Origin: Pseudomonas nitroreducens TX1
GTDB taxonomy: Bacteria > Pseudomonadota > Gammaproteobacteria > Pseudomonadales > Pseudomonadaceae
Length of the DNA stretch: 64,000 bases
Direction of reading: 5' to 3'
Assembly (NCBI RefSeq): GCF_000313755.1
Contig: NZ_AMZB01000108.1
Span: 1 to 64,000 of the forward strand
In this document: positions 1-64,000 of the stretch, in pieces
Layout of the letters: the number at the start of each line of letters is the position of its first letter
Numbering within the stretch: the first letter of the stretch is position 1
Notes under the pieces: model-generated
What the model was told of the DNA's origin: nothing
Database searches by the model: none
The model's input: the letters and a program-made list of their open reading frames with translations, nothing else
Translations under genes and position numbers: made by a program

Positions 1-210
<210 letters not shown>

Positions 211-2445
211 TCAGAACGACGCGGTGAGGCTGGTGTACAGCGTGCGGCCCGGTTCGTTGTAGGTGGCGGCGCCGGCGCCCTCGATACCGTTCACGCCCTG
301 GGCGTTGCCCTCGCGGAACAGGCGTTTGTCGAAGACGTTGTCCACCCCGGCGGTGAAACTCAGGTTCCTGGTGAACACATAGGTGCCGCTCAGGCCGGCG
401 ATGGCGTAGGGCGAGAGCTGGTTGTTGGCGCTGCCGGTGACGCGGTCGCCGTGATAGTCGTACTTCTTCGGCTTCTGCTTGCCGTACCAGGCGACGCTGG
501 CCTGCAGCGACAGCGCGTCGGTGGCCTGCCAGTCGAGCATGGAGTTCAGGGTGTACTTGGGCGTCACCGAGAGCACGTCGCCGGTTTCCTTGTTCTTCGA
601 CTGCAGCATGTAGGTGAAATTGTTGCTCCACTTCAGCTGCTCGTTCAGCGGGATGGTCAGGGTGCCCTCCAGGCCCTCGACCAGCGCCTTGGGCACGTTC
701 TCCCACTGGTAGATCGCTGCGTTGGCGTAGCTGCCGGTGCCACCGCTGGCCTGATCGATGGGCGAGAGGCCCGACTCGATCTTGTTCTTGTAGTCGTTGC
801 GGAAGTAGGTCAGGCCAGCGATCAGGCCGTCCTGGTTGAACTCGATGCCCAGCTCCTTGTTGACGCTGGTTTCCGCCTTGAGGTCTTCGTTGCCCTGCAG
901 GTAGCAGCTGGTGGTCTGGCCGTAGCAGCCCTGGCCTCGGCTATAGAGCAGGTAGCCGGAGTTCAGCTGGTACAGGTTCGGCGCCTTGTACGCGCGGGCG
1001 ATGCCGGCCTTGAGGGTGACGCTGTCGGTCAGCGCGTGGGACAGGTTCAGCGACGGGCTGAAGTTGTCGCCAACGATGCTGTGGTGGTCCCAGCGCAGGC
1101 CCGGGGTGAGCATGGTGCCAGGCAACAGTTCGATGTTGTCCTCGGCGAACAGCGAGAAGATCTGCGCCTGCGAGGACGTATCGCGGTTGCTGCTGGTGAG
1201 GCCCGGCACCGAGCCGCCTTCGCTCGTGGTCTGGGTATTGGCGCTCGGGTCGTCGAGCTTCTGTTGCACCCACTCGCTGCCCAGGGTCAGGGTCTGGTCG
1301 CGCCAGGCGTGCAGCGGCAGGTTCACTTCGCCGTGGGCGGTCAGGTCGCGCAGGGTGGCGGTGTAGAAGTCGGTGTTGCTGAAGATGCCTTCGGTACCGC
1401 CGGCCAGGCCTTCGTTGATGCGGCTGTTGCGGGTCTTCTCGTACTGCAGGTAGGCCATGGAGCTGCCGAAGTCCCACTCGCCACGATGAGTGATCGAGTA
1501 GTTCTCGCGGTACAGGCGGTTGGTCTCGTGACCGAGCATGGATTTGACGTTGGCGTTGCTGTTGGTGTTCTGCGTATCGCCGGTGTAGATGTTGCCCTGG
1601 CGGCTGAAGCCGGCCTCGAAGTCCAGCGTCTGCTCGGGCGTCAGGTGCCAGCTGAGCAGGCCATTGACGTCCTTGTTGCGCACACCTTCGCGACCGGCGG
1701 GCAGGGTACCGGCCTGGTTGCCGGTGCGGTTGGATTCGTGGCCGGCGTTGATGTCCCAGTCGTCCGAGTCGGTCTTGGCGACGTTGCCGTACACGCGATA
1801 ACTCAGGGCGTCGGTCAGCGGGCCGTTGAGGCCGAAGGTCATGCGCTGGGTGGCGCCTTCGTCGCTGTGCTGCGGGAAGCTGCTGTAGACGGTGACGTCA
1901 CCGTGGGTTTCCTTGCCCGCCTGCTTGGTGATGATGTTCACCACGCCGCCCGCCGCGCCATTGCCATAGCGAGCAGCAGCCGGGCCGCGCAGCACTTCGA
2001 TGCGCTCCACCTGGTCCGCCGGCACCCAGTTGGTATCGCCACGGGAATCACGCTCACCGCGCCAGCCGTAGCGCACGGCGTTGCGGCTGGCGACCGGCTT
2101 GCCGTCCACGAGAATCAGGGTGTTTTCCGGGCCCATGCCGCGGATGTCGATCTGGCGGTTGTTGCCGCGCTGGCCGCTGGTGGAGTTGCCGGTCAGGTTG
2201 ACGCCCGGCATGGTGCGGATGATCTGCGACAGGTCGCTGGCCGGCGGGCGCTTCCTGATGTCCTCGGCGGTGATGATCGACACGCCCGGCATCTGCTTGG
2301 CTTCTTCTGCGGCGGTGGCGACTATGGTCTCGCTGTCGAGTTCGACAGGCGCGGAGTCGGCACTGGCAGCTTGCACGGCGAAGGACAGCAGGCAGCTGGA
2401 CAGCAGCAGGAAGGGCGGTAGGAACTGCATCGGACGGGACGACAT
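211..2445 (-). CDS. pfeA: TonB-dependent ferric enterobactin receptor PfeA
   Basis: The 744-residue product is an outer-membrane gated channel importing ferric enterobactin with energy from TonB. A signal peptide (residues 1-26, ending FAVQA) is followed by a plug domain (about 50-165) with PGVNLTGNSTSGQRGNN and IDIRGMGPENTLILVDGKPV. A 22-strand-type barrel follows and ends in Phe (SLTASF), as outer-membrane proteins do. Length and plug match the PfeA/FepA family. The ATG at 2445 has a GGAG ribosome site 7 nt upstream. A Fur-box-like sequence lies 38-60 nt upstream of the start. The pfeS-pfeR sensor-regulator pair lies directly upstream and pfeE downstream, the P. aeruginosa order. Another catecholate specificity cannot be excluded from sequence alone. 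Confidence 0.93.
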   Translation of the reverse strand: MSSRPMQFLPPFLLLSSCLLSFAVQAASADSAPVELDSETIVATAAEEAKQMPGVSIITAEDIRKRPPASDLSQIIRTMPGVNLTGNSTSGQRGNNRQIDIRGMGPENTLILVDGKPVASRNAVRYGWRGERDSRGDTNWVPADQVERIEVLRGPAAARYGNGAAGGVVNIITKQAGKETHGDVTVYSSFPQHSDEGATQRMTFGLNGPLTDALSYRVYGNVAKTDSDDWDINAGHESNRTGNQAGTLPAGREGVRNKDVNGLLSWHLTPEQTLDFEAGFSRQGNIYTGDTQNTNSNANVKSMLGHETNRLYRENYSITHRGEWDFGSSMAYLQYEKTRNSRINEGLAGGTEGIFSNTDFYTATLRDLTAHGEVNLPLHAWRDQTLTLGSEWVQQKLDDPSANTQTTSEGGSVPGLTSSNRDTSSQAQIFSLFAEDNIELLPGTMLTPGLRWDHHSIVGDNFSPSLNLSHALTDSVTLKAGIARAYKAPNLYQLNSGYLLYSRGQGCYGQTTSCYLQGNEDLKAETSVNKELGIEFNQDGLIAGLTYFRNDYKNKIESGLSPIDQASGGTGSYANAAIYQWENVPKALVEGLEGTLTIPLNEQLKWSNNFTYMLQSKNKETGDVLSVTPKYTLNSMLDWQATDALSLQASVAWYGKQKPKKYDYHGDRVTGSANNQLSPYAIAGLSGTYVFTRNLSFTAGVDNVFDKRLFREGNAQGVNGIEGAGAATYNEPGRTLYTSLTASF

Positions 2446-2482
2446 CGGTGATCTCCGGAGGAGGGCGATTACTAAGAGATCA

Positions 2483-2505
2483 CAAATGATAATGACTGCT
2501 ATTTG
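2483..2505 (-). promoter_or_regulatory. Fur-box-like operator upstream of pfeA
   Basis: An AT-rich stretch reading CAAATGATAATGAC then TGCTATTTG has dyad ends (CAAAT...ATTTG) and an internal ATGATAATGA close to the Fur consensus. It sits 38-60 nt before the pfeA start in otherwise GC-rich DNA, where iron-replete Fur would repress the receptor. Protein binding is inferred. Confidence 0.65.
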
Positions 2506-2526
2506 CTAGTAAAGCGCATTAACTTT

Positions 2527-3903
2527 CTAAACACTTGCGGCCTCTGGCTCGGTCAACACCGCCGGTAGCAGCAGGTGCAGGCACAGCCCGGCCTTGCCGT
2601 TGCGCGTGCCGTTCTCCGCCCACAGGCGCCCGTCGGCCAGCTCGACGCCGCGCCGGGCGATGGCCAGGCCCAGTCCGAAGCCGCTGGATTCCGAGGGTTG
2701 CAGGCGCTGGTAGGGCTGGAAAATGCGTTCGAGGTCGGCTGGTGCCACACCCGGGCCGTCATCGCTGACGCACAGGTGCCAGTATTCGCCCTCCCGCCAG
2801 CCGTCCAGGCGCACCTGGCCGTTGCACGGCGAATGGCGAATGCCGTTGCGCAGCAGGTTCTCGATAGCCTGGGCGAAGCTGTCCAGGTGCACCTCGACCA
2901 CGCAGTCGGTGCCCAGCGAGCAGGGCAGCCGCTCGGGCTCCCAGCCGCTCTCGAAGCAGGCGTCCTCGCGCAGCGCTTCCCACACCGACAGCACCAGCAC
3001 CGGCTCGCGTTCCAGCTGCGGGCGCTCGGTGTCCATCCAGGCGAGATCGAGGGTGTCTTCCAGCAGGCGCTGCATGTCCTGGATCTCGCGGTCCAGGCGC
3101 TGTCGCAACTGGTCCACCGGCAGATCACTGTCATGGGCGATGCGCAGGCGCGCCAACGGTGTACGCAACTCGTGGGACAGCGTGCGCAACAGCAGCCGCT
3201 GCTGCGCCAGGCTGTGCCGCAGGCGGTCGGCCATATGGTCGAATGCCAGCGCCAGTTCGCCCAGTTCGTCGCGGCGATTGGCCAACGGCGTGCCGGGTCC
3301 TTCGCTGTCCAAATCATCCGCGCGCAGGGCATCGGCGCGGGCGCGCAGACGGTTGAGCGGCAGCACCAGGTGGCGATAGATCAGCAGGCCGAGGAGGGCG
3401 GCCAGCAGAGTCGGCACCACGCCATGGCTGAACAGGTGCGTCCAGGGCGTCAGGCCGCCGGGCAGCAGGCGTTCGGGCAACTGCATGACCAGCCGGCCGC
3501 GCTCGGGGTGCCGGGGAAACTCGATGCTGACGTAGGGCAGCTCATCCTGCAGGCGCCGGCTCATCGGCCAGTCCAGCTTGCGCATGAAGGTCAGGTGGCT
3601 GGACTCCTCCGCCGTCAGCGGCGTGGTGCCCAGGCTCTGCAGGTGCGAACCGATCACCGCGACCCAGGTGTGCTCGGCGGCGGAAAGTTCGCGGCGAAAG
3701 CGCTCTACACCCTCGGCACCCTGTTGTTCCAGCACGCTCTCGGCCTGCTCGGCATGGCGCGCCAGATAATCGCGGTCCTCGCTGCCGAGGAAGTAGGTGC
3801 TGCGCTCCAGCGACAGGCCCCAGGTCCAGATCAGCCAGGTCAGCAGCAGGCAGAACCCGACCTGCAGCGCGGCGATCTTCCACAGCAGCGGGTGACGGCG
3901 CAT
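2527..3903 (-). CDS. pfeS: Sensor histidine kinase PfeS
   Basis: This 458-residue inner-membrane kinase has TM1 near residues 8-28, a periplasmic loop of about 120 residues, and TM2 near 158-178. A HAMP region, a HisKA box with the phospho-acceptor His in LSHELRTPLARL, and a HATPase domain (N box ENLLRNGIRHSP, G1 DDGPGV, G2 GFGLGLAIAR) follow. It should sense (ferric) enterobactin in the periplasm and phosphorylate PfeR. Its start overlaps the pfeR stop by one base (TGATG), so the two are translationally coupled. The conserved pfeR-pfeS-pfeA order supports the name. Confidence 0.9.
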   Translation of the reverse strand: MRRHPLLWKIAALQVGFCLLLTWLIWTWGLSLERSTYFLGSEDRDYLARHAEQAESVLEQQGAEGVERFRRELSAAEHTWVAVIGSHLQSLGTTPLTAEESSHLTFMRKLDWPMSRRLQDELPYVSIEFPRHPERGRLVMQLPERLLPGGLTPWTHLFSHGVVPTLLAALLGLLIYRHLVLPLNRLRARADALRADDLDSEGPGTPLANRRDELGELALAFDHMADRLRHSLAQQRLLLRTLSHELRTPLARLRIAHDSDLPVDQLRQRLDREIQDMQRLLEDTLDLAWMDTERPQLEREPVLVLSVWEALREDACFESGWEPERLPCSLGTDCVVEVHLDSFAQAIENLLRNGIRHSPCNGQVRLDGWREGEYWHLCVSDDGPGVAPADLERIFQPYQRLQPSESSGFGLGLAIARRGVELADGRLWAENGTRNGKAGLCLHLLLPAVLTEPEAASV

Positions 3904-4604
3904 CAGTGGCGATCCGCGTCCACCAGGATGTAGCCCTGGCCGCGCACGGCCTGGATCTGCACCTGTTGCGCCCCGATGGCCGCCAGCTTGCGGCGCAGGT
4001 TGCAGACATGCACGTCCAGCCCGCGGTCGAGCCGCGTGTAAGGGCGGTGCAGCACGCTCTGGTAGAGGAAGTTCTTGCTCAGCGCCTCGCCAGCGTGGGC
4101 GTGCAGCGTCGCCAGCAGGCGGTACTCGGAATGAGTCAGGCCCGCGTATTCGCCGTTACGGGAAACGTCCTGCAGTTCATTGTCGAACTGCAGCGAGCTG
4201 TGCCGTTGAAGCTCGGCCGGCCCGGTGCGGGTGCGATCCAGGCTGACCCGGCGCAGCAGTGCATCGATGCGCGCATCCAGCTCCGCCAGGCTGAAGGGCT
4301 TGGGCAGGTAGTCGTCGGCGCCGCGGGTGAAGCCGGTGATGCGATCCTGCTCCGCCCCCAGGGCGGACATCAGCATCACCGGCGTGGCCCGGGAACTGCG
4401 CAGCTTATCGAGCAGGGACAGACCATCGATGCCGGGCAGCAGGATGTCCAGCAGAACCAGGTCGAAGTCGGTCTGGTGGACGGCCACCAGCCCCTGGTCA
4501 CCGTTGGCGCAAGTCGTGACGACAAAACCGCGCTGACAGAAATGACGTTCGAGGTCCAGGCGAAGACGGGAATCGTCTTCCACCAGCAGGAGCGAAGGGG
4601 ACAC
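3903..4604 (-). CDS. pfeR: OmpR-family response regulator PfeR
   Basis: The 233-residue product has an N-terminal receiver with acidic residues E9-D10-D11, phospho-acceptor D53 (LVLLDILLPGIDG) and the conserved Lys in LPKPF. A C-terminal winged-helix domain (about 135-230) ends with the typical RGQGYILV strand. In P. aeruginosa PfeR activates pfeA when enterobactin is present (established knowledge). It is the first gene of the pfeRS unit, and the upstream region holds AT-rich dyads at 4620-4643. The receiver and DNA-binding domain are intact. Confidence 0.9.
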   Translation of the reverse strand: MSPSLLLVEDDSRLRLDLERHFCQRGFVVTTCANGDQGLVAVHQTDFDLVLLDILLPGIDGLSLLDKLRSSRATPVMLMSALGAEQDRITGFTRGADDYLPKPFSLAELDARIDALLRRVSLDRTRTGPAELQRHSSLQFDNELQDVSRNGEYAGLTHSEYRLLATLHAHAGEALSKNFLYQSVLHRPYTRLDRGLDVHVCNLRRKLAAIGAQQVQIQAVRGQGYILVDADRH

Positions 4605-4619
4605 GGCAGGCCTTGATGC

Positions 4620-4643
4620 GAATATTTACCATTTGCAAATATC
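4620..4643. promoter_or_regulatory. AT-rich dyad upstream of pfeR
   Basis: The sequence GAATATTTACC then ATTTGCAAATATC contains a perfect 10-bp palindrome ATTTGCAAAT (4631-4640), flanked by GAATATTT and AAATATC that form imperfect inverted arms. It starts 16 nt upstream of the pfeR ATG. It could be a Fur site, a PfeR autoregulatory site, or core promoter AT-richness; the sequence does not decide. Confidence 0.4.
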
Positions 4644-4700
4644 CCATCCTTTTCTGTCAGAAGGCAATGGCGATTTGCCGGGTGTCTGTCTGAAACGGCG

Positions 4701-5150
4701 TCAGACCCAGCGCCGTACCCGCGTGCAGAAGGCATCGAATTGCGCACCGAACAGCGCGCGCAGCGCCCGTTCCTCCGGGCGGATCTGGAAGCGCCCGATG
4801 TACAGCACGAAGGCCGCCACGCCGAGCACTGCCAGCGTCGAACCGAGGAACACGCACCAGCCCAGGAGCATGATGGCGAAGCCCAGGTACATGGGGTTGC
4901 GCGTGTGCCGGTAGATGCCGGACACCACCAGCGAAGAGGCTGACTCCGGCTTCAGCGGATTGACTGTGGTGCGCGCGCGGCGAAACGACGCTACGCCCGC
5001 CAGGCAGACCGCGACGCCCGCCAGCGCCACCAGCAGAGCCAGCCACAGTCGATGACCCAATGGCGCCACCGGGCGTACCGCCAGCCACATCAGCACGCCG
5101 GTGATGAACGCCACCAGGGGCGGGGGGATACGGTGTTCCAGCCAGTCCAT
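4701..5150 (-). CDS. Isoprenylcysteine carboxyl methyltransferase-family membrane protein
   Basis: The product is about 149 residues with three to four hydrophobic segments. The C-terminal core RHTRNPMYLGFAIMLLGW, followed by a hydrophobic stretch and RPEERALRALFGAQFDAF, is the cofactor-binding signature of the ICMT/PEMT membrane methyltransferase family. The start at 5150 (MDWLEHRIPPP) is preferred to the upstream ATG at 5177 because GGAGA lies 6 nt before it. The bacterial substrate is unknown. It is transcribed towards pfeR with a 96-nt gap and appears to be a single gene. Confidence 0.8.
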   Translation of the reverse strand: MDWLEHRIPPPLVAFITGVLMWLAVRPVAPLGHRLWLALLVALAGVAVCLAGVASFRRARTTVNPLKPESASSLVVSGIYRHTRNPMYLGFAIMLLGWCVFLGSTLAVLGVAAFVLYIGRFQIRPEERALRALFGAQFDAFCTRVRRWV

Positions 5151-5215
5151 GCTCGGTCTCCGGGCCAGTGCGGCCATCTCCAGTGAGGTGCCAACACTAG
5201 CGCAGATGGACGCCC

Positions 5216-5866
5216 TTAGCGCGGTCGACGAACCGCGCGGACCTTGCCGCTGTTGCCGCCGCCGCAGTAGAAACGCTCGTCGCCGTCGGCTTCCAGGCCG
5301 GAAACATGCACGTCTTCGGGCAGGTCCAGCTGCTCCAGAACCGCGCCGGACTGCGGGTCGATGCGGCGTAGCTCGCTGTAGGTGGCTTCCGGCTCCCAGG
5401 TGGCATGCCAGAGTTGGCCTTCAACCCAGGTCACGCCGGTGACGAAACGATTTGAATCAATCGTACGAAGGACTTCACCGGTTTCCGGGTCGATCTGATG
5501 AATCTTCCGAGCGCGATACTCGCCGACCCAGAGCGAGCCTTCCGCCCAGGCCATGCCGGAATCGCCCCCGGCGCCCGGCGCCGGGATGGTGGAGAGCACC
5601 TTGCCGCTGGCCGGGTCGATCTTCTGGATGACGTTCTCGCCGATCTGGTACAGGTGCGTGCCGTCGAAGGCGGTGCCGGCGTGGGCCGGGACCTGGATCG
5701 ACGCGCCCAGCTGCCCGCTCTGCGGGTCGAGGCGGCTCAGTTTGTCGCCCGTTGCGATCCAGACCTGCTGACCGTCGAAGGTCACTCCAGCGACGGATTC
5801 GACGCCTGGAAAAGGGCCGTACTCCTGCAGTACCTGCGCGGGAGTTTGTTTGTAGGGAGTCGTCAT
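5216..5866 (-). CDS. Beta-propeller protein, glutamine cyclotransferase / Vgb-like
   Basis: The 216-residue product is built from repeated blade motifs such as LSRLDPQSGQ, IQKIDPASGKVLSTI, IHQIDPETGEVLRTI and LRRIDPQSGAVL. These are YVTN/NHL or glutaminyl cyclotransferase-like propeller blades. No signal peptide is present, so it is probably cytoplasmic. Ligand or enzymatic activity cannot be read from the sequence. It lies 39 nt downstream of the HTH regulator at 5906-7102 on the same strand, so the two are probably co-transcribed. Confidence 0.7.
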   Translation of the reverse strand: MTTPYKQTPAQVLQEYGPFPGVESVAGVTFDGQQVWIATGDKLSRLDPQSGQLGASIQVPAHAGTAFDGTHLYQIGENVIQKIDPASGKVLSTIPAPGAGGDSGMAWAEGSLWVGEYRARKIHQIDPETGEVLRTIDSNRFVTGVTWVEGQLWHATWEPEATYSELRRIDPQSGAVLEQLDLPEDVHVSGLEADGDERFYCGGGNSGKVRAVRRPR

Positions 5867-5905
5867 TTTGTAGCCCTGCCAGTTGTGGGTGAGCCTTCAG
5901 CCTAT

Positions 5906-7102
5906 TCAGGCGCCGAAGGCGGCGGGGAGTAACAAGGTCGTCGCGAATCCTGGCGCCGGTGGCAGAATCCAGCGCCGCGCACGCCCTTGCCCCAGCGCCT
6001 GCACGCGGCTGGCTTCGGCCAGCGCCTCGAGGGCGCGCTGTACGGTGCGCTGGCTGGTATCCAGTGCCAGCGCCAGCGCTGAACTCGACCAGGCCTGGCC
6101 GTCACTGAGCAGGGCCAGCACTTCAGCGTTGGCTTCTTCCCGCGGCGGTGCAAGGACCAGCGGATTGGCGGCGCTCAGGAGGTAACCGCGTGACGTCGAT
6201 TCGATACCCGCCAATGGCTGCAGCAGTTGCCGCAAGCGGCCGATTTCCACCCTCAGGCGTGCGCGGTGGGTCTCGTCGGGGTGGCGGGTGCGGAACACCC
6301 GACCGATCAGATCCGTTCGCGATACGTCCCCGGGCCAGGCTTCAGACAGCGTGCGGGCGAGGGCGAACAGCAGCGGACGGCTGCTCAGCGACACCGCGCC
6401 GATGCGGTTGCGGCAGGCGTCCACCACCAGAGCATCGGAGTGCAGCAGGCTTTCCACTTCCTCCAGCGACAGCAGGCGCGAGGTCTGTTGGGCAATCAGC
6501 CGTGCCGCCGGCGCTTCGAGAATGCGCGTCGCCTGGTCGACCTCCGCGCGCAGGGCGGGAATGCCCGCCGCCGCCGCTGCTTGCGTGGCTTGCCGTAGCG
6601 CCTGGCGCGCTGCAGCCGCCTGAAGTCGGCGAACGGCGATGCCTGAGACAATCAGCCAGTGCACGGCGCGCAAGGCCGGTGGCAGCGAGCCGGGATCGAC
6701 GCCGCCGAGCAGGGATTCGGCCTCGTCCACCTGGCCGAGCAATAGCGCGCGACGAATCAGCAGATAGCGCGCGTGGGCCGCGTTGCCCCGGTCGCCATGG
6801 CGGGCGAGCAGCACGGCGGCGTCTTCCAGCGGTTCGATCGGCCAGTTCAGCTCGCGGCTGGCCAACGCCACTTCCGCCTCGGCCACCCGGCAACGGGCGC
6901 GCTCCATCGGCTCGTGGGTACCGAAAGCGTGGGCAGCCCGCCGTAGCAGAGTGCGTGCACGGGGGAAGTCGCCCAGCTGGGCCATGGCGATGCCACGCAA
7001 GGCCAGCGCCGGCGGATCTTCGCGCAGCGCCACACGGTTGAGCGCGCCCAGCGGATCGCCCGCCGCCAGGGCACGGGCTGCCGCGGTGATCAGCGAATCC
7101 AT
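5906..7102 (-). CDS. Transcriptional regulator with TPR-like N-terminus and winged-helix C-terminus
   Basis: The 398-residue product has an N-terminal half (1-210) rich in Ala/Leu helical repeats resembling TPR-like units. Residues about 240-315 (RTDLIGRVFRTRHPDETHRARLRVEIGRLR) look like a winged-helix DNA-binding unit. A second HTH-like segment lies near 330-375 (ALALDTSQRTVQRALEAL). It is divergent from the DUF899 gene at 7198 with a 95-nt shared intergenic region, so local control of that gene is plausible (inference). No receiver or ligand-binding domain is recognised. Confidence 0.7.
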   Translation of the reverse strand: MDSLITAAARALAAGDPLGALNRVALREDPPALALRGIAMAQLGDFPRARTLLRRAAHAFGTHEPMERARCRVAEAEVALASRELNWPIEPLEDAAVLLARHGDRGNAAHARYLLIRRALLLGQVDEAESLLGGVDPGSLPPALRAVHWLIVSGIAVRRLQAAAARQALRQATQAAAAAGIPALRAEVDQATRILEAPAARLIAQQTSRLLSLEEVESLLHSDALVVDACRNRIGAVSLSSRPLLFALARTLSEAWPGDVSRTDLIGRVFRTRHPDETHRARLRVEIGRLRQLLQPLAGIESTSRGYLLSAANPLVLAPPREEANAEVLALLSDGQAWSSSALALALDTSQRTVQRALEALAEASRVQALGQGRARRWILPPAPGFATTLLLPAAFGA

Positions 7103-7197
7103 GGAAATCCTGCCAACTTTGTCACTCCCCTCGACCTCGGCTCGCTGCCTAGTCTAAGCCATGCCCACCGAGCCGCCGCAGGCGGAGGAGAACTACC

Positions 7198-7947
7198 ATG
7201 AATGCCCATCCTGTTGCCACCCGTGAAGAATGGCTGGCCGCGCGCCTGGAGCTGCTGGCCGAGGAAAAGGCCCTGACCCGGCGCAGCGATGAGCTGGCGC
7301 GCAAGCGCCAGGCGTTGCCCTGGGTGCAGATCGACAAGGACTACCGCTTCGACACCGAGCAGGGCCCGGCGAATCTCGCCGATTTGTTCGCCGGCCGCTC
7401 GCAACTGTTGGTCTACCACTTCATGTTCGGGCCGGATTACCGGGCCGGTTGCCCGTCCTGCTCGAACATCGCCGACGGCTTCGATGGCTACGCCACTCAC
7501 TTGGCAAACCATGACGTAACGCTGCTGGCCGTATCGCGCGCGCCTCTGGAGAAGTTACTGGCGTACCGCCGGCGCATGGGCTGGAGCTTCCCCTGGGCGT
7601 CATCCCACGGCAGCGGTTTCAACTACGACTTCAACGTGTCCTTCACCGAGGCGCAGCAGCGCGGCGGGGAGGTCGACTACAACTTCCGCCGCGAGGGCCC
7701 GGCCAGCGGCCCGGCGCCGGAACCGGTGGTGGCGACTGCGGCCTGCTGCGGCACCGACGTGGCGACCTTCACCCGCGACCTGCCGGGCATGAGCAGCTTC
7801 GTGCGTGAAGGGGGCAGGATTTATCACTGTTATTCCACCTACGCCCGTGGGCTGGATGTGCTCTGGGGACTGTTCCAGTGGCTCGACCGCGCGCCGCTGG
7901 GACGCAACGAACAGCGCATGTGGTGGCGCCGGCACGACGAGTACTGA
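7198..7947 (+). CDS. DUF899 family thioredoxin-like protein
   Basis: The 249-residue product has the DUF899 layout: TREEWLAAR at the N-terminus, FMFGPDYRAGCPSCSNIADG in the thioredoxin-like core, and a C-terminal YSTYARGLDVLWGLFQWLD block. The C-P-S-C pair near residue 89 occupies the position of a redox CXXC. Function is not established for the family; a thiol-redox role is an inference. A GGAGGAG ribosome site precedes the ATG. It faces the ABC permease gene at 7951 tail-to-tail with only 3 nt between stops. Confidence 0.85.
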   Translation: MNAHPVATREEWLAARLELLAEEKALTRRSDELARKRQALPWVQIDKDYRFDTEQGPANLADLFAGRSQLLVYHFMFGPDYRAGCPSCSNIADGFDGYATHLANHDVTLLAVSRAPLEKLLAYRRRMGWSFPWASSHGSGFNYDFNVSFTEAQQRGGEVDYNFRREGPASGPAPEPVVATAACCGTDVATFTRDLPGMSSFVREGGRIYHCYSTYARGLDVLWGLFQWLDRAPLGRNEQRMWWRRHDEY

Positions 7948-7950
7948 GCC

Positions 7951-8643
7951 TCATGCCGCCTTGCGGTAGTCCGGTCGCCACTTCGCCAGCCATGCGGACA
8001 CCAGGTCCAGCGCCGAACACAGCAGGAAATACAGCAGGGCGACGAACAGGAAAACTTCCGTGGGATGGACCATCACCCGGTTGCTCACCTGGGTGGCGAC
8101 GAATGACAGCTCGCCGACGCCGATCACGTAGGCCAGGGACGTGTCCTTGATCAGCGAGACCCATTGGTTGAGGAAGGACGGCAGCATGACCGGCAGCGCC
8201 TGTGGCAGGATTACCAGGCTGAGCACCTGCCACGGGCGCAGGCCCAGCGCACGGGCGGCGTCCCACTGTCCCTTGGGCAGGCTTTCGATGCCGGCATGCA
8301 CCGAGTGCGCCAGATACGCCCCGCCGATCAGCGACAGCGCGCAAACCACGGTGCCCAGGGCTGGCACGTCGAAGTGGAAGACGATGGGCAGCAGGAAGTA
8401 GCTCCAGAAGATCAGCATCAGCACCGGGATCGCCCTGAAGAAGCCGAGGAAGGCCACCAGCAGCAGGCGCGGTTTGCCGCGCAGCACCGAGAGCGCGATA
8501 CCCAGCGCCAGGCCGATCACCGCTGAAGTGACCCCGGAGGCCAGCGCCAGGATGACGGTCAGTGCGGCGCCGCCCAGCGGGCCGTCGGGGTAGGCGCCGA
8601 CTAGGAAGTAGGAGAGGTTCTCGTGGATGACGGAGAAGTCCAT
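7951..8643 (-). CDS. Polar amino acid ABC transporter permease (second)
   Basis: This 230-residue inner-membrane protein has about five TM segments and the BPD_transp_1 EAA loop region (AARALGLRPWQVLSLVILPQ). It resembles GltK/AatM-type permeases for acidic or polar amino acids. Its ATG follows the stop of the preceding permease by one base and has GGGAG upstream. It is the last gene of the unit, and no ATP-binding subunit follows: the next gene is the converging DUF899 gene. Confidence 0.88.
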   Translation of the reverse strand: MDFSVIHENLSYFLVGAYPDGPLGGAALTVILALASGVTSAVIGLALGIALSVLRGKPRLLLVAFLGFFRAIPVLMLIFWSYFLLPIVFHFDVPALGTVVCALSLIGGAYLAHSVHAGIESLPKGQWDAARALGLRPWQVLSLVILPQALPVMLPSFLNQWVSLIKDTSLAYVIGVGELSFVATQVSNRVMVHPTEVFLFVALLYFLLCSALDLVSAWLAKWRPDYRKAA

Positions 8644-8644
8644 G

Positions 8645-9358
8645 TCAGGCTCCCTGGCGGTAGCTGCGGGTGTGCTGCAGCGCCTGGCCCAGCACCTCGA
8701 TCAGGGCGATGGCACCGATGTAGAGCAGGGTAGCGATGCCGAAGGCCTGGAAGGTCTTGAAGGTCTGTGTCTCCACCTGACGCGAAGCGTAGGACAGCTC
8801 AGCCAGCCCGATGGCCATCGCCAGCGACGAGTTCTTCAGCGCGTTCATGTATTGCCCCATCAGCGGCGGCAGCGCGGTGCGCAGCGCCTGCGGCAGGATG
8901 ATCCAGCGCCACACCTGCAGCGGGCGCAGCCCCAGTGCCATGCCGGCTTCACGCTGCCCGGCTCGTACCGAGTCGATTCCGGCGCGCAACTCCTCGGCAA
9001 TGAACGCCGTGGTGTAGAGCGTCAGGCCCCAGGCGGCGGCGAGAAATTCGAAGGATGGCCAAGCCAGCCAGCCCAGCTCGTGGGGCGTGTTCAGCCAGAA
9101 GACGAAAGCCTCCGGCAGCAACGCCGGCACGCCGAAGTACCAGAAGAACAGCTGCACCAGCAGCGGCGTATTGCGGAACAGCGCCAGATAGGCTCGTGCC
9201 GGCCACGACAGCCAGCGCGACTTCGCTTGGCGGGCGATGGCCAGCGGCGCGCCGAACAGGGTGGCGAGGACGCAGCAGAACAGGGAAATACCGAGGGTGA
9301 GCAGGAAACCGTCGAGCAGCCATCTCAGGTAGGTCGGAGCGAGCAGTTCGCCGAACAT
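8645..9358 (-). CDS. Polar amino acid ABC transporter permease (first)
   Basis: The 237-residue GltJ/AatQ-type permease carries the EAA motif AGMALGLRPLQVWRWIILPQ, and the tandem His/Gln-type permease signature is spread over five TM helices. The start is taken at the ATG 9358 (MFGELLAPTYL); the frame extends to a TTG at 9394 but lacks a better ribosome site there. It forms a heterodimer with the next permease. The 80-nt gap to the binding-protein gene contains a small GC hairpin (core CGCCCC/GGGGCG near 9395-9413) that could lower downstream expression. Confidence 0.87.
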   Translation of the reverse strand: MFGELLAPTYLRWLLDGFLLTLGISLFCCVLATLFGAPLAIARQAKSRWLSWPARAYLALFRNTPLLVQLFFWYFGVPALLPEAFVFWLNTPHELGWLAWPSFEFLAAAWGLTLYTTAFIAEELRAGIDSVRAGQREAGMALGLRPLQVWRWIILPQALRTALPPLMGQYMNALKNSSLAMAIGLAELSYASRQVETQTFKTFQAFGIATLLYIGAIALIEVLGQALQHTRSYRQGA

Positions 9359-9438
9359 CGGAAGTATTCCATCGACAGGGCAGGGAAACGGCAACGCCCC
9401 ACGGATGCGGGGCGCGCGGTCAGGCGGGTATCAGTGGG

Positions 9439-10245
9439 TCAGCTCTTGTCGCCGATCCTGTACAGGCGCGCCAGGGGCGTCCTGGTGGTCGGGCCGAACC
9501 AGGCGTCGTAGATGCTCTGCGCCTTGCCGCTGGCTTCCAGCTCGGTGAGGCTCTGGTTGACGAACTCGGTCAGGGCCTTCTCGCCCTTGGGAATGCCGAC
9601 GCCGATCAGGTCATTGGAGATGGTGAAGGGCGGCACTTCGTACTTGTCCTTGTCCGGCACGTTGGCCAGCAGACCGATCAGCTTCGGGCCGTCCTGGGTG
9701 ATGGCCTGGACCTGGCCATTGCGCAGGGCGGTGAAGGCGAAGGGCGTGTCGTCGTAGGCGATGACCTTGGCGCCGGGGAACTTGTCCCGCAGCACGCCCT
9801 CGTTGACCGTGCCCTTGTCGACGCCGACGCGCCACTTGTTCAGGTCGTCCGGGGATTTCAGGCTGCCCTTGCGCACGATGAACTGCTGGCCGGACGAGAA
9901 GTAGGGGATGCTGAAATCCACCTGCTCGGCGCGCTCGGGGGTGATGGTGAAGTTGGCCAGTACCAGGTCGACCTTGTTGGCGGTCAGCAGCGGAATGCGG
10001 TTGGCCGGGTTGGTCGGCAGCACCTGCAGCTTCACTCCCAGCTTGTCGGCCAGGGCCTTGGCGTAATCCACGTCCAGACCTTCGATCTGCTTGCTTTTGG
10101 CATCGACGAAGCCGAACGGCGGGTTGCTGTCGAAAGCGGCGACGCGCAGCACGCCGGCTTTCCTGATGTCCTCCAGGCGGTCGGCGTGGGCCAGTCCGGA
10201 GACGACGGCCAGGGCGAGGGCGGTAACGGCAGTGAGTTTCTTCAT
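9439..10245 (-). CDS. Periplasmic amino acid-binding protein of an ABC importer
   Basis: The 268-residue solute-binding protein (SBP_bac_3 family) has a Sec signal peptide ending GLAHA before DRLEDIRKAGVLRVAAF. Core motifs are NPPFGFVDAKSK, GLDVDYAKALADKLGVKLQ and DLVLANFTITPERAEQVDFS, the standard signature for polar amino acid binding proteins. The start at 10245 has AGGAG 9-13 nt upstream; a longer frame extends to 10356 but encodes no signal peptide. It is first in a binding protein-permease-permease unit. The Arg/Asp pattern fits Glu/Asp or a related ligand, but the substrate is not determined. Confidence 0.88.
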   Translation of the reverse strand: MKKLTAVTALALAVVSGLAHADRLEDIRKAGVLRVAAFDSNPPFGFVDAKSKQIEGLDVDYAKALADKLGVKLQVLPTNPANRIPLLTANKVDLVLANFTITPERAEQVDFSIPYFSSGQQFIVRKGSLKSPDDLNKWRVGVDKGTVNEGVLRDKFPGAKVIAYDDTPFAFTALRNGQVQAITQDGPKLIGLLANVPDKDKYEVPPFTISNDLIGVGIPKGEKALTEFVNQSLTELEASGKAQSIYDAWFGPTTRTPLARLYRIGDKS

Positions 10246-10476
10246 GAGTATCCAGCTCCTTCTCGGGCCCGTTCGTGCGACGGGTTCCCGCAATGATCGA
10301 GTGCGGGCCTTCGAGGGTGGGGAAAGGCCCGTTCCAGAGCGGCGGGGATGGCCCACCGGCGGTGCCGAGTGTGGCAGCGAGGCGGTGGGGCGGAGAAGGA
10401 ATGAATTGGTCTAGCTAATAACCGGAAAAAATATAAAAAACCACATAAATAACCATCTACATGGAATTTCCTTGTA

Positions 10477-10570
10477 CGTAGGAGCGGACTCCGTCCGCGA
10501 TGATTCCACCCAGCTCCCTGTTCGGCCGGGTGCGGCGGTGAGTCAACCGCGGACAGAGTCCGCTCCTGCG
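10477..10570. repeat. REPIN-like pair of inverted REP sequences
   Basis: CGTAGGAGCGGACTCCGTCC (from 10477) and its near inverse GCGGACAGAGTCCGCTCCTG (from 10549) match at 20 of 22 positions as inverted copies separated by about 50 nt. This is the arrangement of Pseudomonas REP doublets mobilised by RAYT transposases. No transposase is present here, as expected for non-autonomous copies. It lies in the 531-nt gap upstream of the amino acid ABC operon. That gap also has an AT-rich block (10400-10470) likely to carry the operon promoter. Confidence 0.7.
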
Positions 10571-10593
10571 AGCCCGAAGGCCCCTCTCCCTAA

Positions 10594-10617
10594 CCCTCTC
10601 CCGCAAGCGGGAGAGGG
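10594..10617. repeat. Perfect GC-rich inverted repeat
   Basis: CCCTCTCCCGC and GCGGGAGAGGG form an 11-bp perfect stem with a 2-nt centre, preceded by CCCTCTCCCTAA. This form of repeat is common between Pseudomonas genes. It could act as a terminator for transcripts entering from either side, though no T-tract follows. Confidence 0.55.
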
Positions 10618-10776
10618 GACCGTACGGCGCAGCATGAAACCTTGACGTCAGCCGGCACGGGCAGGTCCTTCTCCCTTCGGAGCGGGGCGCGCAGCCAGGG
10701 CTGGGGAGAGGGAAAATCGCAGACACGACCTCGCAAGAAGACAGTTGGCCCTACCCCAGGTTCGAATCGCGCAGCG

Positions 10777-11418
10777 TCACTTCGCCAGCAGATCGATCAC
10801 TTCCTGATCGCTCAGCTGGCGGAAGTCGCGGTAATGGTCACCGACGGCGCGAAAGGGCGTTGGCGTATCGAGGCAGATCAGCGTGTCCACTTCCTCGCGC
10901 AACTTCTGCACGGTTGCCGCCGGGCCCACCGGCACGGCCAGGACTACCCTGTGCGGATGCTGCGCCCGCAGGCACTTGAGTGCGGCGCGCATGCTGCTGC
11001 CGGTGGCCAGGCCATCGTCGACCAGGATCAGGTCGCGGTTCTCCAGTTGCGCCGGAGCTTTCATGCCGCGGTAGAGCAAACGACGGCGCTCCAGTTCGCG
11101 GAGCTGCTCCAGCACCTGCTGCTCGAACCACTCGGGCGGCGGATCGAAACGCGCCAGCATCTGCTCGTCCACCACCCAGTTCGGTTCGGGACCGTCGACG
11201 ATGGCGCCGAGGGCGAATTCCTCGTTGCCCGGCGCACCGATCTTGCGCACCAGCAGCACGTCCATCGGGGCACCGAGGATGCGGGCGATTTCCTTGGCAA
11301 CCGGCACGCCGCCGCGGGGCAGGGCGAGGATCAGGGGGTCGACCAGGGGCATCTCGCGCAGGACCATTGCCAGGGAAATTCCGGCATGGCGACGGTTGGT
11401 GTAGCGCGGGCTGGGCAT
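10777..11418 (-). CDS. Phosphoribosyltransferase family protein
   Basis: The 213-residue product has the type I PRTase PRPP-binding loop LILVDDGLATGSSMRAALK near residues 115-135 and an N-terminal ILALPRGGVPVAKEIA block typical of the family. The base or acceptor is unknown. The start at 11418 (MPSPRYTNRRHAG) has a strong AAAGGAGG site; a longer frame overlaps the upstream gene and is rejected. It begins 19 nt after the stop of the molybdopterin subunit gene on the same strand, so it is probably the last gene of that operon. Confidence 0.85.
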   Translation of the reverse strand: MPSPRYTNRRHAGISLAMVLREMPLVDPLILALPRGGVPVAKEIARILGAPMDVLLVRKIGAPGNEEFALGAIVDGPEPNWVVDEQMLARFDPPPEWFEQQVLEQLRELERRRLLYRGMKAPAQLENRDLILVDDGLATGSSMRAALKCLRAQHPHRVVLAVPVGPAATVQKLREEVDTLICLDTPTPFRAVGDHYRDFRQLSDQEVIDLLAK

Positions 11419-11437
11419 CTGAACCTCCTTTCGCGGG

Positions 11438-13645
11438 TCACAGCAGCCTGTCCAGCGTGATCGGCAGCTCGCGGATGCGTTTACCGGTTGCATGGTAGAC
11501 CGCGTTGGCGACCGCCGCCGCCACGCCGATGACGCCGATCTCGCCGACGCCCTTGGAGCCCAGCGGGTTGACCACCGCGTCGGGCTCGTCGACGAACAGC
11601 ACGCGGATATCGCCGATGTCGGCCTGCACCGGAATGTGGTACTCGGCCAGGTTGTGGTTCATGAATCGGCCCAGGCGATGGTCCATCAGGCTGGCTTCGT
11701 GCAGCGCCATGCTCACACCCCAGACCACACCGCCGAGAATCTGGCTGCGCGCAGTCTTGGGGTTGACTACCCGTCCCGCGGCGATGGCACTGACGACCCG
11801 GCGGACCCGAACCGTGCCCAGCGCTTCATCCACCGCCACTTCGACGAAAACCGCCGAATGGGTGGCCGTCGCATAGCCATTGCGCAGCGGTGCCGGATGT
11901 GCCGTGGCGTTGCCCTGCAGGCTGCCGTAGCGCTGGAACAGCTCGGCAAAGCTGACCCGGTGTTCGGCGGTTTTCGCCTGCAAGTGGCCGTCGCTGCATT
12001 CGACCTGGCCGTCGGTGAAGCGCTGGAAGGGCGCCGATGGCAACTGGCGCGCCGCATCCAACAGGTTCTGGCGCAGCGCCAGGCAAGCTTCGCGCACCGC
12101 ACTGCCCACCGACGACACGGTGAAGGAACCGCCTTGCAGCGGCGCCTGCGGCAAGGCCGAATCCCCCAGCACGAAGCGCACCCGCTCTGGCGGCAGACCA
12201 AGGGTTTGCGCGGCGATCTGGGTCATCGCGGTGTAGGTGCCGGTGCCGATATCGGTGGTCGCGCTGGCTACCACCACGCTGCCGTCAGCTGCCAGTGCCG
12301 CGCTGGCGCTCGCCGGCATCTGCAGGGCTTCCCAGACACCGGTGGCCATGCCGAAACCGATGCGCAACTCGCCTTCGCGCTGCGAACCTGGGGCGGGCAT
12401 CCGCGTGGGCCAGCCGAACTGCCGCGCGCCCTCGCTGTAGCAGTCGCGCAGCGCCTTGCTGGAGTACGGCTTGCCGAGGTTCTGGTTGACCTCGGTGAAG
12501 TTGATCAGGCGCAGGTGCAGCGGGTTGATCGCCGCGGCCCAGGCCAGTTCGTCCATTGCGCATTCCAGCGCGTACACCCCTTCGGCAGCGCCGGGGGCGC
12601 GCATGTCCAGGGGGGTGTAGACGTCCAGTGGCACCAGGCGGTAGGTCAGGCGGACGTTGTCGCAGTGGTAGAGCATGCCGGACCACTCCGCGACGTGGGC
12701 GGTGAACTGCTCGAAGCGCGAGGTCTGGCCGGTCACCTGATGCACCAGCCCGAGCAGGCGGCCTTCTTCGTCGGCGCCCAGGCTCAGGCGTTGTACCGTG
12801 CGCGGCCTATAGCCGAAGGTGAACTGCTGCTGGCGGGTCAGCGCCACGCGCACCGAGCGCTGCAGCTTGAGCGCAGCCATGGCGGCCAGCGGCAGCTGAT
12901 ATTGCGGACGCAGCCCGGAGCCGAATGCGCCACCGACGTAAGCCGCCCGAACCCGAACTTGCGCCGGGGGAAGCTTGAGTACCTGGCACAGGTAGGCCTG
13001 GCTGTTCTGCGAGCCCTGGGTCTTGTCGTGCACCAGCAGGCTGCCATCGGGTCGGTAGATCACCGTGGAGGCGTGGGGCTCCATCGGGTTGTGGTGTTCC
13101 ACCGGCAGCTCGTACTCGGCCTCGACGCGCACCGGCGCGCTGCACAACGCGCCGTCGGCATCGCCGCGCGGGCCGGGCAGTTCGGCGGGGGCGGGGACGG
13201 CTTGCGCCAGGCTCCTGCGCAGGTCGGTCGCGTGCGGTTCGGCGTCATACTGGACGCGAACCAGCGATGCGGCATGCCGTGCAGTTTCCAGATTCTCGGC
13301 CACGACCAGGGCCACCGGCTGGCCGTTGTACAACACACGATCATTGAACAGCGGGCGGAAAGAGGAGCCCTCGGCGGAATCCTGGTCTTCGTAGCTGTCG
13401 TCGTCGGCGGCCAGGGGCGGGCGGTTGAGGTGGGTCATCACCAGGTGCACGCCGGGCAGGGCGCTGGCGGCATCGCTGTCGATGCCGAGTATGCGGCCGC
13501 GGGTGATGGTGCTGCTGACCACCGCGCCGTGCAGCAGACCTGCGGTACTGTATTCCGCCGCGTAGCGCGCGCCGCCGGTGACCTTCAATGGGCCGTCGAC
13601 CCGATCCAGCGGCGTGCCGATGGCGTGGTGCAGCTTGCTGCTCAT
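11438..13645 (-). CDS. paoC: Aldehyde/xanthine oxidoreductase, molybdopterin-binding large subunit (PaoC-like)
   Basis: The 735-residue product belongs to the xanthine oxidase family. The N-terminal hammerhead domain begins around IGTPLDRVDGPLKVTGGARY and the Moco domains follow (YVGGAFGSGLRPQYQ; GTGTYTAMTQIAAQTLG). The conserved catalytic Glu lies in GSKGVGEIGVIG near the C-terminus. It oxidises aldehydes or N-heterocycles with water as oxygen source. Its start overlaps the FAD-subunit stop by ATGA (4 nt). The gene order 2Fe-2S, FAD, Moco matches E. coli paoABC (yagTSR). The physiological substrate is not known. Confidence 0.9.
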   Translation of the reverse strand: MSSKLHHAIGTPLDRVDGPLKVTGGARYAAEYSTAGLLHGAVVSSTITRGRILGIDSDAASALPGVHLVMTHLNRPPLAADDDSYEDQDSAEGSSFRPLFNDRVLYNGQPVALVVAENLETARHAASLVRVQYDAEPHATDLRRSLAQAVPAPAELPGPRGDADGALCSAPVRVEAEYELPVEHHNPMEPHASTVIYRPDGSLLVHDKTQGSQNSQAYLCQVLKLPPAQVRVRAAYVGGAFGSGLRPQYQLPLAAMAALKLQRSVRVALTRQQQFTFGYRPRTVQRLSLGADEEGRLLGLVHQVTGQTSRFEQFTAHVAEWSGMLYHCDNVRLTYRLVPLDVYTPLDMRAPGAAEGVYALECAMDELAWAAAINPLHLRLINFTEVNQNLGKPYSSKALRDCYSEGARQFGWPTRMPAPGSQREGELRIGFGMATGVWEALQMPASASAALAADGSVVVASATTDIGTGTYTAMTQIAAQTLGLPPERVRFVLGDSALPQAPLQGGSFTVSSVGSAVREACLALRQNLLDAARQLPSAPFQRFTDGQVECSDGHLQAKTAEHRVSFAELFQRYGSLQGNATAHPAPLRNGYATATHSAVFVEVAVDEALGTVRVRRVVSAIAAGRVVNPKTARSQILGGVVWGVSMALHEASLMDHRLGRFMNHNLAEYHIPVQADIGDIRVLFVDEPDAVVNPLGSKGVGEIGVIGVAAAVANAVYHATGKRIRELPITLDRLL

Positions 13646-14628
13646 CGCTCACCTCCTGCCGCCAGTTGCAGCGCGCGCACGATGCTGCGGCGCGCGAGTT
13701 CCACCTTGAAGGCGTTGTCGTTCAGGGGCCTTGCCAGACGCAGCAGATGATCGGCGCAGCGCTTGAAATGCGCCGTCTCGGGCGCTTTGCCCAGCAGCAT
13801 CTCCTCGGCTTCGGCGTCGCGCCAGGGTTTATGGGCCACACCGCCGAGTGCGAGATTGACCTGGGCCACGCGCCCGGCGCCGTCCAGCAGCAGGCCCACG
13901 GCCACGGAGACCAGGGCGAAGGCATAGGACGCGCGGTCGCGCACCTTGAGGTAGGCGCAGTGATCGGCGAAGCCTTCGCCGGGCAGCTCGATGCCCAGTA
14001 CCAGTTCATCGGCGGCGAGGATGTTGTCCTCCTGCGGCCGGCTGCCGGGCAGGCGGTGAAACTGCTCGAAGGACAGGCAGCGTCCCGCCTGCGGGCTGCG
14101 TACGTGCACCACGGCATCCAGCGCGGCCAGGGCCACGCACAGATCGGAGGGGTGCACCGCCACGCAGTGCTCGCTGGCGCCAAGGATGGCGTGCTGCCGA
14201 TTCAATCCGTCCTTCGCCGGGCAGCCGCTGCCGGGCTCGCGCTTGTTGCAGGGCACGGCGCGGTCGTAGAAGTAATGGCAACGGGTGCGCTGCAGCAGGT
14301 TGCCGCCGGTGGTGGCCATGTTGCGCAGCTGGGGCGAGGCGCCGGCAAGAATGGCGCGGCTGATCAGCGGGTAGCGTTCGAGGATCTGCGGGCTGGCGGC
14401 GAGGCTGGCGTTGTCCACCAGTGCGCCGATGTACAGGCCGCCGGTGTCGGTTTCGCGAAGTTCGCGCAGCGGCAGGGCGTTGATGTCGATCAGCCGCTGT
14501 GGGCGCTCCACCTCTTCCTTCATCAGGTCCACCAGGTTGGTGCCGCCGGCGATGAAGCGGCTGTGCGGGCCGGCCAGCGCCACGGCCTCGTCGATGGCGG
14601 CGGGGCGGCTGTAGGCGAAGGGGGTCAT
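13642..14628 (-). CDS. paoB: Aldehyde oxidoreductase FAD-binding subunit (PaoB-like)
   Basis: The 328-residue product has the CO-dehydrogenase flavoprotein fold: FAD-contacting AGGTNLVDLM near residue 29 and MATTGGNLLQRTRC further on. The insert RCHYFYDRAVPCNKR followed by GSGCPA contains Cys residues resembling those that bind the extra [4Fe-4S] cluster in E. coli PaoB. It passes electrons from the Moco subunit to FAD. Four-base ATGA overlaps at both ends indicate tight translational coupling with the two partner genes. Confidence 0.9.
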   Translation of the reverse strand: MTPFAYSRPAAIDEAVALAGPHSRFIAGGTNLVDLMKEEVERPQRLIDINALPLRELRETDTGGLYIGALVDNASLAASPQILERYPLISRAILAGASPQLRNMATTGGNLLQRTRCHYFYDRAVPCNKREPGSGCPAKDGLNRQHAILGASEHCVAVHPSDLCVALAALDAVVHVRSPQAGRCLSFEQFHRLPGSRPQEDNILAADELVLGIELPGEGFADHCAYLKVRDRASYAFALVSVAVGLLLDGAGRVAQVNLALGGVAHKPWRDAEAEEMLLGKAPETAHFKRCADHLLRLARPLNDNAFKVELARRSIVRALQLAAGGER

Positions 14629-15131
14629 AGGTCCTCCAGGCGGCTGGCGGGCAGGGCATCCTCGATGGCGTCGAGGATGTTCGGGTAGGCACCGCAGCGG
14701 CAGAGATTGCCGCTCATGCGTTCGCGCAGTTCATCGCGGTCGTGGGGCGCCGGCTCTCGGGCCAGGGCGACCGCCGAGCAGATCTGCCCTGGCGTGCAGT
14801 AGCCGCATTGGAAGGCGTCATGGCGGACGAACGCGGCCTGCATCGGGTGCAGCTCGCCATCGCGAGCCAGCCCTTCGATGGTGGTCAGGCGGTGGCCGTC
14901 GAGCATCACCGCCAGCAAAAGGCAGGCGTTCACCCGGCGGCCGTCGAGCAGCACGGTGCAGGCACCGCACTGGCCGTGGTCGCAGCCCTTCTTGCTGCCG
15001 GTGAGCTCAAGCTGCTCGCGCAGTAGGTCGAGGGTGGTGGTCCAGGGCAGTACTTGCAACTGCCGGTCCTCGCCGTTGAGGGTCAGTTGGATCGTCTGTG
15101 CCGCCATGGACGGCTCGCGGTTCGCGGGCAT
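14625..15131 (-). CDS. paoA: Aldehyde oxidoreductase 2Fe-2S subunit (PaoA-like)
   Basis: The 168-residue ferredoxin-like subunit has a plant-type cluster with C50, C55, C58 and C70 (GCDHGQCGACTVLL). The second cluster has QCGYCTPGQI and GNLCRCGAYPNI. E. coli PaoA has a Tat leader, but this protein starts MPANREPSMAAQTIQLTL with no twin-arginine or hydrophobic leader, so the complex is predicted to be cytoplasmic. The start at 15131 has GGAGG five bases upstream. It is the first gene of the paoABC-phosphoribosyltransferase unit. Confidence 0.92.
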   Translation of the reverse strand: MPANREPSMAAQTIQLTLNGEDRQLQVLPWTTTLDLLREQLELTGSKKGCDHGQCGACTVLLDGRRVNACLLLAVMLDGHRLTTIEGLARDGELHPMQAAFVRHDAFQCGYCTPGQICSAVALAREPAPHDRDELRERMSGNLCRCGAYPNILDAIEDALPASRLEDL

Positions 15132-15280
15132 CGGGGCCTCCGAGGGATTCAGCGCTTTGCCAGGCGTGTGAGTGGGCCTCCGGGCGTTGGTTCGGAAAAA
15201 CCGTGCGAGCGGTCACCGGGCGAGGCAGCCGGCATGGCAACCGGACACGCCTTGCCGAAGCCGCCAGGCCGTTCGCCCGC

Positions 15281-16300
15281 TCACAATGCCCAGGCTTCTT
15301 CGCTCTTTGCCGCGAGGTGCTGGCCGAGGTGGGCCAGGTCGCGTTCGCCATGGCTCTGCCGAAGGAATACCGGCAGGTCCGCTGCCAGGCGGGCAAAACG
15401 CCGGTCGTGGAAGAAGGGCGTGTCGCCCAGTGCACGGCCCACGTGCCATTGCACCGCTTCCACGGCGCCCTCCACCTGGGCGCGTACCCGCCGCGCGGCC
15501 AGCTCCGAGGGGGATGCCGGGTTCTCGTCGATCCACCCGGCGCATTCGCGCAGCGCACCGGCGGCGCCGGCCAGCGCGGCGTCCACTGCTCCCAGGTGCG
15601 CCATGGCATGGGGATTGTCGATGTGGCCGTTGCGCAAATAACTGGCCAGGCGGCTGGCGGCGCCGTACCAGCAGGCCGCTATGCCCGCGCCAGCGTGCCA
15701 GTAGCCGGGGCGTTCCAGGTATTCGCCCGGCCCTCCGATGCAGCGCGCCAGTGCATGATCAAAGTCCACCTGCACGCTGCTGGTGGCCGCCATGCCCACT
15801 GCGTTCCAGCCGCTGCGGCCGATGCGTACGCCGGGTTGGTCGAGCGTCACTGCGACCAGCTGTGGGCGCTGTTGCTCATCCTTCACAGTCAGCAGGGCGT
15901 GCTGCACCACGGCGGCACCGGAGCACCAGGGTTTGTTGCCGCTGATGCGCACCCGGCCAGACTCCCGCGCAGTGAGCTGCATGCCTGTGCCCATCGGGTC
16001 GGCGGCCCACACGGCCCAGGGGCCGGGCAGTGCTTCGCCTTCGAGCTCGGCCAGTATCGCCAGCGCATTGGTATGGCCCTCGTACAGCTTGAGCAGCGAC
16101 AGATCGGCGCCGGCTACCGTGGCCAGCGCCTGCCAGCGGCGAAGGGTCTCGCCGTTACCCGGGCGGGGCAGGCGGTCGAGACCATCGTCGCTGAGCTGGC
16201 GCAGCGCGGCGCCAAGGAAGGCGGGATGCTGGGCGGGATCCAGCGGGAGTTCGAAATCGCGCAGCAGGTCGCGCAAGAAATGAAGACGATCCTGAGTCAT
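15281..16300 (-). CDS. Acyl-CoA dehydrogenase-like flavoprotein
   Basis: The product is about 339 residues, shorter than the usual 380. It has acyl-CoA dehydrogenase features: SGNKPWCSGAAVVQHALLTV in the middle domain, VDFDHALARCIGGPGEYL after it, and a helical C-terminal domain. The usual catalytic Glu cannot be placed confidently, so it may be an FAD-dependent family member with another reaction. The start at 16300 (MTQDRLHF) is chosen because the conserved region begins there, but no strong ribosome site is visible. It is 149 nt upstream of paoA on the same strand, so co-transcription is possible. Confidence 0.75.
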   Translation of the reverse strand: MTQDRLHFLRDLLRDFELPLDPAQHPAFLGAALRQLSDDGLDRLPRPGNGETLRRWQALATVAGADLSLLKLYEGHTNALAILAELEGEALPGPWAVWAADPMGTGMQLTARESGRVRISGNKPWCSGAAVVQHALLTVKDEQQRPQLVAVTLDQPGVRIGRSGWNAVGMAATSSVQVDFDHALARCIGGPGEYLERPGYWHAGAGIAACWYGAASRLASYLRNGHIDNPHAMAHLGAVDAALAGAAGALRECAGWIDENPASPSELAARRVRAQVEGAVEAVQWHVGRALGDTPFFHDRRFARLAADLPVFLRQSHGERDLAHLGQHLAAKSEEAWAL

Positions 16301-16444
16301 GGCTTTCCCCGGTGGAGTTTCCTTAATCATCCGGACTGCGAATGGCGCGCGCAGGTTCAGACGAAATTCACCGCCGCTCCTTCGGTTTGAACGACGGCAC
16401 GCGGGCGTCACTCCTAGTGATAAGTCCTCCCAGAAGAGACGCCG

Positions 16445-19009
16445 ATGAACATCTCCGTGAAGCCCCTCGCCGCGCCGCGCGAGATATCCGCGCAGCGCAC
16501 TGTCACCCGGCACCTGACGCTGTTCATCCTGATCCTCATCGGCGCCCTGGGCGTGAGCGCAGCGGTGATGGGCCATATCGCCAACCTGCAGGACCAGATG
16601 GCCCGCGAGCAGACGCGCTTCTACGTCGGCAAGGCGCTGCAGAACCGCATCGCAACTTCCGAACTGCTGCTCAGGAACAACGCCTTCTGGAACGATGCCT
16701 ACCGCAACCTCAGCCCACCGCTGAACCTCGCCTGGGCCTACAACGAGGACAACATCGGCCCGCAGTTGTACAGCGCCAACGGCTACGAGCTGGTCTGCGT
16801 GCTCAACCAGGGCGGCGAGGAGTACGTCATGGAGGAGGGCAGGGTGTCGCGCAACCATTGCACCAGCCTGATGCCGATCAACCTCGACGAGCTGCGCGAC
16901 GACGCTGCCGCCGCTGCCCGACGGGACCGCGCCGTAAGCCGCTACGTCGGCGTCGAGGACGCGCCGGCCATCGCATCGGCCGCACTGGTCAAGCCTTCAC
17001 GCGACGGCGCTCCGCTGGACGGCCCGCTGATGATCCTGGTCGATCGCCTGACACCCACCAAGCTGCAGAAGCTGGGCCGCGACTTCGGCGTCGGCGGCCT
17101 GCAGATCCAGCCCGATGACCTGCGCGCGAACACCGGCAATGCCGTGACCCTGGGCAACTCCGGCTTCGAGATCAGCTGGCACACCCCGACCCCGGGCACC
17201 GACATGCTGCATCGCCTGGCAAGCGCCTGGGCAGCGGTGGTGGTGCTGATGTTCATCTTCCTGGTCTGGCTGATCCGCACGGCGCTGGCCAATGCGCGGG
17301 TGGTGGATCACTACCAGCGCAGCCTGAAAGACAGCAACCTGGCGCTGGAAACCAGCGAGCAGCGCTTCAAGGCCATCGCCGAAGCGAGTTCCGACTGGAT
17401 CTGGGAGACCGACGAGAACTTCCGTCTGACCTACCTTTCGGCACGCTTCGAGACCCTCACCGGCTACCGGATCGGTGACTGGCTGGGACGGCGCATCGAC
17501 GACCTGATCACCTGCGACACCACCAGCCTGATCGCCTGGCTGGAGAAGATTCCCCAGCAGGGCCATTCCACCACGCTGACCTGTGGCTTCCGCGATGCCC
17601 ACGAGCTGCGGCGCATCTGCAAGTTCACCGCATCCGGTGCGGGCGGCCGCGGCTATCGTGGCACCAGCGCGGACATCACCCATGAAGTCGAGGCCCATGC
17701 GCGCATCCAGCACCTGTCCCTGCACGACGCGCTGACCGGTCTGCCCAACCGCAGCAAGCTGGCGAGTTTCATGGACGAACTGCTCGGCAGCGGTCGCGAG
17801 CAGCAGTTGGCTGTGCTGATGCTCGACCTCGATCGCTTCAAGCCGATCAACGACACCCTGGGACATCCCGCCGGCGACGCCGTCTTGCAGATAGTCGCCG
17901 AGCGCTTGCGTGATTCGATCCGTGGCGAGGACCTGGTGGCGCGACTGGGCGGCGATGAGTTCGTCATCGTCGACAGCCAGTCCCAAGGCCGCGAGGACGC
18001 CGAGGCGTTCAGCCGGCGCCTGGTGGAAATCATCAACCAGCCCATCGAGTACGAAGGGCATTCGCTGCACGTCGGCACCAGCATTGGCATCGTGCTCTCG
18101 GGCGACGCCAGCGGTGATGCGCAGAACCTGCTGCGCTGCGCCGACGTCGCCATGTACGAGGCCAAGACCGCCGGGCGCAACGCCTGGCGCTTCTATTCCG
18201 AGGTCATGGACCGCCAGCTGCTGGCCAAGAAACGGAGCGAAACCGAGCTGCGCAACGCGCTGCGCCTGGGTCAGCTCGAACTCTACTACCAGCCGCGCTA
18301 TCGCGTTGGCGACCTTGCGATCGTCTCGGCCGAGGCGCTGCTGCGCTGGAACCACCCCACCCGCGGACTGGTAGGGCCGGATGAGTTCATCGCGCTGGCC
18401 GAGGAGAGCGACCTGATCGTCGACATCGGCCAGTGGGTGCTCCAGCAGGCGTGCCGCGAGGCTGCCGGCTGGCCGGAGACGATGCTGGTGTCGGTGAACA
18501 TCTCGCCCACCCAGTTCGCCCATGCCGACATAGTCGGCCAGGTGAAGCAGGCTCTGATGGATTCGGGGCTGTCGGCGGAACGGCTGGAACTGGAAGTCAC
18601 CGAGAACAGCATGCTCAATGATGTCGAATGCGCCTTGCAGACCATGCAGGAGCTCAAGGACCTGGGCGTGAAGCTGAACATGGACGACTTCGGCACCGGC
18701 TACTCGTCCCTGGGCTATCTGCGTGCCTATCCGTTCGACAGCATCAAGATCGACCGCCGCTTCATCGCCACCCTCGACACCACCGGCCGCGACCGTTCCA
18801 TCGTCCAGGCGATCATCGGCCTGGGCAAGGCGCTGAACCTGGCGGTGACGGCCGAAGGCGTGGAAACCGAAGGCCAGCTGCGCATTCTCGAGGACGAGCA
18901 GTGCGGCGAGGTGCAGGGCTTCCTGTTCAGCAAGGCGGTCGATCGCCAGAGCCTGGCCCGCCTGCTGAGCGAGACGTCGACGCCGGAAGATCAGAGCCCG
19001 AAGGGATAG
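16445..19009 (+). CDS. Membrane CHASE4-like/PAS/GGDEF/EAL cyclic-di-GMP protein
   Basis: The 854-residue product has TM1 about 24-46, a periplasmic sensor of about 200 residues (CHASE4-like, NNAFWNDAYRNL), and TM2 about 258-280. A PAS domain (about 310-415), GGDEF domain (about 430-590) and EAL domain (about 605-845) follow. The GGDEF motif is intact (LGGDEFVIV) with an RGED inhibitory I-site exactly five residues before it. The EAL motif reads AEALLRWNHP and a DDFGTGYSSLGYLR loop is present. Both cyclase and phosphodiesterase activities are therefore possible. A GAAC-N19-TC motif lies at 16389-16413. Its 3' end overlaps the converging gene by 19 nt. Confidence 0.9.
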   Translation: MNISVKPLAAPREISAQRTVTRHLTLFILILIGALGVSAAVMGHIANLQDQMAREQTRFYVGKALQNRIATSELLLRNNAFWNDAYRNLSPPLNLAWAYNEDNIGPQLYSANGYELVCVLNQGGEEYVMEEGRVSRNHCTSLMPINLDELRDDAAAAARRDRAVSRYVGVEDAPAIASAALVKPSRDGAPLDGPLMILVDRLTPTKLQKLGRDFGVGGLQIQPDDLRANTGNAVTLGNSGFEISWHTPTPGTDMLHRLASAWAAVVVLMFIFLVWLIRTALANARVVDHYQRSLKDSNLALETSEQRFKAIAEASSDWIWETDENFRLTYLSARFETLTGYRIGDWLGRRIDDLITCDTTSLIAWLEKIPQQGHSTTLTCGFRDAHELRRICKFTASGAGGRGYRGTSADITHEVEAHARIQHLSLHDALTGLPNRSKLASFMDELLGSGREQQLAVLMLDLDRFKPINDTLGHPAGDAVLQIVAERLRDSIRGEDLVARLGGDEFVIVDSQSQGREDAEAFSRRLVEIINQPIEYEGHSLHVGTSIGIVLSGDASGDAQNLLRCADVAMYEAKTAGRNAWRFYSEVMDRQLLAKKRSETELRNALRLGQLELYYQPRYRVGDLAIVSAEALLRWNHPTRGLVGPDEFIALAEESDLIVDIGQWVLQQACREAAGWPETMLVSVNISPTQFAHADIVGQVKQALMDSGLSAERLELEVTENSMLNDVECALQTMQELKDLGVKLNMDDFGTGYSSLGYLRAYPFDSIKIDRRFIATLDTTGRDRSIVQAIIGLGKALNLAVTAEGVETEGQLRILEDEQCGEVQGFLFSKAVDRQSLARLLSETSTPEDQSPKG

Positions 19010-20304
19010 GTCTGGTCTTCTCCCTGGGTGCTTCCACTGTCCAGCGGCGTGACCGCGCGGGTTCGGGCGAACCAGAGAAAGGCGTCGAACTGGCTGCCCA
19101 GCAGGGCGGTGAAGTAGTGGCTGCGGCGCTCGCTCTCGGGCCGGTAGATCACCCCGATGGCGCGTTCGAGCAGCGGTTGCTCGAGGGTCTGGCGCAGGGT
19201 CGGGCGCTGCCGCCAGTCCACCAGGCACATCGGCAGGCCGGTCTCGAGGAACTGGCGCTCCCAGCTGTCGGGCAGCGAAGGGCGCACCTGCTTGAGGGTC
19301 AGTTCACCGTCCCACTCGTCCGCGGCGGCTACCAGGCCGCTGTCGGTCCCCATGCCGACCAGCGCCGCGGAGTCGCCCCAGGTCATCCGGCACAGCTGGC
19401 CGAGGTTGAACTGCCCGTTCCAGCCCATCTCGGTGGCGGCGGCGTCACCGACGTGGGAATTGTGCGCCCAGACCACTGCCTTGGCCTGCGGGCCACGCCG
19501 ACGCAGCACCTGGCGCAGGGTATCGAACATGTGGTTGTCGCGCAGGTTCCAGGAGTCCGAACCGCCCCGGTACATGGCCCGGTAGTAGTGCTCGGCGGCA
19601 CGAACCACACGGGCGTTCTGCGCGGCATCGAAAGAGTCTTCGTGAGGGTCGAGGGCTTCCAGGCGCGCCATCAGCAATTCGTTGAGCTGGGTGATGACCG
19701 CTTCCTCGCAGGGCGACTCATCGCCTTCGAGCACCGCGCGCCCGTAGCTCACCGGATTGTCCTGCCAGGGTGTCAGGCAGGCGTAGCGGCGCCGTGCCTC
19801 GGCCGCCTGCTGTGGGTCGTGGCGGTCCAGGTAGCGCAGCACCTCGGTGATGGAACCGCGCAGGCTGTAGATGTCCAGTCCGCGGAATTCCACGCGCTGG
19901 TCCGCCGAGAGGCGCGAATTGTGCTCACGCAGCCAGGCCAGGAAAGCCTTCACCTCGCGGTTGCGCCACATCCATGAGGGGAAGCGGGTGAACGGCGTCT
20001 CACCGGCCGGCTTTACGTTTGCGCGCAGCTGGCGGTCGACCACTGCCGCATCCGGCCAATCGCCCTCGATGGCAACGATGTTGAAACCCTGTCGTTCAAT
20101 CAGCAGACGGGTGATAGCCGCGCGCGCCTGGTAGAACTCGGCGGTGCCGTGGCTGGCTTCGCCGATCAGCACGACACGGGCGTCGCCCAGCCGCGCGAAG
20201 GGCGCGGCGAACTCCGCGGTGCCGGGGTCGGCCAGGGGCTCGGCATAGCGGCGCAGGACGGCGTTGATGGTGGAAGCGGAAGTCGGCGTGGCGGTGACGG
20301 GCAT
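18991..20304 (-). CDS. Erythromycin esterase-family protein
   Basis: The 437-residue product of the erythromycin esterase superfamily shows the core motif VVLIGEASHGTAEFYQAR with the family Glu/His residues. Further motifs are VAIEGDWPDAAVVDRQ, VVWAHNSHVGDAAATEMG and RSHYFTALLG near the C-terminus. Chromosomal members of this size are usually not macrolide resistance genes, and their substrate is unknown. AAGGAG precedes the ATG. It converges with and overlaps the GGDEF-EAL gene by 19 nt and is divergent from the TPP enzyme gene. Confidence 0.85.
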   Translation of the reverse strand: MPVTATPTSASTINAVLRRYAEPLADPGTAEFAAPFARLGDARVVLIGEASHGTAEFYQARAAITRLLIERQGFNIVAIEGDWPDAAVVDRQLRANVKPAGETPFTRFPSWMWRNREVKAFLAWLREHNSRLSADQRVEFRGLDIYSLRGSITEVLRYLDRHDPQQAAEARRRYACLTPWQDNPVSYGRAVLEGDESPCEEAVITQLNELLMARLEALDPHEDSFDAAQNARVVRAAEHYYRAMYRGGSDSWNLRDNHMFDTLRQVLRRRGPQAKAVVWAHNSHVGDAAATEMGWNGQFNLGQLCRMTWGDSAALVGMGTDSGLVAAADEWDGELTLKQVRPSLPDSWERQFLETGLPMCLVDWRQRPTLRQTLEQPLLERAIGVIYRPESERRSHYFTALLGSQFDAFLWFARTRAVTPLDSGSTQGEDQTYPFGL

Positions 20305-20416
20305 GGCGCGGCTCCTTCTGATCGGTTCTGGCGCGGGGTTCTTCTGAAGGTTTCGGCCCTGTAGCTGCCCTGGAGTTCAGCGCATCCGGCCAGCAGGCCC
20401 GCCGGGGAATTCTTCT

Positions 20417-20444
20417 GAACCCGCTGGCGGGCCGTGGGTCGGTC
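20417..20444 (+). promoter_or_regulatory. Candidate AlgU/ECF-type promoter for the TPP enzyme gene
   Basis: GAAC (20417-20420), an 18-nt spacer and TC (20439) match the GAACNN-N16-TCNNN geometry of AlgU-type promoters. The site lies about 50 nt before the start codon. The -10 part (TCGGT) deviates from TCTGA. Confidence 0.4.
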
Positions 20445-20490
20445 CAGACAGGGGCGCAAGCCCCATTCGCATTCGCTACAGGAGGAAACC

Positions 20491-22260
20491 ATGTCCCAGA
20501 CGGTCGCCGATCAACTGCTCGAACGCCTCTCGCAATGGGGCGTTCACCGCGTCTTCGGGTACCCCGGCGACGGCATCAACGGGATCATGGGCGCCTTCGG
20601 CCGGCGCGCCGAAGATTTCGATTACATCCGCGTTCGCCACGAGGAAATGGCCGCTTTCATGGCCGGCGCCCACGCCAAGTTCACCGGCGAAGTGGGTGTC
20701 TGCCTGGCGACATCCGGGCCGGGGGCTATCCACCTGCTCAATGGCCTTTACGACGCGCGCATGGACCACCAGCCGGTGGTTGCCATCGTCGGCCAGCAGG
20801 CGGTGACGTCCCTGGGCAGCGATTATCAGCAGGAAGTGGATCTGCACACGCTGTTGCGCGACGTGAGCAATTATGTCGAAACCGTGGCCAACCCCGGCCA
20901 GCTGCTGCATGTCATCGACCGCGCCCTGCGCGTGGCCTGCAGCGAGCGCCAGGTCGCCACCGTGATCATTCCCAACGATGTGCAGCAGATGCCCGCCGAG
21001 CAGCCGCCGCACAAGCACGGCCACGTGTATTCCGGCGTCGGCTTCATCACTCCGCGCCCCTATGCCCGTGATGACGAGCTGGCCGCTGCGGCGGAAATCC
21101 TCAATGCCGGACGCAAGGTCGCCATCCTGGTCGGCGCCGGTGCGCTGGGCGCCCACGACGAAGTCGAAGCGGTAGCCCAAGCGCTATCGGCTGGCGTCGC
21201 CAAGGCACTGCTGGGGAAAATGGCGATTGCCGATGATCTGCCTTTTGTCACCGGTTCCATCGGCCTGCTCGGCACTCGCGCGAGCGCCGAATTGATGCAG
21301 CGCTGCGATACCTTGCTGCTGATCGGCACGACCTTCCCGTACAGCGAATTCCTGCCCAGCCCCGGACAGGCCAAGGCAGTGCAGATCGACCTGCACGCCC
21401 GCAACGTCAGCATGCGCTACCCCATCGACCAGGTGTTGCTGGGCGATGCCGGGGAAACCCTGCGGCGCTTGCTGCCCTTGCTCAAACCCAAGCGCCACGG
21501 TACCTGGCGCATCCGCATCGAGAGGGCGGTGGAAGACAGCTGGAAGGAACTCGAAGCGCAGGCGATGCAGCCTGCCGAACCGATCAATCCGCAGCGGGTG
21601 TTCTGGGAGCTCTCCGCGCAGCTGCCCGAAGACGTGATCCTCGCTGGCGACAGCGGCTCGCATACCAACTGGTACGCTCGCGACCTGCGCGTGCGACCGG
21701 GGATGCTCGGTTCGCTGTCCGGCAAGCTGGCCAGCATGGGCAGCGGCGTGCCCTATGCGCTGGCGGCGAAACTGGCGCATCCGGACCGCCCGGTGATCGC
21801 CATGGTCGGCGACGGCGCCATGCAGATGAACGGCAACGCCGAGCTGGTCACGGTGCAGCAGTACTGCAAGCGCTGGAAGCACAACCCGACCTTCATCGTG
21901 CTGGTGCTCAACAACGGCGACCTCAACCAGGTCACCTGGGAGCAGCGCGCCCTGGCCGGCGACCCGGAGTTTGCCGCCGCGCAGGAGGTGATCGACTTCC
22001 CCTACGCGCGTTACGCGGAGCTGCTGGGTTTTCGCGGCATCCGCGTGACCGATGCCGCGCACCTGCAGAACGCTTGGCAGGAGGCCTTCGAATCCGACCG
22101 GCCGGTGCTGCTGGAAGTACTGACCGACCCCGACGTGCCGCCCCTGCCGCCGCACATCAGCTTCGACCAGGCGCGCAAGCTGCTCGGCGCCCTGCTCGAT
22201 GACCCGCGCCGCTGGGGCGTGCTGCGCCAGAGCGCTCGGCAACTGCTGGCGCGCAAGTGA
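20491..22260 (+). CDS. Thiamine pyrophosphate enzyme, PoxB/acetolactate synthase-like
   Basis: The 589-residue product has three TPP-enzyme domains. The N-terminal PYR domain has HRVFGYPGDGINGIMGAF and the Glu of RVRHEEMAAFMAG. The central domain spans about 195-330. The C-terminal PP domain has MVGDGAMQMNGNAELVTV followed by VLNNGD, the Mg-TPP binding motif. The pattern fits pyruvate oxidase/quinone-dependent pyruvate dehydrogenase or another 2-oxo acid decarboxylase; cofactor and substrate are not resolved. The ATG at 20491 has AGGAGG, and a GAAC-N18-TC promoter candidate lies 50 nt upstream. It is followed 20 nt later by a small exported protein, probably in the same operon. Confidence 0.85.
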   Translation: MSQTVADQLLERLSQWGVHRVFGYPGDGINGIMGAFGRRAEDFDYIRVRHEEMAAFMAGAHAKFTGEVGVCLATSGPGAIHLLNGLYDARMDHQPVVAIVGQQAVTSLGSDYQQEVDLHTLLRDVSNYVETVANPGQLLHVIDRALRVACSERQVATVIIPNDVQQMPAEQPPHKHGHVYSGVGFITPRPYARDDELAAAAEILNAGRKVAILVGAGALGAHDEVEAVAQALSAGVAKALLGKMAIADDLPFVTGSIGLLGTRASAELMQRCDTLLLIGTTFPYSEFLPSPGQAKAVQIDLHARNVSMRYPIDQVLLGDAGETLRRLLPLLKPKRHGTWRIRIERAVEDSWKELEAQAMQPAEPINPQRVFWELSAQLPEDVILAGDSGSHTNWYARDLRVRPGMLGSLSGKLASMGSGVPYALAAKLAHPDRPVIAMVGDGAMQMNGNAELVTVQQYCKRWKHNPTFIVLVLNNGDLNQVTWEQRALAGDPEFAAAQEVIDFPYARYAELLGFRGIRVTDAAHLQNAWQEAFESDRPVLLEVLTDPDVPPLPPHISFDQARKLLGALLDDPRRWGVLRQSARQLLARK

Positions 22261-22280
22261 ACCCACCCAGGAGAGAAGCC

Positions 22281-22565
22281 ATGAACAAAGCCAAACTTGC
22301 CCGACCCTTCGCCGCCGTGCTGCTGGCCTGGCTGTCCATCGGACTGATCCCGGCCCATGCCGCTGAGGCGACCAAACCGGTGCCGACCAACGAGAAGCCT
22401 CACGGCCAGAGCCCCGGCCAGGCACCGACGCCACCGGCTTCGCAGCAGAAGCAGAAGGATGAAGGCCGCACCGATGACAACAGCCAGGTGCAGTCCGAAG
22501 AAAGCCGGCAGAAGCAGAAGAGCCAGACCCGGGACAGCCAGGAAAAGGCCACGCCTTCGAACTGA
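22281..22565 (+). CDS. Small exported hydrophilic protein
   Basis: The 94-residue product has a Sec signal peptide (about 1-30, ending IPAHA). The mature part is highly polar and rich in Lys, Gln, Ser and Glu (QQKQKDEGRTDD; ESRQKQKSQTRD), probably disordered and periplasmic. AGGAGAG precedes the ATG. It follows the TPP enzyme by 20 nt. No family is recognised. The protein at 47293-47682 has a similar build (signal peptide plus disordered charged tail) but little direct identity. Confidence 0.7.
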   Translation: MNKAKLARPFAAVLLAWLSIGLIPAHAAEATKPVPTNEKPHGQSPGQAPTPPASQQKQKDEGRTDDNSQVQSEESRQKQKSQTRDSQEKATPSN

Positions 22566-22590
22566 AGCGGTGGGCAGGGCGGAACACGGG

Positions 22591-22714
22591 CAAAAAGAAG
22601 GCCCCGTCGGAAAGGGGCCTGAGGAAAAACTATCGGAGCCATCTCCACCCTACCAGCCTGAACGGATCCGCCAAGCAACTTGTCGATCTAGGCCGCTTCG
22701 GTGAGCGGCATATG
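22591..22714 (-). ncRNA. Candidate structured RNA element, copy 1, with terminator
   Basis: Read on the minus strand, the element begins with hairpin GCCGCT-CACCGA-AGCGGC and CTAG (22688-22714). It continues through a GGAGATGGCTCC hairpin and ends in terminator stem AGGCCCC/GGGGCCT (22599-22620) followed by TTCTTTTTG. It aligns without gaps to 38597-38690 (58 of 94 positions identical between terminator and 5' hairpin). No minus-strand gene ends here, so the terminator implies a local minus-strand transcript. The stem may also terminate the plus-strand gene ending at 22565. Confidence 0.45.
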
Positions 22715-22811
22715 GCCGAACCAGACGCCGCGCAGGCCTGTAGCGGGCCAGGGTCGCGAAGTCGCCTGCCGGCGCTGCTGCCGGGTACCCCAGCTTTCCG
22801 CGCCTTTTCCT

Positions 22812-22839
22812 GAACTCCGTGCGCTCCCGGACCTCTATC
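22812..22839 (+). promoter_or_regulatory. Candidate AlgU-type promoter before the iron permease gene
   Basis: GAACTC (22812-22817), a 16-nt spacer and TCTAT (22834-22838) closely match the AlgU/sigma-E consensus GAACTT-N16-TCTGA. It is the best-matching member of the motif set in this window and lies about 30 nt before the small ORF at 22871. Confidence 0.5.
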
Positions 22840-22870
22840 GATCAGGCATCCTCATTGCGGAGAACGCGCC

Positions 22871-23014
22871 ATGACAGGCCAGCCACACCCATCCCCAGCC
22901 AAGTCCGTCATACCTGCCTCGCCTCGCGACAAGTCGCCCGACAGAGCCACCCCGCCGCGAGAGGTGACCATTACCGTTCCGGAGCTTCCCAGCCATGTCG
23001 ACCCCGCATCCTGA
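22871..23014 (+). CDS. Possible 47-residue coupled small ORF
   Basis: ATG at 22871 has GGAG eight bases upstream and encodes 47 residues, beginning MTGQPHPSPAKSVIPASP and ending PSHVDPAS. Its stop lies 20 nt inside the following gene in another frame, an arrangement suited to translational coupling. It is Pro-rich with no recognised family, so it may be a leader or a real small protein. It lies just downstream of the GAACTC-N16-TCTAT promoter candidate. Confidence 0.35.
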   Translation: MTGQPHPSPAKSVIPASPRDKSPDRATPPREVTITVPELPSHVDPAS

Positions 23015-23582
23015 TGTCCCCGACAACGAGCCTGCCGGCAGGGAAGGCCAGAGTCCGCAGAGTTCCGACAAGACCGCCTCGGCCGAACCGCGCGAGCCCA
23101 CCCGTGCGAGCGCCCAACCACCGAAGTCCGCGACGGACGACAACGGCGGCAAGAAGCACGGCATGAGCTTCTCGCGCTTCGCCCAGACCCTGTCGCAATG
23201 GTCCGGCCGCCCACTGACCTTCGCCCTGGCCTGCGGACTGCTGCTCATCTGGGCCGCGAGCGGTCCCTTGTTCCATTACAACGACACCTGGCAACTGGTG
23301 ATCAATACCTCGACGACCATCATCACCTTCCTCATGGTGTTCCTCATCCAGAGCACACAGAACCGAGACACCGACGCGCTGCACATCAAGATCGACGAAC
23401 TGCTGCGCACCACCAAGCGCGCCCACGACAGGTTGATGGGCCTGGACGAAATGGACAGCAAGGAACTGCAGAAGCTGCGCAAGACCTACGAAAAGATGGG
23501 TGAGGGATGTGCCGGGGACGGCACGCCCCAGGACGTCGCGCGGCGTGAGCAACAGGACCGGCCAGGCGATGGCGATACCTGA
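22995..23582 (+). CDS. Low-affinity iron permease family membrane protein
   Basis: The 195-residue product has a disordered polar N-terminus (1-55). The low-affinity Fe/Cu permease domain follows, with two TM helices (about 75-92 and 101-121) and the signature WQLVINTSTTIITFLMVFL then QNRDTDALHIKIDEL. The family is widespread in bacteria, but metal transport is not proven outside yeast. The C-terminal helix is charged and cytoplasmic. The start overlaps the candidate small ORF at 22871-23014. Confidence 0.88.
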   Translation: MSTPHPDVPDNEPAGREGQSPQSSDKTASAEPREPTRASAQPPKSATDDNGGKKHGMSFSRFAQTLSQWSGRPLTFALACGLLLIWAASGPLFHYNDTWQLVINTSTTIITFLMVFLIQSTQNRDTDALHIKIDELLRTTKRAHDRLMGLDEMDSKELQKLRKTYEKMGEGCAGDGTPQDVARREQQDRPGDGDT

Positions 23583-23750
23583 AACGCATCGGGCATTGTG
23601 CATCTGCCGGACTTTGCGCTTCGGGCATTTCGCTGATGTCATTGCGCGATCATGCGGCCTGCAGCCCGCCATTTTCGGGCATCCGGCTGGACCGCCAAGC
23701 CGGCGTGGAACTTGCTGTGCTCCCTGTCTCGACAGTGGGAGATACGCAAC

Positions 23751-24143
23751 ATGCAAACGCTGAACAACAAGATGGTCCTGGTGCTGGAAGAAACTCCCGA
23801 ACAACTGCAGCGCCTGGAGGATCACCTGCTGGGGCAGGGGCACGCCGTGCTCAGTGCGCTGAGCGAAGAAGAAGCCATCGAGCACCTGGTATCGTCCTCG
23901 GTCATCGATCTGTTCCTGATCGATGAACAGCTGACCGGTCCCTTGAGCGGCGCCGCGTTGATCGAAGCCTGCCTGCCGCTGCGCCCGCGCATGCGCGTGC
24001 TGGTGCTGTCGCCCTGGGCAGAAGCGGAAGAGGAGGGTGCGCCCTATCCGGTACTGCCCAAATCCATCGAACTCGACAAGCTGGACGGCGCCATTCAGCG
24101 GACCCTGCGCAATCCGCCGGTGCAACCCTGGCTGCTGAACTAA
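23751..24143 (+). CDS. Stand-alone receiver-like protein with Glu-Glu acidic pair (copy A)
   Basis: The 130-residue product is a single CheY-like domain with no output domain. D58 (VIDLFLIDEQL) sits at the phospho-acceptor position, S87 (VLVLSPW) at the switch position and K104 (VLPKS) at the conserved Lys. The usual Asp pair at the end of strand 1 is replaced by E13-E14 (VLVLEETPEQ). It is exactly as long as its paralogue at 43787-44179 and similar along the whole length. It lies 79 nt upstream of a 57-residue small protein whose own paralogue is near copy B. GGAGA precedes the ATG. Confidence 0.72.
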   Translation: MQTLNNKMVLVLEETPEQLQRLEDHLLGQGHAVLSALSEEEAIEHLVSSSVIDLFLIDEQLTGPLSGAALIEACLPLRPRMRVLVLSPWAEAEEEGAPYPVLPKSIELDKLDGAIQRTLRNPPVQPWLLN

Positions 24144-24222
24144 TCTGCCTTGCGAAAAGCGTCGCGATGACAGGCAAGCCTGCCGTCGCCACCCCTGCAG
24201 CGCTGAACGGGAGCAAGCATCC

Positions 24223-24396
24223 ATGCACGCCTACCTGATCCATTACAGCCGCGACGGCCAGCCGATGAGCACCGTACTTCTCCAGGAAAGCCTGAACCGC
24301 GAGCAGGCCGAGCGCTTCTTGCGCGCACTGCACGGGCCTGTGGGACGTGATTCGCCAGCGGACATCCGCGTCAGCGAGGTGCTCTGCACGCATTGA
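24223..24396 (+). CDS. 57-residue small protein, QPMSTVL family
   Basis: The product begins MHAYLIHYSRDGQPMSTVLL and ends ADIRVSEVLCTH. It shares the pattern Y-x-I-x-Y, QPMSTVL-x-Q, an A-x-x-x-L-x-x-LH-x-P helix and DI-x-x-S with the 71-residue protein at 45308-45523. It shares a looser pattern with the protein at 53085-53315. The paralogy and conserved reading frame support a real gene despite the short length and a weak ribosome site (GGGAGC). Function is unknown. Confidence 0.65.
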   Translation: MHAYLIHYSRDGQPMSTVLLQESLNREQAERFLRALHGPVGRDSPADIRVSEVLCTH

Positions 24397-24482
24397 CCCG
24401 GTGCCATTCGTCGCGCCGATGGTGACTGCGCCGCCTGCCGGGACTCAGCAGAGTAGACCCGTCCGCCAGAAAGGAGCAGGCC

Positions 24483-25034
24483 ATGGCCAAGCACATCATC
24501 CACTTCACCGGCCCGATCAACTCGTCCACCTGCGGCAATCTCATCGGTACCTGCACGCGGGCGCTGCAGCAGGGCGCCACGCACCTGCAACTGAACATCG
24601 TCACCATGGGCGGTGATTGTGCGTACGGTTTCAGCCTGTACAACTACCTGTTGTCGTTGCCGGTGCAAGTGGACACGCACAACCTCGGCACGGTCGAGTC
24701 CATGGGCAATATCCTGTTCCTGGCCGGGAAGCACCGCACGGCTTGCCCGCTGAGCAAGTTCCTGTTCCATCCCTTCCACTGGACCCTGCACGGATCAGTC
24801 GATCACGCCCGCATGATGGAGTACGCCGCGAGCCTCGAGCACGACCTGCGCCTGTACGACCAGATCGTCAGCCAGCACACCCGCGGCGCCCCCGAGCACC
24901 TGGACATCCCCCGTTGCCTGACGGGGCAGTCGAAGATCCTCGATCCGGAAGAGGCGCTGGCCTGTGGCCTGATCCACGCCATCGATGCCTTGCCGATCGA
25001 CGATGCCGCCTGCCAGTGGAGCGTCCACGCCTGA
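24483..25034 (+). CDS. ClpP-like serine protease family protein
   Basis: The 183-residue product has a ClpP/crotonase-type fold: IHFTGPINSSTCGNL at the start, NIVTMGGDCAYGFSLYNYL forming the oxyanion-side strand, and TVESMGNILFLAG. The last aligns with the catalytic Ser of ClpP (GxASMG). FHPFHW aligns with the catalytic His segment. It is shorter and more divergent than housekeeping ClpP and has no ClpX/ClpA partner nearby. It may be a ClpP paralogue with altered targets or a non-proteolytic homologue. AAGGAG precedes the ATG. Confidence 0.75.
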   Translation: MAKHIIHFTGPINSSTCGNLIGTCTRALQQGATHLQLNIVTMGGDCAYGFSLYNYLLSLPVQVDTHNLGTVESMGNILFLAGKHRTACPLSKFLFHPFHWTLHGSVDHARMMEYAASLEHDLRLYDQIVSQHTRGAPEHLDIPRCLTGQSKILDPEEALACGLIHAIDALPIDDAACQWSVHA

Positions 25035-25055
25035 GCGCCACCGGGGAAAAAATCC

Positions 25056-25083
25056 GAACCATTGCCGCCGAGGTCTTTCCACC
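25056..25083 (+). promoter_or_regulatory. Candidate AlgU/ECF-type promoter for the CBS protein gene
   Basis: GAAC (25056-25059), 18-nt spacer, TC (25078), about 35 nt before the CBS gene start and directly after the ClpP-like gene. The -10 reads TCCAC. Confidence 0.4.
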
Positions 25084-25113
25084 GAGGGACATCAACCCAG
25101 AGGAGGACCCATC

Positions 25114-25572
25114 ATGCGAGCACAATCCATGCAGGACCGCTCCGGCGAGCACGGTGCCATGACCGTGCGCGAGATCATGAGCCGCGAAGTCAGGACAATT
25201 TCTCCGGACACCACATTACAGGAGGCTGCCGTGTTGATGCGGCAGATCGATGTGGGCGCCTTGCTGGTCAACGAAGGCGACCAGCTCAGCGGCATCGTGA
25301 CCGACCGCGACCTGGTGATACGCGCCCTGGCCGATGGGCTGGATGCGCGGACACCGGTGAGCGAAGTCATGAGCGGCGAGGTCTGCTACTGCTTCGATGA
25401 CGAATCGGTCGACCACGTCGCCAGGAACATGGCGCAGATCGAAAAGCGCCGCCTGGCCGTGGTCAATCGAGAGAAACGCCTGGTAGGCATCGTTTCGCTG
25501 GCCAACGTGGCCAGCTGCAACGCCGACAAGGTCAGTGCCAACCTCCTGCGCGGGGTGGCGCGGGCGCACTGA
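25114..25572 (+). CDS. CBS-domain pair protein
   Basis: The 152-residue product consists of two CBS motifs: MTVREIMSREVRTISPD with GIVTDRDLVIRALADG, then PVSEVMSGEVCYC with RRLAVVNREKRLVGIVSLA. Tandem CBS modules bind adenine nucleotides and act as energy or ionic-strength sensors. This one has no attached effector domain. AGGAGG lies 7 nt before the ATG. Similar stand-alone CBS proteins occur in stress gene clusters of other Pseudomonas. The downstream gap (25573-25683) holds a degenerate REP-like sequence around 25610-25635. Confidence 0.85.
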   Translation: MRAQSMQDRSGEHGAMTVREIMSREVRTISPDTTLQEAAVLMRQIDVGALLVNEGDQLSGIVTDRDLVIRALADGLDARTPVSEVMSGEVCYCFDDESVDHVARNMAQIEKRRLAVVNREKRLVGIVSLANVASCNADKVSANLLRGVARAH

Positions 25573-25683
25573 TGGACGTTGCCCGTCGAGCACTGCCGAG
25601 GTCCGTTCCTGCAGGAGCGGGCCTTGTCGGCGAAATCCAGCCGGCAAGTGTTCAGCGTCTGGCTGCCTGCGCGCTCTTTCGGC

Positions 25684-25944
25684 TCACACGACCCGCTTGC
25701 GCAGCCGGGCGATCAGCTTCTGCCGTTGCTCGGTGTCCGCTTCCCAGACCTTGCCGTCCAGCGCGTGGCAGATCAGCCAGATTTCTTCGTTGTTCAACAT
25801 CACCGCACCGCCGCCGGACTCCGCGCGGCGCTTGCGGTAGGCGGCCTGTTTTTCCGCATTGGTCATCGCGCCTTCCTTGCGCGGCCGGCCCTTGCGTGTG
25901 GCCTCGAAGGCGTCGCGGGTCGCTCTGTCCTTGGCGTCTTTCAC
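25684..25944 (-). CDS. Small basic protein with twin upstream operators, possible DNA-binding repressor
   Basis: The 86-residue product starts at GTG (25944) with GAGGAG six bases upstream. The N-terminal half is basic (RKGRPRKEGAMTNAEKQAAY followed by RKRR), and the GRPRK stretch resembles an AT-hook-like motif. The C-terminal half is helical (NNEEIWLICHALDGKVWEAD). The family is not recognised. Two copies of GGTAACGCGTTRCC lie 19-65 nt upstream of the GTG, which suggests autoregulation (inference). It is divergent from the PfpI gene. Confidence 0.65.
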   Translation of the reverse strand: MKDAKDRATRDAFEATRKGRPRKEGAMTNAEKQAAYRKRRAESGGGAVMLNNEEIWLICHALDGKVWEADTEQRQKLIARLRKRVV

Positions 25945-25962
25945 GTTGAGCTCCTCGGGCTT

Positions 25963-26009
25963 GGTAACGCGTTACGGTTGATTGTGCCTGGAAATGGCAA
26001 CGCGTTACC
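25963..26009. promoter_or_regulatory. Twin palindromic operators GTAACGCGTTAC
   Basis: GTAACGCGTTAC (25964-25975) is a perfect 12-bp palindrome. A second copy, GGCAACGCGTTACC (25996-26009), has core AACGCGTT and 11 of 12 matching positions. The centres are 33 bp apart, about three helical turns, so bound dimers would face the same side. They lie between the divergent genes at 25944 and 26159, immediately upstream of the former. Confidence 0.6.
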
Positions 26010-26158
26010 AATATTTCACCATGGCCCGTGTGATGGGCCGAGTCGCCATTGGGCAACTGATTCGAACTCACACCCGCTTCCTGTTTTCAACACGGTCAGC
26101 GGCGTCTTCGGCGTCGCCCATTCCCTGCGCCAGACTGGCGCGTCAGCGGAGGTACACC

Positions 26159-26719
26159 ATGAGCAGCAACCTGCAAGGCAAGAATGTCCTGATCATCACC
26201 GCCAACTCCGGCATCGAGCGCGACGAACTGCTCAAGCCGATGCAGGCGCTGAAAGAGCAGGGCGCGAGCGTCACCCACGCCAGCGTGAAAGGCGGCGAAG
26301 CGCAGACCTGGGTGAAGGACAGCGAGAAAGACGTGACGGTGAACACCGATACCCAGCTCAAGGGCCTGAAGGCCGGCGACTACGATTTGCTGGTGATACC
26401 CGGCGGCACGGTGAACGCCGACACCCTGCGCCAGGACGCCGATGCACAGCGCCTGGTGAAGGAATTCCGCGATGCTGGCAAGCCGGTCGCGGCCATCTGC
26501 CATGGCCCCTGGCTGCTGATCGATGCCGGCGTCACCGACGGAAAATCGCTGACCTCCTACGCCAGCGTGCGCACCGATCTGGTGAATTCCGGCGCCGATT
26601 GGGTGGACGCCCAGGTGCAGGTCTGCCCGGCCCAGGGCTGGACGTTGATCACCTCGCGCAACCCCGGCGACCTGCCAGCTTTCAATGAAGCCATCGGCAA
26701 GGCTTTGCAGGCGGCCTGA
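26159..26719 (+). CDS. PfpI/DJ-1 family protein (general stress protein 18-like)
   Basis: The 186-residue product has NVLIITANSGIERDELLKPM, YDLLVIPGGTVNADTLRQD and the nucleophile elbow PVAAICHGPWLLIDAG with its Cys and His. This is the DJ-1/PfpI glutamine amidotransferase-like fold. Members act as glyoxalase/deglycase or stress chaperone-proteases; activity cannot be assigned. GGAGG is 6 nt before the ATG. A GAAC-N19-TC candidate promoter starts at 26064. The next gene begins 3 nt after its stop, so the two form an operon. Confidence 0.87.
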   Translation: MSSNLQGKNVLIITANSGIERDELLKPMQALKEQGASVTHASVKGGEAQTWVKDSEKDVTVNTDTQLKGLKAGDYDLLVIPGGTVNADTLRQDADAQRLVKEFRDAGKPVAAICHGPWLLIDAGVTDGKSLTSYASVRTDLVNSGADWVDAQVQVCPAQGWTLITSRNPGDLPAFNEAIGKALQAA

Positions 26720-26722
26720 GGC

Positions 26723-27535
26723 ATGGCCAAGCGAGCTTCGGCGCTGCGTATCGCCACCTTCAACGTCAATGGCATCCAGACGCGCCTGGCCGGGCTGCTC
26801 GCCTGGCTTGAGCGCGAGGCACCGGATGTCGTGTGCCTCCAGGAACTCAAGGCACCCGACAGTCGATTCCCCGTGCAGGCGTTGGAAGCGGCCGGATACG
26901 GGGCGATCTGGCAGGGCCAGACCTCCTGGAACGGCGTAGCCATCCTTGCCCGCGGTGCGCAACCGCTGGAGGTGCGCCGCGGCCTGCCGGGCAACGAGGC
27001 GGACAGCCAAAGCCGCTACCTCGAAGCGGCCGTGCACGGCGTGCTGGTGGGCTGCCTTTATCTACCCAACGGAAACCCGCAGCCGGGCCCGAAGTTCGAC
27101 TACAAGCTGGACTGGTTCGAGCACCTCATCCGCCATGCCGCCGACCTCATGGACAGCGGGCACCCGATAGTGCTCGCCGGGGACTTCAACGTGGTGCCGA
27201 CCGACTTCGACATCTATGACACCCGCTCCTGGAAGAAGGACGCCTTGTTGCAGCCCGAGTCCCGCGAATGCTACGCCCGGCTGCTGCAGCAGGGCTGGAC
27301 GGACGCACTGCGACAGCGCTATCGCGAGGAGCGCATCTACACCTTCTGGGACTACTTCCGTAACCATTGGCAGCGCAACGCCGGGTTGCGCATCGATCAC
27401 CTGCTGCTCAGCCGCAGCCTGGCGGACAGCCTTCTGGATGCGGGAGTGGACACCTGGGTGCGCGGGGAGGAGCACGCCAGCGACCACGCGCCGACCTGGG
27501 TGAGTTTGCGGCGACCCAGTGCCAAGGGCGGATAG
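26723..27535 (+). CDS. Exodeoxyribonuclease III-family nuclease
   Basis: The 270-residue endonuclease/exonuclease/phosphatase fold protein has all ExoIII motifs: IATFNVNGIQTRL (Asn), VVCLQELKAPDSRFP (metal Glu), LAGDFNVVPTDFDIY (Asp-Asn), RNAGLRIDHLLLS (Asp) and ASDHAPTWVSL (catalytic Asp-His). It should act on abasic sites or 3' ends in DNA repair. It begins 3 nt after the PfpI stop. As part of a stress operon it may be a second, inducible xthA-like gene rather than the housekeeping copy (inference). Confidence 0.88.
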   Translation: MAKRASALRIATFNVNGIQTRLAGLLAWLEREAPDVVCLQELKAPDSRFPVQALEAAGYGAIWQGQTSWNGVAILARGAQPLEVRRGLPGNEADSQSRYLEAAVHGVLVGCLYLPNGNPQPGPKFDYKLDWFEHLIRHAADLMDSGHPIVLAGDFNVVPTDFDIYDTRSWKKDALLQPESRECYARLLQQGWTDALRQRYREERIYTFWDYFRNHWQRNAGLRIDHLLLSRSLADSLLDAGVDTWVRGEEHASDHAPTWVSLRRPSAKGG

Positions 27536-27669
27536 GGGCAAACCCTGGGGGCGACGGTTGGAGGGGAGCGGCGTGAGGCGGAGTCAATCGTGGATGAATC
27601 CGCTTCTGCACCGGGCATGCCGACCCGCAGGGCTGCCCTTCGCCCCCGGAGAGTCCGTCTCTGCCGATC

Positions 27670-27924
27670 TCAGTGCGGCGCGCCGATCATCGAGGCGGAG
27701 TCGGTGAGCGCCAGGGCGCGACGCAAGGTCAGCGCCAACGACGCAACCGCCGTCACGCTGGCCCAGTGCTCAGGCTGGATGCGCGCGGCGGCGAGAATGA
27801 TTTCCCCGGTGTCCAGCGCCGCGAGACGCACCGAGAGCGTGGCGTCGCGCTCCAGCGTGCACTCGCAATCCAGATGTGCGAAGCAGGCTTCCAGTACGTC
27901 TTTGGCCAGGATGAATTCCTGCAT
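27670..27924 (-). CDS. DUF1652-like small protein
   Basis: The 84-residue product starts at ATG 27924 with AGGGGG five bases upstream. The pattern LEACFAHLDCECTLERDATL, then SVRLAALDTGEIILAAARI, then a C-terminal helix resembles the Pseudomonas-specific DUF1652 family of unknown function. It is transcribed towards the ExoIII gene (133-nt gap without another gene). A distantly similar protein is at 47762-48013. Confidence 0.65.
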   Translation of the reverse strand: MQEFILAKDVLEACFAHLDCECTLERDATLSVRLAALDTGEIILAAARIQPEHWASVTAVASLALTLRRALALTDSASMIGAPH

Positions 27925-28227
27925 GATTGCCCCCTTGTTGTCGGTGCTTGTCGGGCACGCTTGGGTAAACCATTCAGGGAGCAATCAGCAGGCCAACCCT
28001 GCGCGCCGGCGCAAGCGGCATGGCACCGTGCAGCACGCTCGGAATCTGCAAGGTGGCCCCCCGCACGCATTGCAGTTTGCACAGGCTTGCCGCCTGGCCT
28101 GCCGCTCGTCCAATGACGCTGAACGTGCCGCCGCGTTGCGCTAGATTTTTTCCGCCCGGACAAGGGTCAGCCGCCCCGTCCACCGGGGGCGACACCGCAG
28201 GGAGTGAGCCAGAGGCAAGGCCGGATC

Positions 28228-28476
28228 GTGAGTGAAGACAATTCTCAGCTGATGGAAGCGGCGGTCTCCGCTTTCCTGAGTCTCGTGCCCGCATTGGCCG
28301 AGGAAATCGAGCGCAGCGTGCCCCTCGGCGCCACGGCGGCAGAACACGCTCTTCACCGGCAGCAGAAAGGCTGGGCAGAGCTGTGCCATTCGGCCCAGCG
28401 CACCGGAATCGCCCCACTGGAGTTCGCCCGCCAGGTGATCCGGCTTGGCGAGGAGCAACGACGAATGCGGCATTGA
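28228..28476 (+). CDS. Small hypothetical helical protein
   Basis: The 82-residue product from GTG at 28228 (AAGG 7 nt upstream) is largely helical: LMEAAVSAFLSLVPALAEEI, then GWAELCHSAQRTGIAPLEF and ARQVIRLGEEQRRMRH. An earlier GTG at 28204 in frame is an alternative start. No family is recognised. The 207-nt gap downstream (28477-28683) contains only a degenerate REP-like GCGGACAAC...GGCTCCGCTCC sequence and no visible gene. Confidence 0.5.
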   Translation: MSEDNSQLMEAAVSAFLSLVPALAEEIERSVPLGATAAEHALHRQQKGWAELCHSAQRTGIAPLEFARQVIRLGEEQRRMRH

Positions 28477-28683
28477 TGAGCCCGATGGGTAGGCGTTGCG
28501 GACAACCCTTGCGGAGGCTCCGCTCCTGCCGGCGGAAGGCCATGCCGATGCCCGGCGTCAACTGCAGGAACCACTGTCTTTCTCTGAAAGTTCCGTTCCT
28601 CTGCCTTCGGCGCGCGGCGCGATGTTGAGGCAGGCGGGCCATGCCCGGGAATCGCCGACAGGCGACAGCCGAATGTCACGCCA

Positions 28684-29754
28684 TCAGGCGAAATCCGCCA
28701 GGTATTGCGCCAGCGTGCGCGCGCAGGCAGAAATGCCGTCGGCCAGCACCATCTCGTAGCCGTGGGTGTTCTCCGTTGGGATGCCCAGGCAACCGGTCTG
28801 CGGGGAGATGCCGCTGGCCAGTACGGCACTGGCGTCGGAGGCGAAGTCCAGCAGCAGTGCGTATTGCGGCTGGTAGCCGCTGCGCACCCCGGCGCGATAC
28901 AGCTGCTCGGCCACCGAGCGGGTGTAATAGGCCTTCTGGTCGCCGGTATTGATCACCGGGTCGACGCTCAATTGCGTCGCGTACTCCGGCAGTACCGGGG
29001 CGACCTCGATGGCGAGCGTCACGTCGCCGGGCAGAACCCTGGCGGCATACATGGCGCCGGAATTGGATTCCTCCTCCATGGTGGTGAAGACGAAATACAC
29101 GTCGCAACCCAGCTCATGCCGGCGCGCCGCGAGCAGCGCGGCGCATTCGATGCAGGCGGCCACCGGCGCACGGTCATCGAGGAAGTGCGCGGCGATGGCA
29201 TCGCCGACGCGCCAAGGCTGGCGCCAATGCCGGGACAACACCACCCGTGTCCCCGGCCGCACTCCGGCTTCGCGCAGCTGGTCCTTGCTCAGGCGCGTCA
29301 CCACGTGCACGTCCGCCCATTGCACCGCGCCGCTTTGCACATCCTTGCCCTGGGGCGACTCGCGGGTGACGTGCATCGAACCAAACGACAGCACCCCCGG
29401 CAGCGCGCCAGCCTCTGCGAGAATGTCTACCGGGCAGACGCCGAAGTTGACCGGGTTCGCGCCGCCCAACGCCACCACCCGCAACCCTCCATCCGCCTCG
29501 ACACGCTTGACGATCATGGCAATTTCATCCAGATGCGCCATGACTTTCACCGCCGGGCCATTGTCCGGCGCGCCCTTGATCAGGCCGATGAGGTTGCCGG
29601 CGGGATCGGTCCAGACGCGGTCGCAGGATTTCACCAGCTCTCCATGGCAGACAGCGCGCACCTCGTCTTCCTGCCCGCCAGGGCCGCGGGCGAACAGCAG
29701 CTCATCGAGCAGGCGGTTGCCACTGCCGGGCGGGGTGGGATGAACAGCTTCCAT
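28684..29754 (-). CDS. M42-family aminopeptidase
   Basis: The 356-residue M42 metallopeptidase (glutamyl aminopeptidase/FrvX type) has AHLDEIAMIVKRVEADGG with the first metal His-Asp, HFLDDRAPVAACIE with the bridging Asp, and VFTTMEEESNSGA with the catalytic Glu residues. The C-terminal half carries IPTENTHGYEM. It is predicted to remove N-terminal residues from peptides in the cytoplasm. A close family accompanies the NAGGN osmoprotectant genes in other Pseudomonas, but those genes are absent here. The start at 29754 has AGGAG, and a GAAC-N19-TC candidate lies upstream (29788-29812, minus). Confidence 0.85.
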   Translation of the reverse strand: MEAVHPTPPGSGNRLLDELLFARGPGGQEDEVRAVCHGELVKSCDRVWTDPAGNLIGLIKGAPDNGPAVKVMAHLDEIAMIVKRVEADGGLRVVALGGANPVNFGVCPVDILAEAGALPGVLSFGSMHVTRESPQGKDVQSGAVQWADVHVVTRLSKDQLREAGVRPGTRVVLSRHWRQPWRVGDAIAAHFLDDRAPVAACIECAALLAARRHELGCDVYFVFTTMEEESNSGAMYAARVLPGDVTLAIEVAPVLPEYATQLSVDPVINTGDQKAYYTRSVAEQLYRAGVRSGYQPQYALLLDFASDASAVLASGISPQTGCLGIPTENTHGYEMVLADGISACARTLAQYLADFA

Positions 29755-29910
29755 CGGCGTTACTCCTGTCAGTGATGCTGAGCGGAGGACTCGCCGGGCG
29801 GCGCCGAGGTTCAACCGATCGGCCGGGCGAGCCGACCGAGCTTTTCAGATGGAACCGCTCGGCGGCCACGCCAGTCAGTGCTTGGAGCAGAGCCATGAAT
29901 CGGAGGCGCC

Positions 29911-30150
29911 ATGCAGCAGGAGTCGTTGGCCAAGCGGTACCGCGTCCACTTTGTGAGGAACGGCCAGGCATTCGAATTCCATACCGACGACCCCGTGATG
30001 AGCGAAGCCCGCGCCTGGTTCCACGTGGCCCGCCACTTGCGCATCCCGGTCAACGACCTGCAAGGCTTCCAGCTGCTCTACCACACCATCCGCCGTCACG
30101 TGGAGGCGCATAACGTGCGCGACGTGAGCTTCGAGGAGGCGGCCGGCTGA
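29911..30150 (+). CDS. 79-residue hypothetical protein
   Basis: The product begins MQQESLAKRYRVHFVRNGQA and has a mixed strand-helix pattern (AFEFHTDDPVMSEARAWFHV; LRIPVNDLQGFQLLYHTI). GGAGG lies 4 nt before the ATG. A GAAC-N19-TC candidate (29852-29876) is about 35 nt upstream. It converges with the flavodoxin-like gene, whose stop is 1 nt away. No family is recognised; stress regulation is an inference from the upstream motif. Confidence 0.6.
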   Translation: MQQESLAKRYRVHFVRNGQAFEFHTDDPVMSEARAWFHVARHLRIPVNDLQGFQLLYHTIRRHVEAHNVRDVSFEEAAG

Positions 30151-30151
30151 T

Positions 30152-31225
30152 TCACTTCGGCCGCGGGGCCTGGAGCCGCGCGCCGGGACGGGACAGCCTG
30201 TCCTCGCGCAGATCGCGTACGGCCATGGCCAGCGCGCGGGCGGCATTGCGCACTTCTTCCTGTACCGCCGTATCCGAGTCCAGTTCATCGTGGCTGGTGG
30301 CATACGGGCGATAGTAGCCGACGTAGCGATCCAGGCGCGCGATGGCGCCGGCATCCACCAGGCCCATCCAGTCCAGCCAGTCCGAAAGTGCATGGCGCAC
30401 ACCCTCGATACCGGCCACGTCGCCGTGCACCACCACGCCATAAGCGCGCCCCGCCAGGTGTTTGGGATAGGGCCAGCCGTCCAGTTCGATGCGCTTGGCC
30501 TGGGCCGCATCCTTGCCGTGGGTGCTGGTCGGGTCGGGGTTGCCGCCGTCCGCGCAGACCAGGCGGTCGATCATCAGCTTCAGTGGGCTGGGGGACTGGT
30601 ACCAGTACACCGGTGTAATCAGCAGCACGCCATCGGCCGCGACCCAGCGCGGGTAGATGGCGTTCATCACGTCGCCCACCTGGTCCAGCGAGTGGTTGGG
30701 GTAGCAACTGCACGGCCAGTGGCAGAGCGGCATGGCAGTGGATACGCAGGCCTTGCAGGGAAAGATGCGCTGACCGTATTCGGAGGTGAGCAGGCTGAGG
30801 TCGAGCAGATCCGCCTCGATACCCGCCAGGCGCAGTTCGACCTCCGCCAGGCGCGCCATGCGCCAGCTCTTGGACAGCTCGCCGGGGCAACTGCCGTCAT
30901 TGCGCGCCGAACCGGTGACCACCAGCACGCGCGGCGGCAGGGTGCGCGCCAGGCGTTGCCGCTCGGCGGCATGGATCGCCTGGCGCGCCTCGAGCCAGTC
31001 CAGCGCCAGTTCGTACTCCGGGTCGGCGTAGCCAGGCCCGGCCCTGCGCTTGAGTGGCGCCTTGCGGCTGTCCTGGTAGGCCTCCCAGGCGATGCGTTCG
31101 ATGCGCTGCAGGGCGGCGTCCTCGGCGCGGTAGGCGGGGTCCTTGAAGCGTTCGCGAAAACGCGCGGAGAAGGTCGCGCGGTCGATCTTCTCCGGCGCCT
31201 CGCCGTGGCGCGGGCGGATGTTCAT
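30152..31225 (-). CDS. Flavodoxin-like NAD(P)H:FMN reductase-family protein with N-terminal extension
   Basis: Of the 357 residues, 95-330 form a flavodoxin-like/NADPH-dependent FMN reductase domain: RVLVVTGSARNDGSCPGELS as the FMN phosphate loop, GVLLITPVYWYQSPSPLKLM, and RAYGVVVHGDVAGIE. A Cys-rich insert (FPCKACVSTAMPLCHWPCSC) could hold a metal or redox site. The first 90 residues are a charged extension (YADPEYELALDWLEARQ). AAGGAG precedes the ATG at 31225. A much longer frame continues upstream but enters non-coding DNA. A GAACTC-N16-TC promoter candidate is at 31277-31300. Confidence 0.8.
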   Translation of the reverse strand: MNIRPRHGEAPEKIDRATFSARFRERFKDPAYRAEDAALQRIERIAWEAYQDSRKAPLKRRAGPGYADPEYELALDWLEARQAIHAAERQRLARTLPPRVLVVTGSARNDGSCPGELSKSWRMARLAEVELRLAGIEADLLDLSLLTSEYGQRIFPCKACVSTAMPLCHWPCSCYPNHSLDQVGDVMNAIYPRWVAADGVLLITPVYWYQSPSPLKLMIDRLVCADGGNPDPTSTHGKDAAQAKRIELDGWPYPKHLAGRAYGVVVHGDVAGIEGVRHALSDWLDWMGLVDAGAIARLDRYVGYYRPYATSHDELDSDTAVQEEVRNAARALAMAVRDLREDRLSRPGARLQAPRPK

Positions 31226-31273
31226 CACGTCTCCTTCGGGCAGCGGGATCACTGCCGTAGCGGTCCATGCTGT

Positions 31274-31300
31274 TGCGAAAAGCGCAGCACCGCCGAGTTC
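31274..31300 (-). promoter_or_regulatory. Candidate AlgU/ECF-type promoter for the flavodoxin-like gene
   Basis: On the minus strand, GAACTC (31300 down), a spacer giving GAAC-N18-TC, and TCGCA at 31278-31274. It lies about 50 nt before the ATG at 31225. It is back-to-back with a second motif copy driving the opposite strand. Confidence 0.42.
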
Positions 31301-31348
31301 AAAGATTTGCCCCGGCGGTGACGCACAGGACCTTCGGGCAGGGCGGCT

Positions 31349-31376
31349 GAACCTTGCTGGCCGCCCCCAGTCAGCC
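31349..31376 (+). promoter_or_regulatory. Candidate AlgU/ECF-type promoter for the membrane protein pair
   Basis: GAACCT (31349-31354), 16-nt spacer, TCAGC (31371-31375), about 27 nt before the start codon at 31403. Confidence 0.42.
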
Positions 31377-31402
31377 GAAGACGACGGGTGTCGGAGGACC
31401 TC

Positions 31403-31984
31403 ATGCAAGCCGCGCATTCGACCGGATACCTGATGTATTTCCTGCTGCCGCTCTGGTTGGTTGCAGGCTTTGCCGACTGGCTGTGCCACCGCCGGACGGC
31501 CATTGCCCATACCAGTGGCACCGGCGAATCGGCGCTGCACCTGTTGATGCTGCTGGAGGTTGGCGTGCCGCTGCAGGCTGCCCTGTTCCTGCAGATCAAT
31601 GCCGGGCTGATCCTGCTGATGCTGGCCTGCTTCCTCGCCCATGAACTGACGGCCTTGTGGGATGTGAGCATGGCCGTGCAACGGCGTCGGGTTTCGCCCT
31701 TCGAGCAGCACGTGCACAGCTTCCTGGAGCTGATCCCGTTCATGGCCATCAGCGTCGTGTGCCTGCTGCACTGGGATCAGGCCAGCGCGTTGCTGCCCGG
31801 CAACTGGGAGCGCGCGGAATTCGCCCTGCGCCGCAAGGAACCGGCGCTGCCTGACGTTTACGTGGCCAGCATCATCGTCGCCACCTTGCTGTTCGCGGTC
31901 CTGCCGTACCTGGAGGAACTGCTGCGTTGCCACCGCGCAGCACGGCATCATCAGCCATCGCACCTGGAGGAACATCGACCATGA
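31403..31984 (+). CDS. Hypothetical polytopic membrane protein
   Basis: The 193-residue product has about four to five TM helices (near 10-27, 47-65, 66-82, 107-125 and 154-172). Conserved-looking polar features include ADWLCHRRTAIAHTSGTGES and FEQHVHSFLELIPFM, with several His residues inside or next to helices. Family and function are not recognised. GGAGG lies 5 nt before the ATG; an upstream GTG at 31388 is less likely. It overlaps the next gene by ATGA. Confidence 0.65.
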   Translation: MQAAHSTGYLMYFLLPLWLVAGFADWLCHRRTAIAHTSGTGESALHLLMLLEVGVPLQAALFLQINAGLILLMLACFLAHELTALWDVSMAVQRRRVSPFEQHVHSFLELIPFMAISVVCLLHWDQASALLPGNWERAEFALRRKEPALPDVYVASIIVATLLFAVLPYLEELLRCHRAARHHQPSHLEEHRP

Positions 31985-32319
31985 ACTCGCACCCATCCGA
32001 CACCGGTCGCTTGCAAGGCGCCGAGCGCGCCCTGTCGATCGGCGCCAGCCTGGTCCTGACCGCTGCGGTGTTGCAACGGCGGGTTGCGCTGCCCTGGATA
32101 GCAGCCGGTGTCCTGTTCGGCCTGCGCGGCGCCTACGGGCATTGCCATGCCAAAGCGCTGTTGCGCGAGCCGGGGCGGGAGTTGCACCAGGTCGCCGCAC
32201 GCCTGCACGCCCTGGCCGCGCGAATCGAGCAGATGAGCCAGCGATTCGAGCCTGCCAGGCCCGCCGCGGACAATCCGCTGGCCCCGGAGAGAGATCAACT
32301 CAAACGCTACGAGGAATGA
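31981..32319 (+). CDS. DUF2892-like small membrane protein (copy 1)
   Basis: The 112-residue product has the pattern GAERALSIGASLVLTAAVLQ, a second hydrophobic segment, GVLFGLRGAYGHCHAKALL, and then a charged coiled tail. This resembles the DUF2892/YgaP-type inner-membrane module with its terminal GHC motif. The paralogue at 52562-52876 shows the same order (WERATSIATGLAAIG; AKRGLTGHCAMKAA). It is coupled to the preceding membrane protein by an ATGA overlap. The C-terminal 45 residues are probably cytoplasmic and helical. Confidence 0.65.
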   Translation: MNSHPSDTGRLQGAERALSIGASLVLTAAVLQRRVALPWIAAGVLFGLRGAYGHCHAKALLREPGRELHQVAARLHALAARIEQMSQRFEPARPAADNPLAPERDQLKRYEE

Positions 32320-32372
32320 CGAGCATGCCGGTTACCCGGGCGCGACCGGCGAGTTCGCCCGTCGGCAAGGTC

Positions 32373-32400
32373 GAACTCCCTGTGCGCCGGCGGCTCCACG
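32373..32400 (+). promoter_or_regulatory. Candidate AlgU/ECF-type promoter for the 61-residue protein gene
   Basis: GAACTC (32373-32378), 16-nt spacer, TCCAC (32395-32399), about 29 nt before the ATG at 32429. Confidence 0.42.
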
Positions 32401-32428
32401 CTGATGTAACCATCGCAGGAGATTGCCC

Positions 32429-32614
32429 ATGAACCCGCAGAACGATTCGCCCCGCCAGGGCACCGAGGCCGGCCGCCAGAACATTCCCGGCGAGTTGCAT
32501 CCAGAATGGGAAAAGGACGGCGACCGCGCCGACCAGCCGCCCAGCGAAGAACCCGAGGTCTCTCCCAGTGACCCGGACATCGCCGGGATCGGAGAAGAGA
32601 ACCGTCCCGGCTGA
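32429..32614 (+). CDS. 61-residue acidic, probably disordered protein
   Basis: The product begins MNPQNDSPRQGTEAGRQNIP and is dominated by Pro, Glu, Asp and Gly (PPSEEPEVSPSDPDIAGIGE). There is no hydrophobic segment and no recognised domain, a composition like hydrophilin-type stress proteins (inference). AGGAGA lies 6 nt upstream of the ATG. A GAACTC-N16-TC candidate precedes it and a strong hairpin follows the stop, so it looks like a stand-alone unit. Confidence 0.6.
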   Translation: MNPQNDSPRQGTEAGRQNIPGELHPEWEKDGDRADQPPSEEPEVSPSDPDIAGIGEENRPG

Positions 32615-32627
32615 TGCCCGCGCCACA

Positions 32628-32652
32628 GCCGCCCGGCCTTGCGCCGGGCGGC
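32628..32652. terminator. Bidirectional hairpin between converging genes
   Basis: GCCGCCCGGC and GCCGGGCGGC form a perfect 10-bp stem with loop CTTGC between the stop at 32614 and the stop of the converging alcohol dehydrogenase gene at 32657. No long T-tract is present. Confidence 0.6.
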
Positions 32653-32656
32653 TCGC

Positions 32657-33823
32657 TCAGGGGCGCAGGATGACCTTGCGGCAATCCTCCAGCTTGCGGT
32701 TGAAGATGTCGTAGCCCTGGGCGGCTTCGTCCAGCGTCATGCGGTGGGTGATGATTTCCTCGGGGCGCAGGCTGCCCTCGTTGATCGCCTCCAGCAGTTT
32801 TGGCAGCAAGGGTTGTACATGGGTCTGGCCCATCCTGAAGGTGAGCCCCTTGTCGAACGCATCGCCGAACAAAAAGCCGTGGATGAAGCCGGCATACACA
32901 CCCGGCACGCTGACCGTGCCGCCACGTCGCACCGCCGCGATGCACTGGCGCAGCGCCTTGCCGCTGCTGGTCTCGACCTTCAGCGCGGTAAGGACCGTCT
33001 CGGTCGTGCTGCCCTTGGCCTCGAAGCCCACGGCATCTATCACCGCGTCGACCCCGCGATGCCCGGGCGTCTGCGAGATGATGGTCGCCGCCGGGTCGTC
33101 ATCGATGTCGAAGTTGATGGCAATGGCGCCGTAGGTCTGCTCGGCGAAATGCAGCCGGTAGGCGTGGTGATCGACCATGAAGATCCGCTCGGCGCCCAGC
33201 ATCCGCGCACAGGCGGCAGCCATCAGCCCGACCGGGCCCGCGCCGTAGATCGCCACGCTGCTGCCGGGGCCGACGCCGGCATTGATCACCGCCTGGTAGC
33301 CGGTGGGCAGGATGTCGGTGAGGAACAGCACGCGTTCATCGTCGAGGATGTCCGGCACCACGAAGGGCCCGGCATTGGCCTTGGGCACCCGCACATATTC
33401 CGCCTGGCCGCCGGGCACGCCGCCGTAGAGGTGGCTGTAGCCGAACAACGCCGCGCCGGGTGGAATCTGCTTCTTGTTGAGGATCGCGCCGCGCCCGTCG
33501 TTGGTGGTTTCGCAGGCCGCGTGCAGGTTCATCTGACAGAAGAAGCACTGCCCGCAGGCGATGACGAAGGGGATGATGACCCTGTCGCCCGGCTGCACGG
33601 CGGTGACGCCGCTGCCGACTTCCTCGACTATGCCCATGAACTCGTGGCCGAGGATGTCGCCGCTTTCCACCCTGGGGATCTTGCCGCGGTAGAGGTGCAG
33701 GTCCGAGCCGCAGATCGCGGTGGCGGTGACCTTGAGAATGATGTCGTCCGCTTCCTTGAGGACCGGGTCGGGTACATTGTCGACGCGTACGTCGTGGCTG
33801 CCGTGGTAGGTCAGTGCTCGCAT
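32657..33823 (-). CDS. Zinc-dependent alcohol dehydrogenase (FDH-like MDR family)
   Basis: The 388-residue medium-chain dehydrogenase has catalytic zinc ligands in [13 protein letters not shown] (Cys) and [14 protein letters not shown] (His-Glu). The structural-zinc type region reads [17 protein letters not shown], with four Cys. The Rossmann fold has [20 protein letters not shown]. It resembles glutathione-independent formaldehyde dehydrogenase-like enzymes; substrate is uncertain. AGGAG lies 6 nt before the ATG at 33823. The upstream region carries a GAAC-N18-TC motif that reads on both strands (33935-33958). Confidence 0.88.
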
Positions 33824-33932
33824 GAAAGTCTCCTGTCGCAGGCGACTGGGGAGTGCGCCTGCTCGGTGGGGAGGCGCGGGGCGCCCGGAGGAGGGACGTG
33901 CGGCCTGACATCGCAGCGCGCCCATGACTGCT

Positions 33933-33960
33933 GTGAACCACGGCCGGGACAGCTGTTCAG
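33933..33960 (-). promoter_or_regulatory. Candidate AlgU/ECF-type promoter for the alcohol dehydrogenase gene
   Basis: Minus strand: CTGAAC (33960-33955), spacer, TCACA, giving GAAC-N18-TC. The flanks (GAAGAAATCTGAACAGC and GTGGTTCACAG) recur almost exactly upstream of the DUF892 gene at 42213-42241. The site is about 110 nt from the start codon. Confidence 0.42.
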
Positions 33961-33996
33961 ATTTCTTCCCCGGCGGCGAGTCCGCTGGCAGCCGGG

Positions 33997-34515
33997 CTAG
34001 CTGATCTGCACCCACAGCGAGAACAGCGCCATGAGTCCCCAGAAGCCAGCGAACAGGAAGGGCGTGCGCCGCGAGAACAACAGTGACTTGTCGAAGCTAG
34101 CCCGGTCGGATTCCCGCTCGCTGAACAAGGGTGATTCGTCGTAGGCGCGGCCCATCTTCGGCTCGCTGCGCAGCAGTTGTGTCTGCTTGAAATGCCAGTG
34201 GTGGATGATGTCGGACGAAGCCTGGATGCCCGGCCAGGCATGCAGCGAGTTGACCAGCCCCAGCAGGGCCAGCAGGCCGGGAATCACCAGGGTGAACACC
34301 TCGCCCCAGGCCGGATTCAGGTTGGCCATGGACGAGGCATAGGCGATGACCAGGAACGACTGCGCGGTGAGGTAGGCGTTGGTCCGGCTGGACAGCATGC
34401 CCATCTCGTAGTGGATCTCGCGCCGGTAGAAATCCAGCCGCTCCTTGGGCGTGCCGAACATGTGGATGTTGTCGGGCTCCGGCTCTTCGCCTGGAGCGGT
34501 GATCAGCCGCGACAC
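33997..34515 (-). CDS. Hypothetical membrane protein, RipX-like
   Basis: The 172-residue product has a polar N-terminus ([20 protein letters not shown]), two TM helices around 50-66 and 74-92, a central cytoplasmic segment, and a final TM near 150-168. GTG at 34515 has GGAG upstream. The layout resembles small Pseudomonas integral membrane proteins of unknown function. It sits between the alcohol dehydrogenase gene and the gluconate dehydrogenase operon, 50 nt downstream of the latter's last gene in the transcription-opposite sense. Confidence 0.55.
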
Positions 34516-34565
34516 CGATAGGCTCCCTTGTTGTCATGGGTGGGATTGAGGTTTTCGCCCTGGCG

Positions 34566-35861
34566 TCAGGGAATGATCCCCACGGGGCTGACGATATGCC
34601 CGCTGGCAGGTTCCCTGCGGACCTTGCGCACCGCGTCGGCGTCGATGGGCGGCGCACCGTTGCCCCAGCTGTTGCGCACGAAGTTGGTCAGGTCGGCGAC
34701 CTGCTGGTCATCCAGGCGCCAGCCGAAGGGTGGCATGGTCAGGCTTGACGGCGCATGCTGCATGCCCGGCAACTTGCTGCCGCGCAGGATGATGTTGACG
34801 ACCGAGGTGGCGTCGGCGTCCTGCAGGACCGGGTTGCCGGCCAGCGCCGGGAAGGCATTCTTGTAGCCCTGGCCGTCGGTGCGATGGCAGGCGGCACAGT
34901 TGTCGATGTAAGCCGCCGCGCCGGGCTGGCTGTCATCGCCTTTCCAAAGTGCCTTGGCGACCGCGTCATCATACTGGTAGGGGCCCAGATTCGGCTCGCG
35001 GGGCGGCAGGGCGGCCAGGTACCTGGCGATGGCGCGCAGGTCGCTTTCGCTCAGGTGCTGGGTGCTGTGCCGGATGACCTCGGTCATCCCGCCGAAGACG
35101 GCGGTACGCTGGTTTCGCCCGCTGCGCAGGAAGGCCACCAGCTCATCCTCGCTCCAACTGCCCAGGCCGTGGCGGTTATCGCTGCGCAGGTTGCCCGCAA
35201 CCCAGCCTTCGAGCGGCGCGCCACCGGCGAGGAAGGCCTCGCCGCGCGCATCCAGCGCCTTTTCCTGCAGGGTGATGGCGCGCGGCGTATGGCATGCGCC
35301 GCAGTGGCCGAGCACTTCCACCAGGTACGCACCGCGCGCCTTAACGTCGTCCTGGCTGTCGCCGGGGCGGAAGTCTGCCACCTCCGGGGCGAACATCCAG
35401 CGCCACATCGCCAACGGCCAGCGCATGGACAGCGGCCAGGGAATCTCGCTGTCGCGGTTGGCCTGCTTGACCGCCGGCACACCCTGCATGAAGTAGGCGT
35501 AGAGCGCCTGCATGTCGTCGTCGGTGATGCGTGCGTAGGAAGGGAAGGGCATGGCGGGGTACAGCGATCCGCTGCGCTTGCCCACGCCATGGCGAACGGC
35601 CTGGTCGAAATCCTCGAAGCTGTAGTCACCGATGCCGGTGTCACGGTCCGGCGTGATGTTGGTGGAGTAGATCGCGCCGATCGGCGTCTGCATCGTCAGG
35701 CCGCCGGCGAACGGTTTGCCGTCGGGCGCCGTGTGGCAGGCGACGCAGTCGGCCGCGCGGGCCAGGTATGCGCCCCGTCGTACCGGTTCTGCGCGGGAAT
35801 CGGTTTCGGCTTGTGCGAGGTTCGCGGCGATCAGCAGCAGGAGTACCAGCGGCCCTTTCAT
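34566..35861 (-). CDS. Gluconate 2-dehydrogenase, triheme cytochrome c subunit
   Basis: The 431-residue product has a Sec signal peptide (1-18, ending NLAQA) and three heme c motifs: CVACH near residue 37, CGACH near 185 and CAACH near 320. This is the layout of membrane-bound gluconate or 2-ketogluconate dehydrogenase cytochrome subunits. It accepts electrons from the flavoprotein and passes them to ubiquinone at the periplasmic face. AGGAG precedes the ATG at 35861. It is the third gene of a gamma-FAD-cytochrome unit. Confidence 0.9.
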   Translation of the reverse strand: MKGPLVLLLLIAANLAQAETDSRAEPVRRGAYLARAADCVACHTAPDGKPFAGGLTMQTPIGAIYSTNITPDRDTGIGDYSFEDFDQAVRHGVGKRSGSLYPAMPFPSYARITDDDMQALYAYFMQGVPAVKQANRDSEIPWPLSMRWPLAMWRWMFAPEVADFRPGDSQDDVKARGAYLVEVLGHCGACHTPRAITLQEKALDARGEAFLAGGAPLEGWVAGNLRSDNRHGLGSWSEDELVAFLRSGRNQRTAVFGGMTEVIRHSTQHLSESDLRAIARYLAALPPREPNLGPYQYDDAVAKALWKGDDSQPGAAAYIDNCAACHRTDGQGYKNAFPALAGNPVLQDADATSVVNIILRGSKLPGMQHAPSSLTMPPFGWRLDDQQVADLTNFVRNSWGNGAPPIDADAVRKVRREPASGHIVSPVGIIP

Positions 35862-35875
35862 GTCGGTCTCCTGTC

Positions 35876-37660
35876 CTAGGCCTGCACCAGCGGGCCGGGG
35901 TTCTTCAGGTACTGCTCGCGGATTGCCCGTGCCGACCAGTAGGTGAGGGCGGCCACCAACCCGGTGGGGTTGTAGCCCAGGCCCTGGGGAAAGGCCGACG
36001 CGCCGACCACGAAGACGTTGGGCACGTCCCAGCTCTGCAGGTAGCGGTTGAGCGCACTGGTGCGCGGCGACTCGCCCATGATCACGCCGCCGTTCAGGTG
36101 GGTGGTCTGGTAGGCCGTGGTGTTGAAGTGGTCGCCCGGCTTCTTGCCGATGATCATCAGTTGCCTGGGATCCATCGCTTTGGCGATGGCCTGCATCTTC
36201 TCCACCATGAACTGGTTCATGCGGATGTCGTTCTCCTGCCAGTCGAAGGTCATGCGCAGTAGCGGCATGCCGAAGGCGTCGCGGTAAGTCGGGTCGAGGT
36301 CCAGGTAATTGCCACGGTAGGACTGGTGCGCGCCGTGGGAGTCCATGGACAGGTGGTGGGTGTAGGAGGTCGCGGCGGCGGCCTTCCACGCCGTGCCCCA
36401 GCCAGGCGTGCCCGGCGGCACGGTGATGCCGGAGATGGGCTTGGTGCCGGCCTGGTTGACCCAGAAGGGGGAGCCGCCGACGAAACCGTGGGGGCCGTGG
36501 TCGAAGTTGTCGGCGTTGAAATCGTCCACGCCGACGCCCGCGCCGCCTGCTCCGACGAAGGGATTGGTGAAGGTATCGGTATCGAAGAAGGCCTTGATGG
36601 TGGCCATGTTCTGGTAGGCGAAGTTCTTGCCGATCACCCCTTCGCCGGTGCGCGGGTCGTAGGGCTTGCCGATGCCCGAGAGCAGCATCAGGCGCACGTT
36701 GTGCAACTGGAAGGCGCCGACTATCACCAGGTCCGCTGCCTGCACCGTCTCCGCGCCCTGGGCGTCGATGTAGGTCACGCCGGTGGCGCGGCGCTTGCTG
36801 GCATCGAGATTGACCTTGAGCACATGGGAATTGGGCCGCAGCTCGAAGTTCGGCACCTGGCGCAGCGCCGGCAGGATATTCAGGTTCGGCGAGGCCTTGG
36901 AGTACATGTAGCAGACGTAGCCGCTGCAGAAGCCGCAGAAGTTGCACGGGCCCATCTGCGCGCCGTAGGGGTTGACGTAGGGCCCGCTGGTGTTGGCCGA
37001 CGGCAGGTCGTAGGGGTGGTAACCGACCTCGCTGGCGGCCTTGTCGAACAGCTGTGCGGAGAAGGTGCGCTTCTGCGCCGGCAGCGGGAAGTGGTCGGAT
37101 CGGTCGGCCGCGAAACGGTTGCCGCCCTTGCCCTCGCCGATGACCTCGCCCTTCACCGACCAGGGACTGCCGGACGTGCCGAAGACCTTCTCGGCAAAAT
37201 CGAAGTACGGCTCCAGTTCGTCATAGCTGACGCCGAAATCCTGGATGGTCATGCCCTCGGGAATGAAAGCCTTGCCGTAGCGCTCCTCGTAATGGCTGCG
37301 CAGGCGCAGCTCTACCGGGTCGACGCGAAAGTGCACGCCGGACCAGTGCAGCCCCGCGCCACCAACGCCGTTGCCGGGCAGGAACACGCCCAGTTGCCGG
37401 TAGGGCAGCGCGGTGTCGTTGACCGTGTGGCGCACGGTGAGGGTTTCCTTGGCAAGGTTCTGGAACAGCTTCTTGCGGATGCTGTAGGTGAGTTCGTCGA
37501 TCACCTGGGGGTAGGAGCCGTCCGGGTAGCTGTCCTGCATCGGCCCGCGCTCCAGGGCGACCACGTTGAGCCCGGCCTCGGTCAGTTCCTTGGCCATGAT
37601 GGCGCCTGTCCAGCCGAAGCCGACTATCACCACGTCGGCCTTCTTCATCGTCTTCGCCAT
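35876..37660 (-). CDS. Gluconate 2-dehydrogenase FAD (GMC-type) subunit
   Basis: The 594-residue GMC oxidoreductase has ADVVIVGFGWTGAIMAKELT and NVVALERGP as the ADP-binding fold, GNGVGGAGLHWSGVHFRVDP, and a C-terminal HLNGGVIMGESPRTSALN then FVVGASAFPQGLGYNPTG. The MGPCNFCGFCSGYVCYMYSK segment is Cys-rich and could hold a 3Fe-4S cluster as in related dehydrogenases. It oxidises a sugar acid such as D-gluconate in the periplasm; exact substrate is uncertain. The start at ATG 37660 has GGAGG eight bases upstream; an in-frame TTG at 37666 is less likely. It begins 2 nt after the gamma subunit stop. Confidence 0.88.
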   Translation of the reverse strand: MAKTMKKADVVIVGFGWTGAIMAKELTEAGLNVVALERGPMQDSYPDGSYPQVIDELTYSIRKKLFQNLAKETLTVRHTVNDTALPYRQLGVFLPGNGVGGAGLHWSGVHFRVDPVELRLRSHYEERYGKAFIPEGMTIQDFGVSYDELEPYFDFAEKVFGTSGSPWSVKGEVIGEGKGGNRFAADRSDHFPLPAQKRTFSAQLFDKAASEVGYHPYDLPSANTSGPYVNPYGAQMGPCNFCGFCSGYVCYMYSKASPNLNILPALRQVPNFELRPNSHVLKVNLDASKRRATGVTYIDAQGAETVQAADLVIVGAFQLHNVRLMLLSGIGKPYDPRTGEGVIGKNFAYQNMATIKAFFDTDTFTNPFVGAGGAGVGVDDFNADNFDHGPHGFVGGSPFWVNQAGTKPISGITVPPGTPGWGTAWKAAAATSYTHHLSMDSHGAHQSYRGNYLDLDPTYRDAFGMPLLRMTFDWQENDIRMNQFMVEKMQAIAKAMDPRQLMIIGKKPGDHFNTTAYQTTHLNGGVIMGESPRTSALNRYLQSWDVPNVFVVGASAFPQGLGYNPTGLVAALTYWSARAIREQYLKNPGPLVQA

Positions 37661-37662
37661 GC

Positions 37663-38355
37663 TCAACCCCTCCGGCCGTCAAGGGATACGGGCGGATAGG
37701 CATAGCGCTCGCCGCGCTCGATCCAGTCCATGAAGTCGGCGCGGGCGCCGGGGAAGCCCACCAGCTTCCAGCCGACCATGCCGCGATTGCCGCCGTGTAC
37801 CGGGTCGCAGAAGAAGCCTTCGCGGGTCAGTTGCAGCAGGGCGGAGAAGAACGCCGAAGCGGGCACGCCCTCGAAATCCACCTTGCCCGACTCGATCTCG
37901 CGCAGTAACGCTTCCTGCTCCTGGGTCTTGAGCGAGGCGAAAGCCCGGCCGTGCCGCGATTGCGCCAGCGCGTCGCTCTGGCCGATGCCCTGGCGCACCA
38001 GTTGCTGGAGGTTCAGGCGCAGCTGGTAACCCATGCTGGCGGGCGCCTGCTCATCGAACGGGCCCTGCATGTACCACTGCTCCCCTGCGGCGTAGGGCGT
38101 CTGCATTTGCCGGTCGATGTACTCCGGCACACCCGCTTCCAGCGCACCGGGGCCGAGCTGGTCGGCGGGGATCAGGCGCGCCACGGCGGCCTGCAGGAAG
38201 CTCCACTCCGGCGGCGAGAAAAACGTCGGCTTGTAGTCCGGCGCGCTGTCGCCGGCGGCGAGCAACGGCACGCTGGTACCCAGGGAGACCACCGGGATGA
38301 GCGTCAGCGAATGACGCAGAAAGGCACGGCGGCCCTGATCAGGAAGATCGGACAT
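37663..38355 (-). CDS. Gluconate 2-dehydrogenase subunit 3 (gamma), Tat-exported
   Basis: The 230-residue product has a twin-arginine leader (GRRAFLRHSLTLIPVVSLG) and the gluconate dehydrogenase subunit 3 domain: FSPPEWSFLQAAVARLIPAD, LGPGALEAGVPEYIDRQM and FFCDPVHGGNRGMVGWKLVG. The subunit has no signal-bearing partner except the cytochrome; it carries the folded flavoprotein out through Tat. It is first in the operon. A GAAC-N19-TC candidate promoter lies at 38411-38435 on this strand. Confidence 0.9.
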   Translation of the reverse strand: MSDLPDQGRRAFLRHSLTLIPVVSLGTSVPLLAAGDSAPDYKPTFFSPPEWSFLQAAVARLIPADQLGPGALEAGVPEYIDRQMQTPYAAGEQWYMQGPFDEQAPASMGYQLRLNLQQLVRQGIGQSDALAQSRHGRAFASLKTQEQEALLREIESGKVDFEGVPASAFFSALLQLTREGFFCDPVHGGNRGMVGWKLVGFPGARADFMDWIERGERYAYPPVSLDGRRG

Positions 38356-38567
38356 GCTGAAAAAACCTCCGCAGGCGTACAGATGGCGGCAACGGCCGGC
38401 ATACAGGTGCGAAGGATTGTGGTGGGGGAAAGTTCAGCGAGTTCGATGAACGGGCACGGCCGCAATGCTTGCCGTACGGCACTCGGGATTCGGCGTGCGG
38501 ATCGAGCGGGCAACGTTCGCGCCCGTGAAGCGCCGCCAGCCTCCATGCACCAGGGCGCAACAGCGGC

Positions 38568-38690
38568 GCAAAAAAATGCCCTCGCAAGCGAGGGCAGGAG
38601 ACATGGAGAAGACGCCACCTTCAACCTAGCAGGTTGGCGGGCACAGCGAAGGATCGTCCTGTGCTAGGCCGCTGCGCTGCGCGGCATATG
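38568..38690 (-). ncRNA. Candidate structured RNA element, copy 2, with terminator
   Basis: Minus strand: hairpin GCCGC...GCGGC with CTAG (38664-38690), hairpin GCACAG...CTGTGC, hairpin AACCT-GCT-AGGTT, then terminator TGCCCTCGC/GCGAGGGCA (38577-38596) followed by TTTTTTT. It is homologous, gap-free, to the element at 22591-22714. No annotated minus-strand gene ends here: the region to the right is the upstream region of the plus-strand oxidase operon. The terminator therefore implies a transcript starting between about 38690 and 38850. Confidence 0.5.
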
Positions 38691-38856
38691 CCGATGCCAG
38701 GGCAACGCAGCGCGCCGGGCTCGGCCAACCCGAGCCCCTCGTCAATTGTCCTGAACCAATGCACATAGCCTTGCTCCCAGCCGAATACGCCCTGGCGACC
38801 TGGCCGCTGCGCGAGCGCGGCCGGCAGGCGGCTCCCGCAACCCGAGAGGCTTCGCG

Positions 38857-40266
38857 ATGAACCTGGAATCATTGGACCTGGCGCGGCTGCAGTTCGCCTT
38901 CACCGTGTCCTTTCATATTCTTTTTCCGGCCATCACCATTGGCCTGGCGAGCTATCTCGCCGTGCTCGAAGGCCTCTGGCTGCGCACCAAGGAAGAGGTC
39001 TACCGCGACCTCTATCACTTCTGGTCGAAGATATTCGCCGTCAACTTCGGCATGGGCGTAGTGTCCGGCCTGGTCATGGCCTACCAGTTCGGCACCAACT
39101 GGAGCGGGTTCTCGGCCTTCGCCGGGAGCATCACCGGGCCGCTGCTGACCTACGAAGTGCTCACCGCGTTCTTCCTCGAAGCGGGTTTCCTCGGCGTGAT
39201 GCTCTTCGGCTGGCACAAGGTCGGGCCGGGATTGCACTTCTTCGCCACGATCATGGTCGCCGTCGGCACGCTGGTCTCGACCTTCTGGATTCTCGCCTCC
39301 AACAGCTGGATGCACACGCCCCAAGGCCACGAGATAGTCGACGGCCGGGTGGTCCCGGCGGACTGGCTGGCGGTGATCTTCAACCCCTCGTTCCCGTATC
39401 GCCTGGTACACATGAGCATCGCCGCATTTCTCGCCACGGCCTTCTTCGTCGGGGCCTCGGGCGCCTGGCACCTGCTGCGGGGACGCAACACACCGGCAAT
39501 GCGCAAGATGTTTTCCATGGCCATGTGGATGGCTTTGCTGGTGGCCCCGGTGCAGGCCCTGGTGGGGGACGCCCACGGCCTCAATACCCTGGAGCACCAG
39601 CCGGCGAAGATCGCGGCCATCGAAGGCCACTGGGACAACACTGAGGGCGGGCCGAGCCCGCTGATCCTGATCGGCTGGCCGGACATGCAGCGCGAGGAAA
39701 CCCGCTTCAAGGTCGAGCTGCCCGTACTCGGCAGTCTCATCCTGCGGCACAGCACCCGTGAGCCGATCCCGGCGCTGAAGGACTTTCCGCGGGAGGACCG
39801 GCCCAACTCGACGGTGATCTTCTGGACCTTCCGCCTGATGGTCGGCCTGGGCTTGCTGATGATCTTCGTTGGGTTGTGCAGCCTGTGGCTGCGCTGGCGC
39901 GGCCGGCTGTTCGACAGCCGGCCCTTCCTGCACCTGGTGCTGTGGATGGGGCCGTCGGGCCTGGTGGCGCTGCTGGCCGGCTGGGTCACCACCGAGATGG
40001 GGCGACAACCCTGGGTGGTGTACGGGCTGATGCGCACCAGCGAAGGCGTATCGGCCCATGGCGCAGCCCAACTGGGCTTCACCTTGGCGATGTTCGTGGC
40101 CGTGTACTTCGCCGTGTTCGGGGTCGGCTTCGCCTACCTGTTGCGCCTGGTGCGCAAGGGCCCGCAGGCCGCCGAGGGCCAGACGCCCAGCGCTGGCGGG
40201 GCAGGGCAGCAGAGGACGCCAGCGCGGCCGCTGTCCGCCGCCGGCAACCCCGGCGACGCTTCCTAA
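38857..40266 (+). CDS. cioA: Cyanide-insensitive terminal oxidase subunit I
   Basis: The 469-residue cytochrome bd-type quinol oxidase subunit I has MNLESLDLARLQFAFTVSFH with the heme ligand His, GMGVVSGLVMAYQFGTNW and ITGPLLTYEVLTAFFLEAGF. The WVTTEMGRQPWVVYGLMRT helix is also present. The short Q loop is of the CIO type, as in P. aeruginosa CioA, which resists cyanide. GAGAGG lies upstream of the ATG. The 500-nt upstream gap (38356-38856) contains candidate RNA element copy 2 and an imperfect Anr-like TTG-N8-CAA sequence (38746-38759). It forms an operon with subunit II. Confidence 0.92.
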   Translation: MNLESLDLARLQFAFTVSFHILFPAITIGLASYLAVLEGLWLRTKEEVYRDLYHFWSKIFAVNFGMGVVSGLVMAYQFGTNWSGFSAFAGSITGPLLTYEVLTAFFLEAGFLGVMLFGWHKVGPGLHFFATIMVAVGTLVSTFWILASNSWMHTPQGHEIVDGRVVPADWLAVIFNPSFPYRLVHMSIAAFLATAFFVGASGAWHLLRGRNTPAMRKMFSMAMWMALLVAPVQALVGDAHGLNTLEHQPAKIAAIEGHWDNTEGGPSPLILIGWPDMQREETRFKVELPVLGSLILRHSTREPIPALKDFPREDRPNSTVIFWTFRLMVGLGLLMIFVGLCSLWLRWRGRLFDSRPFLHLVLWMGPSGLVALLAGWVTTEMGRQPWVVYGLMRTSEGVSAHGAAQLGFTLAMFVAVYFAVFGVGFAYLLRLVRKGPQAAEGQTPSAGGAGQQRTPARPLSAAGNPGDAS

Positions 40267-40299
40267 GACATTCCACACGAACAGCACAGGAGCTGAACC

Positions 40300-41307
40300 A
40301 TGGGCATTGACCTTCCGCTGATCTGGGCGGTGATCATTATCTTCAGCGTGATGATGTACGTGGTCATGGACGGCTTCGACCTGGGCATCGGCATCCTCTA
40401 TCCGTTCTTCCCCGACCGCGCCGACCGCGATGTGATGATGAACACCGTGGCGCCGGTGTGGGACGGCAACGAAACCTGGCTGGTGCTCGGCGGCGCGGGA
40501 TTGTTCGGCGCCTTTCCGCTGGCTTATTCGGTGGTGTTGCCGGCGCTGTACCTGCCGCTGGTCCTGATGCTGGTGGGGTTGATCTTCCGCGGCGTGGCCT
40601 TCGAATTCCGCTTCAAGGCGAGGGAGGAAAAACGCCACCTCTGGGACAAGTCCTTCATCGTCGGCTCGTTGCTGGCGACCTTCTGCCAGGGCATGGTGCT
40701 GGGCACCTTCATCGACGGGCTCGAGGTGCGCGACGGGCGCTTTGCCGGCAGCGCCTTCGAATGGCTGGCGCCATTCCCGGTCTTCTGCGGGCTGGGCCTG
40801 GTGGTCGCCTACAGCCTGCTGGGCTGCACCTGGCTGATCCTCAAGACCGAGGGCAGGTTGCAGGCGCGCATGCATGAACTGGCGCGGCCGCTGGCTCTGG
40901 TGCTGCTGGCGGTGATCGGCATCGTCAGCCTGTGGACGCCCCTGACCCATCCGGCGATCGCCAGCCGCTGGTTCAGCCTGCCGAACGTCTTCCTGCTGTC
41001 GCCGGTGCCGTTGCTGGTGCTGCTGTGTTTCTGGATGCTGCTGCGCTCGGTGGCCCGTGACGATAATGCCAGGCCCTTCGTCCTGACCCTGGCGCTGATC
41101 TTCCTCGGTTACGCCGGATTGGGCATCAGCATCTGGCCGCACATCGTGCCGCCTTCGGTGACTATCCGGGACGCCGCCGCGCCACCCCAGAGCCAGGGCT
41201 TCATGCTGGTCGGCGCGCTGTTCATCATCCCGTTCATCCTGGGGTACACGGCGTGGAGCTACTACGTGTTCCGCGGCAAGACGACCGTGGAGAGTGGCTA
41301 TCACTGA
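40300..41307 (+). CDS. cioB: Cyanide-insensitive terminal oxidase subunit II
   Basis: The 335-residue CydB/CioB-type subunit has about eight TM helices: MMYVVMDGFDLGIGILYPFF, TVAPVWDGNETWLVLGGAGL and AYSVVLPALYLPLVLMLVGL. AGGAG lies 7 nt before the ATG. It follows cioA by 33 nt. It completes the quinol oxidase that can receive electrons from the neighbouring gluconate dehydrogenase through ubiquinone. No CydX-like small ORF is evident after it; instead a perfect 13-bp hairpin follows the stop. Confidence 0.92.
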   Translation: MGIDLPLIWAVIIIFSVMMYVVMDGFDLGIGILYPFFPDRADRDVMMNTVAPVWDGNETWLVLGGAGLFGAFPLAYSVVLPALYLPLVLMLVGLIFRGVAFEFRFKAREEKRHLWDKSFIVGSLLATFCQGMVLGTFIDGLEVRDGRFAGSAFEWLAPFPVFCGLGLVVAYSLLGCTWLILKTEGRLQARMHELARPLALVLLAVIGIVSLWTPLTHPAIASRWFSLPNVFLLSPVPLLVLLCFWMLLRSVARDDNARPFVLTLALIFLGYAGLGISIWPHIVPPSVTIRDAAAPPQSQGFMLVGALFIIPFILGYTAWSYYVFRGKTTVESGYH

Positions 41308-41318
41308 GCTTCCTGCCG

Positions 41319-41354
41319 CCAGGGCGCATGACGCTGGCGCCTCATGCGCCCTGG
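41319..41354. terminator. Perfect 13-bp hairpin after cioB
   Basis: CCAGGGCGCATGA and TCATGCGCCCTGG form a perfect 13-bp stem with a 10-nt loop, 11 nt after the cioB stop. No T-tract follows, so it may act as a transcript-stabilising or Rho-assisted end. Confidence 0.6.
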
Positions 41355-41379
41355 GGGCTGGAAGCGCAGGCCCGCGAAA

Positions 41380-41676
41380 CTAATCGGCGCGGTCCTGCTC
41401 TTCATTCCCCGACAGCAGGTTGCCGTGCCCCAGCCCGACCTCCCGGTTCGGCGAAACGCCGAACCGGCTCCAGATGCGCTCGTGGAAATAGAACGCAACG
41501 GTATTGCAGGCCGGCTCCACCAGGGCGATGAGCCCTCCGGTGAGGATCGAGCCGGTCAGCAGGTAGGCCACGCAAAAGGCAATGGAGAAGTGCAGCACGG
41601 CGAAGGTGCAGGTCTTGAGCAACGGCGCCGGCTTATCGGATGAACTGCAACACGCCGTGAACAGGCGTGAATTCAT
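41380..41676 (-). CDS. DUF2061 family membrane protein
   Basis: The 98-residue product has two TM helices and the DUF2061 signature: LKTCTFAVLHFSIAFCVAYL, then TGSILTGGLIALVEPACNT and VAFYFHERIW. The C-terminal 25 residues are polar. Function is unknown. It starts inside the stop of the DUF892 gene (ATGA overlap, 41673-41676), so the two are translated together. It converges on cioB. Confidence 0.8.
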   Translation of the reverse strand: MNSRLFTACCSSSDKPAPLLKTCTFAVLHFSIAFCVAYLLTGSILTGGLIALVEPACNTVAFYFHERIWSRFGVSPNREVGLGHGNLLSGNEEQDRAD

Positions 41677-42182
41677 CGCTTGGCCTCGTCCGCATCAGCG
41701 TGGTCGCGCGCCAGGAAGGCACGGGTGATTTCCGGCAGGTGCTCGCGCAGCCAGTCGGCCATCGCCACTTCCTGCGGCAGGATTTCCTTCAGTGCCGCTT
41801 CCGTGGCGCTGTCGCCGACTTCCTGGGCGGCGGTAATCAACACGGTGTAGGCCGCGATCTCCATGTTCTCGAAGACGTAGCCACTCATGGCGCCCTTGAC
41901 CACTTCGTCGCTCACGGTCATGCCGCCCATCGCCTGGCCGAAAGCCATGAGCTTGCCGCCGATGTCCTTGAGCGTGGACGGACTGCTGCCCAGGCGTTCC
42001 AGACAACCCTCGAGCAGACGCTGCTGGCCGCGGGTCTCCTCCAGGTGCTGCTGGATGCGGGTCTTGAGCTGCGGATAGTTCTCCAGCCGGCCGGCCTGGG
42101 CCTCGAGCATTTTCTCGGCCTGTTGTTCCATGGCGTGGGCGTCGCGCAGCCAGTCCAGCAGGTTGTCTTTTTTGCTTGTCAT
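41673..42182 (-). CDS. Ferritin-like DUF892 (YciF-type) stress protein
   Basis: The 169-residue four-helix-bundle protein has NLLDWLRDAHAMEQQAEKML, IQQHLEETRGQQRLLEGCLE and GYVFENMEIAAYTVLITAAQ, matching the DUF892 ferritin-like family. Glu/His residues are placed for a di-iron site. Homologues are induced by osmotic or stationary stress in enterobacteria and Pseudomonas (established knowledge). AGGAG precedes the ATG at 42182. The upstream GAAC-N18-TC motif has flanks nearly identical to those before the alcohol dehydrogenase gene. Confidence 0.88.
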   Translation of the reverse strand: MTSKKDNLLDWLRDAHAMEQQAEKMLEAQAGRLENYPQLKTRIQQHLEETRGQQRLLEGCLERLGSSPSTLKDIGGKLMAFGQAMGGMTVSDEVVKGAMSGYVFENMEIAAYTVLITAAQEVGDSATEAALKEILPQEVAMADWLREHLPEITRAFLARDHADADEAKR

Positions 42183-42212
42183 GGCGAGGTCTCCTCGGTT
42201 GGGTTGTGTCCC

Positions 42213-42241
42213 TGTGAACCACCCCAAGCCTCGCTGTTCAG
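42213..42241 (-). promoter_or_regulatory. Candidate AlgU/ECF-type promoter for the DUF892 gene
   Basis: Minus strand: CTGAACAGC, a spacer, GGTTCACAG, giving GAAC-N18-TC with GAAC at 42239-42236. About 35 nt before the start codon. The remaining upstream gap (to 42567) shows no gene; it contains a short CACCTTT/AAAGGTG inverted repeat at 42329-42353. Confidence 0.45.
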
Positions 42242-42567
42242 TTTTCTTCGCCGGGCGGTAAGACAGCGAAACGGCAAGCGCAGCGTGCATTTGCGAGACG
42301 TTGTGAATTATCGGCCAAAGGGTTTCTCCACCTTTCGGGCCTCGGAAAAGGTGCCGTTTCGCCTGGCGACGGACGCTGACGTGCACAACAAGCGACACCC
42401 ATATACGGTCAGGGTGGCAGCACCCGCATCCGCGCCAGATGCCTGGCCGTCAGGACCAGTCCGGCACAGCGCAACGCCAGTTCGACGTTTCGCGGCCGCT
42501 GCGCCGCACCATGCTGCATCTCGTTTAGCGGAAGCCGACGCGACCGCCTCGCCGTGGCGCGCGGCGA

Positions 42568-43014
42568 TCAGTCCGGCTCGGGAATGATCGAGATCTTGCC
42601 GTTCTTCTCCAGGATGGCGAAACGGATCTGCTCCATGCGTTCCAGCCCCTGTGACTGCCGCGCCTCCAGCAGCACGTCCTCCTCGCGCAGGCGCGCTTCC
42701 AGCAGGCGCTCCTTCAGCGGCCGGCCGTACTCCACGATCAAGGTGGGCGTGCCCTCGATCATCCGGTCGATGAACGGGTGGCGCAGTTTGAGCAGCGAGA
42801 ACAGCACGTCCATCACTACCAGGGTGATGATCACCAGCAGCGCGTTGGTAGTGGAAAAATCCTCGCCGAGCATTGCCTGCTGGGTGGCCTCGCTGATGAT
42901 CATCAGCAGGAGCAGGTCGAAGGTGCTGACGTCCGCCAGGGCGCGCTTGCCCACCAGGCGGAACAGGATGACCAGGAACAGGTAGAGGGTGACGGCGCGC
43001 AGGACCGAATCCAT
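42568..43014 (-). CDS. DUF421 (YetF-like) membrane protein
   Basis: The 148-residue product has TM helices near 5-20 and 55-75, with the DUF421 core LYLFLVILFRLVGKRALADV, STFDLLLLMIISEATQQAML and LIVEYGRPLKERLLEARLRE. Family members sit in the inner membrane with a cytoplasmic C-terminal domain; function is unknown, with links to sporulation and stress in other bacteria. GGAGG lies 7 nt upstream. It begins 18 nt after the preceding gene's stop, so the two form an operon. Confidence 0.85.
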   Translation of the reverse strand: MDSVLRAVTLYLFLVILFRLVGKRALADVSTFDLLLLMIISEATQQAMLGEDFSTTNALLVIITLVVMDVLFSLLKLRHPFIDRMIEGTPTLIVEYGRPLKERLLEARLREEDVLLEARQSQGLERMEQIRFAILEKNGKISIIPEPD

Positions 43015-43032
43015 GACGTTTCCTCCGGTGGC

Positions 43033-43548
43033 TCAGGGGTAGACGAACTGGCGCAACGGCAGTTGCTCGCCGGCATATTCGAGGCGGTGGGAGAGCAGTC
43101 CGGCGCGGGTGGCCAGCAGTGCCAGGTAGAGATGCAGTTCGCCGCGCTCATCGAGTTGCCCTTGCAGTTCCATGCCGCCTTGCCAGCTGCGCGCCGGCAA
43201 CGGAGGTTGCATGCTCTGCAGGTCATGGGCGGCAAGCAGGTCGCCCCCCAGGCGCAGCCGCGCCGGCTGGTTCGCGTCGCCGCGCAGGGTGATGTGCAAT
43301 CGACTGCTCGAGCCCAGGCGCTCGAATCGCTCGTACTCCACCTCCAGGCGCCCGTTGGCACTGGCTGCTCGCGCGCTGCTCAACGGGCCGCTGGAAAACA
43401 CCCCGGTCAGCGCCAGCAGCACGATGCCGATCAGCACGACCAGCGAAATGCGCTCCAGCCTCCAGGCGCGGCGCTGGTTTTCCATGCGCTCGGGCACCGG
43501 ATACTCCCGCTGGCTGAAATCCGTGTTGTTCTTCTGCTGCTCACCCAT
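43033..43548 (-). CDS. Hypothetical single-TM protein
   Basis: The 171-residue product has a polar cytoplasmic N-terminus (about 1-32), one TM helix (about 33-52, ISLVVLIGIVLLALTGVF) and a soluble periplasmic region with alternating strand pattern (GRLEVEYERFERLGSSSRLH; GGMELQGQLDERGELHLYL). Family is not recognised. It is the first gene of the unit with the DUF421 gene, and such pairs are common next to DUF421 genes in Pseudomonas (recollection, not checked). The ribosome site is weak. Confidence 0.65.
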   Translation of the reverse strand: MGEQQKNNTDFSQREYPVPERMENQRRAWRLERISLVVLIGIVLLALTGVFSSGPLSSARAASANGRLEVEYERFERLGSSSRLHITLRGDANQPARLRLGGDLLAAHDLQSMQPPLPARSWQGGMELQGQLDERGELHLYLALLATRAGLLSHRLEYAGEQLPLRQFVYP

Positions 43549-43786
43549 GGCCTGGCTCTCGCATTGCCGTTACTGCTTGCGACCGGCACCGGCGCGCTTT
43601 GGTGCCGACGATTTTCCCTGCCGCTTCGTTCGGGCGAATTGCATCGGCTTTTGCCGGCGTTCGGGCGTTCTGCCACTGCCGCGGCGCCCCGGCGCTGGCC
43701 GAGAGGCGCGCTGGCCGGGTCTGCGGGCGTTTTTTCCGGTTGGGCCTGAAAGTTGCTGCAGCCTCCTGAACACCAAGGAGGCGGCG

Positions 43787-44179
43787 ATGAGCCTGCGAGA
43801 AGCATCGATCCTGATTCTGGAAGAAATGGCCGACGAACTCTGGCGCATCGAGCAGTACCTGCTCGATCAAGGGCATGCCGTGCTGGGCGCCTCGTCCCTG
43901 CAAGCGGCGTTGGAGCACCTGAACTCCGGTGCGGTGATCGACCTGTTCCTGCTCGACGAACAACTGGCCGAACCCTGCACCGCGCTGGCTCTGGTCGAAG
44001 CCTGCCTGCCAAGGCGGCCACGGATGCGCGTGCTGGGATTGTCGTCCTCCGAATCGCGGGTCGGTGCCGACGACGCGCCGTACCCGGTCCTGCTCAAACC
44101 CATACGCCTGGACGAACTGGAGCGGGCCATCGAAGGCGCCCTGTGCCGCCCGGCCATCACGCCCTGGCAGGAGTGCTGA
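43787..44179 (+). CDS. Stand-alone receiver-like protein with Glu-Glu acidic pair (copy B)
   Basis: The 130-residue paralogue of 23751-24143 has identical length. D57 (VIDLFLLDEQL) is the phospho-acceptor candidate, S86 the switch residue and K104 (VLLKPIRLDE) the conserved Lys. E12-E13 (ILILEEMADE) replace the usual Asp pair. Shared stretches include LLDQGHAVLGAS-like, EACLP-R-RPRMRVL and APYPVL. AAGGAGG precedes the ATG. It is followed after 2 nt by the CinA-like gene, so it is probably co-transcribed with it. Confidence 0.72.
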   Translation: MSLREASILILEEMADELWRIEQYLLDQGHAVLGASSLQAALEHLNSGAVIDLFLLDEQLAEPCTALALVEACLPRRPRMRVLGLSSSESRVGADDAPYPVLLKPIRLDELERAIEGALCRPAITPWQEC

Positions 44180-44181
44180 AC

Positions 44182-44700
44182 ATGTTCGAAGCCGATCTGC
44201 GTGAAGCCGGCCAGCGGGTGGTGGACTACCTGCGCAGCCGGCGCCTGCGCCTGCTGACCGCCGAGTCCTGCACCGGCGGCCACATCGCCGCCGTGCTATC
44301 CGCCGTGCCTGGCAGCGCCGAGGTGATGGAAGGCGGCCTGGTGGTCTATTCACCCAGCGCCAAGCGCGAGCTGCTGGGGGTTGAAGCCATGTGGCTGGAG
44401 GATTTCAACCTGACCAGCGTCGAAGTCGCCGGCGCCATGGCGGAGGCCGCGCTGCGCTACGAGGAGGTCAACGCCGTGCTGTCGGTCACCGGCCTCTTGG
44501 GCGAGGAGGGCAAGGACGGCATTGCGCCGGGCACGGTGTGCCTGGGCTGGGGTTTCCGCATGCCCGACGGCGTGGCGCTGTTCACCCGGCGCATGCGCTT
44601 TACCGGCGACCCCGAATGGATGCGTCGGCAGACCATCCGCCACGCCCTGGAACTGATACCCGAATTCCACCGCAGGGCGTTGCTCGGCGAAAGACGCTGA
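44182..44700 (+). CDS. CinA C-terminal domain protein, nicotinamide-nucleotide amidase-like
   Basis: The 172-residue product is a stand-alone CinA C-terminal (PncC-type) domain: LRLLTAESCTGGHIAAVLSA with the nucleophile region, GGLVVYSPSAKRELLGVE, and VTGLLGEEGKDGIAPGTVCL. PncC deamidates nicotinamide mononucleotide in pyridine nucleotide salvage (established for E. coli). It starts 2 nt after the receiver-like gene. A more specific role in stress is not shown. There may be a housekeeping copy elsewhere. Confidence 0.85.
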   Translation: MFEADLREAGQRVVDYLRSRRLRLLTAESCTGGHIAAVLSAVPGSAEVMEGGLVVYSPSAKRELLGVEAMWLEDFNLTSVEVAGAMAEAALRYEEVNAVLSVTGLLGEEGKDGIAPGTVCLGWGFRMPDGVALFTRRMRFTGDPEWMRRQTIRHALELIPEFHRRALLGERR

Positions 44701-44776
44701 GGCGCCCGGCGGTGAATAACCACGGCAACGCGACTGAACCACCACAAGCCTGGAAAGCCCTGAGAGGAGACCCAAG

Positions 44777-45247
44777 ATGAACGCCATCGAACTGCTCAAG
44801 CATGACCATGAAGTCGTCAAGAAACTGCTCACCGAGCTGAGCGAAAGCACCGAGCGCGCGGTGAAGAAGCGTACCGAACTGCTGCGCAGGATCGAGCTGG
44901 AACTGACCCAGCACACCGCCATCGAGGAGGAGATCTTCTACCCGGCGCTCAAGCAGGCGGGCGAGAAGGAGGACGCCAAGATGTATTTCGAAGCCAAGGA
45001 GGAACACCGGACGGTGGATTCGCTGGTACTCCCGGACCTGAAGAAAACCCAGCCGGACAGCGTGGAGTTCGCCGGCCGGGTGAAGGTGCTCAAGGAGCTG
45101 CTGGAGCACCACATCGAGGAGGAGGAGGGCGAGATGTTCCCGCGCGCCGAGGAGCTGCTCGACCACGCGACCCTGGACCGTCTGGCCACTGCCATGCAGC
45201 AGCTCAAGAAAGACATCAAGGCGAGCTGGGAGCAGCGCGCCGCTTGA
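44777..45247 (+). CDS. Hemerythrin HHE-domain protein
   Basis: The 156-residue hemerythrin-like four-helix bundle has the iron-ligand pattern LLKHDHEVVKKLL, LELTQHTAIEEEIFYPAL, KEEHRTVDSLVLPDL and ELLEHHIEEEEGEMFPRAEE. It contains all the His/Glu positions expected for a di-iron centre. Roles in oxygen, NO or iron handling are known for relatives; the role here is not determined. GAGGAGA precedes the ATG. A GAAC is upstream but lacks TC at the expected spacing. Confidence 0.88.
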   Translation: MNAIELLKHDHEVVKKLLTELSESTERAVKKRTELLRRIELELTQHTAIEEEIFYPALKQAGEKEDAKMYFEAKEEHRTVDSLVLPDLKKTQPDSVEFAGRVKVLKELLEHHIEEEEGEMFPRAEELLDHATLDRLATAMQQLKKDIKASWEQRAA

Positions 45248-45307
45248 GCCGAACCCCGTTCCCCCCGCAAGGCGCGGGGGCAACGGCCCGCCCGGAGTGC
45301 CAGCGCC

Positions 45308-45523
45308 ATGACCACGCCTGCCTATGTGATCAGCTACATCCTCGACAACCAGCCGATGAGCACCGTGCTCCACCAGGACCAGCTGACCCTGGAAGATGCC
45401 CGCCGCTACGTGCTTTCGCTGCACAGCCCTATCGACCCCAGTCACATCACTGACATCCAGCTGAGCCGCAACGAACGCAGCCAGGAACGCGACACCACGC
45501 CGGGACATTACCGGCAGCCTTGA
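45308..45523 (+). CDS. 71-residue small protein, QPMSTVL family
   Basis: The product shares with the 57-residue protein at 24223-24396 an N-terminal Y-x-I-x-Y strand, the QPMSTVLHQDQLTLEDARRY block, a LHSPID motif and DIQLSR near the end. It adds a 17-residue polar tail. The ribosome site is weak (GGAG 10 nt upstream). It lies downstream of the receiver-like copy B, CinA-like and hemerythrin genes and upstream of a strong terminator. Confidence 0.65.
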   Translation: MTTPAYVISYILDNQPMSTVLHQDQLTLEDARRYVLSLHSPIDPSHITDIQLSRNERSQERDTTPGHYRQP

Positions 45524-45561
45524 GTACGGGGGCCACGCTCCATGCGCGGTTCTCCGGCGGC

Positions 45562-45587
45562 GCGAGCTTGCTCGCTGAGCGCTCAGC
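45562..45587. repeat. REP-like palindromes
   Basis: GCGAGC-TT-GCTCGC (45562-45575) is the core of a common Pseudomonas REP. It overlaps a perfect 14-bp palindrome GCTGAGCGCTCAGC (45574-45587). A GTCCGCTCC fragment follows, related to the REPIN arms at 10.5 kb. Confidence 0.5.
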
Positions 45588-45636
45588 GTCCGCTCCTCTG
45601 TTTGCGGACCGATAACCCCTGGTTTCCCCGATACGA

Positions 45637-45670
45637 AAAAGCGGCACGCCCAGGCAGGCGTGCCGCTTTT
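45637..45670. terminator. Strong bidirectional Rho-independent terminator
   Basis: AAAAGCGGCACGCC and GGCGTGCCGCTTTT form a perfect 14-bp stem with loop CAGGCA, flanked by A-tract and T-tract. It separates the plus-strand small protein gene (ending 45523) from the minus-strand KGG gene (ending 45715). Confidence 0.9.
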
Positions 45671-45714
45671 CCTTGAGCCTTCATCCTTGAAGCGACGCGG
45701 CATGGCCGCCGCGG

Positions 45715-45888
45715 TCAATCCTGGGTAGCACTGTGGCTGCGCTGTCCGCCCTTGCGGCCGGCCTCCGATGCACGTTGCGGGTCATTCTTGAAGTTGCCGC
45801 CGCTGTTCTGGCCGCCCTTTTTTCCAGCTTCGGAGGCGCGCTTGGGATCCGCCGCGAAGTTGCCTTTTCCGCCTCTGTGTTCAGCCAT
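45715..45888 (-). CDS. KGG-repeat general stress protein (copy 1)
   Basis: The 57-residue hydrophilic protein has two KGG/con-10 repeats: KRASEAGKKGGQNSGGNF and QRASEAGRKGGQRS. The family (YciG, PA2146-like) is associated with stationary-phase and osmotic stress. AGGAGA lies 6 nt before the ATG. It is shorter than most automatic ORF limits but clearly real given the repeats and a paralogue at 46995-47165. Confidence 0.85.
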   Translation of the reverse strand: MAEHRGGKGNFAADPKRASEAGKKGGQNSGGNFKNDPQRASEAGRKGGQRSHSATQD

Positions 45889-46073
45889 GGTGGTTCTCCT
45901 GTGGGGTGTGAAAGCGAGCTAGGGTGGCTCTTGGGTTCCGCCGCTGCGCGAACCAGCCGACCCCAGGACCGGATGGCGCCGCGCAGCGACGGAAGCACGG
46001 GTGTGGCCCCTGCGCCACGAGCCGCGGCAGCGTGGTCAGGCATGGAGGGGCCACGAATGGGCAAGCGTTCCGG

Positions 46074-46256
46074 TCAATCGCGGTGGCGCAGGAGGAACTG
46101 CCGCACGGCCTCGGCCGACACGCCAACCGTCTGCACCGCTTCGCGCAAGCGCTGCTCGCTGACGCCAAAGGCCTCGGCCCAGTAGCGTCGTTCGTACGCC
46201 TCGTTGAGGTTGATCCGCGAGGCATCGGCGGGGTGGCGTATTTCGGGGTTGTCCAT
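46074..46256 (-). CDS. DUF3606 family small protein
   Basis: The 60-residue product has the DUF3606 pattern: INLNEAYERRYWAEAFGVSE followed by LREAVQTVGVSAEAVRQFL, a compact helical domain of unknown function. The start at 46256 (MDNPEIRHPADASR) is preferred because AGGA lies 6 nt upstream; the ATG at 46262 is too close to that site. It lies 53 nt downstream of the gene at 46310-46690 on the same strand. Confidence 0.78.
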   Translation of the reverse strand: MDNPEIRHPADASRINLNEAYERRYWAEAFGVSEQRLREAVQTVGVSAEAVRQFLLRHRD

Positions 46257-46309
46257 GGGCATTCCTACAGGGCCGCCGGCAGCGGCCCGCGATCAGGCCG
46301 GGGAAAGGT

Positions 46310-46690
46310 TCAGCAGGCGTGCAGGCGCGACCCTGCGCTCGCCAGTTGGCGCAGGCGCTCGCCGGCAACCACGATCTTGCGTTGACGGTGCTTGCCATGG
46401 CCGGGCTGGAAGGTGGGCAGCGGAATGCGCTTGGTAAAGACCGGGACATGCTCGTCGGGCAGCGGGCCATCGCCCAGGATCAGATCGCGCTTGATGCGCC
46501 CGATCAGGTCGTCGAGCAATTGCCGGTGCTGAAGGTCCTGGCCGGTGATGACGCGATCGAACAGATGCTCGCCGGCATGACTGCGGAAGGAACACAGCAG
46601 CGCCTTGTCCGGGCGACGGGAAAAACTGATGCAGTACTCCGGCAGCGCCTGGCAGATGAGTTCCTGGGTGGTCTCGAAATCGAATGACAT
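46310..46690 (-). CDS. DUF3509-like hypothetical protein
   Basis: The 126-residue product has an N-terminal region (ALLCSFRSHAGEHLFDRVIT then LLDDLIGRIKRDLIL) resembling DUF3509, a Pseudomonas family of unknown function. A basic C-terminal tail (PGHGKHRQRKIVVAGERLRQ) follows. AGGAGG lies 9 nt before the ATG at 46690. The family call is tentative. Confidence 0.55.
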   Translation of the reverse strand: MSFDFETTQELICQALPEYCISFSRRPDKALLCSFRSHAGEHLFDRVITGQDLQHRQLLDDLIGRIKRDLILGDGPLPDEHVPVFTKRIPLPTFQPGHGKHRQRKIVVAGERLRQLASAGSRLHAC

Positions 46691-46994
46691 GGGCGGGTTC
46701 CTCCTTGTTGGCTCCAGTAACGGAGCAACTGGCGGGCCAGCCGAAAAACACCGTAAGTGCTTGATCTGTCGTTGAGCTACCTCGGAATTTGCACGCGAGA
46801 CGGCAGAAATGCCGTGCAATCTGCTACTGGCCTATTGCTAAGCGAAGCGGCTAGCCCGCGGGTTTGCGGCTATTCCGTTCATCGAATCGGGGCAAACAAG
46901 TTGAACGACGAGGAGGGCATTTTTTCAGACCCGGTGTAAGGCATCGATTTCTCGACCTTGCATTCATCATTCACTGCCCAAGAGGTACTGAAAA
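46691..46994. other. Lower-GC intergenic region between divergent genes
   Basis: The 304-nt stretch is visibly less GC-rich than its surroundings, with runs such as ATTTTTTCAGAC and CATTCATCATTCAC just before the KGG gene start. It probably holds the divergent promoters of the DUF3509-like and KGG genes. A 60-codon ORF (46757-46939) inside it has atypical composition and is not annotated. Confidence 0.5.
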
Positions 46995-47165
46995 ATGACT
47001 AGCAACAAGAACCCCGGAAACTTTGCAAACGACCGTGAGAAAGCCAGCGAAGCAGGCAAGAAAGGCGGCCAGAACAGCGGAGGCAACTTCGCCAATGACC
47101 GCGAGAAGGCCTCCGAGGCCGGCAAGAAAGGCGGCCAGCACAGCCATGGCGGCGGCCGCAGCTAA
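46995..47165 (+). CDS. KGG-repeat general stress protein (copy 2)
   Basis: The 56-residue product has two nearly perfect repeats of GNFANDREKASEAGKKGGQ (residues about 8-26 and 30-48) and a short tail HSHGGGRS. It belongs to the con-10/YciG KGG family. The internal repeats are also conserved at the DNA level, which suggests recent duplication. GAGG lies upstream of the ATG and a hairpin terminator follows. Confidence 0.85.
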   Translation: MTSNKNPGNFANDREKASEAGKKGGQNSGGNFANDREKASEAGKKGGQHSHGGGRS

Positions 47166-47194
47166 CGCCAGTTGAGCCGAGTGCTCCACGCTCT

Positions 47195-47253
47195 CCCGCG
47201 GGTTTTCCGCGGGGGATGCGCAGGCGAAAGACCCGGCCATTGCCGGCCGGGTC
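47195..47253 (+). terminator. Two hairpins after the KGG gene
   Basis: CCCGCGG-GTTTT-CCGCGGG (47195-47213) is followed by GACCCGGCC-ATTGCC-GGCCGGGTC (47230-47253) and ATCTCTC. The second is the likelier terminator for the KGG transcript. Confidence 0.6.
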
Positions 47254-47292
47254 ATCTCTCACCGCAACCGACCACGACGCGAGATGACGCAT

Positions 47293-47682
47293 ATGAGCCA
47301 GATGAGCCAGAATTTCCTGATCCGCGCGAGGGTCTCGCGCCCCGGACGACTGGCCGCGGCGATACAGCTGCTGGGCATTATCGGCGGCCTGGGGCTGCTC
47401 GCCAGCAACGTTGCCCTGGCCGAATCCCCGCAACCCAAGGCCAACGAGCCGACCCGGGAAATGCCCCGCGGGCAATCCTCCGGCACCGCCAACCAGCAGA
47501 CGCTCGATACCTACCGCGACAAGCACGGGACCGTGCGTACCGAAGACGGCAGGACGGTTCGCAGCGAAGACGGCGACCGCAACAATCGAGGACAACCCGA
47601 CGATTCCCCCGAACACTCCCATGAAGGCGGCCCGACCGACCCAGGGAGCGACCCCGGCGCCACGGAGAGTCCGCGTCCCTGA
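47293..47682 (+). CDS. Small exported disordered protein
   Basis: The product is about 129 residues. A basic N-terminus and hydrophobic segment (AIQLLGIIGGLGLLASNVAL) end at ALA-like residues, so it is exported or anchored. The remainder is polar and repeat-like (RTEDGRTVRSEDGDRN; PDDSPEHSHEGGPTDPG), probably disordered. ATGs at 47284, 47293 and 47302 are in frame; none has a strong ribosome site and 47293 is chosen tentatively. No family is recognised. Confidence 0.5.
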   Translation: MSQMSQNFLIRARVSRPGRLAAAIQLLGIIGGLGLLASNVALAESPQPKANEPTREMPRGQSSGTANQQTLDTYRDKHGTVRTEDGRTVRSEDGDRNNRGQPDDSPEHSHEGGPTDPGSDPGATESPRP

Positions 47683-47761
47683 CCATGACCGGCAGGTCGC
47701 CCGCACATCCAGCCCGCAAAGCCAGTGATGGCGTGATGGACCCGAACAGAGGAAGACACCG

Positions 47762-48013
47762 ATGAACATGAAGCAGATTGCCGGGCTATTCGAAGACTTC
47801 ATTCCCAGCTACGAATGCCATGCGAGTCCCGGCTCACGGGGCTCGATCACGCTGCAGTTCGACAGCCGGGTGACCTCGGACGCGCACTTCACCATCCAGG
47901 GGCTCACCCCGGAGCGGCTGGCGAACGAGCAGCGCATCCAGGAAATCAGCCAGACCCTGCAGGACGAGTTCGCCCTGGTACGCGCCGGCCTGCACCGCAA
48001 ACCCCGCGTTTGA
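47762..48013 (+). CDS. Small DUF1652/DUF3509-like protein
   Basis: The 83-residue product has FEDFIPSYECHASPGSRGSI, then FTIQGLTPERLANEQRIQEI. The pattern resembles small Pseudomonas proteins of the DUF1652 or DUF3509 type: a strand-rich first half and a C-terminal helix. GGAAG lies upstream of the ATG. Compare 27670-27924, which shares the F-x-x-x-x-C-x-C-like start. Function is unknown. Confidence 0.55.
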   Translation: MNMKQIAGLFEDFIPSYECHASPGSRGSITLQFDSRVTSDAHFTIQGLTPERLANEQRIQEISQTLQDEFALVRAGLHRKPRV

Positions 48014-48195
48014 TGCCTGGCGCGGCGCGAAAAAGCTGCAGCCGCGGCATCGACGGCCCGTCTGGCACCCTGCGCACCTGCCCCCGGCAGCCTGCCACAA
48101 ACTGCCCGTCGGCCGCGGGCTGCGCGAGCCGGCGCGTCTCGCGCCGTTCGGAACATTGCGCAGGGGCAGGGCCGGCCCGGCGGTAAGATTGTTGG

Positions 48196-48225
48196 ATCAA
48201 GGGCCGCCTGATCAAGGGCCGCCTG
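48196..48225 (+). repeat. Perfect 15-bp tandem duplication
   Basis: ATCAAGGGCCGCCTG occurs twice in direct succession (48196-48210, 48211-48225). It lies in the 364-nt region upstream of the hybrid kinase gene. The region shows no other gene; a TTGACA hexamer is present at 48295-48300. Confidence 0.8.
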
Positions 48226-48377
48226 GAGGGTCACATGGTCACCGCCCCGGTCCTGGCGCGAGGCATAAGGCCATGATTTGGACGGGCATTTTTCTTGACA
48301 GGGTTGTGGAACTGCGTGAATTCACCGTCGATAATCTCCAGCTCTCTCGGAGTAGAGTTCGGAACGAGGCCAGCCAG

Positions 48378-51300
48378 GTGAGCAAGCGACGGACAACAAA
48401 ACAAGGCAACGCCCAGGATGTGCAGCCCAGCCACCTGAAATTCCCGGTCGTGGGCATAGGCGCCTCCGCTGGCGGGCTGGCAGCGCTGCTGCGGCTGTTC
48501 GAGAACATGCCCGATGACAATGGCATGGCCTTCGTCGTGGTGATGCACCTGTCCCCCAATCACGAAAGCAGCGCCCACACGATCCTGCAGAAAGCCACCA
48601 GGATGAAGGTGCGCCAGGTGACCGAGGCGACGCCGGTGGAGCAGAACTGCGTCTACCTGATATCCCCAGCGATGCAGTTGACCATGAACGACGGTTACCT
48701 GCGCGTCAGCGAGCTGAGCTCAACCCAGCCGCGACACATCGCCATCGACCTGTTCATGCGCACCCTGGCCGACGCGCATGCCGAGCGCGCCGTCGGCGTA
48801 GTGCTCAGCGGCAATGGCAGCGACGGCTCCTCCGGAGTGTGCCGGATCAAGGAACAAGGCGGGATGACCATCGCCCAGACGCCGGACGATGCCGAATTCG
48901 ACGACATGCCGCGCAGTGCCATCGCCACCAAGCGGGTGGATTTCATCCTGCCAGTGGTGGAAATCCCGCAGAAGCTAATCGAGCTGTGGGAAACCATGCG
49001 CAGCATCCAGCTGCCGCGCGAGGCGGAAGTCAGTGCGCCGATCCAGTCCATCGAGGACCCGGAACAGGCCCGCGTGGCGGAATCGGCGCTGCTCGATATC
49101 CTGACCCTGCTGCGCACGCGCACCGGGCATGACTTCAAGCACTACAAGCGCGCCACCGTGCTGCGCCGCATCGAGCGGCGCATGCAGGTCAACCGCCTGA
49201 ATGACCTGCCGGGCTACCGCACCTTCCTGCAGTCCAACCCGGAAGAAACCAAGCACCTGCTGGCTGACATGCTGATCGGCGTGACCAATTTCTTCCGCGA
49301 CCGCGAAGCCTTCGAGGCGCTGGAGCGGGAGATCATCCCACGGCTGTTCGAAATGCCCGGCGACAGCGAATCGCAGATCCGCGTTTGGAGCGCCGGCTGT
49401 TCCTCGGGCGAGGAAGCCTACTCGATGGCCATGCTGCTCTCGGAGTACGTCGAGTACAGCCAGACCGACCGCAAGTTCCAGGTGTTCGCCACCGATATCG
49501 ACGAACATTCCATCGCCATCGGCCGCAGCGGCGTCTACCCCGAGGCGATCCTGCCGGACATCACCCCACAGCGCCTGCGCCAGTACCTGACCAAGGAGCA
49601 GACCCGCTACCGGGTGAAGAAGGAAATCCGCGAGCGCGTACTGTTCGCCATGCACAACCTGCTGCGCGACCCGCCGTTCTCCAAGCTGCACCTGATCTCC
49701 TGCCGCAACCTGCTGATCTACCTCGACCGCGAAGTGCAGGCGGACATCCTGCAGATGTTCCATTTCGCCCTGGCGCCGGGCGGCTACCTGTTCCTGGGCA
49801 GCTCCGAGTCGGCGGACGTGTGCATGGACCTGTTCGCCCCGGTGGACAAGAAGAACCGCATCTATCGCGCCAAGGCGACCTTGGCCCTGGGCCGCTCCGC
49901 CGCGGCGTTGCCGCTGATCGCCCAGACCGACACGGTGCCGGCGGCCAACGAACGCCCCGTGGAGCGCCGGCGCATCTCCTTTGCCGAGGTGCACCAGCGC
50001 GTGCTGGAGCAATATGCGCCGCCCAGCGTGGTGGTAAACCACGAGTCGAACATCGTGCACATGTCCGACCAGGCCGGGCGTTACCTGCGCTACGTCGGCG
50101 GCGAGCCGTCGCACAACCTGCTGTCGCTGATCCATCCGTCGCTGCGCCTGGAACTGCGCACCGCGCTGTTCCAGGCCTTCCAGACCAGCAAAAGCGTCGA
50201 AGCCCGGCGCGTCAAGCACGAGCGCGACGGCGCCAGCTCGTACATCAACATGGTGGTGCGACCGTTCCGCGACATGGAAGCCGACTTCGCCCTGGTGATC
50301 TTCGACGAGGTCGAGGAAACCATGAGCAACGACGTCGACCCCTCGAAGATCGACCTCAAGGACAACGTCCTCTCGCAGTTGGAAAGCGAGCTGCAGCGCA
50401 ACAAGGAACAGCTGCAGATCACCATCGAGCAGTCGGAAACCTCCACCGAGGAGCTCAAGGCGTCCAACGAGGAACTGCAGGCGATCAACGAGGAGCTGCG
50501 CTCCACCACCGAGGAACTGGAAACCAGCAAGGAAGAGCTGCAGTCGATCAACGAGGAACTGATCACGGTCAATCAGGAGCTCAAGACCAAGGTCGAGGAA
50601 ACCAGCAAGATCAACGATGACCTGCAGAACCTGATCGCCTCCACCGACATCGCCACGGTGTTCGTCGACCGCGCCATGCGCATCAAGTCGTTCACCCCGC
50701 GCGCCGCCGCGATCTTCAGCATCATCGCCTCGGACACCGGGCGCTCGCTGCTGGATATCACCCACCGGCTTATCTACCCGGACCTGGCCAGCGACGCCGC
50801 CCAGGTCTTCGAGTCGCTGCGCACCATCGAACGCGAGGTGGCGAGTAAGGATGAGCGCTGGTACATCGTGCGCATGCTGCCGTACCGCACCACGGAGAAC
50901 GTGATCGACGGCGCGGTGCTGACCTTCATCGACATCACCCAGCGCCGAGTCGCCGAAGAGAAGATGCGCGAGAGCGAGGAGCGCCTGCGCCAGGCGGCGG
51001 AAAGCACCCAGGACTTCATCATCATCACGCTGGACCGCGACGGCTGCATCACCGGCTGGAACAAAGGGGCCGAGCGCGCCTACGGTCACCGGGAAAAGGA
51101 CGTGGTGGGCAAGAGCGCCGAGCTCATCTACAGCGGCGAGGACCGCCGTTCCGGGGTATTCCAGCAAGAATTGCGCGTGGCCAGCGAGAACGGCCGGGCG
51201 GAAGAAGACCGCTGGCATGTGCGCAAGGACGGCTCGCGATTCTTCTGCAGCAGCGTGACCAGTGCGCTGCCCAACGCCGGCCCGCACGGCTATGCCAAGA

Positions 51301-52499
51301 TCGGCCGCGACATTACCACCAAGAAGTGCGAGGAGACCGAGCAGGTTTCACGTCTGGAGCAGAACCAGGCGACCATCCGCCTGCGCGATGAGTTCTTCGC
51401 GATGATGTCTCACGAACTCAAGCATCCGCTGAACCTCATCCAGCTCAACACCGAGCTGATCGGCCGTCTGTCCTCGGTGCGCAGCCATGCCATTGCCGCG
51501 CGGGCCATCGAGAGTATCCAGAGCTCGGTGCGCAGCCAGGCGCGGATCATCGACGACCTGCTCGACCTGTCCCGGGTCAACACCGGCAAGCTCAAGCTCA
51601 AGCTGGGGCCGGTGATCGTGCAGAACATCATCGAGGAAGTGGTCGGCGTGCTGGCAGCCGAGAGCCACGAGAAGGACCTGGCCATCGAACTGGACCTGCC
51701 GCCGCGCGGCACCGACCCGCTGGTGGCCGAAGGCGACCCCGTGCGGGTGGAGCAGATCATCTGGAACCTGCTGAGCAACGCGGTGAAGTTCACCCCCGAG
51801 AGAGGCACGATCCGCGTGGCGCTGGGGATGGACGGGGACATGCTGCGCATCAGCGTCAGTGATGACGGGCAAGGCATCAGTGCCGAGGCGCTGCCGAAGA
51901 TATTCGAGCTGTTCGGCCAGGCCACCGAGACGCATCACCCGACCCACAAGGCCGGGCTGGGTATCGGCCTGGCGCTGGTGCGCGAACTGGTGGAAGCGCA
52001 ACACGGGCGCATCGAGGCAATGTCCGAAGGGCTTGGCCTTGGCTGCACCTTCAGCGTCTGGCTGCCGCCGTACCAGTACGCCGGGCAGGCCGCCTCTGCC
52101 GGCGAGGACACCGACGGCTACTTCGCCGGCTCGCGCCTGCTGATCGTCGACGACTCGCCGGACATTCGCACGGTGATGCAGGCGCTGCTGGAGCTGGAGG
52201 GTGCGACCGTGACCACCGCGGAGGATGGCGAGACCGCGCTCGAAGTGCTGAAGGACGGGCGCTACGACCTCATCCTTTCCGATATCGGCATGCCGGGCAT
52301 GGATGGCCATGAGCTGATCCGCCGTGTTCGCCAGCTGCCGCAGCATGCGCAGACACCCGCAGTGGCGCTGACCGGCTATGGGGCGGCAGCGGACGTGGAA
52401 CTGGCTTACGAAGCGGGCTTCAACGCCCACGTCAGCAAACCGGTATCGCTGGAAACCCTGCAGCGTGTGGCGGCGGACCTCAAGGTCGCCAAGGTCTGA
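48378..52499 (+). CDS. CheB-CheR-PAS-histidine kinase-receiver hybrid
   Basis: The product is about 1373 residues. A CheB methylesterase domain comes first, with catalytic Ser30 in GIGASAGGLAAL, His in VVMHLSPNHESS and Asp in SGNGSDGSSG. A CheR methyltransferase domain follows (RVWSAGCSSGEEAYSMAMLL), then a long Glu-rich coiled coil (STEELKASNEELQAINEELR), two PAS domains, HisKA (FAMMSHELKHPLNLIQ), HATPase (IWNLLSNAVKFTP) and a C-terminal receiver (DLILSDIGMPGMDGHEL). It is a cytoplasmic multi-output sensor. GTG 48378 with GAGG is chosen; upstream in-frame starts exist, including ATG 48273. Confidence 0.9.
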   Translation: MSKRRTTKQGNAQDVQPSHLKFPVVGIGASAGGLAALLRLFENMPDDNGMAFVVVMHLSPNHESSAHTILQKATRMKVRQVTEATPVEQNCVYLISPAMQLTMNDGYLRVSELSSTQPRHIAIDLFMRTLADAHAERAVGVVLSGNGSDGSSGVCRIKEQGGMTIAQTPDDAEFDDMPRSAIATKRVDFILPVVEIPQKLIELWETMRSIQLPREAEVSAPIQSIEDPEQARVAESALLDILTLLRTRTGHDFKHYKRATVLRRIERRMQVNRLNDLPGYRTFLQSNPEETKHLLADMLIGVTNFFRDREAFEALEREIIPRLFEMPGDSESQIRVWSAGCSSGEEAYSMAMLLSEYVEYSQTDRKFQVFATDIDEHSIAIGRSGVYPEAILPDITPQRLRQYLTKEQTRYRVKKEIRERVLFAMHNLLRDPPFSKLHLISCRNLLIYLDREVQADILQMFHFALAPGGYLFLGSSESADVCMDLFAPVDKKNRIYRAKATLALGRSAAALPLIAQTDTVPAANERPVERRRISFAEVHQRVLEQYAPPSVVVNHESNIVHMSDQAGRYLRYVGGEPSHNLLSLIHPSLRLELRTALFQAFQTSKSVEARRVKHERDGASSYINMVVRPFRDMEADFALVIFDEVEETMSNDVDPSKIDLKDNVLSQLESELQRNKEQLQITIEQSETSTEELKASNEELQAINEELRSTTEELETSKEELQSINEELITVNQELKTKVEETSKINDDLQNLIASTDIATVFVDRAMRIKSFTPRAAAIFSIIASDTGRSLLDITHRLIYPDLASDAAQVFESLRTIEREVASKDERWYIVRMLPYRTTENVIDGAVLTFIDITQRRVAEEKMRESEERLRQAAESTQDFIIITLDRDGCITGWNKGAERAYGHREKDVVGKSAELIYSGEDRRSGVFQQELRVASENGRAEEDRWHVRKDGSRFFCSSVTSALPNAGPHGYAKIGRDITTKKCEETEQVSRLEQNQATIRLRDEFFAMMSHELKHPLNLIQLNTELIGRLSSVRSHAIAARAIESIQSSVRSQARIIDDLLDLSRVNTGKLKLKLGPVIVQNIIEEVVGVLAAESHEKDLAIELDLPPRGTDPLVAEGDPVRVEQIIWNLLSNAVKFTPERGTIRVALGMDGDMLRISVSDDGQGISAEALPKIFELFGQATETHHPTHKAGLGIGLALVRELVEAQHGRIEAMSEGLGLGCTFSVWLPPYQYAGQAASAGEDTDGYFAGSRLLIVDDSPDIRTVMQALLELEGATVTTAEDGETALEVLKDGRYDLILSDIGMPGMDGHELIRRVRQLPQHAQTPAVALTGYGAAADVELAYEAGFNAHVSKPVSLETLQRVAADLKVAKV

Positions 52500-52505
52500 G
52501 CCCGG

Positions 52506-52539
52506 CCACTGGCGGCGCCGTGCCAGGCGCCGCCAGTGG
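52506..52539. terminator. Perfect 14-bp hairpin between converging genes
   Basis: CCACTGGCGGCGCC and GGCGCCGCCAGTGG pair perfectly around GTGCCA, 6 nt after the hybrid kinase stop and 22 nt from the converging DUF2892-like gene's stop. It lacks a T-tract, so it may work as a bidirectional end for both transcripts. Confidence 0.65.
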
Positions 52540-52561
52540 CATACGACAGCGGGCCATGGTT

Positions 52562-52876
52562 TCAGGGTGAGATCGGGTCGCTCGCAGGGAAGGTTTCTTC
52601 CAGCGCGTGATCGATCCGCGATTCGGCTACCGTGGGGTTCGCCGGGCCCGGTGAAGTCACCGGCGCCAGGTGTTCGGGCAAGTCATCATGCTGGCCGGTA
52701 ATTGCCGCTTTCATGGCGCAGTGGCCGGTCAGCCCGCGCTTGGCCGCCAACACCCCGGCGGCGACGCCCAGCCAGCCGCCGAGGCCGCCCTTGCGAATGC
52801 CCATGCCGATGGCGGCCAACCCCGTGGCAATCGATGTCGCCCGTTCCCATCCGCTCAGATTCTTCTGCTCTGCCAT
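52562..52876 (-). CDS. DUF2892-like small membrane protein (copy 2)
   Basis: The 104-residue product has WERATSIATGLAAIGMGIRK, a Gly-rich hydrophobic segment (GGWLGVAAGVLAAKRGLTGH) ending in the GHC motif, and a polar tail with HALEETFPASDPISP. The tail matches a motif often found at the end of Pseudomonas/rhizobial DUF2892-type proteins. It is paralogous to 31981-32319. GGAGG lies 5 nt before the ATG at 52876. Confidence 0.7.
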   Translation of the reverse strand: MAEQKNLSGWERATSIATGLAAIGMGIRKGGLGGWLGVAAGVLAAKRGLTGHCAMKAAITGQHDDLPEHLAPVTSPGPANPTVAESRIDHALEETFPASDPISP

Positions 52877-53084
52877 GCTGTCCTCCTGCTGGGTCGGTTT
52901 CACCCGGCTCGCCGCGGGCTGCGGCGTCCGGATACACAACGTAGGCAGACGCACAGAAGGTTGGTTCGAAGAACTTGCCCAGTGGCGCGCCGGGCTCTGC
53001 GCCGGGCTCCGCCCGTCGCTCGGCTGCAACTTGCCGCGGCCACGCAGTTCACACCCAGACCATGCAAAGGAGTAGGAGAAGCCC

Positions 53085-53315
53085 ATGACTGCCTGGCTCA
53101 TCAGCTACAGCAAGGACAACAACACCAGTACCCTGGACATGCCCGGCCAGACACAGCCGAGCCCGGAGCAGGCGGCGGAATTCCTGCTGCAGTGGGCGCA
53201 CAGGAACCTTCCCGCCGGCGACTACGGCGACCAGCAGGATGAACACGGCAGCGAGGCAACGCTGGAGTTGCTGCGCCGCTACGGCATCACGCTGACCGGC
53301 ATCACTGCCAACTGA
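53085..53315 (+). CDS. 76-residue small protein, distant QPMSTVL-type relative
   Basis: The product starts MTAWLISYSKDNNTSTLDMP. It has the same x-x-WLISYS N-terminal strand as YLIHYS (24223) and YVISYI (45308), followed by a PSPEQAAEFLLQWAHRNL helix. It ends RYGITLTGITAN. Similarity to the other two is limited to the N-terminus and helix pattern, so the relation is tentative. AGGAG lies 10-15 nt before the ATG. Confidence 0.6.
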   Translation: MTAWLISYSKDNNTSTLDMPGQTQPSPEQAAEFLLQWAHRNLPAGDYGDQQDEHGSEATLELLRRYGITLTGITAN

Positions 53316-53370
53316 TCCACCGAGTCTTCGTATCAGCGGGGGAGGGGCACGCTCCCGTCCGCCTCGCCTG

Positions 53371-53417
53371 GAGGAGGCGCCGCGAGCACGGGCCAGGCGC
53401 TCGCGCGGTGCCTCCTC
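53371..53417 (-). terminator. Long GC hairpin immediately after triC
   Basis: GAGGAGGCGCCGCGAGC (53371-53387) pairs with GCTCGCGCGGTGCCTCCTC (53399-53417) over about 17 bp with one 2-nt bulge and a G-T pair. It overlaps the last codon of the efflux transporter gene. No T-tract follows on the minus strand. Confidence 0.5.
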
Positions 53418-56400
53418 AGTCCTCGCGGATGCGGTACCAGGTGACGTACAGCGCCGGCAGGAAGAACAGTGTCAGCAGGGTGGCGGCGATGATTCCGCCG
53501 ATCATGGCGAAGGCCATGGGGCCCCAGAACACTTCCCGGGCAATCGGGATCATGCCCAGGCTGGCCGCAGCGGCCGTGAGCAGGATCGGCCGGGTGCGGT
53601 GGTGGGTCGCCTCGATGACCGACCTCCACGGCGAGCGGCCTTCGGCTTCGAACGCCTCGATCTGGGTCACCAGGATCACCGAGTTGCGGATGATGATGCC
53701 GATCAGCGCGAGGATGCCCAGGATGGCCACGAAGCCCATGGGCGTGCCGGTGGGCAGCAGCGCGGCGACCACGCCGATGACGCCCAGCGGCGCCACGCTG
53801 GCGACCAGCAGGGTCTTCTGCACGCTCTGCAGCTGGATCATCAGGAAGGTTGCCATGAGGAACAGCATCAGCGGTACCACCTGGCCAATCGGGCCCTGGG
53901 CCTTGCCGCTTTCCTCGACGGTGCCGCCGGTGGCGAGCCTGTAGTTGGGCGGCAACTGGGCGGCGAACTGCTGGATCTCCGGCTTGAGGACCTTTACCAG
54001 GTCGGTGGGCTGGATGTCATCGGTGATGCTGGCCTTGAGCGTGATGGTCGGCTTGCGGTCGCGCCGCCACACCAGCGGCTGCTCCAGTTCATAGCCGACG
54101 CGGGCGAAGGCCTTGAGCGGAATCGACGTGCCGCTGGCGTTGACCATCTGCAGGTTCTCGATGGTTTCCGGCGAGCTGCGTTCGGCGCTCTCCGAGCGGC
54201 CGACGACGTTGATCAGGAAGATGTTGTCGCGCACCTGGGTCACGGTGGTGCCGGTGACCACGCTGTTGAGCATCTGCGCCACGTCCTCGGAGCCCAGGCC
54301 CAGCTGGCGCAGCTTGTCCTGGGCGATCTCGATGCGCAGCACCTTACCCGGCTCGTTCCAGTCGTAGATGATCTCGCCGATGTGCGCGTTGCCGTCCAGC
54401 AGGCCGGCCAGTTGCATGGCGTAGTCCCGGACCCGGTCCACGTCCGGGCCGCTGATGCGGTACTGGATCGGCCGGCCGACCGGCGGGCCCATCTCCAGCG
54501 GCTGTACGTAGCTGCTGATGCCGACGAAGTCGCGGCGCAGGTTCTCGCGCAGGCGTGCTGCCAGGCGCTCGCGGGCTTCCAGGTCCTTGGCGACTATCAC
54601 CAGCTGGCCGTAGAAGGGGTTCTGCAGTTGCTGGTCCAGCGGCAGGTAGAAGCGGATCGCGCCCTGGCCGATGTAGGAACTCCAGCGCGAGACGTCCTCG
54701 TCGTCCCTGAGCTGTGTCTCGATCTTGTCCATCACCCGGCGGGTTTCGTCGATGCTGCTGTTCTGCGGCAGGTTGAGGTCCACCAGCAGTTCGGGGCGGT
54801 CGGAGGAGGGGAAGAATTGCTGCTGGACGAACTGCATCAGGTACAGCGAAACGCCCAGCAGCGCCACGGTGAAGACGATGGTCAACAGGTTGCGCCGCAT
54901 GGCCCGTTGCAGCCACGTGTCGAAGACGTCGAACAGCCGGCTCTTCTTCTCCTCGTGCCGTTTCAGGGTTTTCGGCAGCACGTGCAGGGCGATCACCGGG
55001 GCGAACAGCACGGCAACTATCCAGGAAAGGATCAGCGCCACGGCGATCACCGCGAACAGTGTGAAGGTGTATTCGCCGGCCGAGCTGGCGTTCAGCCCGA
55101 TGGGCACGAACCCGGCGATGGTCACCAGGGTGCCGGTGAGCATGGGGAAGGCCGTGGAGGTATAGGCGAAGGTCGCCGCCTCGTGCAGCGAGTCGCCCAG
55201 TTCGAGCCGGGTCACCATCATCTCCACGGTGATCATGGCGTCGTCCACCAGCAGGCCGAGGGCGATGATCAGCGCGCCGAGGGAAATCCGCTGCATGGTG
55301 ATATCGGTGTACTCCATGAACACGAAGACCATCGCCAGCACCAGGGGAATCGAACAGGCCACCACCAGCCCGGCGCGCACGCCGAGGCTGATGAAGCTCA
55401 CCACCAGCACGATGACGATGGCCTCGAACAGCGCGCTGGTGAAGCCGCCCACTGCCTTCTCCACCACCTCGGCCTGGTTCGACACCGTGTGTACGCCAAC
55501 GCCCACTGGCAGCTCGCTGGTGATCTGGTCCATGCGCTGGCGCAGCGCCTCACCGAACTCCTGGATATTGCCACCCTTGCGCATGGCCACGGCCAGACCG
55601 ATGGCGGGTTGCCCGTTGTAGCGGAACTGGGTGCTGGGCGGGTCGACATAGGTGCGCTGGATGTCCGCCAGATCCGAGAGGCGGTAGAAGCGATCGTTCA
55701 CCCGCAGGTTGACCGCGGCCAGGTCCGCCTCCGAGCGAAACTCACTGCTGGTGCGTACCGAGATGCGCTCCGGGCCGGCCTCGATCACGCCGGAGGGCGT
55801 CACCGCGTTCTGCTGCTGCAGGCTCTCCAGCACCTGGCGCTGGTCGATGCCCAAGGCCGCCAGCTTGCGGGTTGAGAAGTTCAGGTAAATGACCTCGTCC
55901 TGGGCGCCGATCAGCTCGACCTTGCCCAGGTTGTCTACGCTGCGGATGTCCAGCCGCGCCTTCTCCACGTAGTCGCGCAACTGGCGGAAGCTCAGGCCGT
56001 CGGCGGTAAAGGCGTAGACGCTGCCGAACACGTCGCCGAATTCGTCGTTGAACGCCGGGCCCTGCAGGCCCTGGGGGAAGTCGCCCTTGATATCGGTGAT
56101 CTTCTTGCGCACCTGGTACCAGATGTCCGGGATCGCCTTGCCGCTGGTGGTGTCCTTCAGATAGACGTAGACCGTCGCCTCGCCGGGACGGGTGTAGCTT
56201 TTCACGTAATCGAGGCTGTCCAGTTCCTCGAGCTTCTTCTCGATGCGGTCGGTGACCTGCAGCAGGGTGTCGTCCACCGTCGCGCCCGGCCAGCGGGCCT
56301 GGATCACCATGGTCTTGATGGTGAACGACGGGTCTTCCTCGCGCCCCAGGTTGAAGTAGGAGAAGACGCCCATCACCAGCGAGACGGCCATCAGGTACCA

Positions 56401-56472
56401 GACGAAGGACTGGTGCCGCAGCGCCCATTCGGACAGGTTGAACCTGCTCTTTGCCTTGTCCTGTTCGCTCAC
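53416..56472 (-). CDS. triC: RND efflux transporter TriC-like
   Basis: The 1018-residue HAE1/HME-type RND pump has 12 TM helices and two large periplasmic loops. The transmembrane proton-relay region reads IALGLLVDDAMITVEMMVTR (Asp-Asp in TM4). Other signature parts are QARWPGATVDDTLLQVTDRI near the start and LGVIGVVAALLPTGTPMGFV in the second half. It drives drug export in the inner membrane. The ATG overlaps the preceding gene's stop by 4 nt. An operon with two fusion-protein genes is characteristic of P. aeruginosa TriABC (triclosan efflux, using OpmH elsewhere). Confidence 0.87.
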   Translation of the reverse strand: MSEQDKAKSRFNLSEWALRHQSFVWYLMAVSLVMGVFSYFNLGREEDPSFTIKTMVIQARWPGATVDDTLLQVTDRIEKKLEELDSLDYVKSYTRPGEATVYVYLKDTTSGKAIPDIWYQVRKKITDIKGDFPQGLQGPAFNDEFGDVFGSVYAFTADGLSFRQLRDYVEKARLDIRSVDNLGKVELIGAQDEVIYLNFSTRKLAALGIDQRQVLESLQQQNAVTPSGVIEAGPERISVRTSSEFRSEADLAAVNLRVNDRFYRLSDLADIQRTYVDPPSTQFRYNGQPAIGLAVAMRKGGNIQEFGEALRQRMDQITSELPVGVGVHTVSNQAEVVEKAVGGFTSALFEAIVIVLVVSFISLGVRAGLVVACSIPLVLAMVFVFMEYTDITMQRISLGALIIALGLLVDDAMITVEMMVTRLELGDSLHEAATFAYTSTAFPMLTGTLVTIAGFVPIGLNASSAGEYTFTLFAVIAVALILSWIVAVLFAPVIALHVLPKTLKRHEEKKSRLFDVFDTWLQRAMRRNLLTIVFTVALLGVSLYLMQFVQQQFFPSSDRPELLVDLNLPQNSSIDETRRVMDKIETQLRDDEDVSRWSSYIGQGAIRFYLPLDQQLQNPFYGQLVIVAKDLEARERLAARLRENLRRDFVGISSYVQPLEMGPPVGRPIQYRISGPDVDRVRDYAMQLAGLLDGNAHIGEIIYDWNEPGKVLRIEIAQDKLRQLGLGSEDVAQMLNSVVTGTTVTQVRDNIFLINVVGRSESAERSSPETIENLQMVNASGTSIPLKAFARVGYELEQPLVWRRDRKPTITLKASITDDIQPTDLVKVLKPEIQQFAAQLPPNYRLATGGTVEESGKAQGPIGQVVPLMLFLMATFLMIQLQSVQKTLLVASVAPLGVIGVVAALLPTGTPMGFVAILGILALIGIIIRNSVILVTQIEAFEAEGRSPWRSVIEATHHRTRPILLTAAAASLGMIPIAREVFWGPMAFAMIGGIIAATLLTLFFLPALYVTWYRIRED

Positions 56473-57542
56473 GGTTGTGTCCCCTCGTCGATCCTGACCA
56501 CCTGGCCCTCCTTCAGGCTGTTCACCCCGGCGCTGACCACCCGTTCGCCGTCCGCCAGCCCCTGGCCGATGGTCAGCTTGCCGTCGCGGTTGCGCAGCAC
56601 CTCCACCTCGCGCCGATGCACCTGGCGGCTCTGCGGGTCGATTACCCAGACGAATGCCTTGCCGGTGACCGTGGTGTCGCCAATCAGCGCGGTGGCCGGC
56701 AAGCTGCTGCGTGGCGCCACCTGGCTGGTCAGCAGCACGCTGACCGTGGTGCCCAGGTGGAAGCTGGCGGGCGCGTCGGCCAGAGTCAGGCGGATGCGCC
56801 GGGTGCGGGTGGAGGCGTCGGCCTGGGGCGCGAGTTCGCGCACGGTGCCAGTGGTGCGGTCCTGCGGGGCAAGCTGGGCGCTGACTTCGAAATGCGCGTC
56901 AGCCGGCAGGCGGTGCACCAACTCGTCCGGCAGGTCGACCACGGCTTCCTTCACGTCCGGGCGCACCAGCGTCACCACCTCCTGCCCGGCCTGCACCACC
57001 TGGCCGGCCTCGGCGTGCCACTGAGTTATGACGCCGGCGAAATCACTGCGCAGCTCGGTGTAGCCCAACTGATCCTTCGCGCGCTGGGTGGCTGAGCGCG
57101 CCTGCTCCAGCGTGGCGCGGCTGGTTTTCAGGCGCGTGCGGGCGCGGTCGAGATTGGCCTGGGCGCCTACGCCGCGGGCGAGCAGTTCGCTCTGCCGGCG
57201 CTCGTCGGCCTGGGCGTCGATCCATTCGGCTTGCGCGCGCGAGGCATCGCCCTGGGCGCTGAGCACGGCGTTCTGCTGGTCGGTGGGGTCGAGGGTGGCG
57301 AGCAGGGTGTTCTTCTCCACGCTGTCACCGACATCCTGGTTACGCGCGGCGATACGCCCATTGGTACGGAAACCCAGGGTGGTCTCGTAGCGCGCCTGGA
57401 TGCTGCCGGCGAAGCGGCCGACCTGGCGCACCTCATCGGCTTTCACTGTGACGAACAGCACCGGGCGCGGCGGCGGCGCTTGCGGCTCCTTGGAGCAGCC
57501 GGCCAAGGCGAGGAGGGCGAGGGCGAGCCATGCGGGTTTCAT
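56469..57542 (-). CDS. triB: Membrane fusion lipoprotein TriB-like
   Basis: The 357-residue HlyD-type adaptor has a lipoprotein signal (MKPAWLALALLALAGCSKEP, lipobox LAGC). The barrel-sandwich half-motifs flank an alpha-hairpin (RNQDVGDSVEKNTLLATLDP; LRSDFAGVITQWHAEAGQVV), and a beta-barrel and membrane-proximal domain follow. It bridges the RND pump and the outer-membrane channel as the second of two unequal adaptors. ATGA overlaps occur at both ends (56469-56472 and 57539-57542). Confidence 0.88.
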   Translation of the reverse strand: MKPAWLALALLALAGCSKEPQAPPPRPVLFVTVKADEVRQVGRFAGSIQARYETTLGFRTNGRIAARNQDVGDSVEKNTLLATLDPTDQQNAVLSAQGDASRAQAEWIDAQADERRQSELLARGVGAQANLDRARTRLKTSRATLEQARSATQRAKDQLGYTELRSDFAGVITQWHAEAGQVVQAGQEVVTLVRPDVKEAVVDLPDELVHRLPADAHFEVSAQLAPQDRTTGTVRELAPQADASTRTRRIRLTLADAPASFHLGTTVSVLLTSQVAPRSSLPATALIGDTTVTGKAFVWVIDPQSRQVHRREVEVLRNRDGKLTIGQGLADGERVVSAGVNSLKEGQVVRIDEGTQP

Positions 57543-58675
57543 GGCTGCACCTGCGGTCGTACGCGGGCGCGGGGTTCTGCCTGGGCGCTGCTGTCTACCG
57601 GTTCGGCAGCCTGTTCGGCTGGGGCAACCTCGACTTTCTGGTTCGGGTGCAGCAACTGACCGCCCGCGACGATCACCCGCTGTCCAGCCTGCAGGCCTTC
57701 GCCGATCATCACCTGCTCGCGGGCGAAGCTGACCTGGCCGACCGGCTTGAGCTGCGCGCGGCCCTGGTCATCCAGCACCCACACGGCGGGGGATTTGCCC
57801 TGCTTGAACAAGGCGGACCAGGGCAATACCACGCGGGGCTGGGCCGCCTGCGGCAGCTCGGCACCGACCACGGCGCCCAGGCCCATTGCCGGCGGAACCT
57901 GGTCGAGGCCGACCTTGACCTTCAGCGTGCCGCTGCGCGAGTCCACCGTGGGTGTCACTTCGCGCACGCGGCCGTCGACCCTCACCTTGGGGTTCGACAG
58001 CAGATAAACGCTTACCACCTGATCGCCCTGGGAGTTCTGGAAGAGCGATTCGTAGACGTTGAAAACGGCGTCGCGTTCGCCGTCGCGGGCGAGGGTGAAG
58101 ATCGGCATGGTCGCCTGCACCACCTGGCCCACTTCGCCGCTGCGCTGGGTGATCACGCCATCGGCCGAGGCCTTGAGTTCGGTGTAGGAAAGCTGGTCAT
58201 TGGCCGAGGCGAGCTGCGCACGTGCTGCCCCCAGCGAGCTCTGCGCGGAACGCAGTTCGGCCTGGGCGCGGTCATATTCGCTGCGGCTGGTGTAGCCCTT
58301 GGGCAATAATTGCGCCTGGCGCTCGAAGCCGACCTGGGCCAGGCGCAACCGTGCCTGCTCTGCGCTGACGGCGGCGCGGGCGTTCTGCACCTGGGTGCGC
58401 AGGTCCTGCGGGTCGAGACGGGCCAGCACCTGGCCGGCTTTCACCGCATCGCCTACCTCGGCGTTGCGCTCGATGATCTTGCCACCCACGCGAAAGGCCT
58501 GCTGCGCCTCGACGCGCGCCTGGATGTCGCCCACCACGCTGGGCCGCGCAGCGTAATCGGTGGTGGTCGCTTCGCGCACCAGCACGCGCGGCAGGTGCTC
58601 GGCCGGCTTTTCCTGGCCGCAACCGGTCAGCGTCATCATCACCAAGAAGGCCAGCCCCGGCGCTCTCGTCGTCAT
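57539..58675 (-). CDS. triA: Membrane fusion lipoprotein TriA-like
   Basis: This is a 378-residue adaptor, the first gene of the efflux operon. It has a short lipoprotein leader with lipobox LTGC (MTTRAPGLAFLVMMTLTGC). The hairpin domain has RNAEVGDAVKAGQVLARLDP and LKASADGVITQRSGEVGQVV. The start is ambiguous: ATG 58675 has GGGGGA close upstream, and ATG 58687 (four residues longer) has AGGA. The C-terminus is Glu/Ala/Pro-rich. Two adaptors per pump is the TriABC hallmark. No regulator is found beside the operon. Confidence 0.86.
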   Translation of the reverse strand: MTTRAPGLAFLVMMTLTGCGQEKPAEHLPRVLVREATTTDYAARPSVVGDIQARVEAQQAFRVGGKIIERNAEVGDAVKAGQVLARLDPQDLRTQVQNARAAVSAEQARLRLAQVGFERQAQLLPKGYTSRSEYDRAQAELRSAQSSLGAARAQLASANDQLSYTELKASADGVITQRSGEVGQVVQATMPIFTLARDGERDAVFNVYESLFQNSQGDQVVSVYLLSNPKVRVDGRVREVTPTVDSRSGTLKVKVGLDQVPPAMGLGAVVGAELPQAAQPRVVLPWSALFKQGKSPAVWVLDDQGRAQLKPVGQVSFAREQVMIGEGLQAGQRVIVAGGQLLHPNQKVEVAPAEQAAEPVDSSAQAEPRARVRPQVQP

Positions 58676-58847
58676 CCATTCCCCCATCGTCCGGATCCTG
58701 CGCGGGCGCGGGCAAGCGCAGCGCGATACGAACTGTGAGTGGGAGGCGGGGAAAAATGTTCCAAGCAATTGTTCGAGGCGGCGCGGCGAACCGGAGCCTA
58801 TCTACGGCGAAACGCCGGATTGCGGAGGGGTAGGCGCTGGGTAGCGC

Positions 58848-59102
58848 TCAGAGGGAACTGGGCGTAAGGCGAAACATGGCGCGGCCGTCCAGCCATCGGG
58901 CGCTGCCAAGAGCGTCGATCTCGCCGATGCATTGGCCCAGGTCCTGGTCGTTCAGTTCGATGAACAGGTGATTGGCATAGACGCGGAAGCGGTCCGGGCT
59001 GTTGTGCAATTCGATGCGGCCATTGCGCAGCACGCCGATGTGCCTGCCCACCCCACCGGTGGTGTAAACCTCATAACTGCCTTTGCTGTAGAGCGGGGCC
59101 AC
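58848..59102 (-). CDS. 84-residue hypothetical protein
   Basis: GTG at 59102 with AGGAGG 4 nt upstream starts a protein with a strand-rich body: YSKGSYEVYTTGGVGRHIGV, LRNGRIELHNSPDRFRVYAN, HLFIELNDQDLGQCIGEIDA. It ends MFRLTPSSL. An ATG at 59144 in frame lacks a ribosome site. No family is recognised. It is transcribed towards triA with a 172-nt gap. Confidence 0.6.
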   Translation of the reverse strand: MAPLYSKGSYEVYTTGGVGRHIGVLRNGRIELHNSPDRFRVYANHLFIELNDQDLGQCIGEIDALGSARWLDGRAMFRLTPSSL

Positions 59103-59265
59103 GGCGCCTCCTTCCCGAACCGGGGAAGCACGACTAAAGCACAAAATAATGGCATTTGGATATCGCTCGCCATGCTGCTTGCCATCGCATGTGCCGGCGG
59201 ATATCTCGCCTGAACTCGCGCGCAGCTGCGCCAGTCCACTGCCAGAGAAGGCTTCGGAGGCCAGG

Positions 59266-60336
59266 ATGAAAAGACGCTATAGCCTGCCCATGGCGACCCT
59301 CGTGGCGATAGCACTGGTGTTGCTGGTGGCGCATATCGCGTTGCCCTATGTGATCCGCGATTACCTCAACGGCAAGCTGGATCGCATGGGCGACTACCAC
59401 GGCCAGATCACTGACGTGGACCTGGCGCTCTGGCGCGGCGCGTATCGGATCAATGGCCTGAAGATCGTCAAGGTCAACGGCAAGGTGCCGGTGCCGCTGC
59501 TGGACGCGCCGGTAATCGACCTTTCCGTGAGCTGGCACGCCCTCTGGTACGAACACGGCATCGTGGCGCGTGTGCTGTTCCTCCGCCCGGAGCTGAACTT
59601 CGTCGACGGCGGTGGCCGCCAGGAGTCCCAGAGCGGCGCCGGCACGGACTGGCGCGAGCAGTTGGACAAGCTGCTACCGATCACCCTGGACGAACTGCGC
59701 ATCGCCGACGGGAGCATCCGCTTCCATAACTACCAGTCCAAACCACCGGTGCACCTGGCCGCCAGCGCGGTAAACGCCAGCCTCTACAACCTCACCAACG
59801 TGGCGGATGAAAAGGGGGATCGGGTCGCCCGCTTCGAGGGCCGCGCCCGGCTGTTCGATCAGGCGCCGCTGGAAGCGGAGGCCACCTTTGATCCCTTCAG
59901 CAACTTCGAGGACTTCGAGTTGCGCCTGCGGGCACGTGATGTGGAACTGCGGCGGGTCAACGACTTCGCCGCAGCCTATGGCAAGTTCGATTTCAACCGG
60001 GGCAGCGGCACCGTGGTCATCGAGGCCCGCGCGGACAAGGGCCAGCTCAGCGGCTACATCAAGCCGCTGCTGCACGACGTGGACGTGTTCAACTGGCAGC
60101 AGGATGTGGAAGAGAAGGACAAGAGCCTGTTCCGCTCCATCTGGGAGGCGCTGGTCGGCGGCGGCGAGACCGTGCTGAAGAACCAGCGCAGGGACCAGTT
60201 CGCCACGCGCGTCGAGCTGAGCGGTAATGTCCACCGCCAGGACATCAGCGCTTTCGAGGCCTTCCTTGGCATTCTGCGCAACGCCTTCATCCAGGCGTTC
60301 AATGCGCGCTACGAGCGCTCCGCGCCCGAGGACTGA
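59266..60336 (+). CDS. DUF748/AsmA-like membrane-anchored protein
   Basis: The 356-residue product has an N-terminal TM helix (about 9-30, LVAIALVLLVAHIALPYVI) and a periplasmic DUF748-like region: YLNGKLDRMGDYHGQITDVD, LALWRGAYRINGLKIVKVNG and IDELRIADGSIRFHNY-like strands. It resembles a single module of the AsmA/DUF748 bridge-like lipid or envelope proteins. GGAGG lies 5 nt before the ATG at 59266. It converges with the MscS gene (7-nt gap). Confidence 0.78.
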   Translation: MKRRYSLPMATLVAIALVLLVAHIALPYVIRDYLNGKLDRMGDYHGQITDVDLALWRGAYRINGLKIVKVNGKVPVPLLDAPVIDLSVSWHALWYEHGIVARVLFLRPELNFVDGGGRQESQSGAGTDWREQLDKLLPITLDELRIADGSIRFHNYQSKPPVHLAASAVNASLYNLTNVADEKGDRVARFEGRARLFDQAPLEAEATFDPFSNFEDFELRLRARDVELRRVNDFAAAYGKFDFNRGSGTVVIEARADKGQLSGYIKPLLHDVDVFNWQQDVEEKDKSLFRSIWEALVGGGETVLKNQRRDQFATRVELSGNVHRQDISAFEAFLGILRNAFIQAFNARYERSAPED

Positions 60337-60343
60337 CGCCTGG

Positions 60344-61450
60344 TCAATGGCTGGCCGAGCCGTGCGCGCCCCGTTGAGGCGCCAGGGTGTAGGGCTCACC
60401 GCGCGGCGTACGCAGTGCTTCCTCCCGATTGACCAGCTCGCGCACCGGGAAGGCGAAGTCGACGCCCATCTCCTTCACCCCGGCCAGCAGCCGCAGGTTG
60501 ATCTGCTGCTGCACGTCCATGTAGCGATTGAAGTCAGCGGTTTGCATGATGTAGACGACCTCGTACAGCAGGCGGCTTTCGTCGAAGGAGAGGAAGTGCG
60601 CGCGGTCGAACCTGGCTTCCTCGATGTCGTCGACGATCTGCTTCACCAGGTCCGCCACCGCCTTGGCCTTCTCGGCCGGGGTGCGGTAACTGATGCCGAA
60701 CTGGAAGACGATGCGCCGGGTGTTCATGCGTTTGTAGTTGTGCAGCGTCTGCTTGAGCAGTTCGGCGTTGGAGCAGACGATCTGCTCGCCGCTCAGGCTG
60801 CGGATGCGCGTGGTTTTCAGGCCGATGTGCTCGATGGTCCCGGCGACGTCGCCGAACACCACGAAATCGCCGATCTCGAAAGGCTTGTCGAAGCCGATCG
60901 ACAACGAGGCAAAGATATCGCTGAGGACGGTCTGCACGGCCAGTGCCACGGCGATGCCGCCGACACCGAGGCTGGCGATCAGCGCGGTGATGTCCACGCC
61001 CAGGTTGGCGAGAATCGACAGCAGCATCACCGCCCAGACCACCACCAGTACGACCACCGAGATGATCGACGCCATCACCGGGTTGTGCATGCCGCCGAAG
61101 CGCACCAGTGACAGGTCGCGCGTCCAGAGCCGCACGCAGGCGTCCATCCACCAGGCGACCTGCAGTGCGAGCACCACGAACCAGGCGTGGGACAGCGCTG
61201 CGCTCCAGTTGTCCGGCAGGCGGGTCAGCTTGAGCGCGAGCATCAGGGCGAAGACGAAGATCAGCAGGTTGCTGGTGCGCGCGGTGATCGCCGAGGCGTA
61301 GCGCGCCCAGTGGCTGGTGCGGCCCTCCAGGCGCTTGCGCGCCGAACCGATCAGAAAGCGCAGGATGGCGAATCCGGCGGCAGCGGCCAGTACTACCAGG
61401 GCCAGTTGGCCGAGCTGGGTCAGGTCCAGCCAGGAATTGAGCGACGCCAT
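60344..61450 (-). CDS. MscS-family mechanosensitive channel
   Basis: The 368-residue product has TM helices near 12-30, 55-75, 85-105 and 127-150. The MscS pore helix ALIASLGVGGIAVALAVQTV and the beta-domain GFDKPFEIGDFVVFGDVAGT with VEHIGL-type strand follow. It would release solutes on hypo-osmotic shock, which fits the osmotic theme of the region. AAGGAG lies 5 nt before the ATG. The C-terminal 20 residues are an unconserved polar tail. Confidence 0.9.
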   Translation of the reverse strand: MASLNSWLDLTQLGQLALVVLAAAAGFAILRFLIGSARKRLEGRTSHWARYASAITARTSNLLIFVFALMLALKLTRLPDNWSAALSHAWFVVLALQVAWWMDACVRLWTRDLSLVRFGGMHNPVMASIISVVVLVVVWAVMLLSILANLGVDITALIASLGVGGIAVALAVQTVLSDIFASLSIGFDKPFEIGDFVVFGDVAGTIEHIGLKTTRIRSLSGEQIVCSNAELLKQTLHNYKRMNTRRIVFQFGISYRTPAEKAKAVADLVKQIVDDIEEARFDRAHFLSFDESRLLYEVVYIMQTADFNRYMDVQQQINLRLLAGVKEMGVDFAFPVRELVNREEALRTPRGEPYTLAPQRGAHGSASH

Positions 61451-61592
61451 GGGGTCTCCTTATCGACGGTGAAAGGAGTAGGTTTTGGGGCGAAGGGCGG
61501 GTGGAAGTTCAGTTGAGCTGTGCGAGCGGCGCGGGCAGCTCAGGGGTGACGGCACAGGAGAGCGGGGCGGCCCGCCCTCCTGCAGGTGGCGA

Positions 61593-61667
61593 TCAGTGCC
61601 AGAACAGCGCGATCAGGATGATGATCGGGATCGGTACGCCGAGGAAGTAAAGGAGGATCGAGCGCAT
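61593..61667 (-). CDS. 24-residue hydrophobic small protein
   Basis: ATG at 61667 with AGGAGA 6 nt upstream encodes MRSILLYFLGVPIPIIILIA then LFWH. It is a single TM helix with a charged N-terminal Arg, 13 nt downstream of the membrane protein gene. Its good ribosome site and tight linkage support a real micro-membrane protein. Function is unknown. Confidence 0.6.
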   Translation of the reverse strand: MRSILLYFLGVPIPIIILIALFWH

Positions 61668-61680
61668 GGTGAATCTCCTG

Positions 61681-62595
61681 TCAGCGGATGGAATGGGTAG
61701 TGGCGTAGACGCCGGCAGTGGTGTGGACCGGCAGCAGGTCGGCATCGCGACGGCGACCGCCGTGGATAGCCATGAAGCTGGCGAAGAAGGCGCCGCACAG
61801 CAGCGCTGCGAACATCCACAGCGCCGAGCCCGCGGCCACCTTGCGCGCCGTGTCGGCGGCTTGCAGCGCCTGCTGCCTGGCGTGTTGGGCCTGGGCGAAC
61901 ACCGCATCGACGCGCTGCTCGGCTTCGGTCTGGCTGATCTCGGTGCGCTGGGCAATCACCCGCGCCAGGTAGGTCCGGTCTTGCGCGTTGAGCTGCCCAT
62001 CGGCCAGGCCGCGCAGGAAAATGCGCGAAGCCACGGCGTGGGCCGCATCGTCGCTGACCGACACCGGGCGGTCGTCGCGGAACAGGGTGTCGATGAAGTA
62101 CGCCGAGTCATTATCGTTGCTTGAAGACGCGCTGTCGGCAGCACTGGCCGCTGCCCCGGCAGCCACTGTGGCGCCGGCCTGCAAGCCGCCACCCACCAGA
62201 GTGCTGACCGACCCGATCACCAGGGTGGCGGTGACCAGCGTAGCGATGGCCCAGGCGAGGAAGCCATGGGCGGTGTCGCGGAAATACACCTCGTCGCCAT
62301 GCAGGCTGGCCCATTTCACCCGCAAGCGGCCAGCGAGGTAGCCGCCCAGGCCCGAGGCCAGGATTTGCGTGATCGCCAACCAGATGAAGGTCGAAATGCT
62401 CATCTGCTTGAAGGTGCCGCCGTCACCGGGCCAGGGCGATACGGCCGAAAAGCCCAGACCAAACCCTAGAACGATGAGGATGAGCGATAGCGCCGCGGCG
62501 GCAGCGGCGCCGGCGAGAATCGCCGCCCAGGACACGCCGGAACGGTCGTGCCCGGAGGCGAGGGCAGTGGCAGTAGCGTCAGTGCTGGAAATCAT
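61681..62595 (-). CDS. Hypothetical membrane protein with four TM helices
   Basis: The 304-residue product has TM helices near 24-52, 69-88, 112-145 and 265-285. Between helices 3 and 4 lies a long soluble segment rich in Ala/Asp/Ser, with a coiled region (EISQTEAEQRVDAVFAQAQH). Small residues dominate the first helix (GAAAAAALSLILIVLGFGLG). Family is not named, but similar proteins occur in many Pseudomonas. GAGGAG precedes the ATG at 62595. Confidence 0.75.
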   Translation of the reverse strand: MISSTDATATALASGHDRSGVSWAAILAGAAAAAALSLILIVLGFGLGFSAVSPWPGDGGTFKQMSISTFIWLAITQILASGLGGYLAGRLRVKWASLHGDEVYFRDTAHGFLAWAIATLVTATLVIGSVSTLVGGGLQAGATVAAGAAASAADSASSSNDNDSAYFIDTLFRDDRPVSVSDDAAHAVASRIFLRGLADGQLNAQDRTYLARVIAQRTEISQTEAEQRVDAVFAQAQHARQQALQAADTARKVAAGSALWMFAALLCGAFFASFMAIHGGRRRDADLLPVHTTAGVYATTHSIR

Positions 62596-63038
62596 GGTGT
62601 TGCTCCTCGGAGGGGTCCGAGGCTGTTTTTGCACCTGACGTGCCAGCCATTTCAAAATATTTACAGCTTCAATTTCAATGACTTACACAGCGAGCAGGCA
62701 ATGCGACCATGCAGGTTGCATGAACGGTCGCCCAGCGATGCGCAGGTTGCACGGTTTTCTGCAGCGGATTCCGCCTTGCCGTTGCTCTGTTCAGGGCAGA
62801 GAGGCGGGCGAGCAGGGAAGGATCCGCGCTACGGCAGGCCGCCAGCGACGAATGACGCGATGTCCGAGGCGGGCGCGCTGTTTGCCAGCAATACAGGGTG
62901 ATTGGCTGGCCGCTCACTCATCAGTCGTCCTGCAAAAAAAGCATTAGGTTATGCCTTCCGGCGATTTGTCCTACGAAGCGCGACCGATCAGGATAGGGCG
63001 ACGTGAAAGCCCCTGCCTACCAAGGAACACAGCAAGCG
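62596..63038. other. 443-nt intergenic region with no recognised gene
   Basis: The region between divergent genes contains a moderately AT-rich part (62650-62690) just upstream of the minus-strand membrane protein gene, probably its promoter. Small ORFs within it have no ribosome site or conserved features. An in-frame GTG at 63003 could extend the acetyltransferase by 12 codons. Confidence 0.5.
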
Positions 63039-63992
<954 letters not shown>

Positions 63993-64000
63993 TCCTGACT

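Follow-up and report, generated by a model that had tools for sequence, protein, structure and literature searches.

Two related minus-strand elements in Pseudomonas nitroreducens TX1 that may be very small transcription units with common control DNA

In Pseudomonas, RsmX, RsmY, and RsmZ are paralogous small RNAs (sRNAs) that differ in RNA sequence and have in common a palindromic upstream activator site, TGTAAG-N6-CTTACA (GacA type); the RNAs carry repeated GGA motifs. Activator sites are commonly centered at about −60. In the C-rich stress sRNAs, such as GsrN of Caulobacter and RsaE of staphylococci, pyrimidine- or C-rich unpaired segments suit purine-rich ribosome-binding sites. An article on the Caulobacter RNA appeared in eLife (2018; PMC5869019).

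We analyzed a stretch of 64,000 nucleotides from P. nitroreducens TX1 (contig NZ_AMZB01000108.1), here called the window, which contains two elements, E1 and E2, on the minus strand. Like RsmX, RsmY, and RsmZ, they appear to be paralogues with a common dyad-type upstream site and unlike RNA sequences. They differ from the Rsm set in that TGTAAG-N6-CTTACA is absent at both (the window has 6 matches with three mismatches; 5.27 expected) and neither has an Rfam match. GGA is also absent from the predicted short transcripts of E1 and E2 and occurs once each in two of the nine copies known (L016 and L017), a count that covers the short transcript only, since a longer one would contain GGA. As in GsrN and RsaE, the predicted RNA has a pyrimidine-rich unpaired segment, and the elements lie near stress- and redox-type genes; unlike those RNAs, it matches nothing in Rfam and is little structured besides the terminator. 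Both elements carry two marks of an sRNA gene, an intrinsic terminator of their own and the lack of a coding frame. The features are as follows.

22589 to 22715, minus strand: whole element E1; 104.1 bits to model R1 (own model row); relatives in seven other genomes
22688 to 22714, minus strand: E1 dyad block (read earlier as a hairpin), proposed regulator site at about −60; letters conserved in nine rows, regulator putative
22669 to 22674, minus strand: E1 −35-like hexamer TTGGCG, from the alignment
22647 to 22652, minus strand: E1 −10-like hexamer TAGGGT, preceded by TGG (extended −10), from the alignment
22591 to 22640, minus strand: E1 predicted transcript, about 50 nt; start set 7 nt past the −10 hexamer
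22599 to 22620, minus strand: E1 intrinsic terminator stem-loop, then T tract, from the terminator scan
38569 to 38691, minus strand: whole element E2; 30.8 bits to R1, a model without E2
38664 to 38690, minus strand: E2 dyad block, from pattern search and alignment
38645 to 38650, minus strand: E2 −35-like hexamer TTCGCT, from the alignment
38623 to 38628, minus strand: E2 −10-like hexamer TAGGTT, preceded by TGC, from the alignment
38569 to 38616, minus strand: E2 predicted transcript, about 48 nt
38577 to 38596, minus strand: E2 intrinsic terminator stem-loop, then T tract, from the terminator scan

On the minus strand, 22621 to 22714 (E1) and 38597 to 38690 (E2) are identical at 58 of 94 ungapped positions, whereas the runner-up place for the E1 94-mer in the window reached 45 on the plus strand and 44 on the minus strand (mean, 24.4; standard deviation, 4.4). 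The second block is identical at 16 of 22 positions, and the 27-nt pattern, with up to three mismatches, occurs in the window at the E1 and E2 sites only (0.01 expected). In the whole genome, a slightly shorter core pattern had two exact matches, which are E1 and E2, and six with three mismatches. Two homologous minus-strand elements with a common 27-nt block and a second conserved block had been proposed in a sequence-only reading of this DNA, and all of this was borne out. R1 is a sequence-only model of eight rows, E1 and its seven relatives, from which E2 was left out. Run on the window with filters off, it gave 104.1 bits for E1 (a row of the model), 30.8 for E2, and 7.1 for the third-best match, and E2 (E, 1.5e-6 in its own genome) was the sole genomic match besides E1. 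Because R1, built without E2, recovers it, E2 is very likely a true but diverged relative of E1, and the common 27-nt block and the position 16 kb from E1 add weight to this kinship. Across the 398 family genomes, E2 leads the best chance match by only about 4 bits; in the other 397 genomes, R1 had a single match outside the E1 set, at 27 bits, and inspection by eye identified it as a coding-region end plus terminator.

The dyad block of E2 equals that of E1 in 24 of 27 columns (alignment columns 8 to 34). Agreement of E2 with the E1 family was 0.74 for both the dyad block and the T tract, 0.59 for the −35 to −10 interval, 0.53 for the terminator stem-loop, 0.42 for the pre-terminator transcript, and 0.38 for the CAAGTTGC segment. 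Since agreement is higher in the dyad block and from −35 to −10 than in the transcript, E1 and E2 would have control DNA more than RNA in common. The pre-terminator transcript is also the least conserved segment within the E1 family (0.64). Terminator scanning found minus-strand sites at 22620 to 22599 (E1) and 38596 to 38577 (E2), against 0.9 such sites in shuffles of each 701-base stretch. The terminator stem, paired in 98% of cells, is the only clear structure of the element, and its near-constancy within the E1 type leaves it without covariation. In E2, the stem has a different sequence and lies at nearly the same place, so that the scan upheld at both loci the earlier claim of minus-strand intrinsic terminators with unlike stems and a kept position.

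A blastn search with E1 matched 50 of the 398 family genomes, and the matches in its own genome and seven others cover most of the element; we dropped those in the remaining 42 (fragments no longer than 59 nt, scoring up to 47.3 bits). The relatives (71 to 82% identity) are in 7 of the 24 other genomes of the genus (G007, G008, G009, G012, G016, G019, and G023), or 8 of 25 with its own. With E2, no relatives comparable to those of E1 were found in the 398 genomes; at an E value of ≤0.01, 48 genomes were matched, outside its own genome only by fragments that reached no more than 68 nt or 44.6 bits and that we took as chance. R2, a model including E2, added matches of at most 22.7 bits in 11 genomes, also taken as chance (the one in G344 was viewed singly). 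Applied to 95 genomes of the order, R1 matched only its own genome and G008, both already known. Searches over more than 40 genomes used stricter filters, under which weak matches may be lost. A plasmid search with the E1 and E2 regions gave 0 matches. Among 84,980 species genomes (its own perhaps absent), the exact 27-nt block occurred in one Kiritimatiellae contig, which had no R1 match, nor had a locus in G001 carrying the block with one mismatch. We also set aside the dyad as an operator elsewhere in the genus: with up to one mismatch, the 25 genus genomes had 56 matches, the 9 elements and 47 others, and a reversed control had 37.

Elsewhere, E1-type copies occur once per genome, and the TX1 genome has two with E2 (the pattern behind this copy count does not reach E2). 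A dispersed repeat, which the sequence-only reading had named as an outcome that would tell against it, was looked for; because there is one copy per genome elsewhere, the E1 element is not one. Rfam 15 gave 0 matches at the gathering score in the window, and at E values up to 1 nothing overlapped the element in five loci including E1 and E2. No title naming the element was found in the portion of the literature covered. The new sRNA family that had been suggested is the likeliest class because the homology is real, the terminators are at the same place, the element is not a dispersed repeat, and Rfam has no match for it; E1 and E2 apparently form an sRNA family so far undescribed, of a known kind. 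If transcribed, it would be a family outside Rfam, confined in our sampling to one genus (8 of 25 genomes) and located near stress- and redox-type genes, and it would offer a clean paralogue pair for studying how sRNAs diverge under a kept promoter.

Among the eight E1-type copies, ungapped identity was 0.23 to 0.31 over the 200 nt preceding the element; past its other end it was 0.39 over the first 20 nt and 0.24 to 0.28 farther out. This comparison misses similarity containing indels. By local alignment, the upstream flanks were alike in 6 of 28 pairs (75 to 83% identity), all within G007, G009, G016, and G019, and the flanks of E1, G008, G012, and G023 had no similarity to that of any other copy. 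The sharp upstream edge therefore rests on the more distant copies and, since these have no common upstream flank, a common promoter should be inside the element. In these four closely related genomes (copies L075, L076, L073, and L077), the 200 nt upstream hold common sequence on the side of the receiver-domain gene RR1, perhaps its leader or start.

In four of the eight genomes (G009, G016, G019, and G023), the element is flanked on one side by the 3′ end of a GGDEF-EAL gene (CHASE4-PAS-GGDEF-EAL by Pfam) and on the other by RR1. In TX1 and G008, other genes are inserted between the element and those neighbors; in G007, the GGDEF-EAL gene is absent at the element; and in G012, both usual neighbors are absent and the element is kept. 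The element behaves as an independent unit. An RR1 orthologue is beside it in seven of eight genomes (in two, an iron permease gene separates them), and we regard the tie as loose because RR1 occurs without the element in G015 and G020, and the element without RR1 in G012. R1 had no match around the RR2-type paralogues of G024, G003, G011, G019, and G008. Two receiver-domain-like proteins of the window (23715 to 24143 and 43787 to 44167, plus strand) are 53% identical, with no further domain found in either. Both kinds recur in the genus, that of 23715 to 24143 in 9 of 25 genomes (TX1 included) at an identity of at least 83%. RR1-like frames at G003:C32:77649-78026 (L088) and G017:C182:40058-40423 (L090) have one internal stop each, TGA and TAG. 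The region from 18991 to 26719 is a stress-type cluster, with an erythromycin esterase family protein, a thiamine pyrophosphate (TPP) enzyme like pyruvate oxidase, a low-affinity iron permease family protein, and Clp-protease-like, CBS-domain, and DJ-1/PfpI proteins; its order is rearranged among relatives.

All nine rows have TGn[T/C]AGnnT, an extended −10, at the same alignment place on the strand leading into the terminator, and eight of them also have a TTG hexamer separated from the −10 hexamer by 16 bases (E2 has TTC). In 20,000 column permutations, the extended −10 arose in 10 and both boxes in 0, figures that overstate the case, as the pattern was defined after the alignment was seen. 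On the opposite strand of the alignment there are no such boxes, and a general sigma-70 scan found no promoter at E1 or E2. Alongside the homology, the terminators, and the conserved promoter-like letters, we place a reading to which we give about an even chance: E1 and E2 would be very small minus-strand transcription units, each with a DNA regulator site, an extended −10 promoter, an RNA of about 46 to 50 nt, and a terminator. We go no higher because four genomes (G007, G009, G016, and G019) have common upstream sequence, given which a promoter outside the element is also conceivable there. The shortness of the predicted RNA, the low conservation of its pre-terminator part, and the lack of TTG in the E2 −35 hexamer speak against this reading as well.

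In the mechanism we infer, a putative regulator, for example, an activator, would bind the dyad-symmetric site centered about 60 bases upstream of the start, and the extended −10 promoter (TTG-type hexamer, 16-base spacer, TGn[T/C]AGnnT) would fire near 22640 in E1 and near 38616 in E2. The RNA would stop at the intrinsic terminator, and the simplest role for its pyrimidine-rich 5′ half would be pairing with purine-rich ribosome-binding sites on target mRNAs. E2, as a diverged paralogue with control DNA kept better than the transcript, may yield a different RNA under the same control. More speculatively, and with a chance we put at rather low, this would be a minimal activator-controlled sRNA gene of at most about 50 nt, with hardly more than an anti-Shine-Dalgarno-like tail and a terminator; on duplication, the switch would be kept and the RNA left free for new targets. 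Over the nine rows, the predicted RNA is 46 to 50 nt long; by fold prediction, the terminator is its main structure and the pyrimidine-rich 5′ half is mostly unpaired, with UUUCCCC or UUUUUCC in E1-type copies and UCUUCUCC and UCUCCUG in E2. When its first 35 nt were paired with 19 start regions of the window, at most 10 of 200 shuffles did as well for three regions with E1 and five with E2; several of the starts are guessed, those for RR1, RR2, and adh not falling on a start codon, and the counts therefore carry no weight for pairing.

The sequence-only reading had instead seen a conserved GCCGC/GCGGC hairpin in the dyad block, which would correspond to a longer sRNA, of about 120 to 130 nt, that starts at or upstream of CATATG and contains the block as RNA. 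Homology does span CATATG to the T tract; the fifth helix pair is C-G in four copies and U-A in three; and the helix outscores its slid versions, which is partly expected, as two of the rows had served to define it. These points speak for the hairpin. The helix is complete in only three of nine copies (E1, E2, and L016), however, with the fourth pair broken in six, and neither its paired cells (77.8%; shuffles, 74.3%, with 57 of 500 as high) nor its covariation score (0.167; shuffles, 0.107, with 55 of 500 as high) clearly exceeds shuffles over the nine rows, so that as a conserved RNA structure it has little support and we set it aside. The predicted fold pairs the core GCC/GGC in four of nine copies (E2, L073, L074, and L075) and not in E1. 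With the terminator, E2 folds at a z of −2.00, whereas E1 reaches only −0.49; the pre-terminator part is not clearly better than shuffles (z, −1.53 to +1.03), and the covariation term of the consensus fold is just −0.9 kcal/mol. The extended −10 would also fall inside such an RNA. The longer sRNA is thus unlikely in our view, and the hairpin is probably better read as a DNA site: as judged from the letters, the first block would fit a regulator site, and the second an extended −10 promoter, better than they fit a hairpin RNA. A conserved DNA site can mimic an RNA hairpin when just two copies are compared.

A leader or attenuator would draw on a gene that the earlier account lacked, a minus-strand gluconate 2-dehydrogenase subunit 3 family gene starting at 38355, about 220 nt past the E2 terminator, which would control read-through into it; E1 would then be a counterpart whose gene has been lost or replaced. 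A same-strand phosphoribosyltransferase gene about 240 to 290 nt after the element in G007 and G012 is in keeping with this. Against it, the next downstream gene is convergent at E1 in the window and in G008, G009, G016, G019, and G023, and therefore those copies have nothing to control; moreover, 29 other subunit 3 gene loci, scanned with 1.5-kb flanks, had no model match. We find this reading improbable, and a dispersed DNA repeat or small protein-coding frame hardly credible. An ATG does open the block in eight of nine rows (not L013), but just four of those keep the frame open; E1, E2, and L012 meet a stop after 7 codons and L015 meets one after 14. Third-position changes in the block frame are not in excess, giving no coding signal, and the single copy in each genome other than TX1 argues against a repeat.

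Around E2, minus-strand genes from 34566 to 38355 comprise the subunit-3-like gene, a GMC oxidoreductase gene, and then a frame with CxxCH motifs (by eye). Divergent from these, at 38857 to 41307 on the plus strand, are subunits I and II of a cytochrome bd-type oxidase. In 197 other genomes of the family, the closest relatives of the subunit-3-like protein are at most 64% identical.
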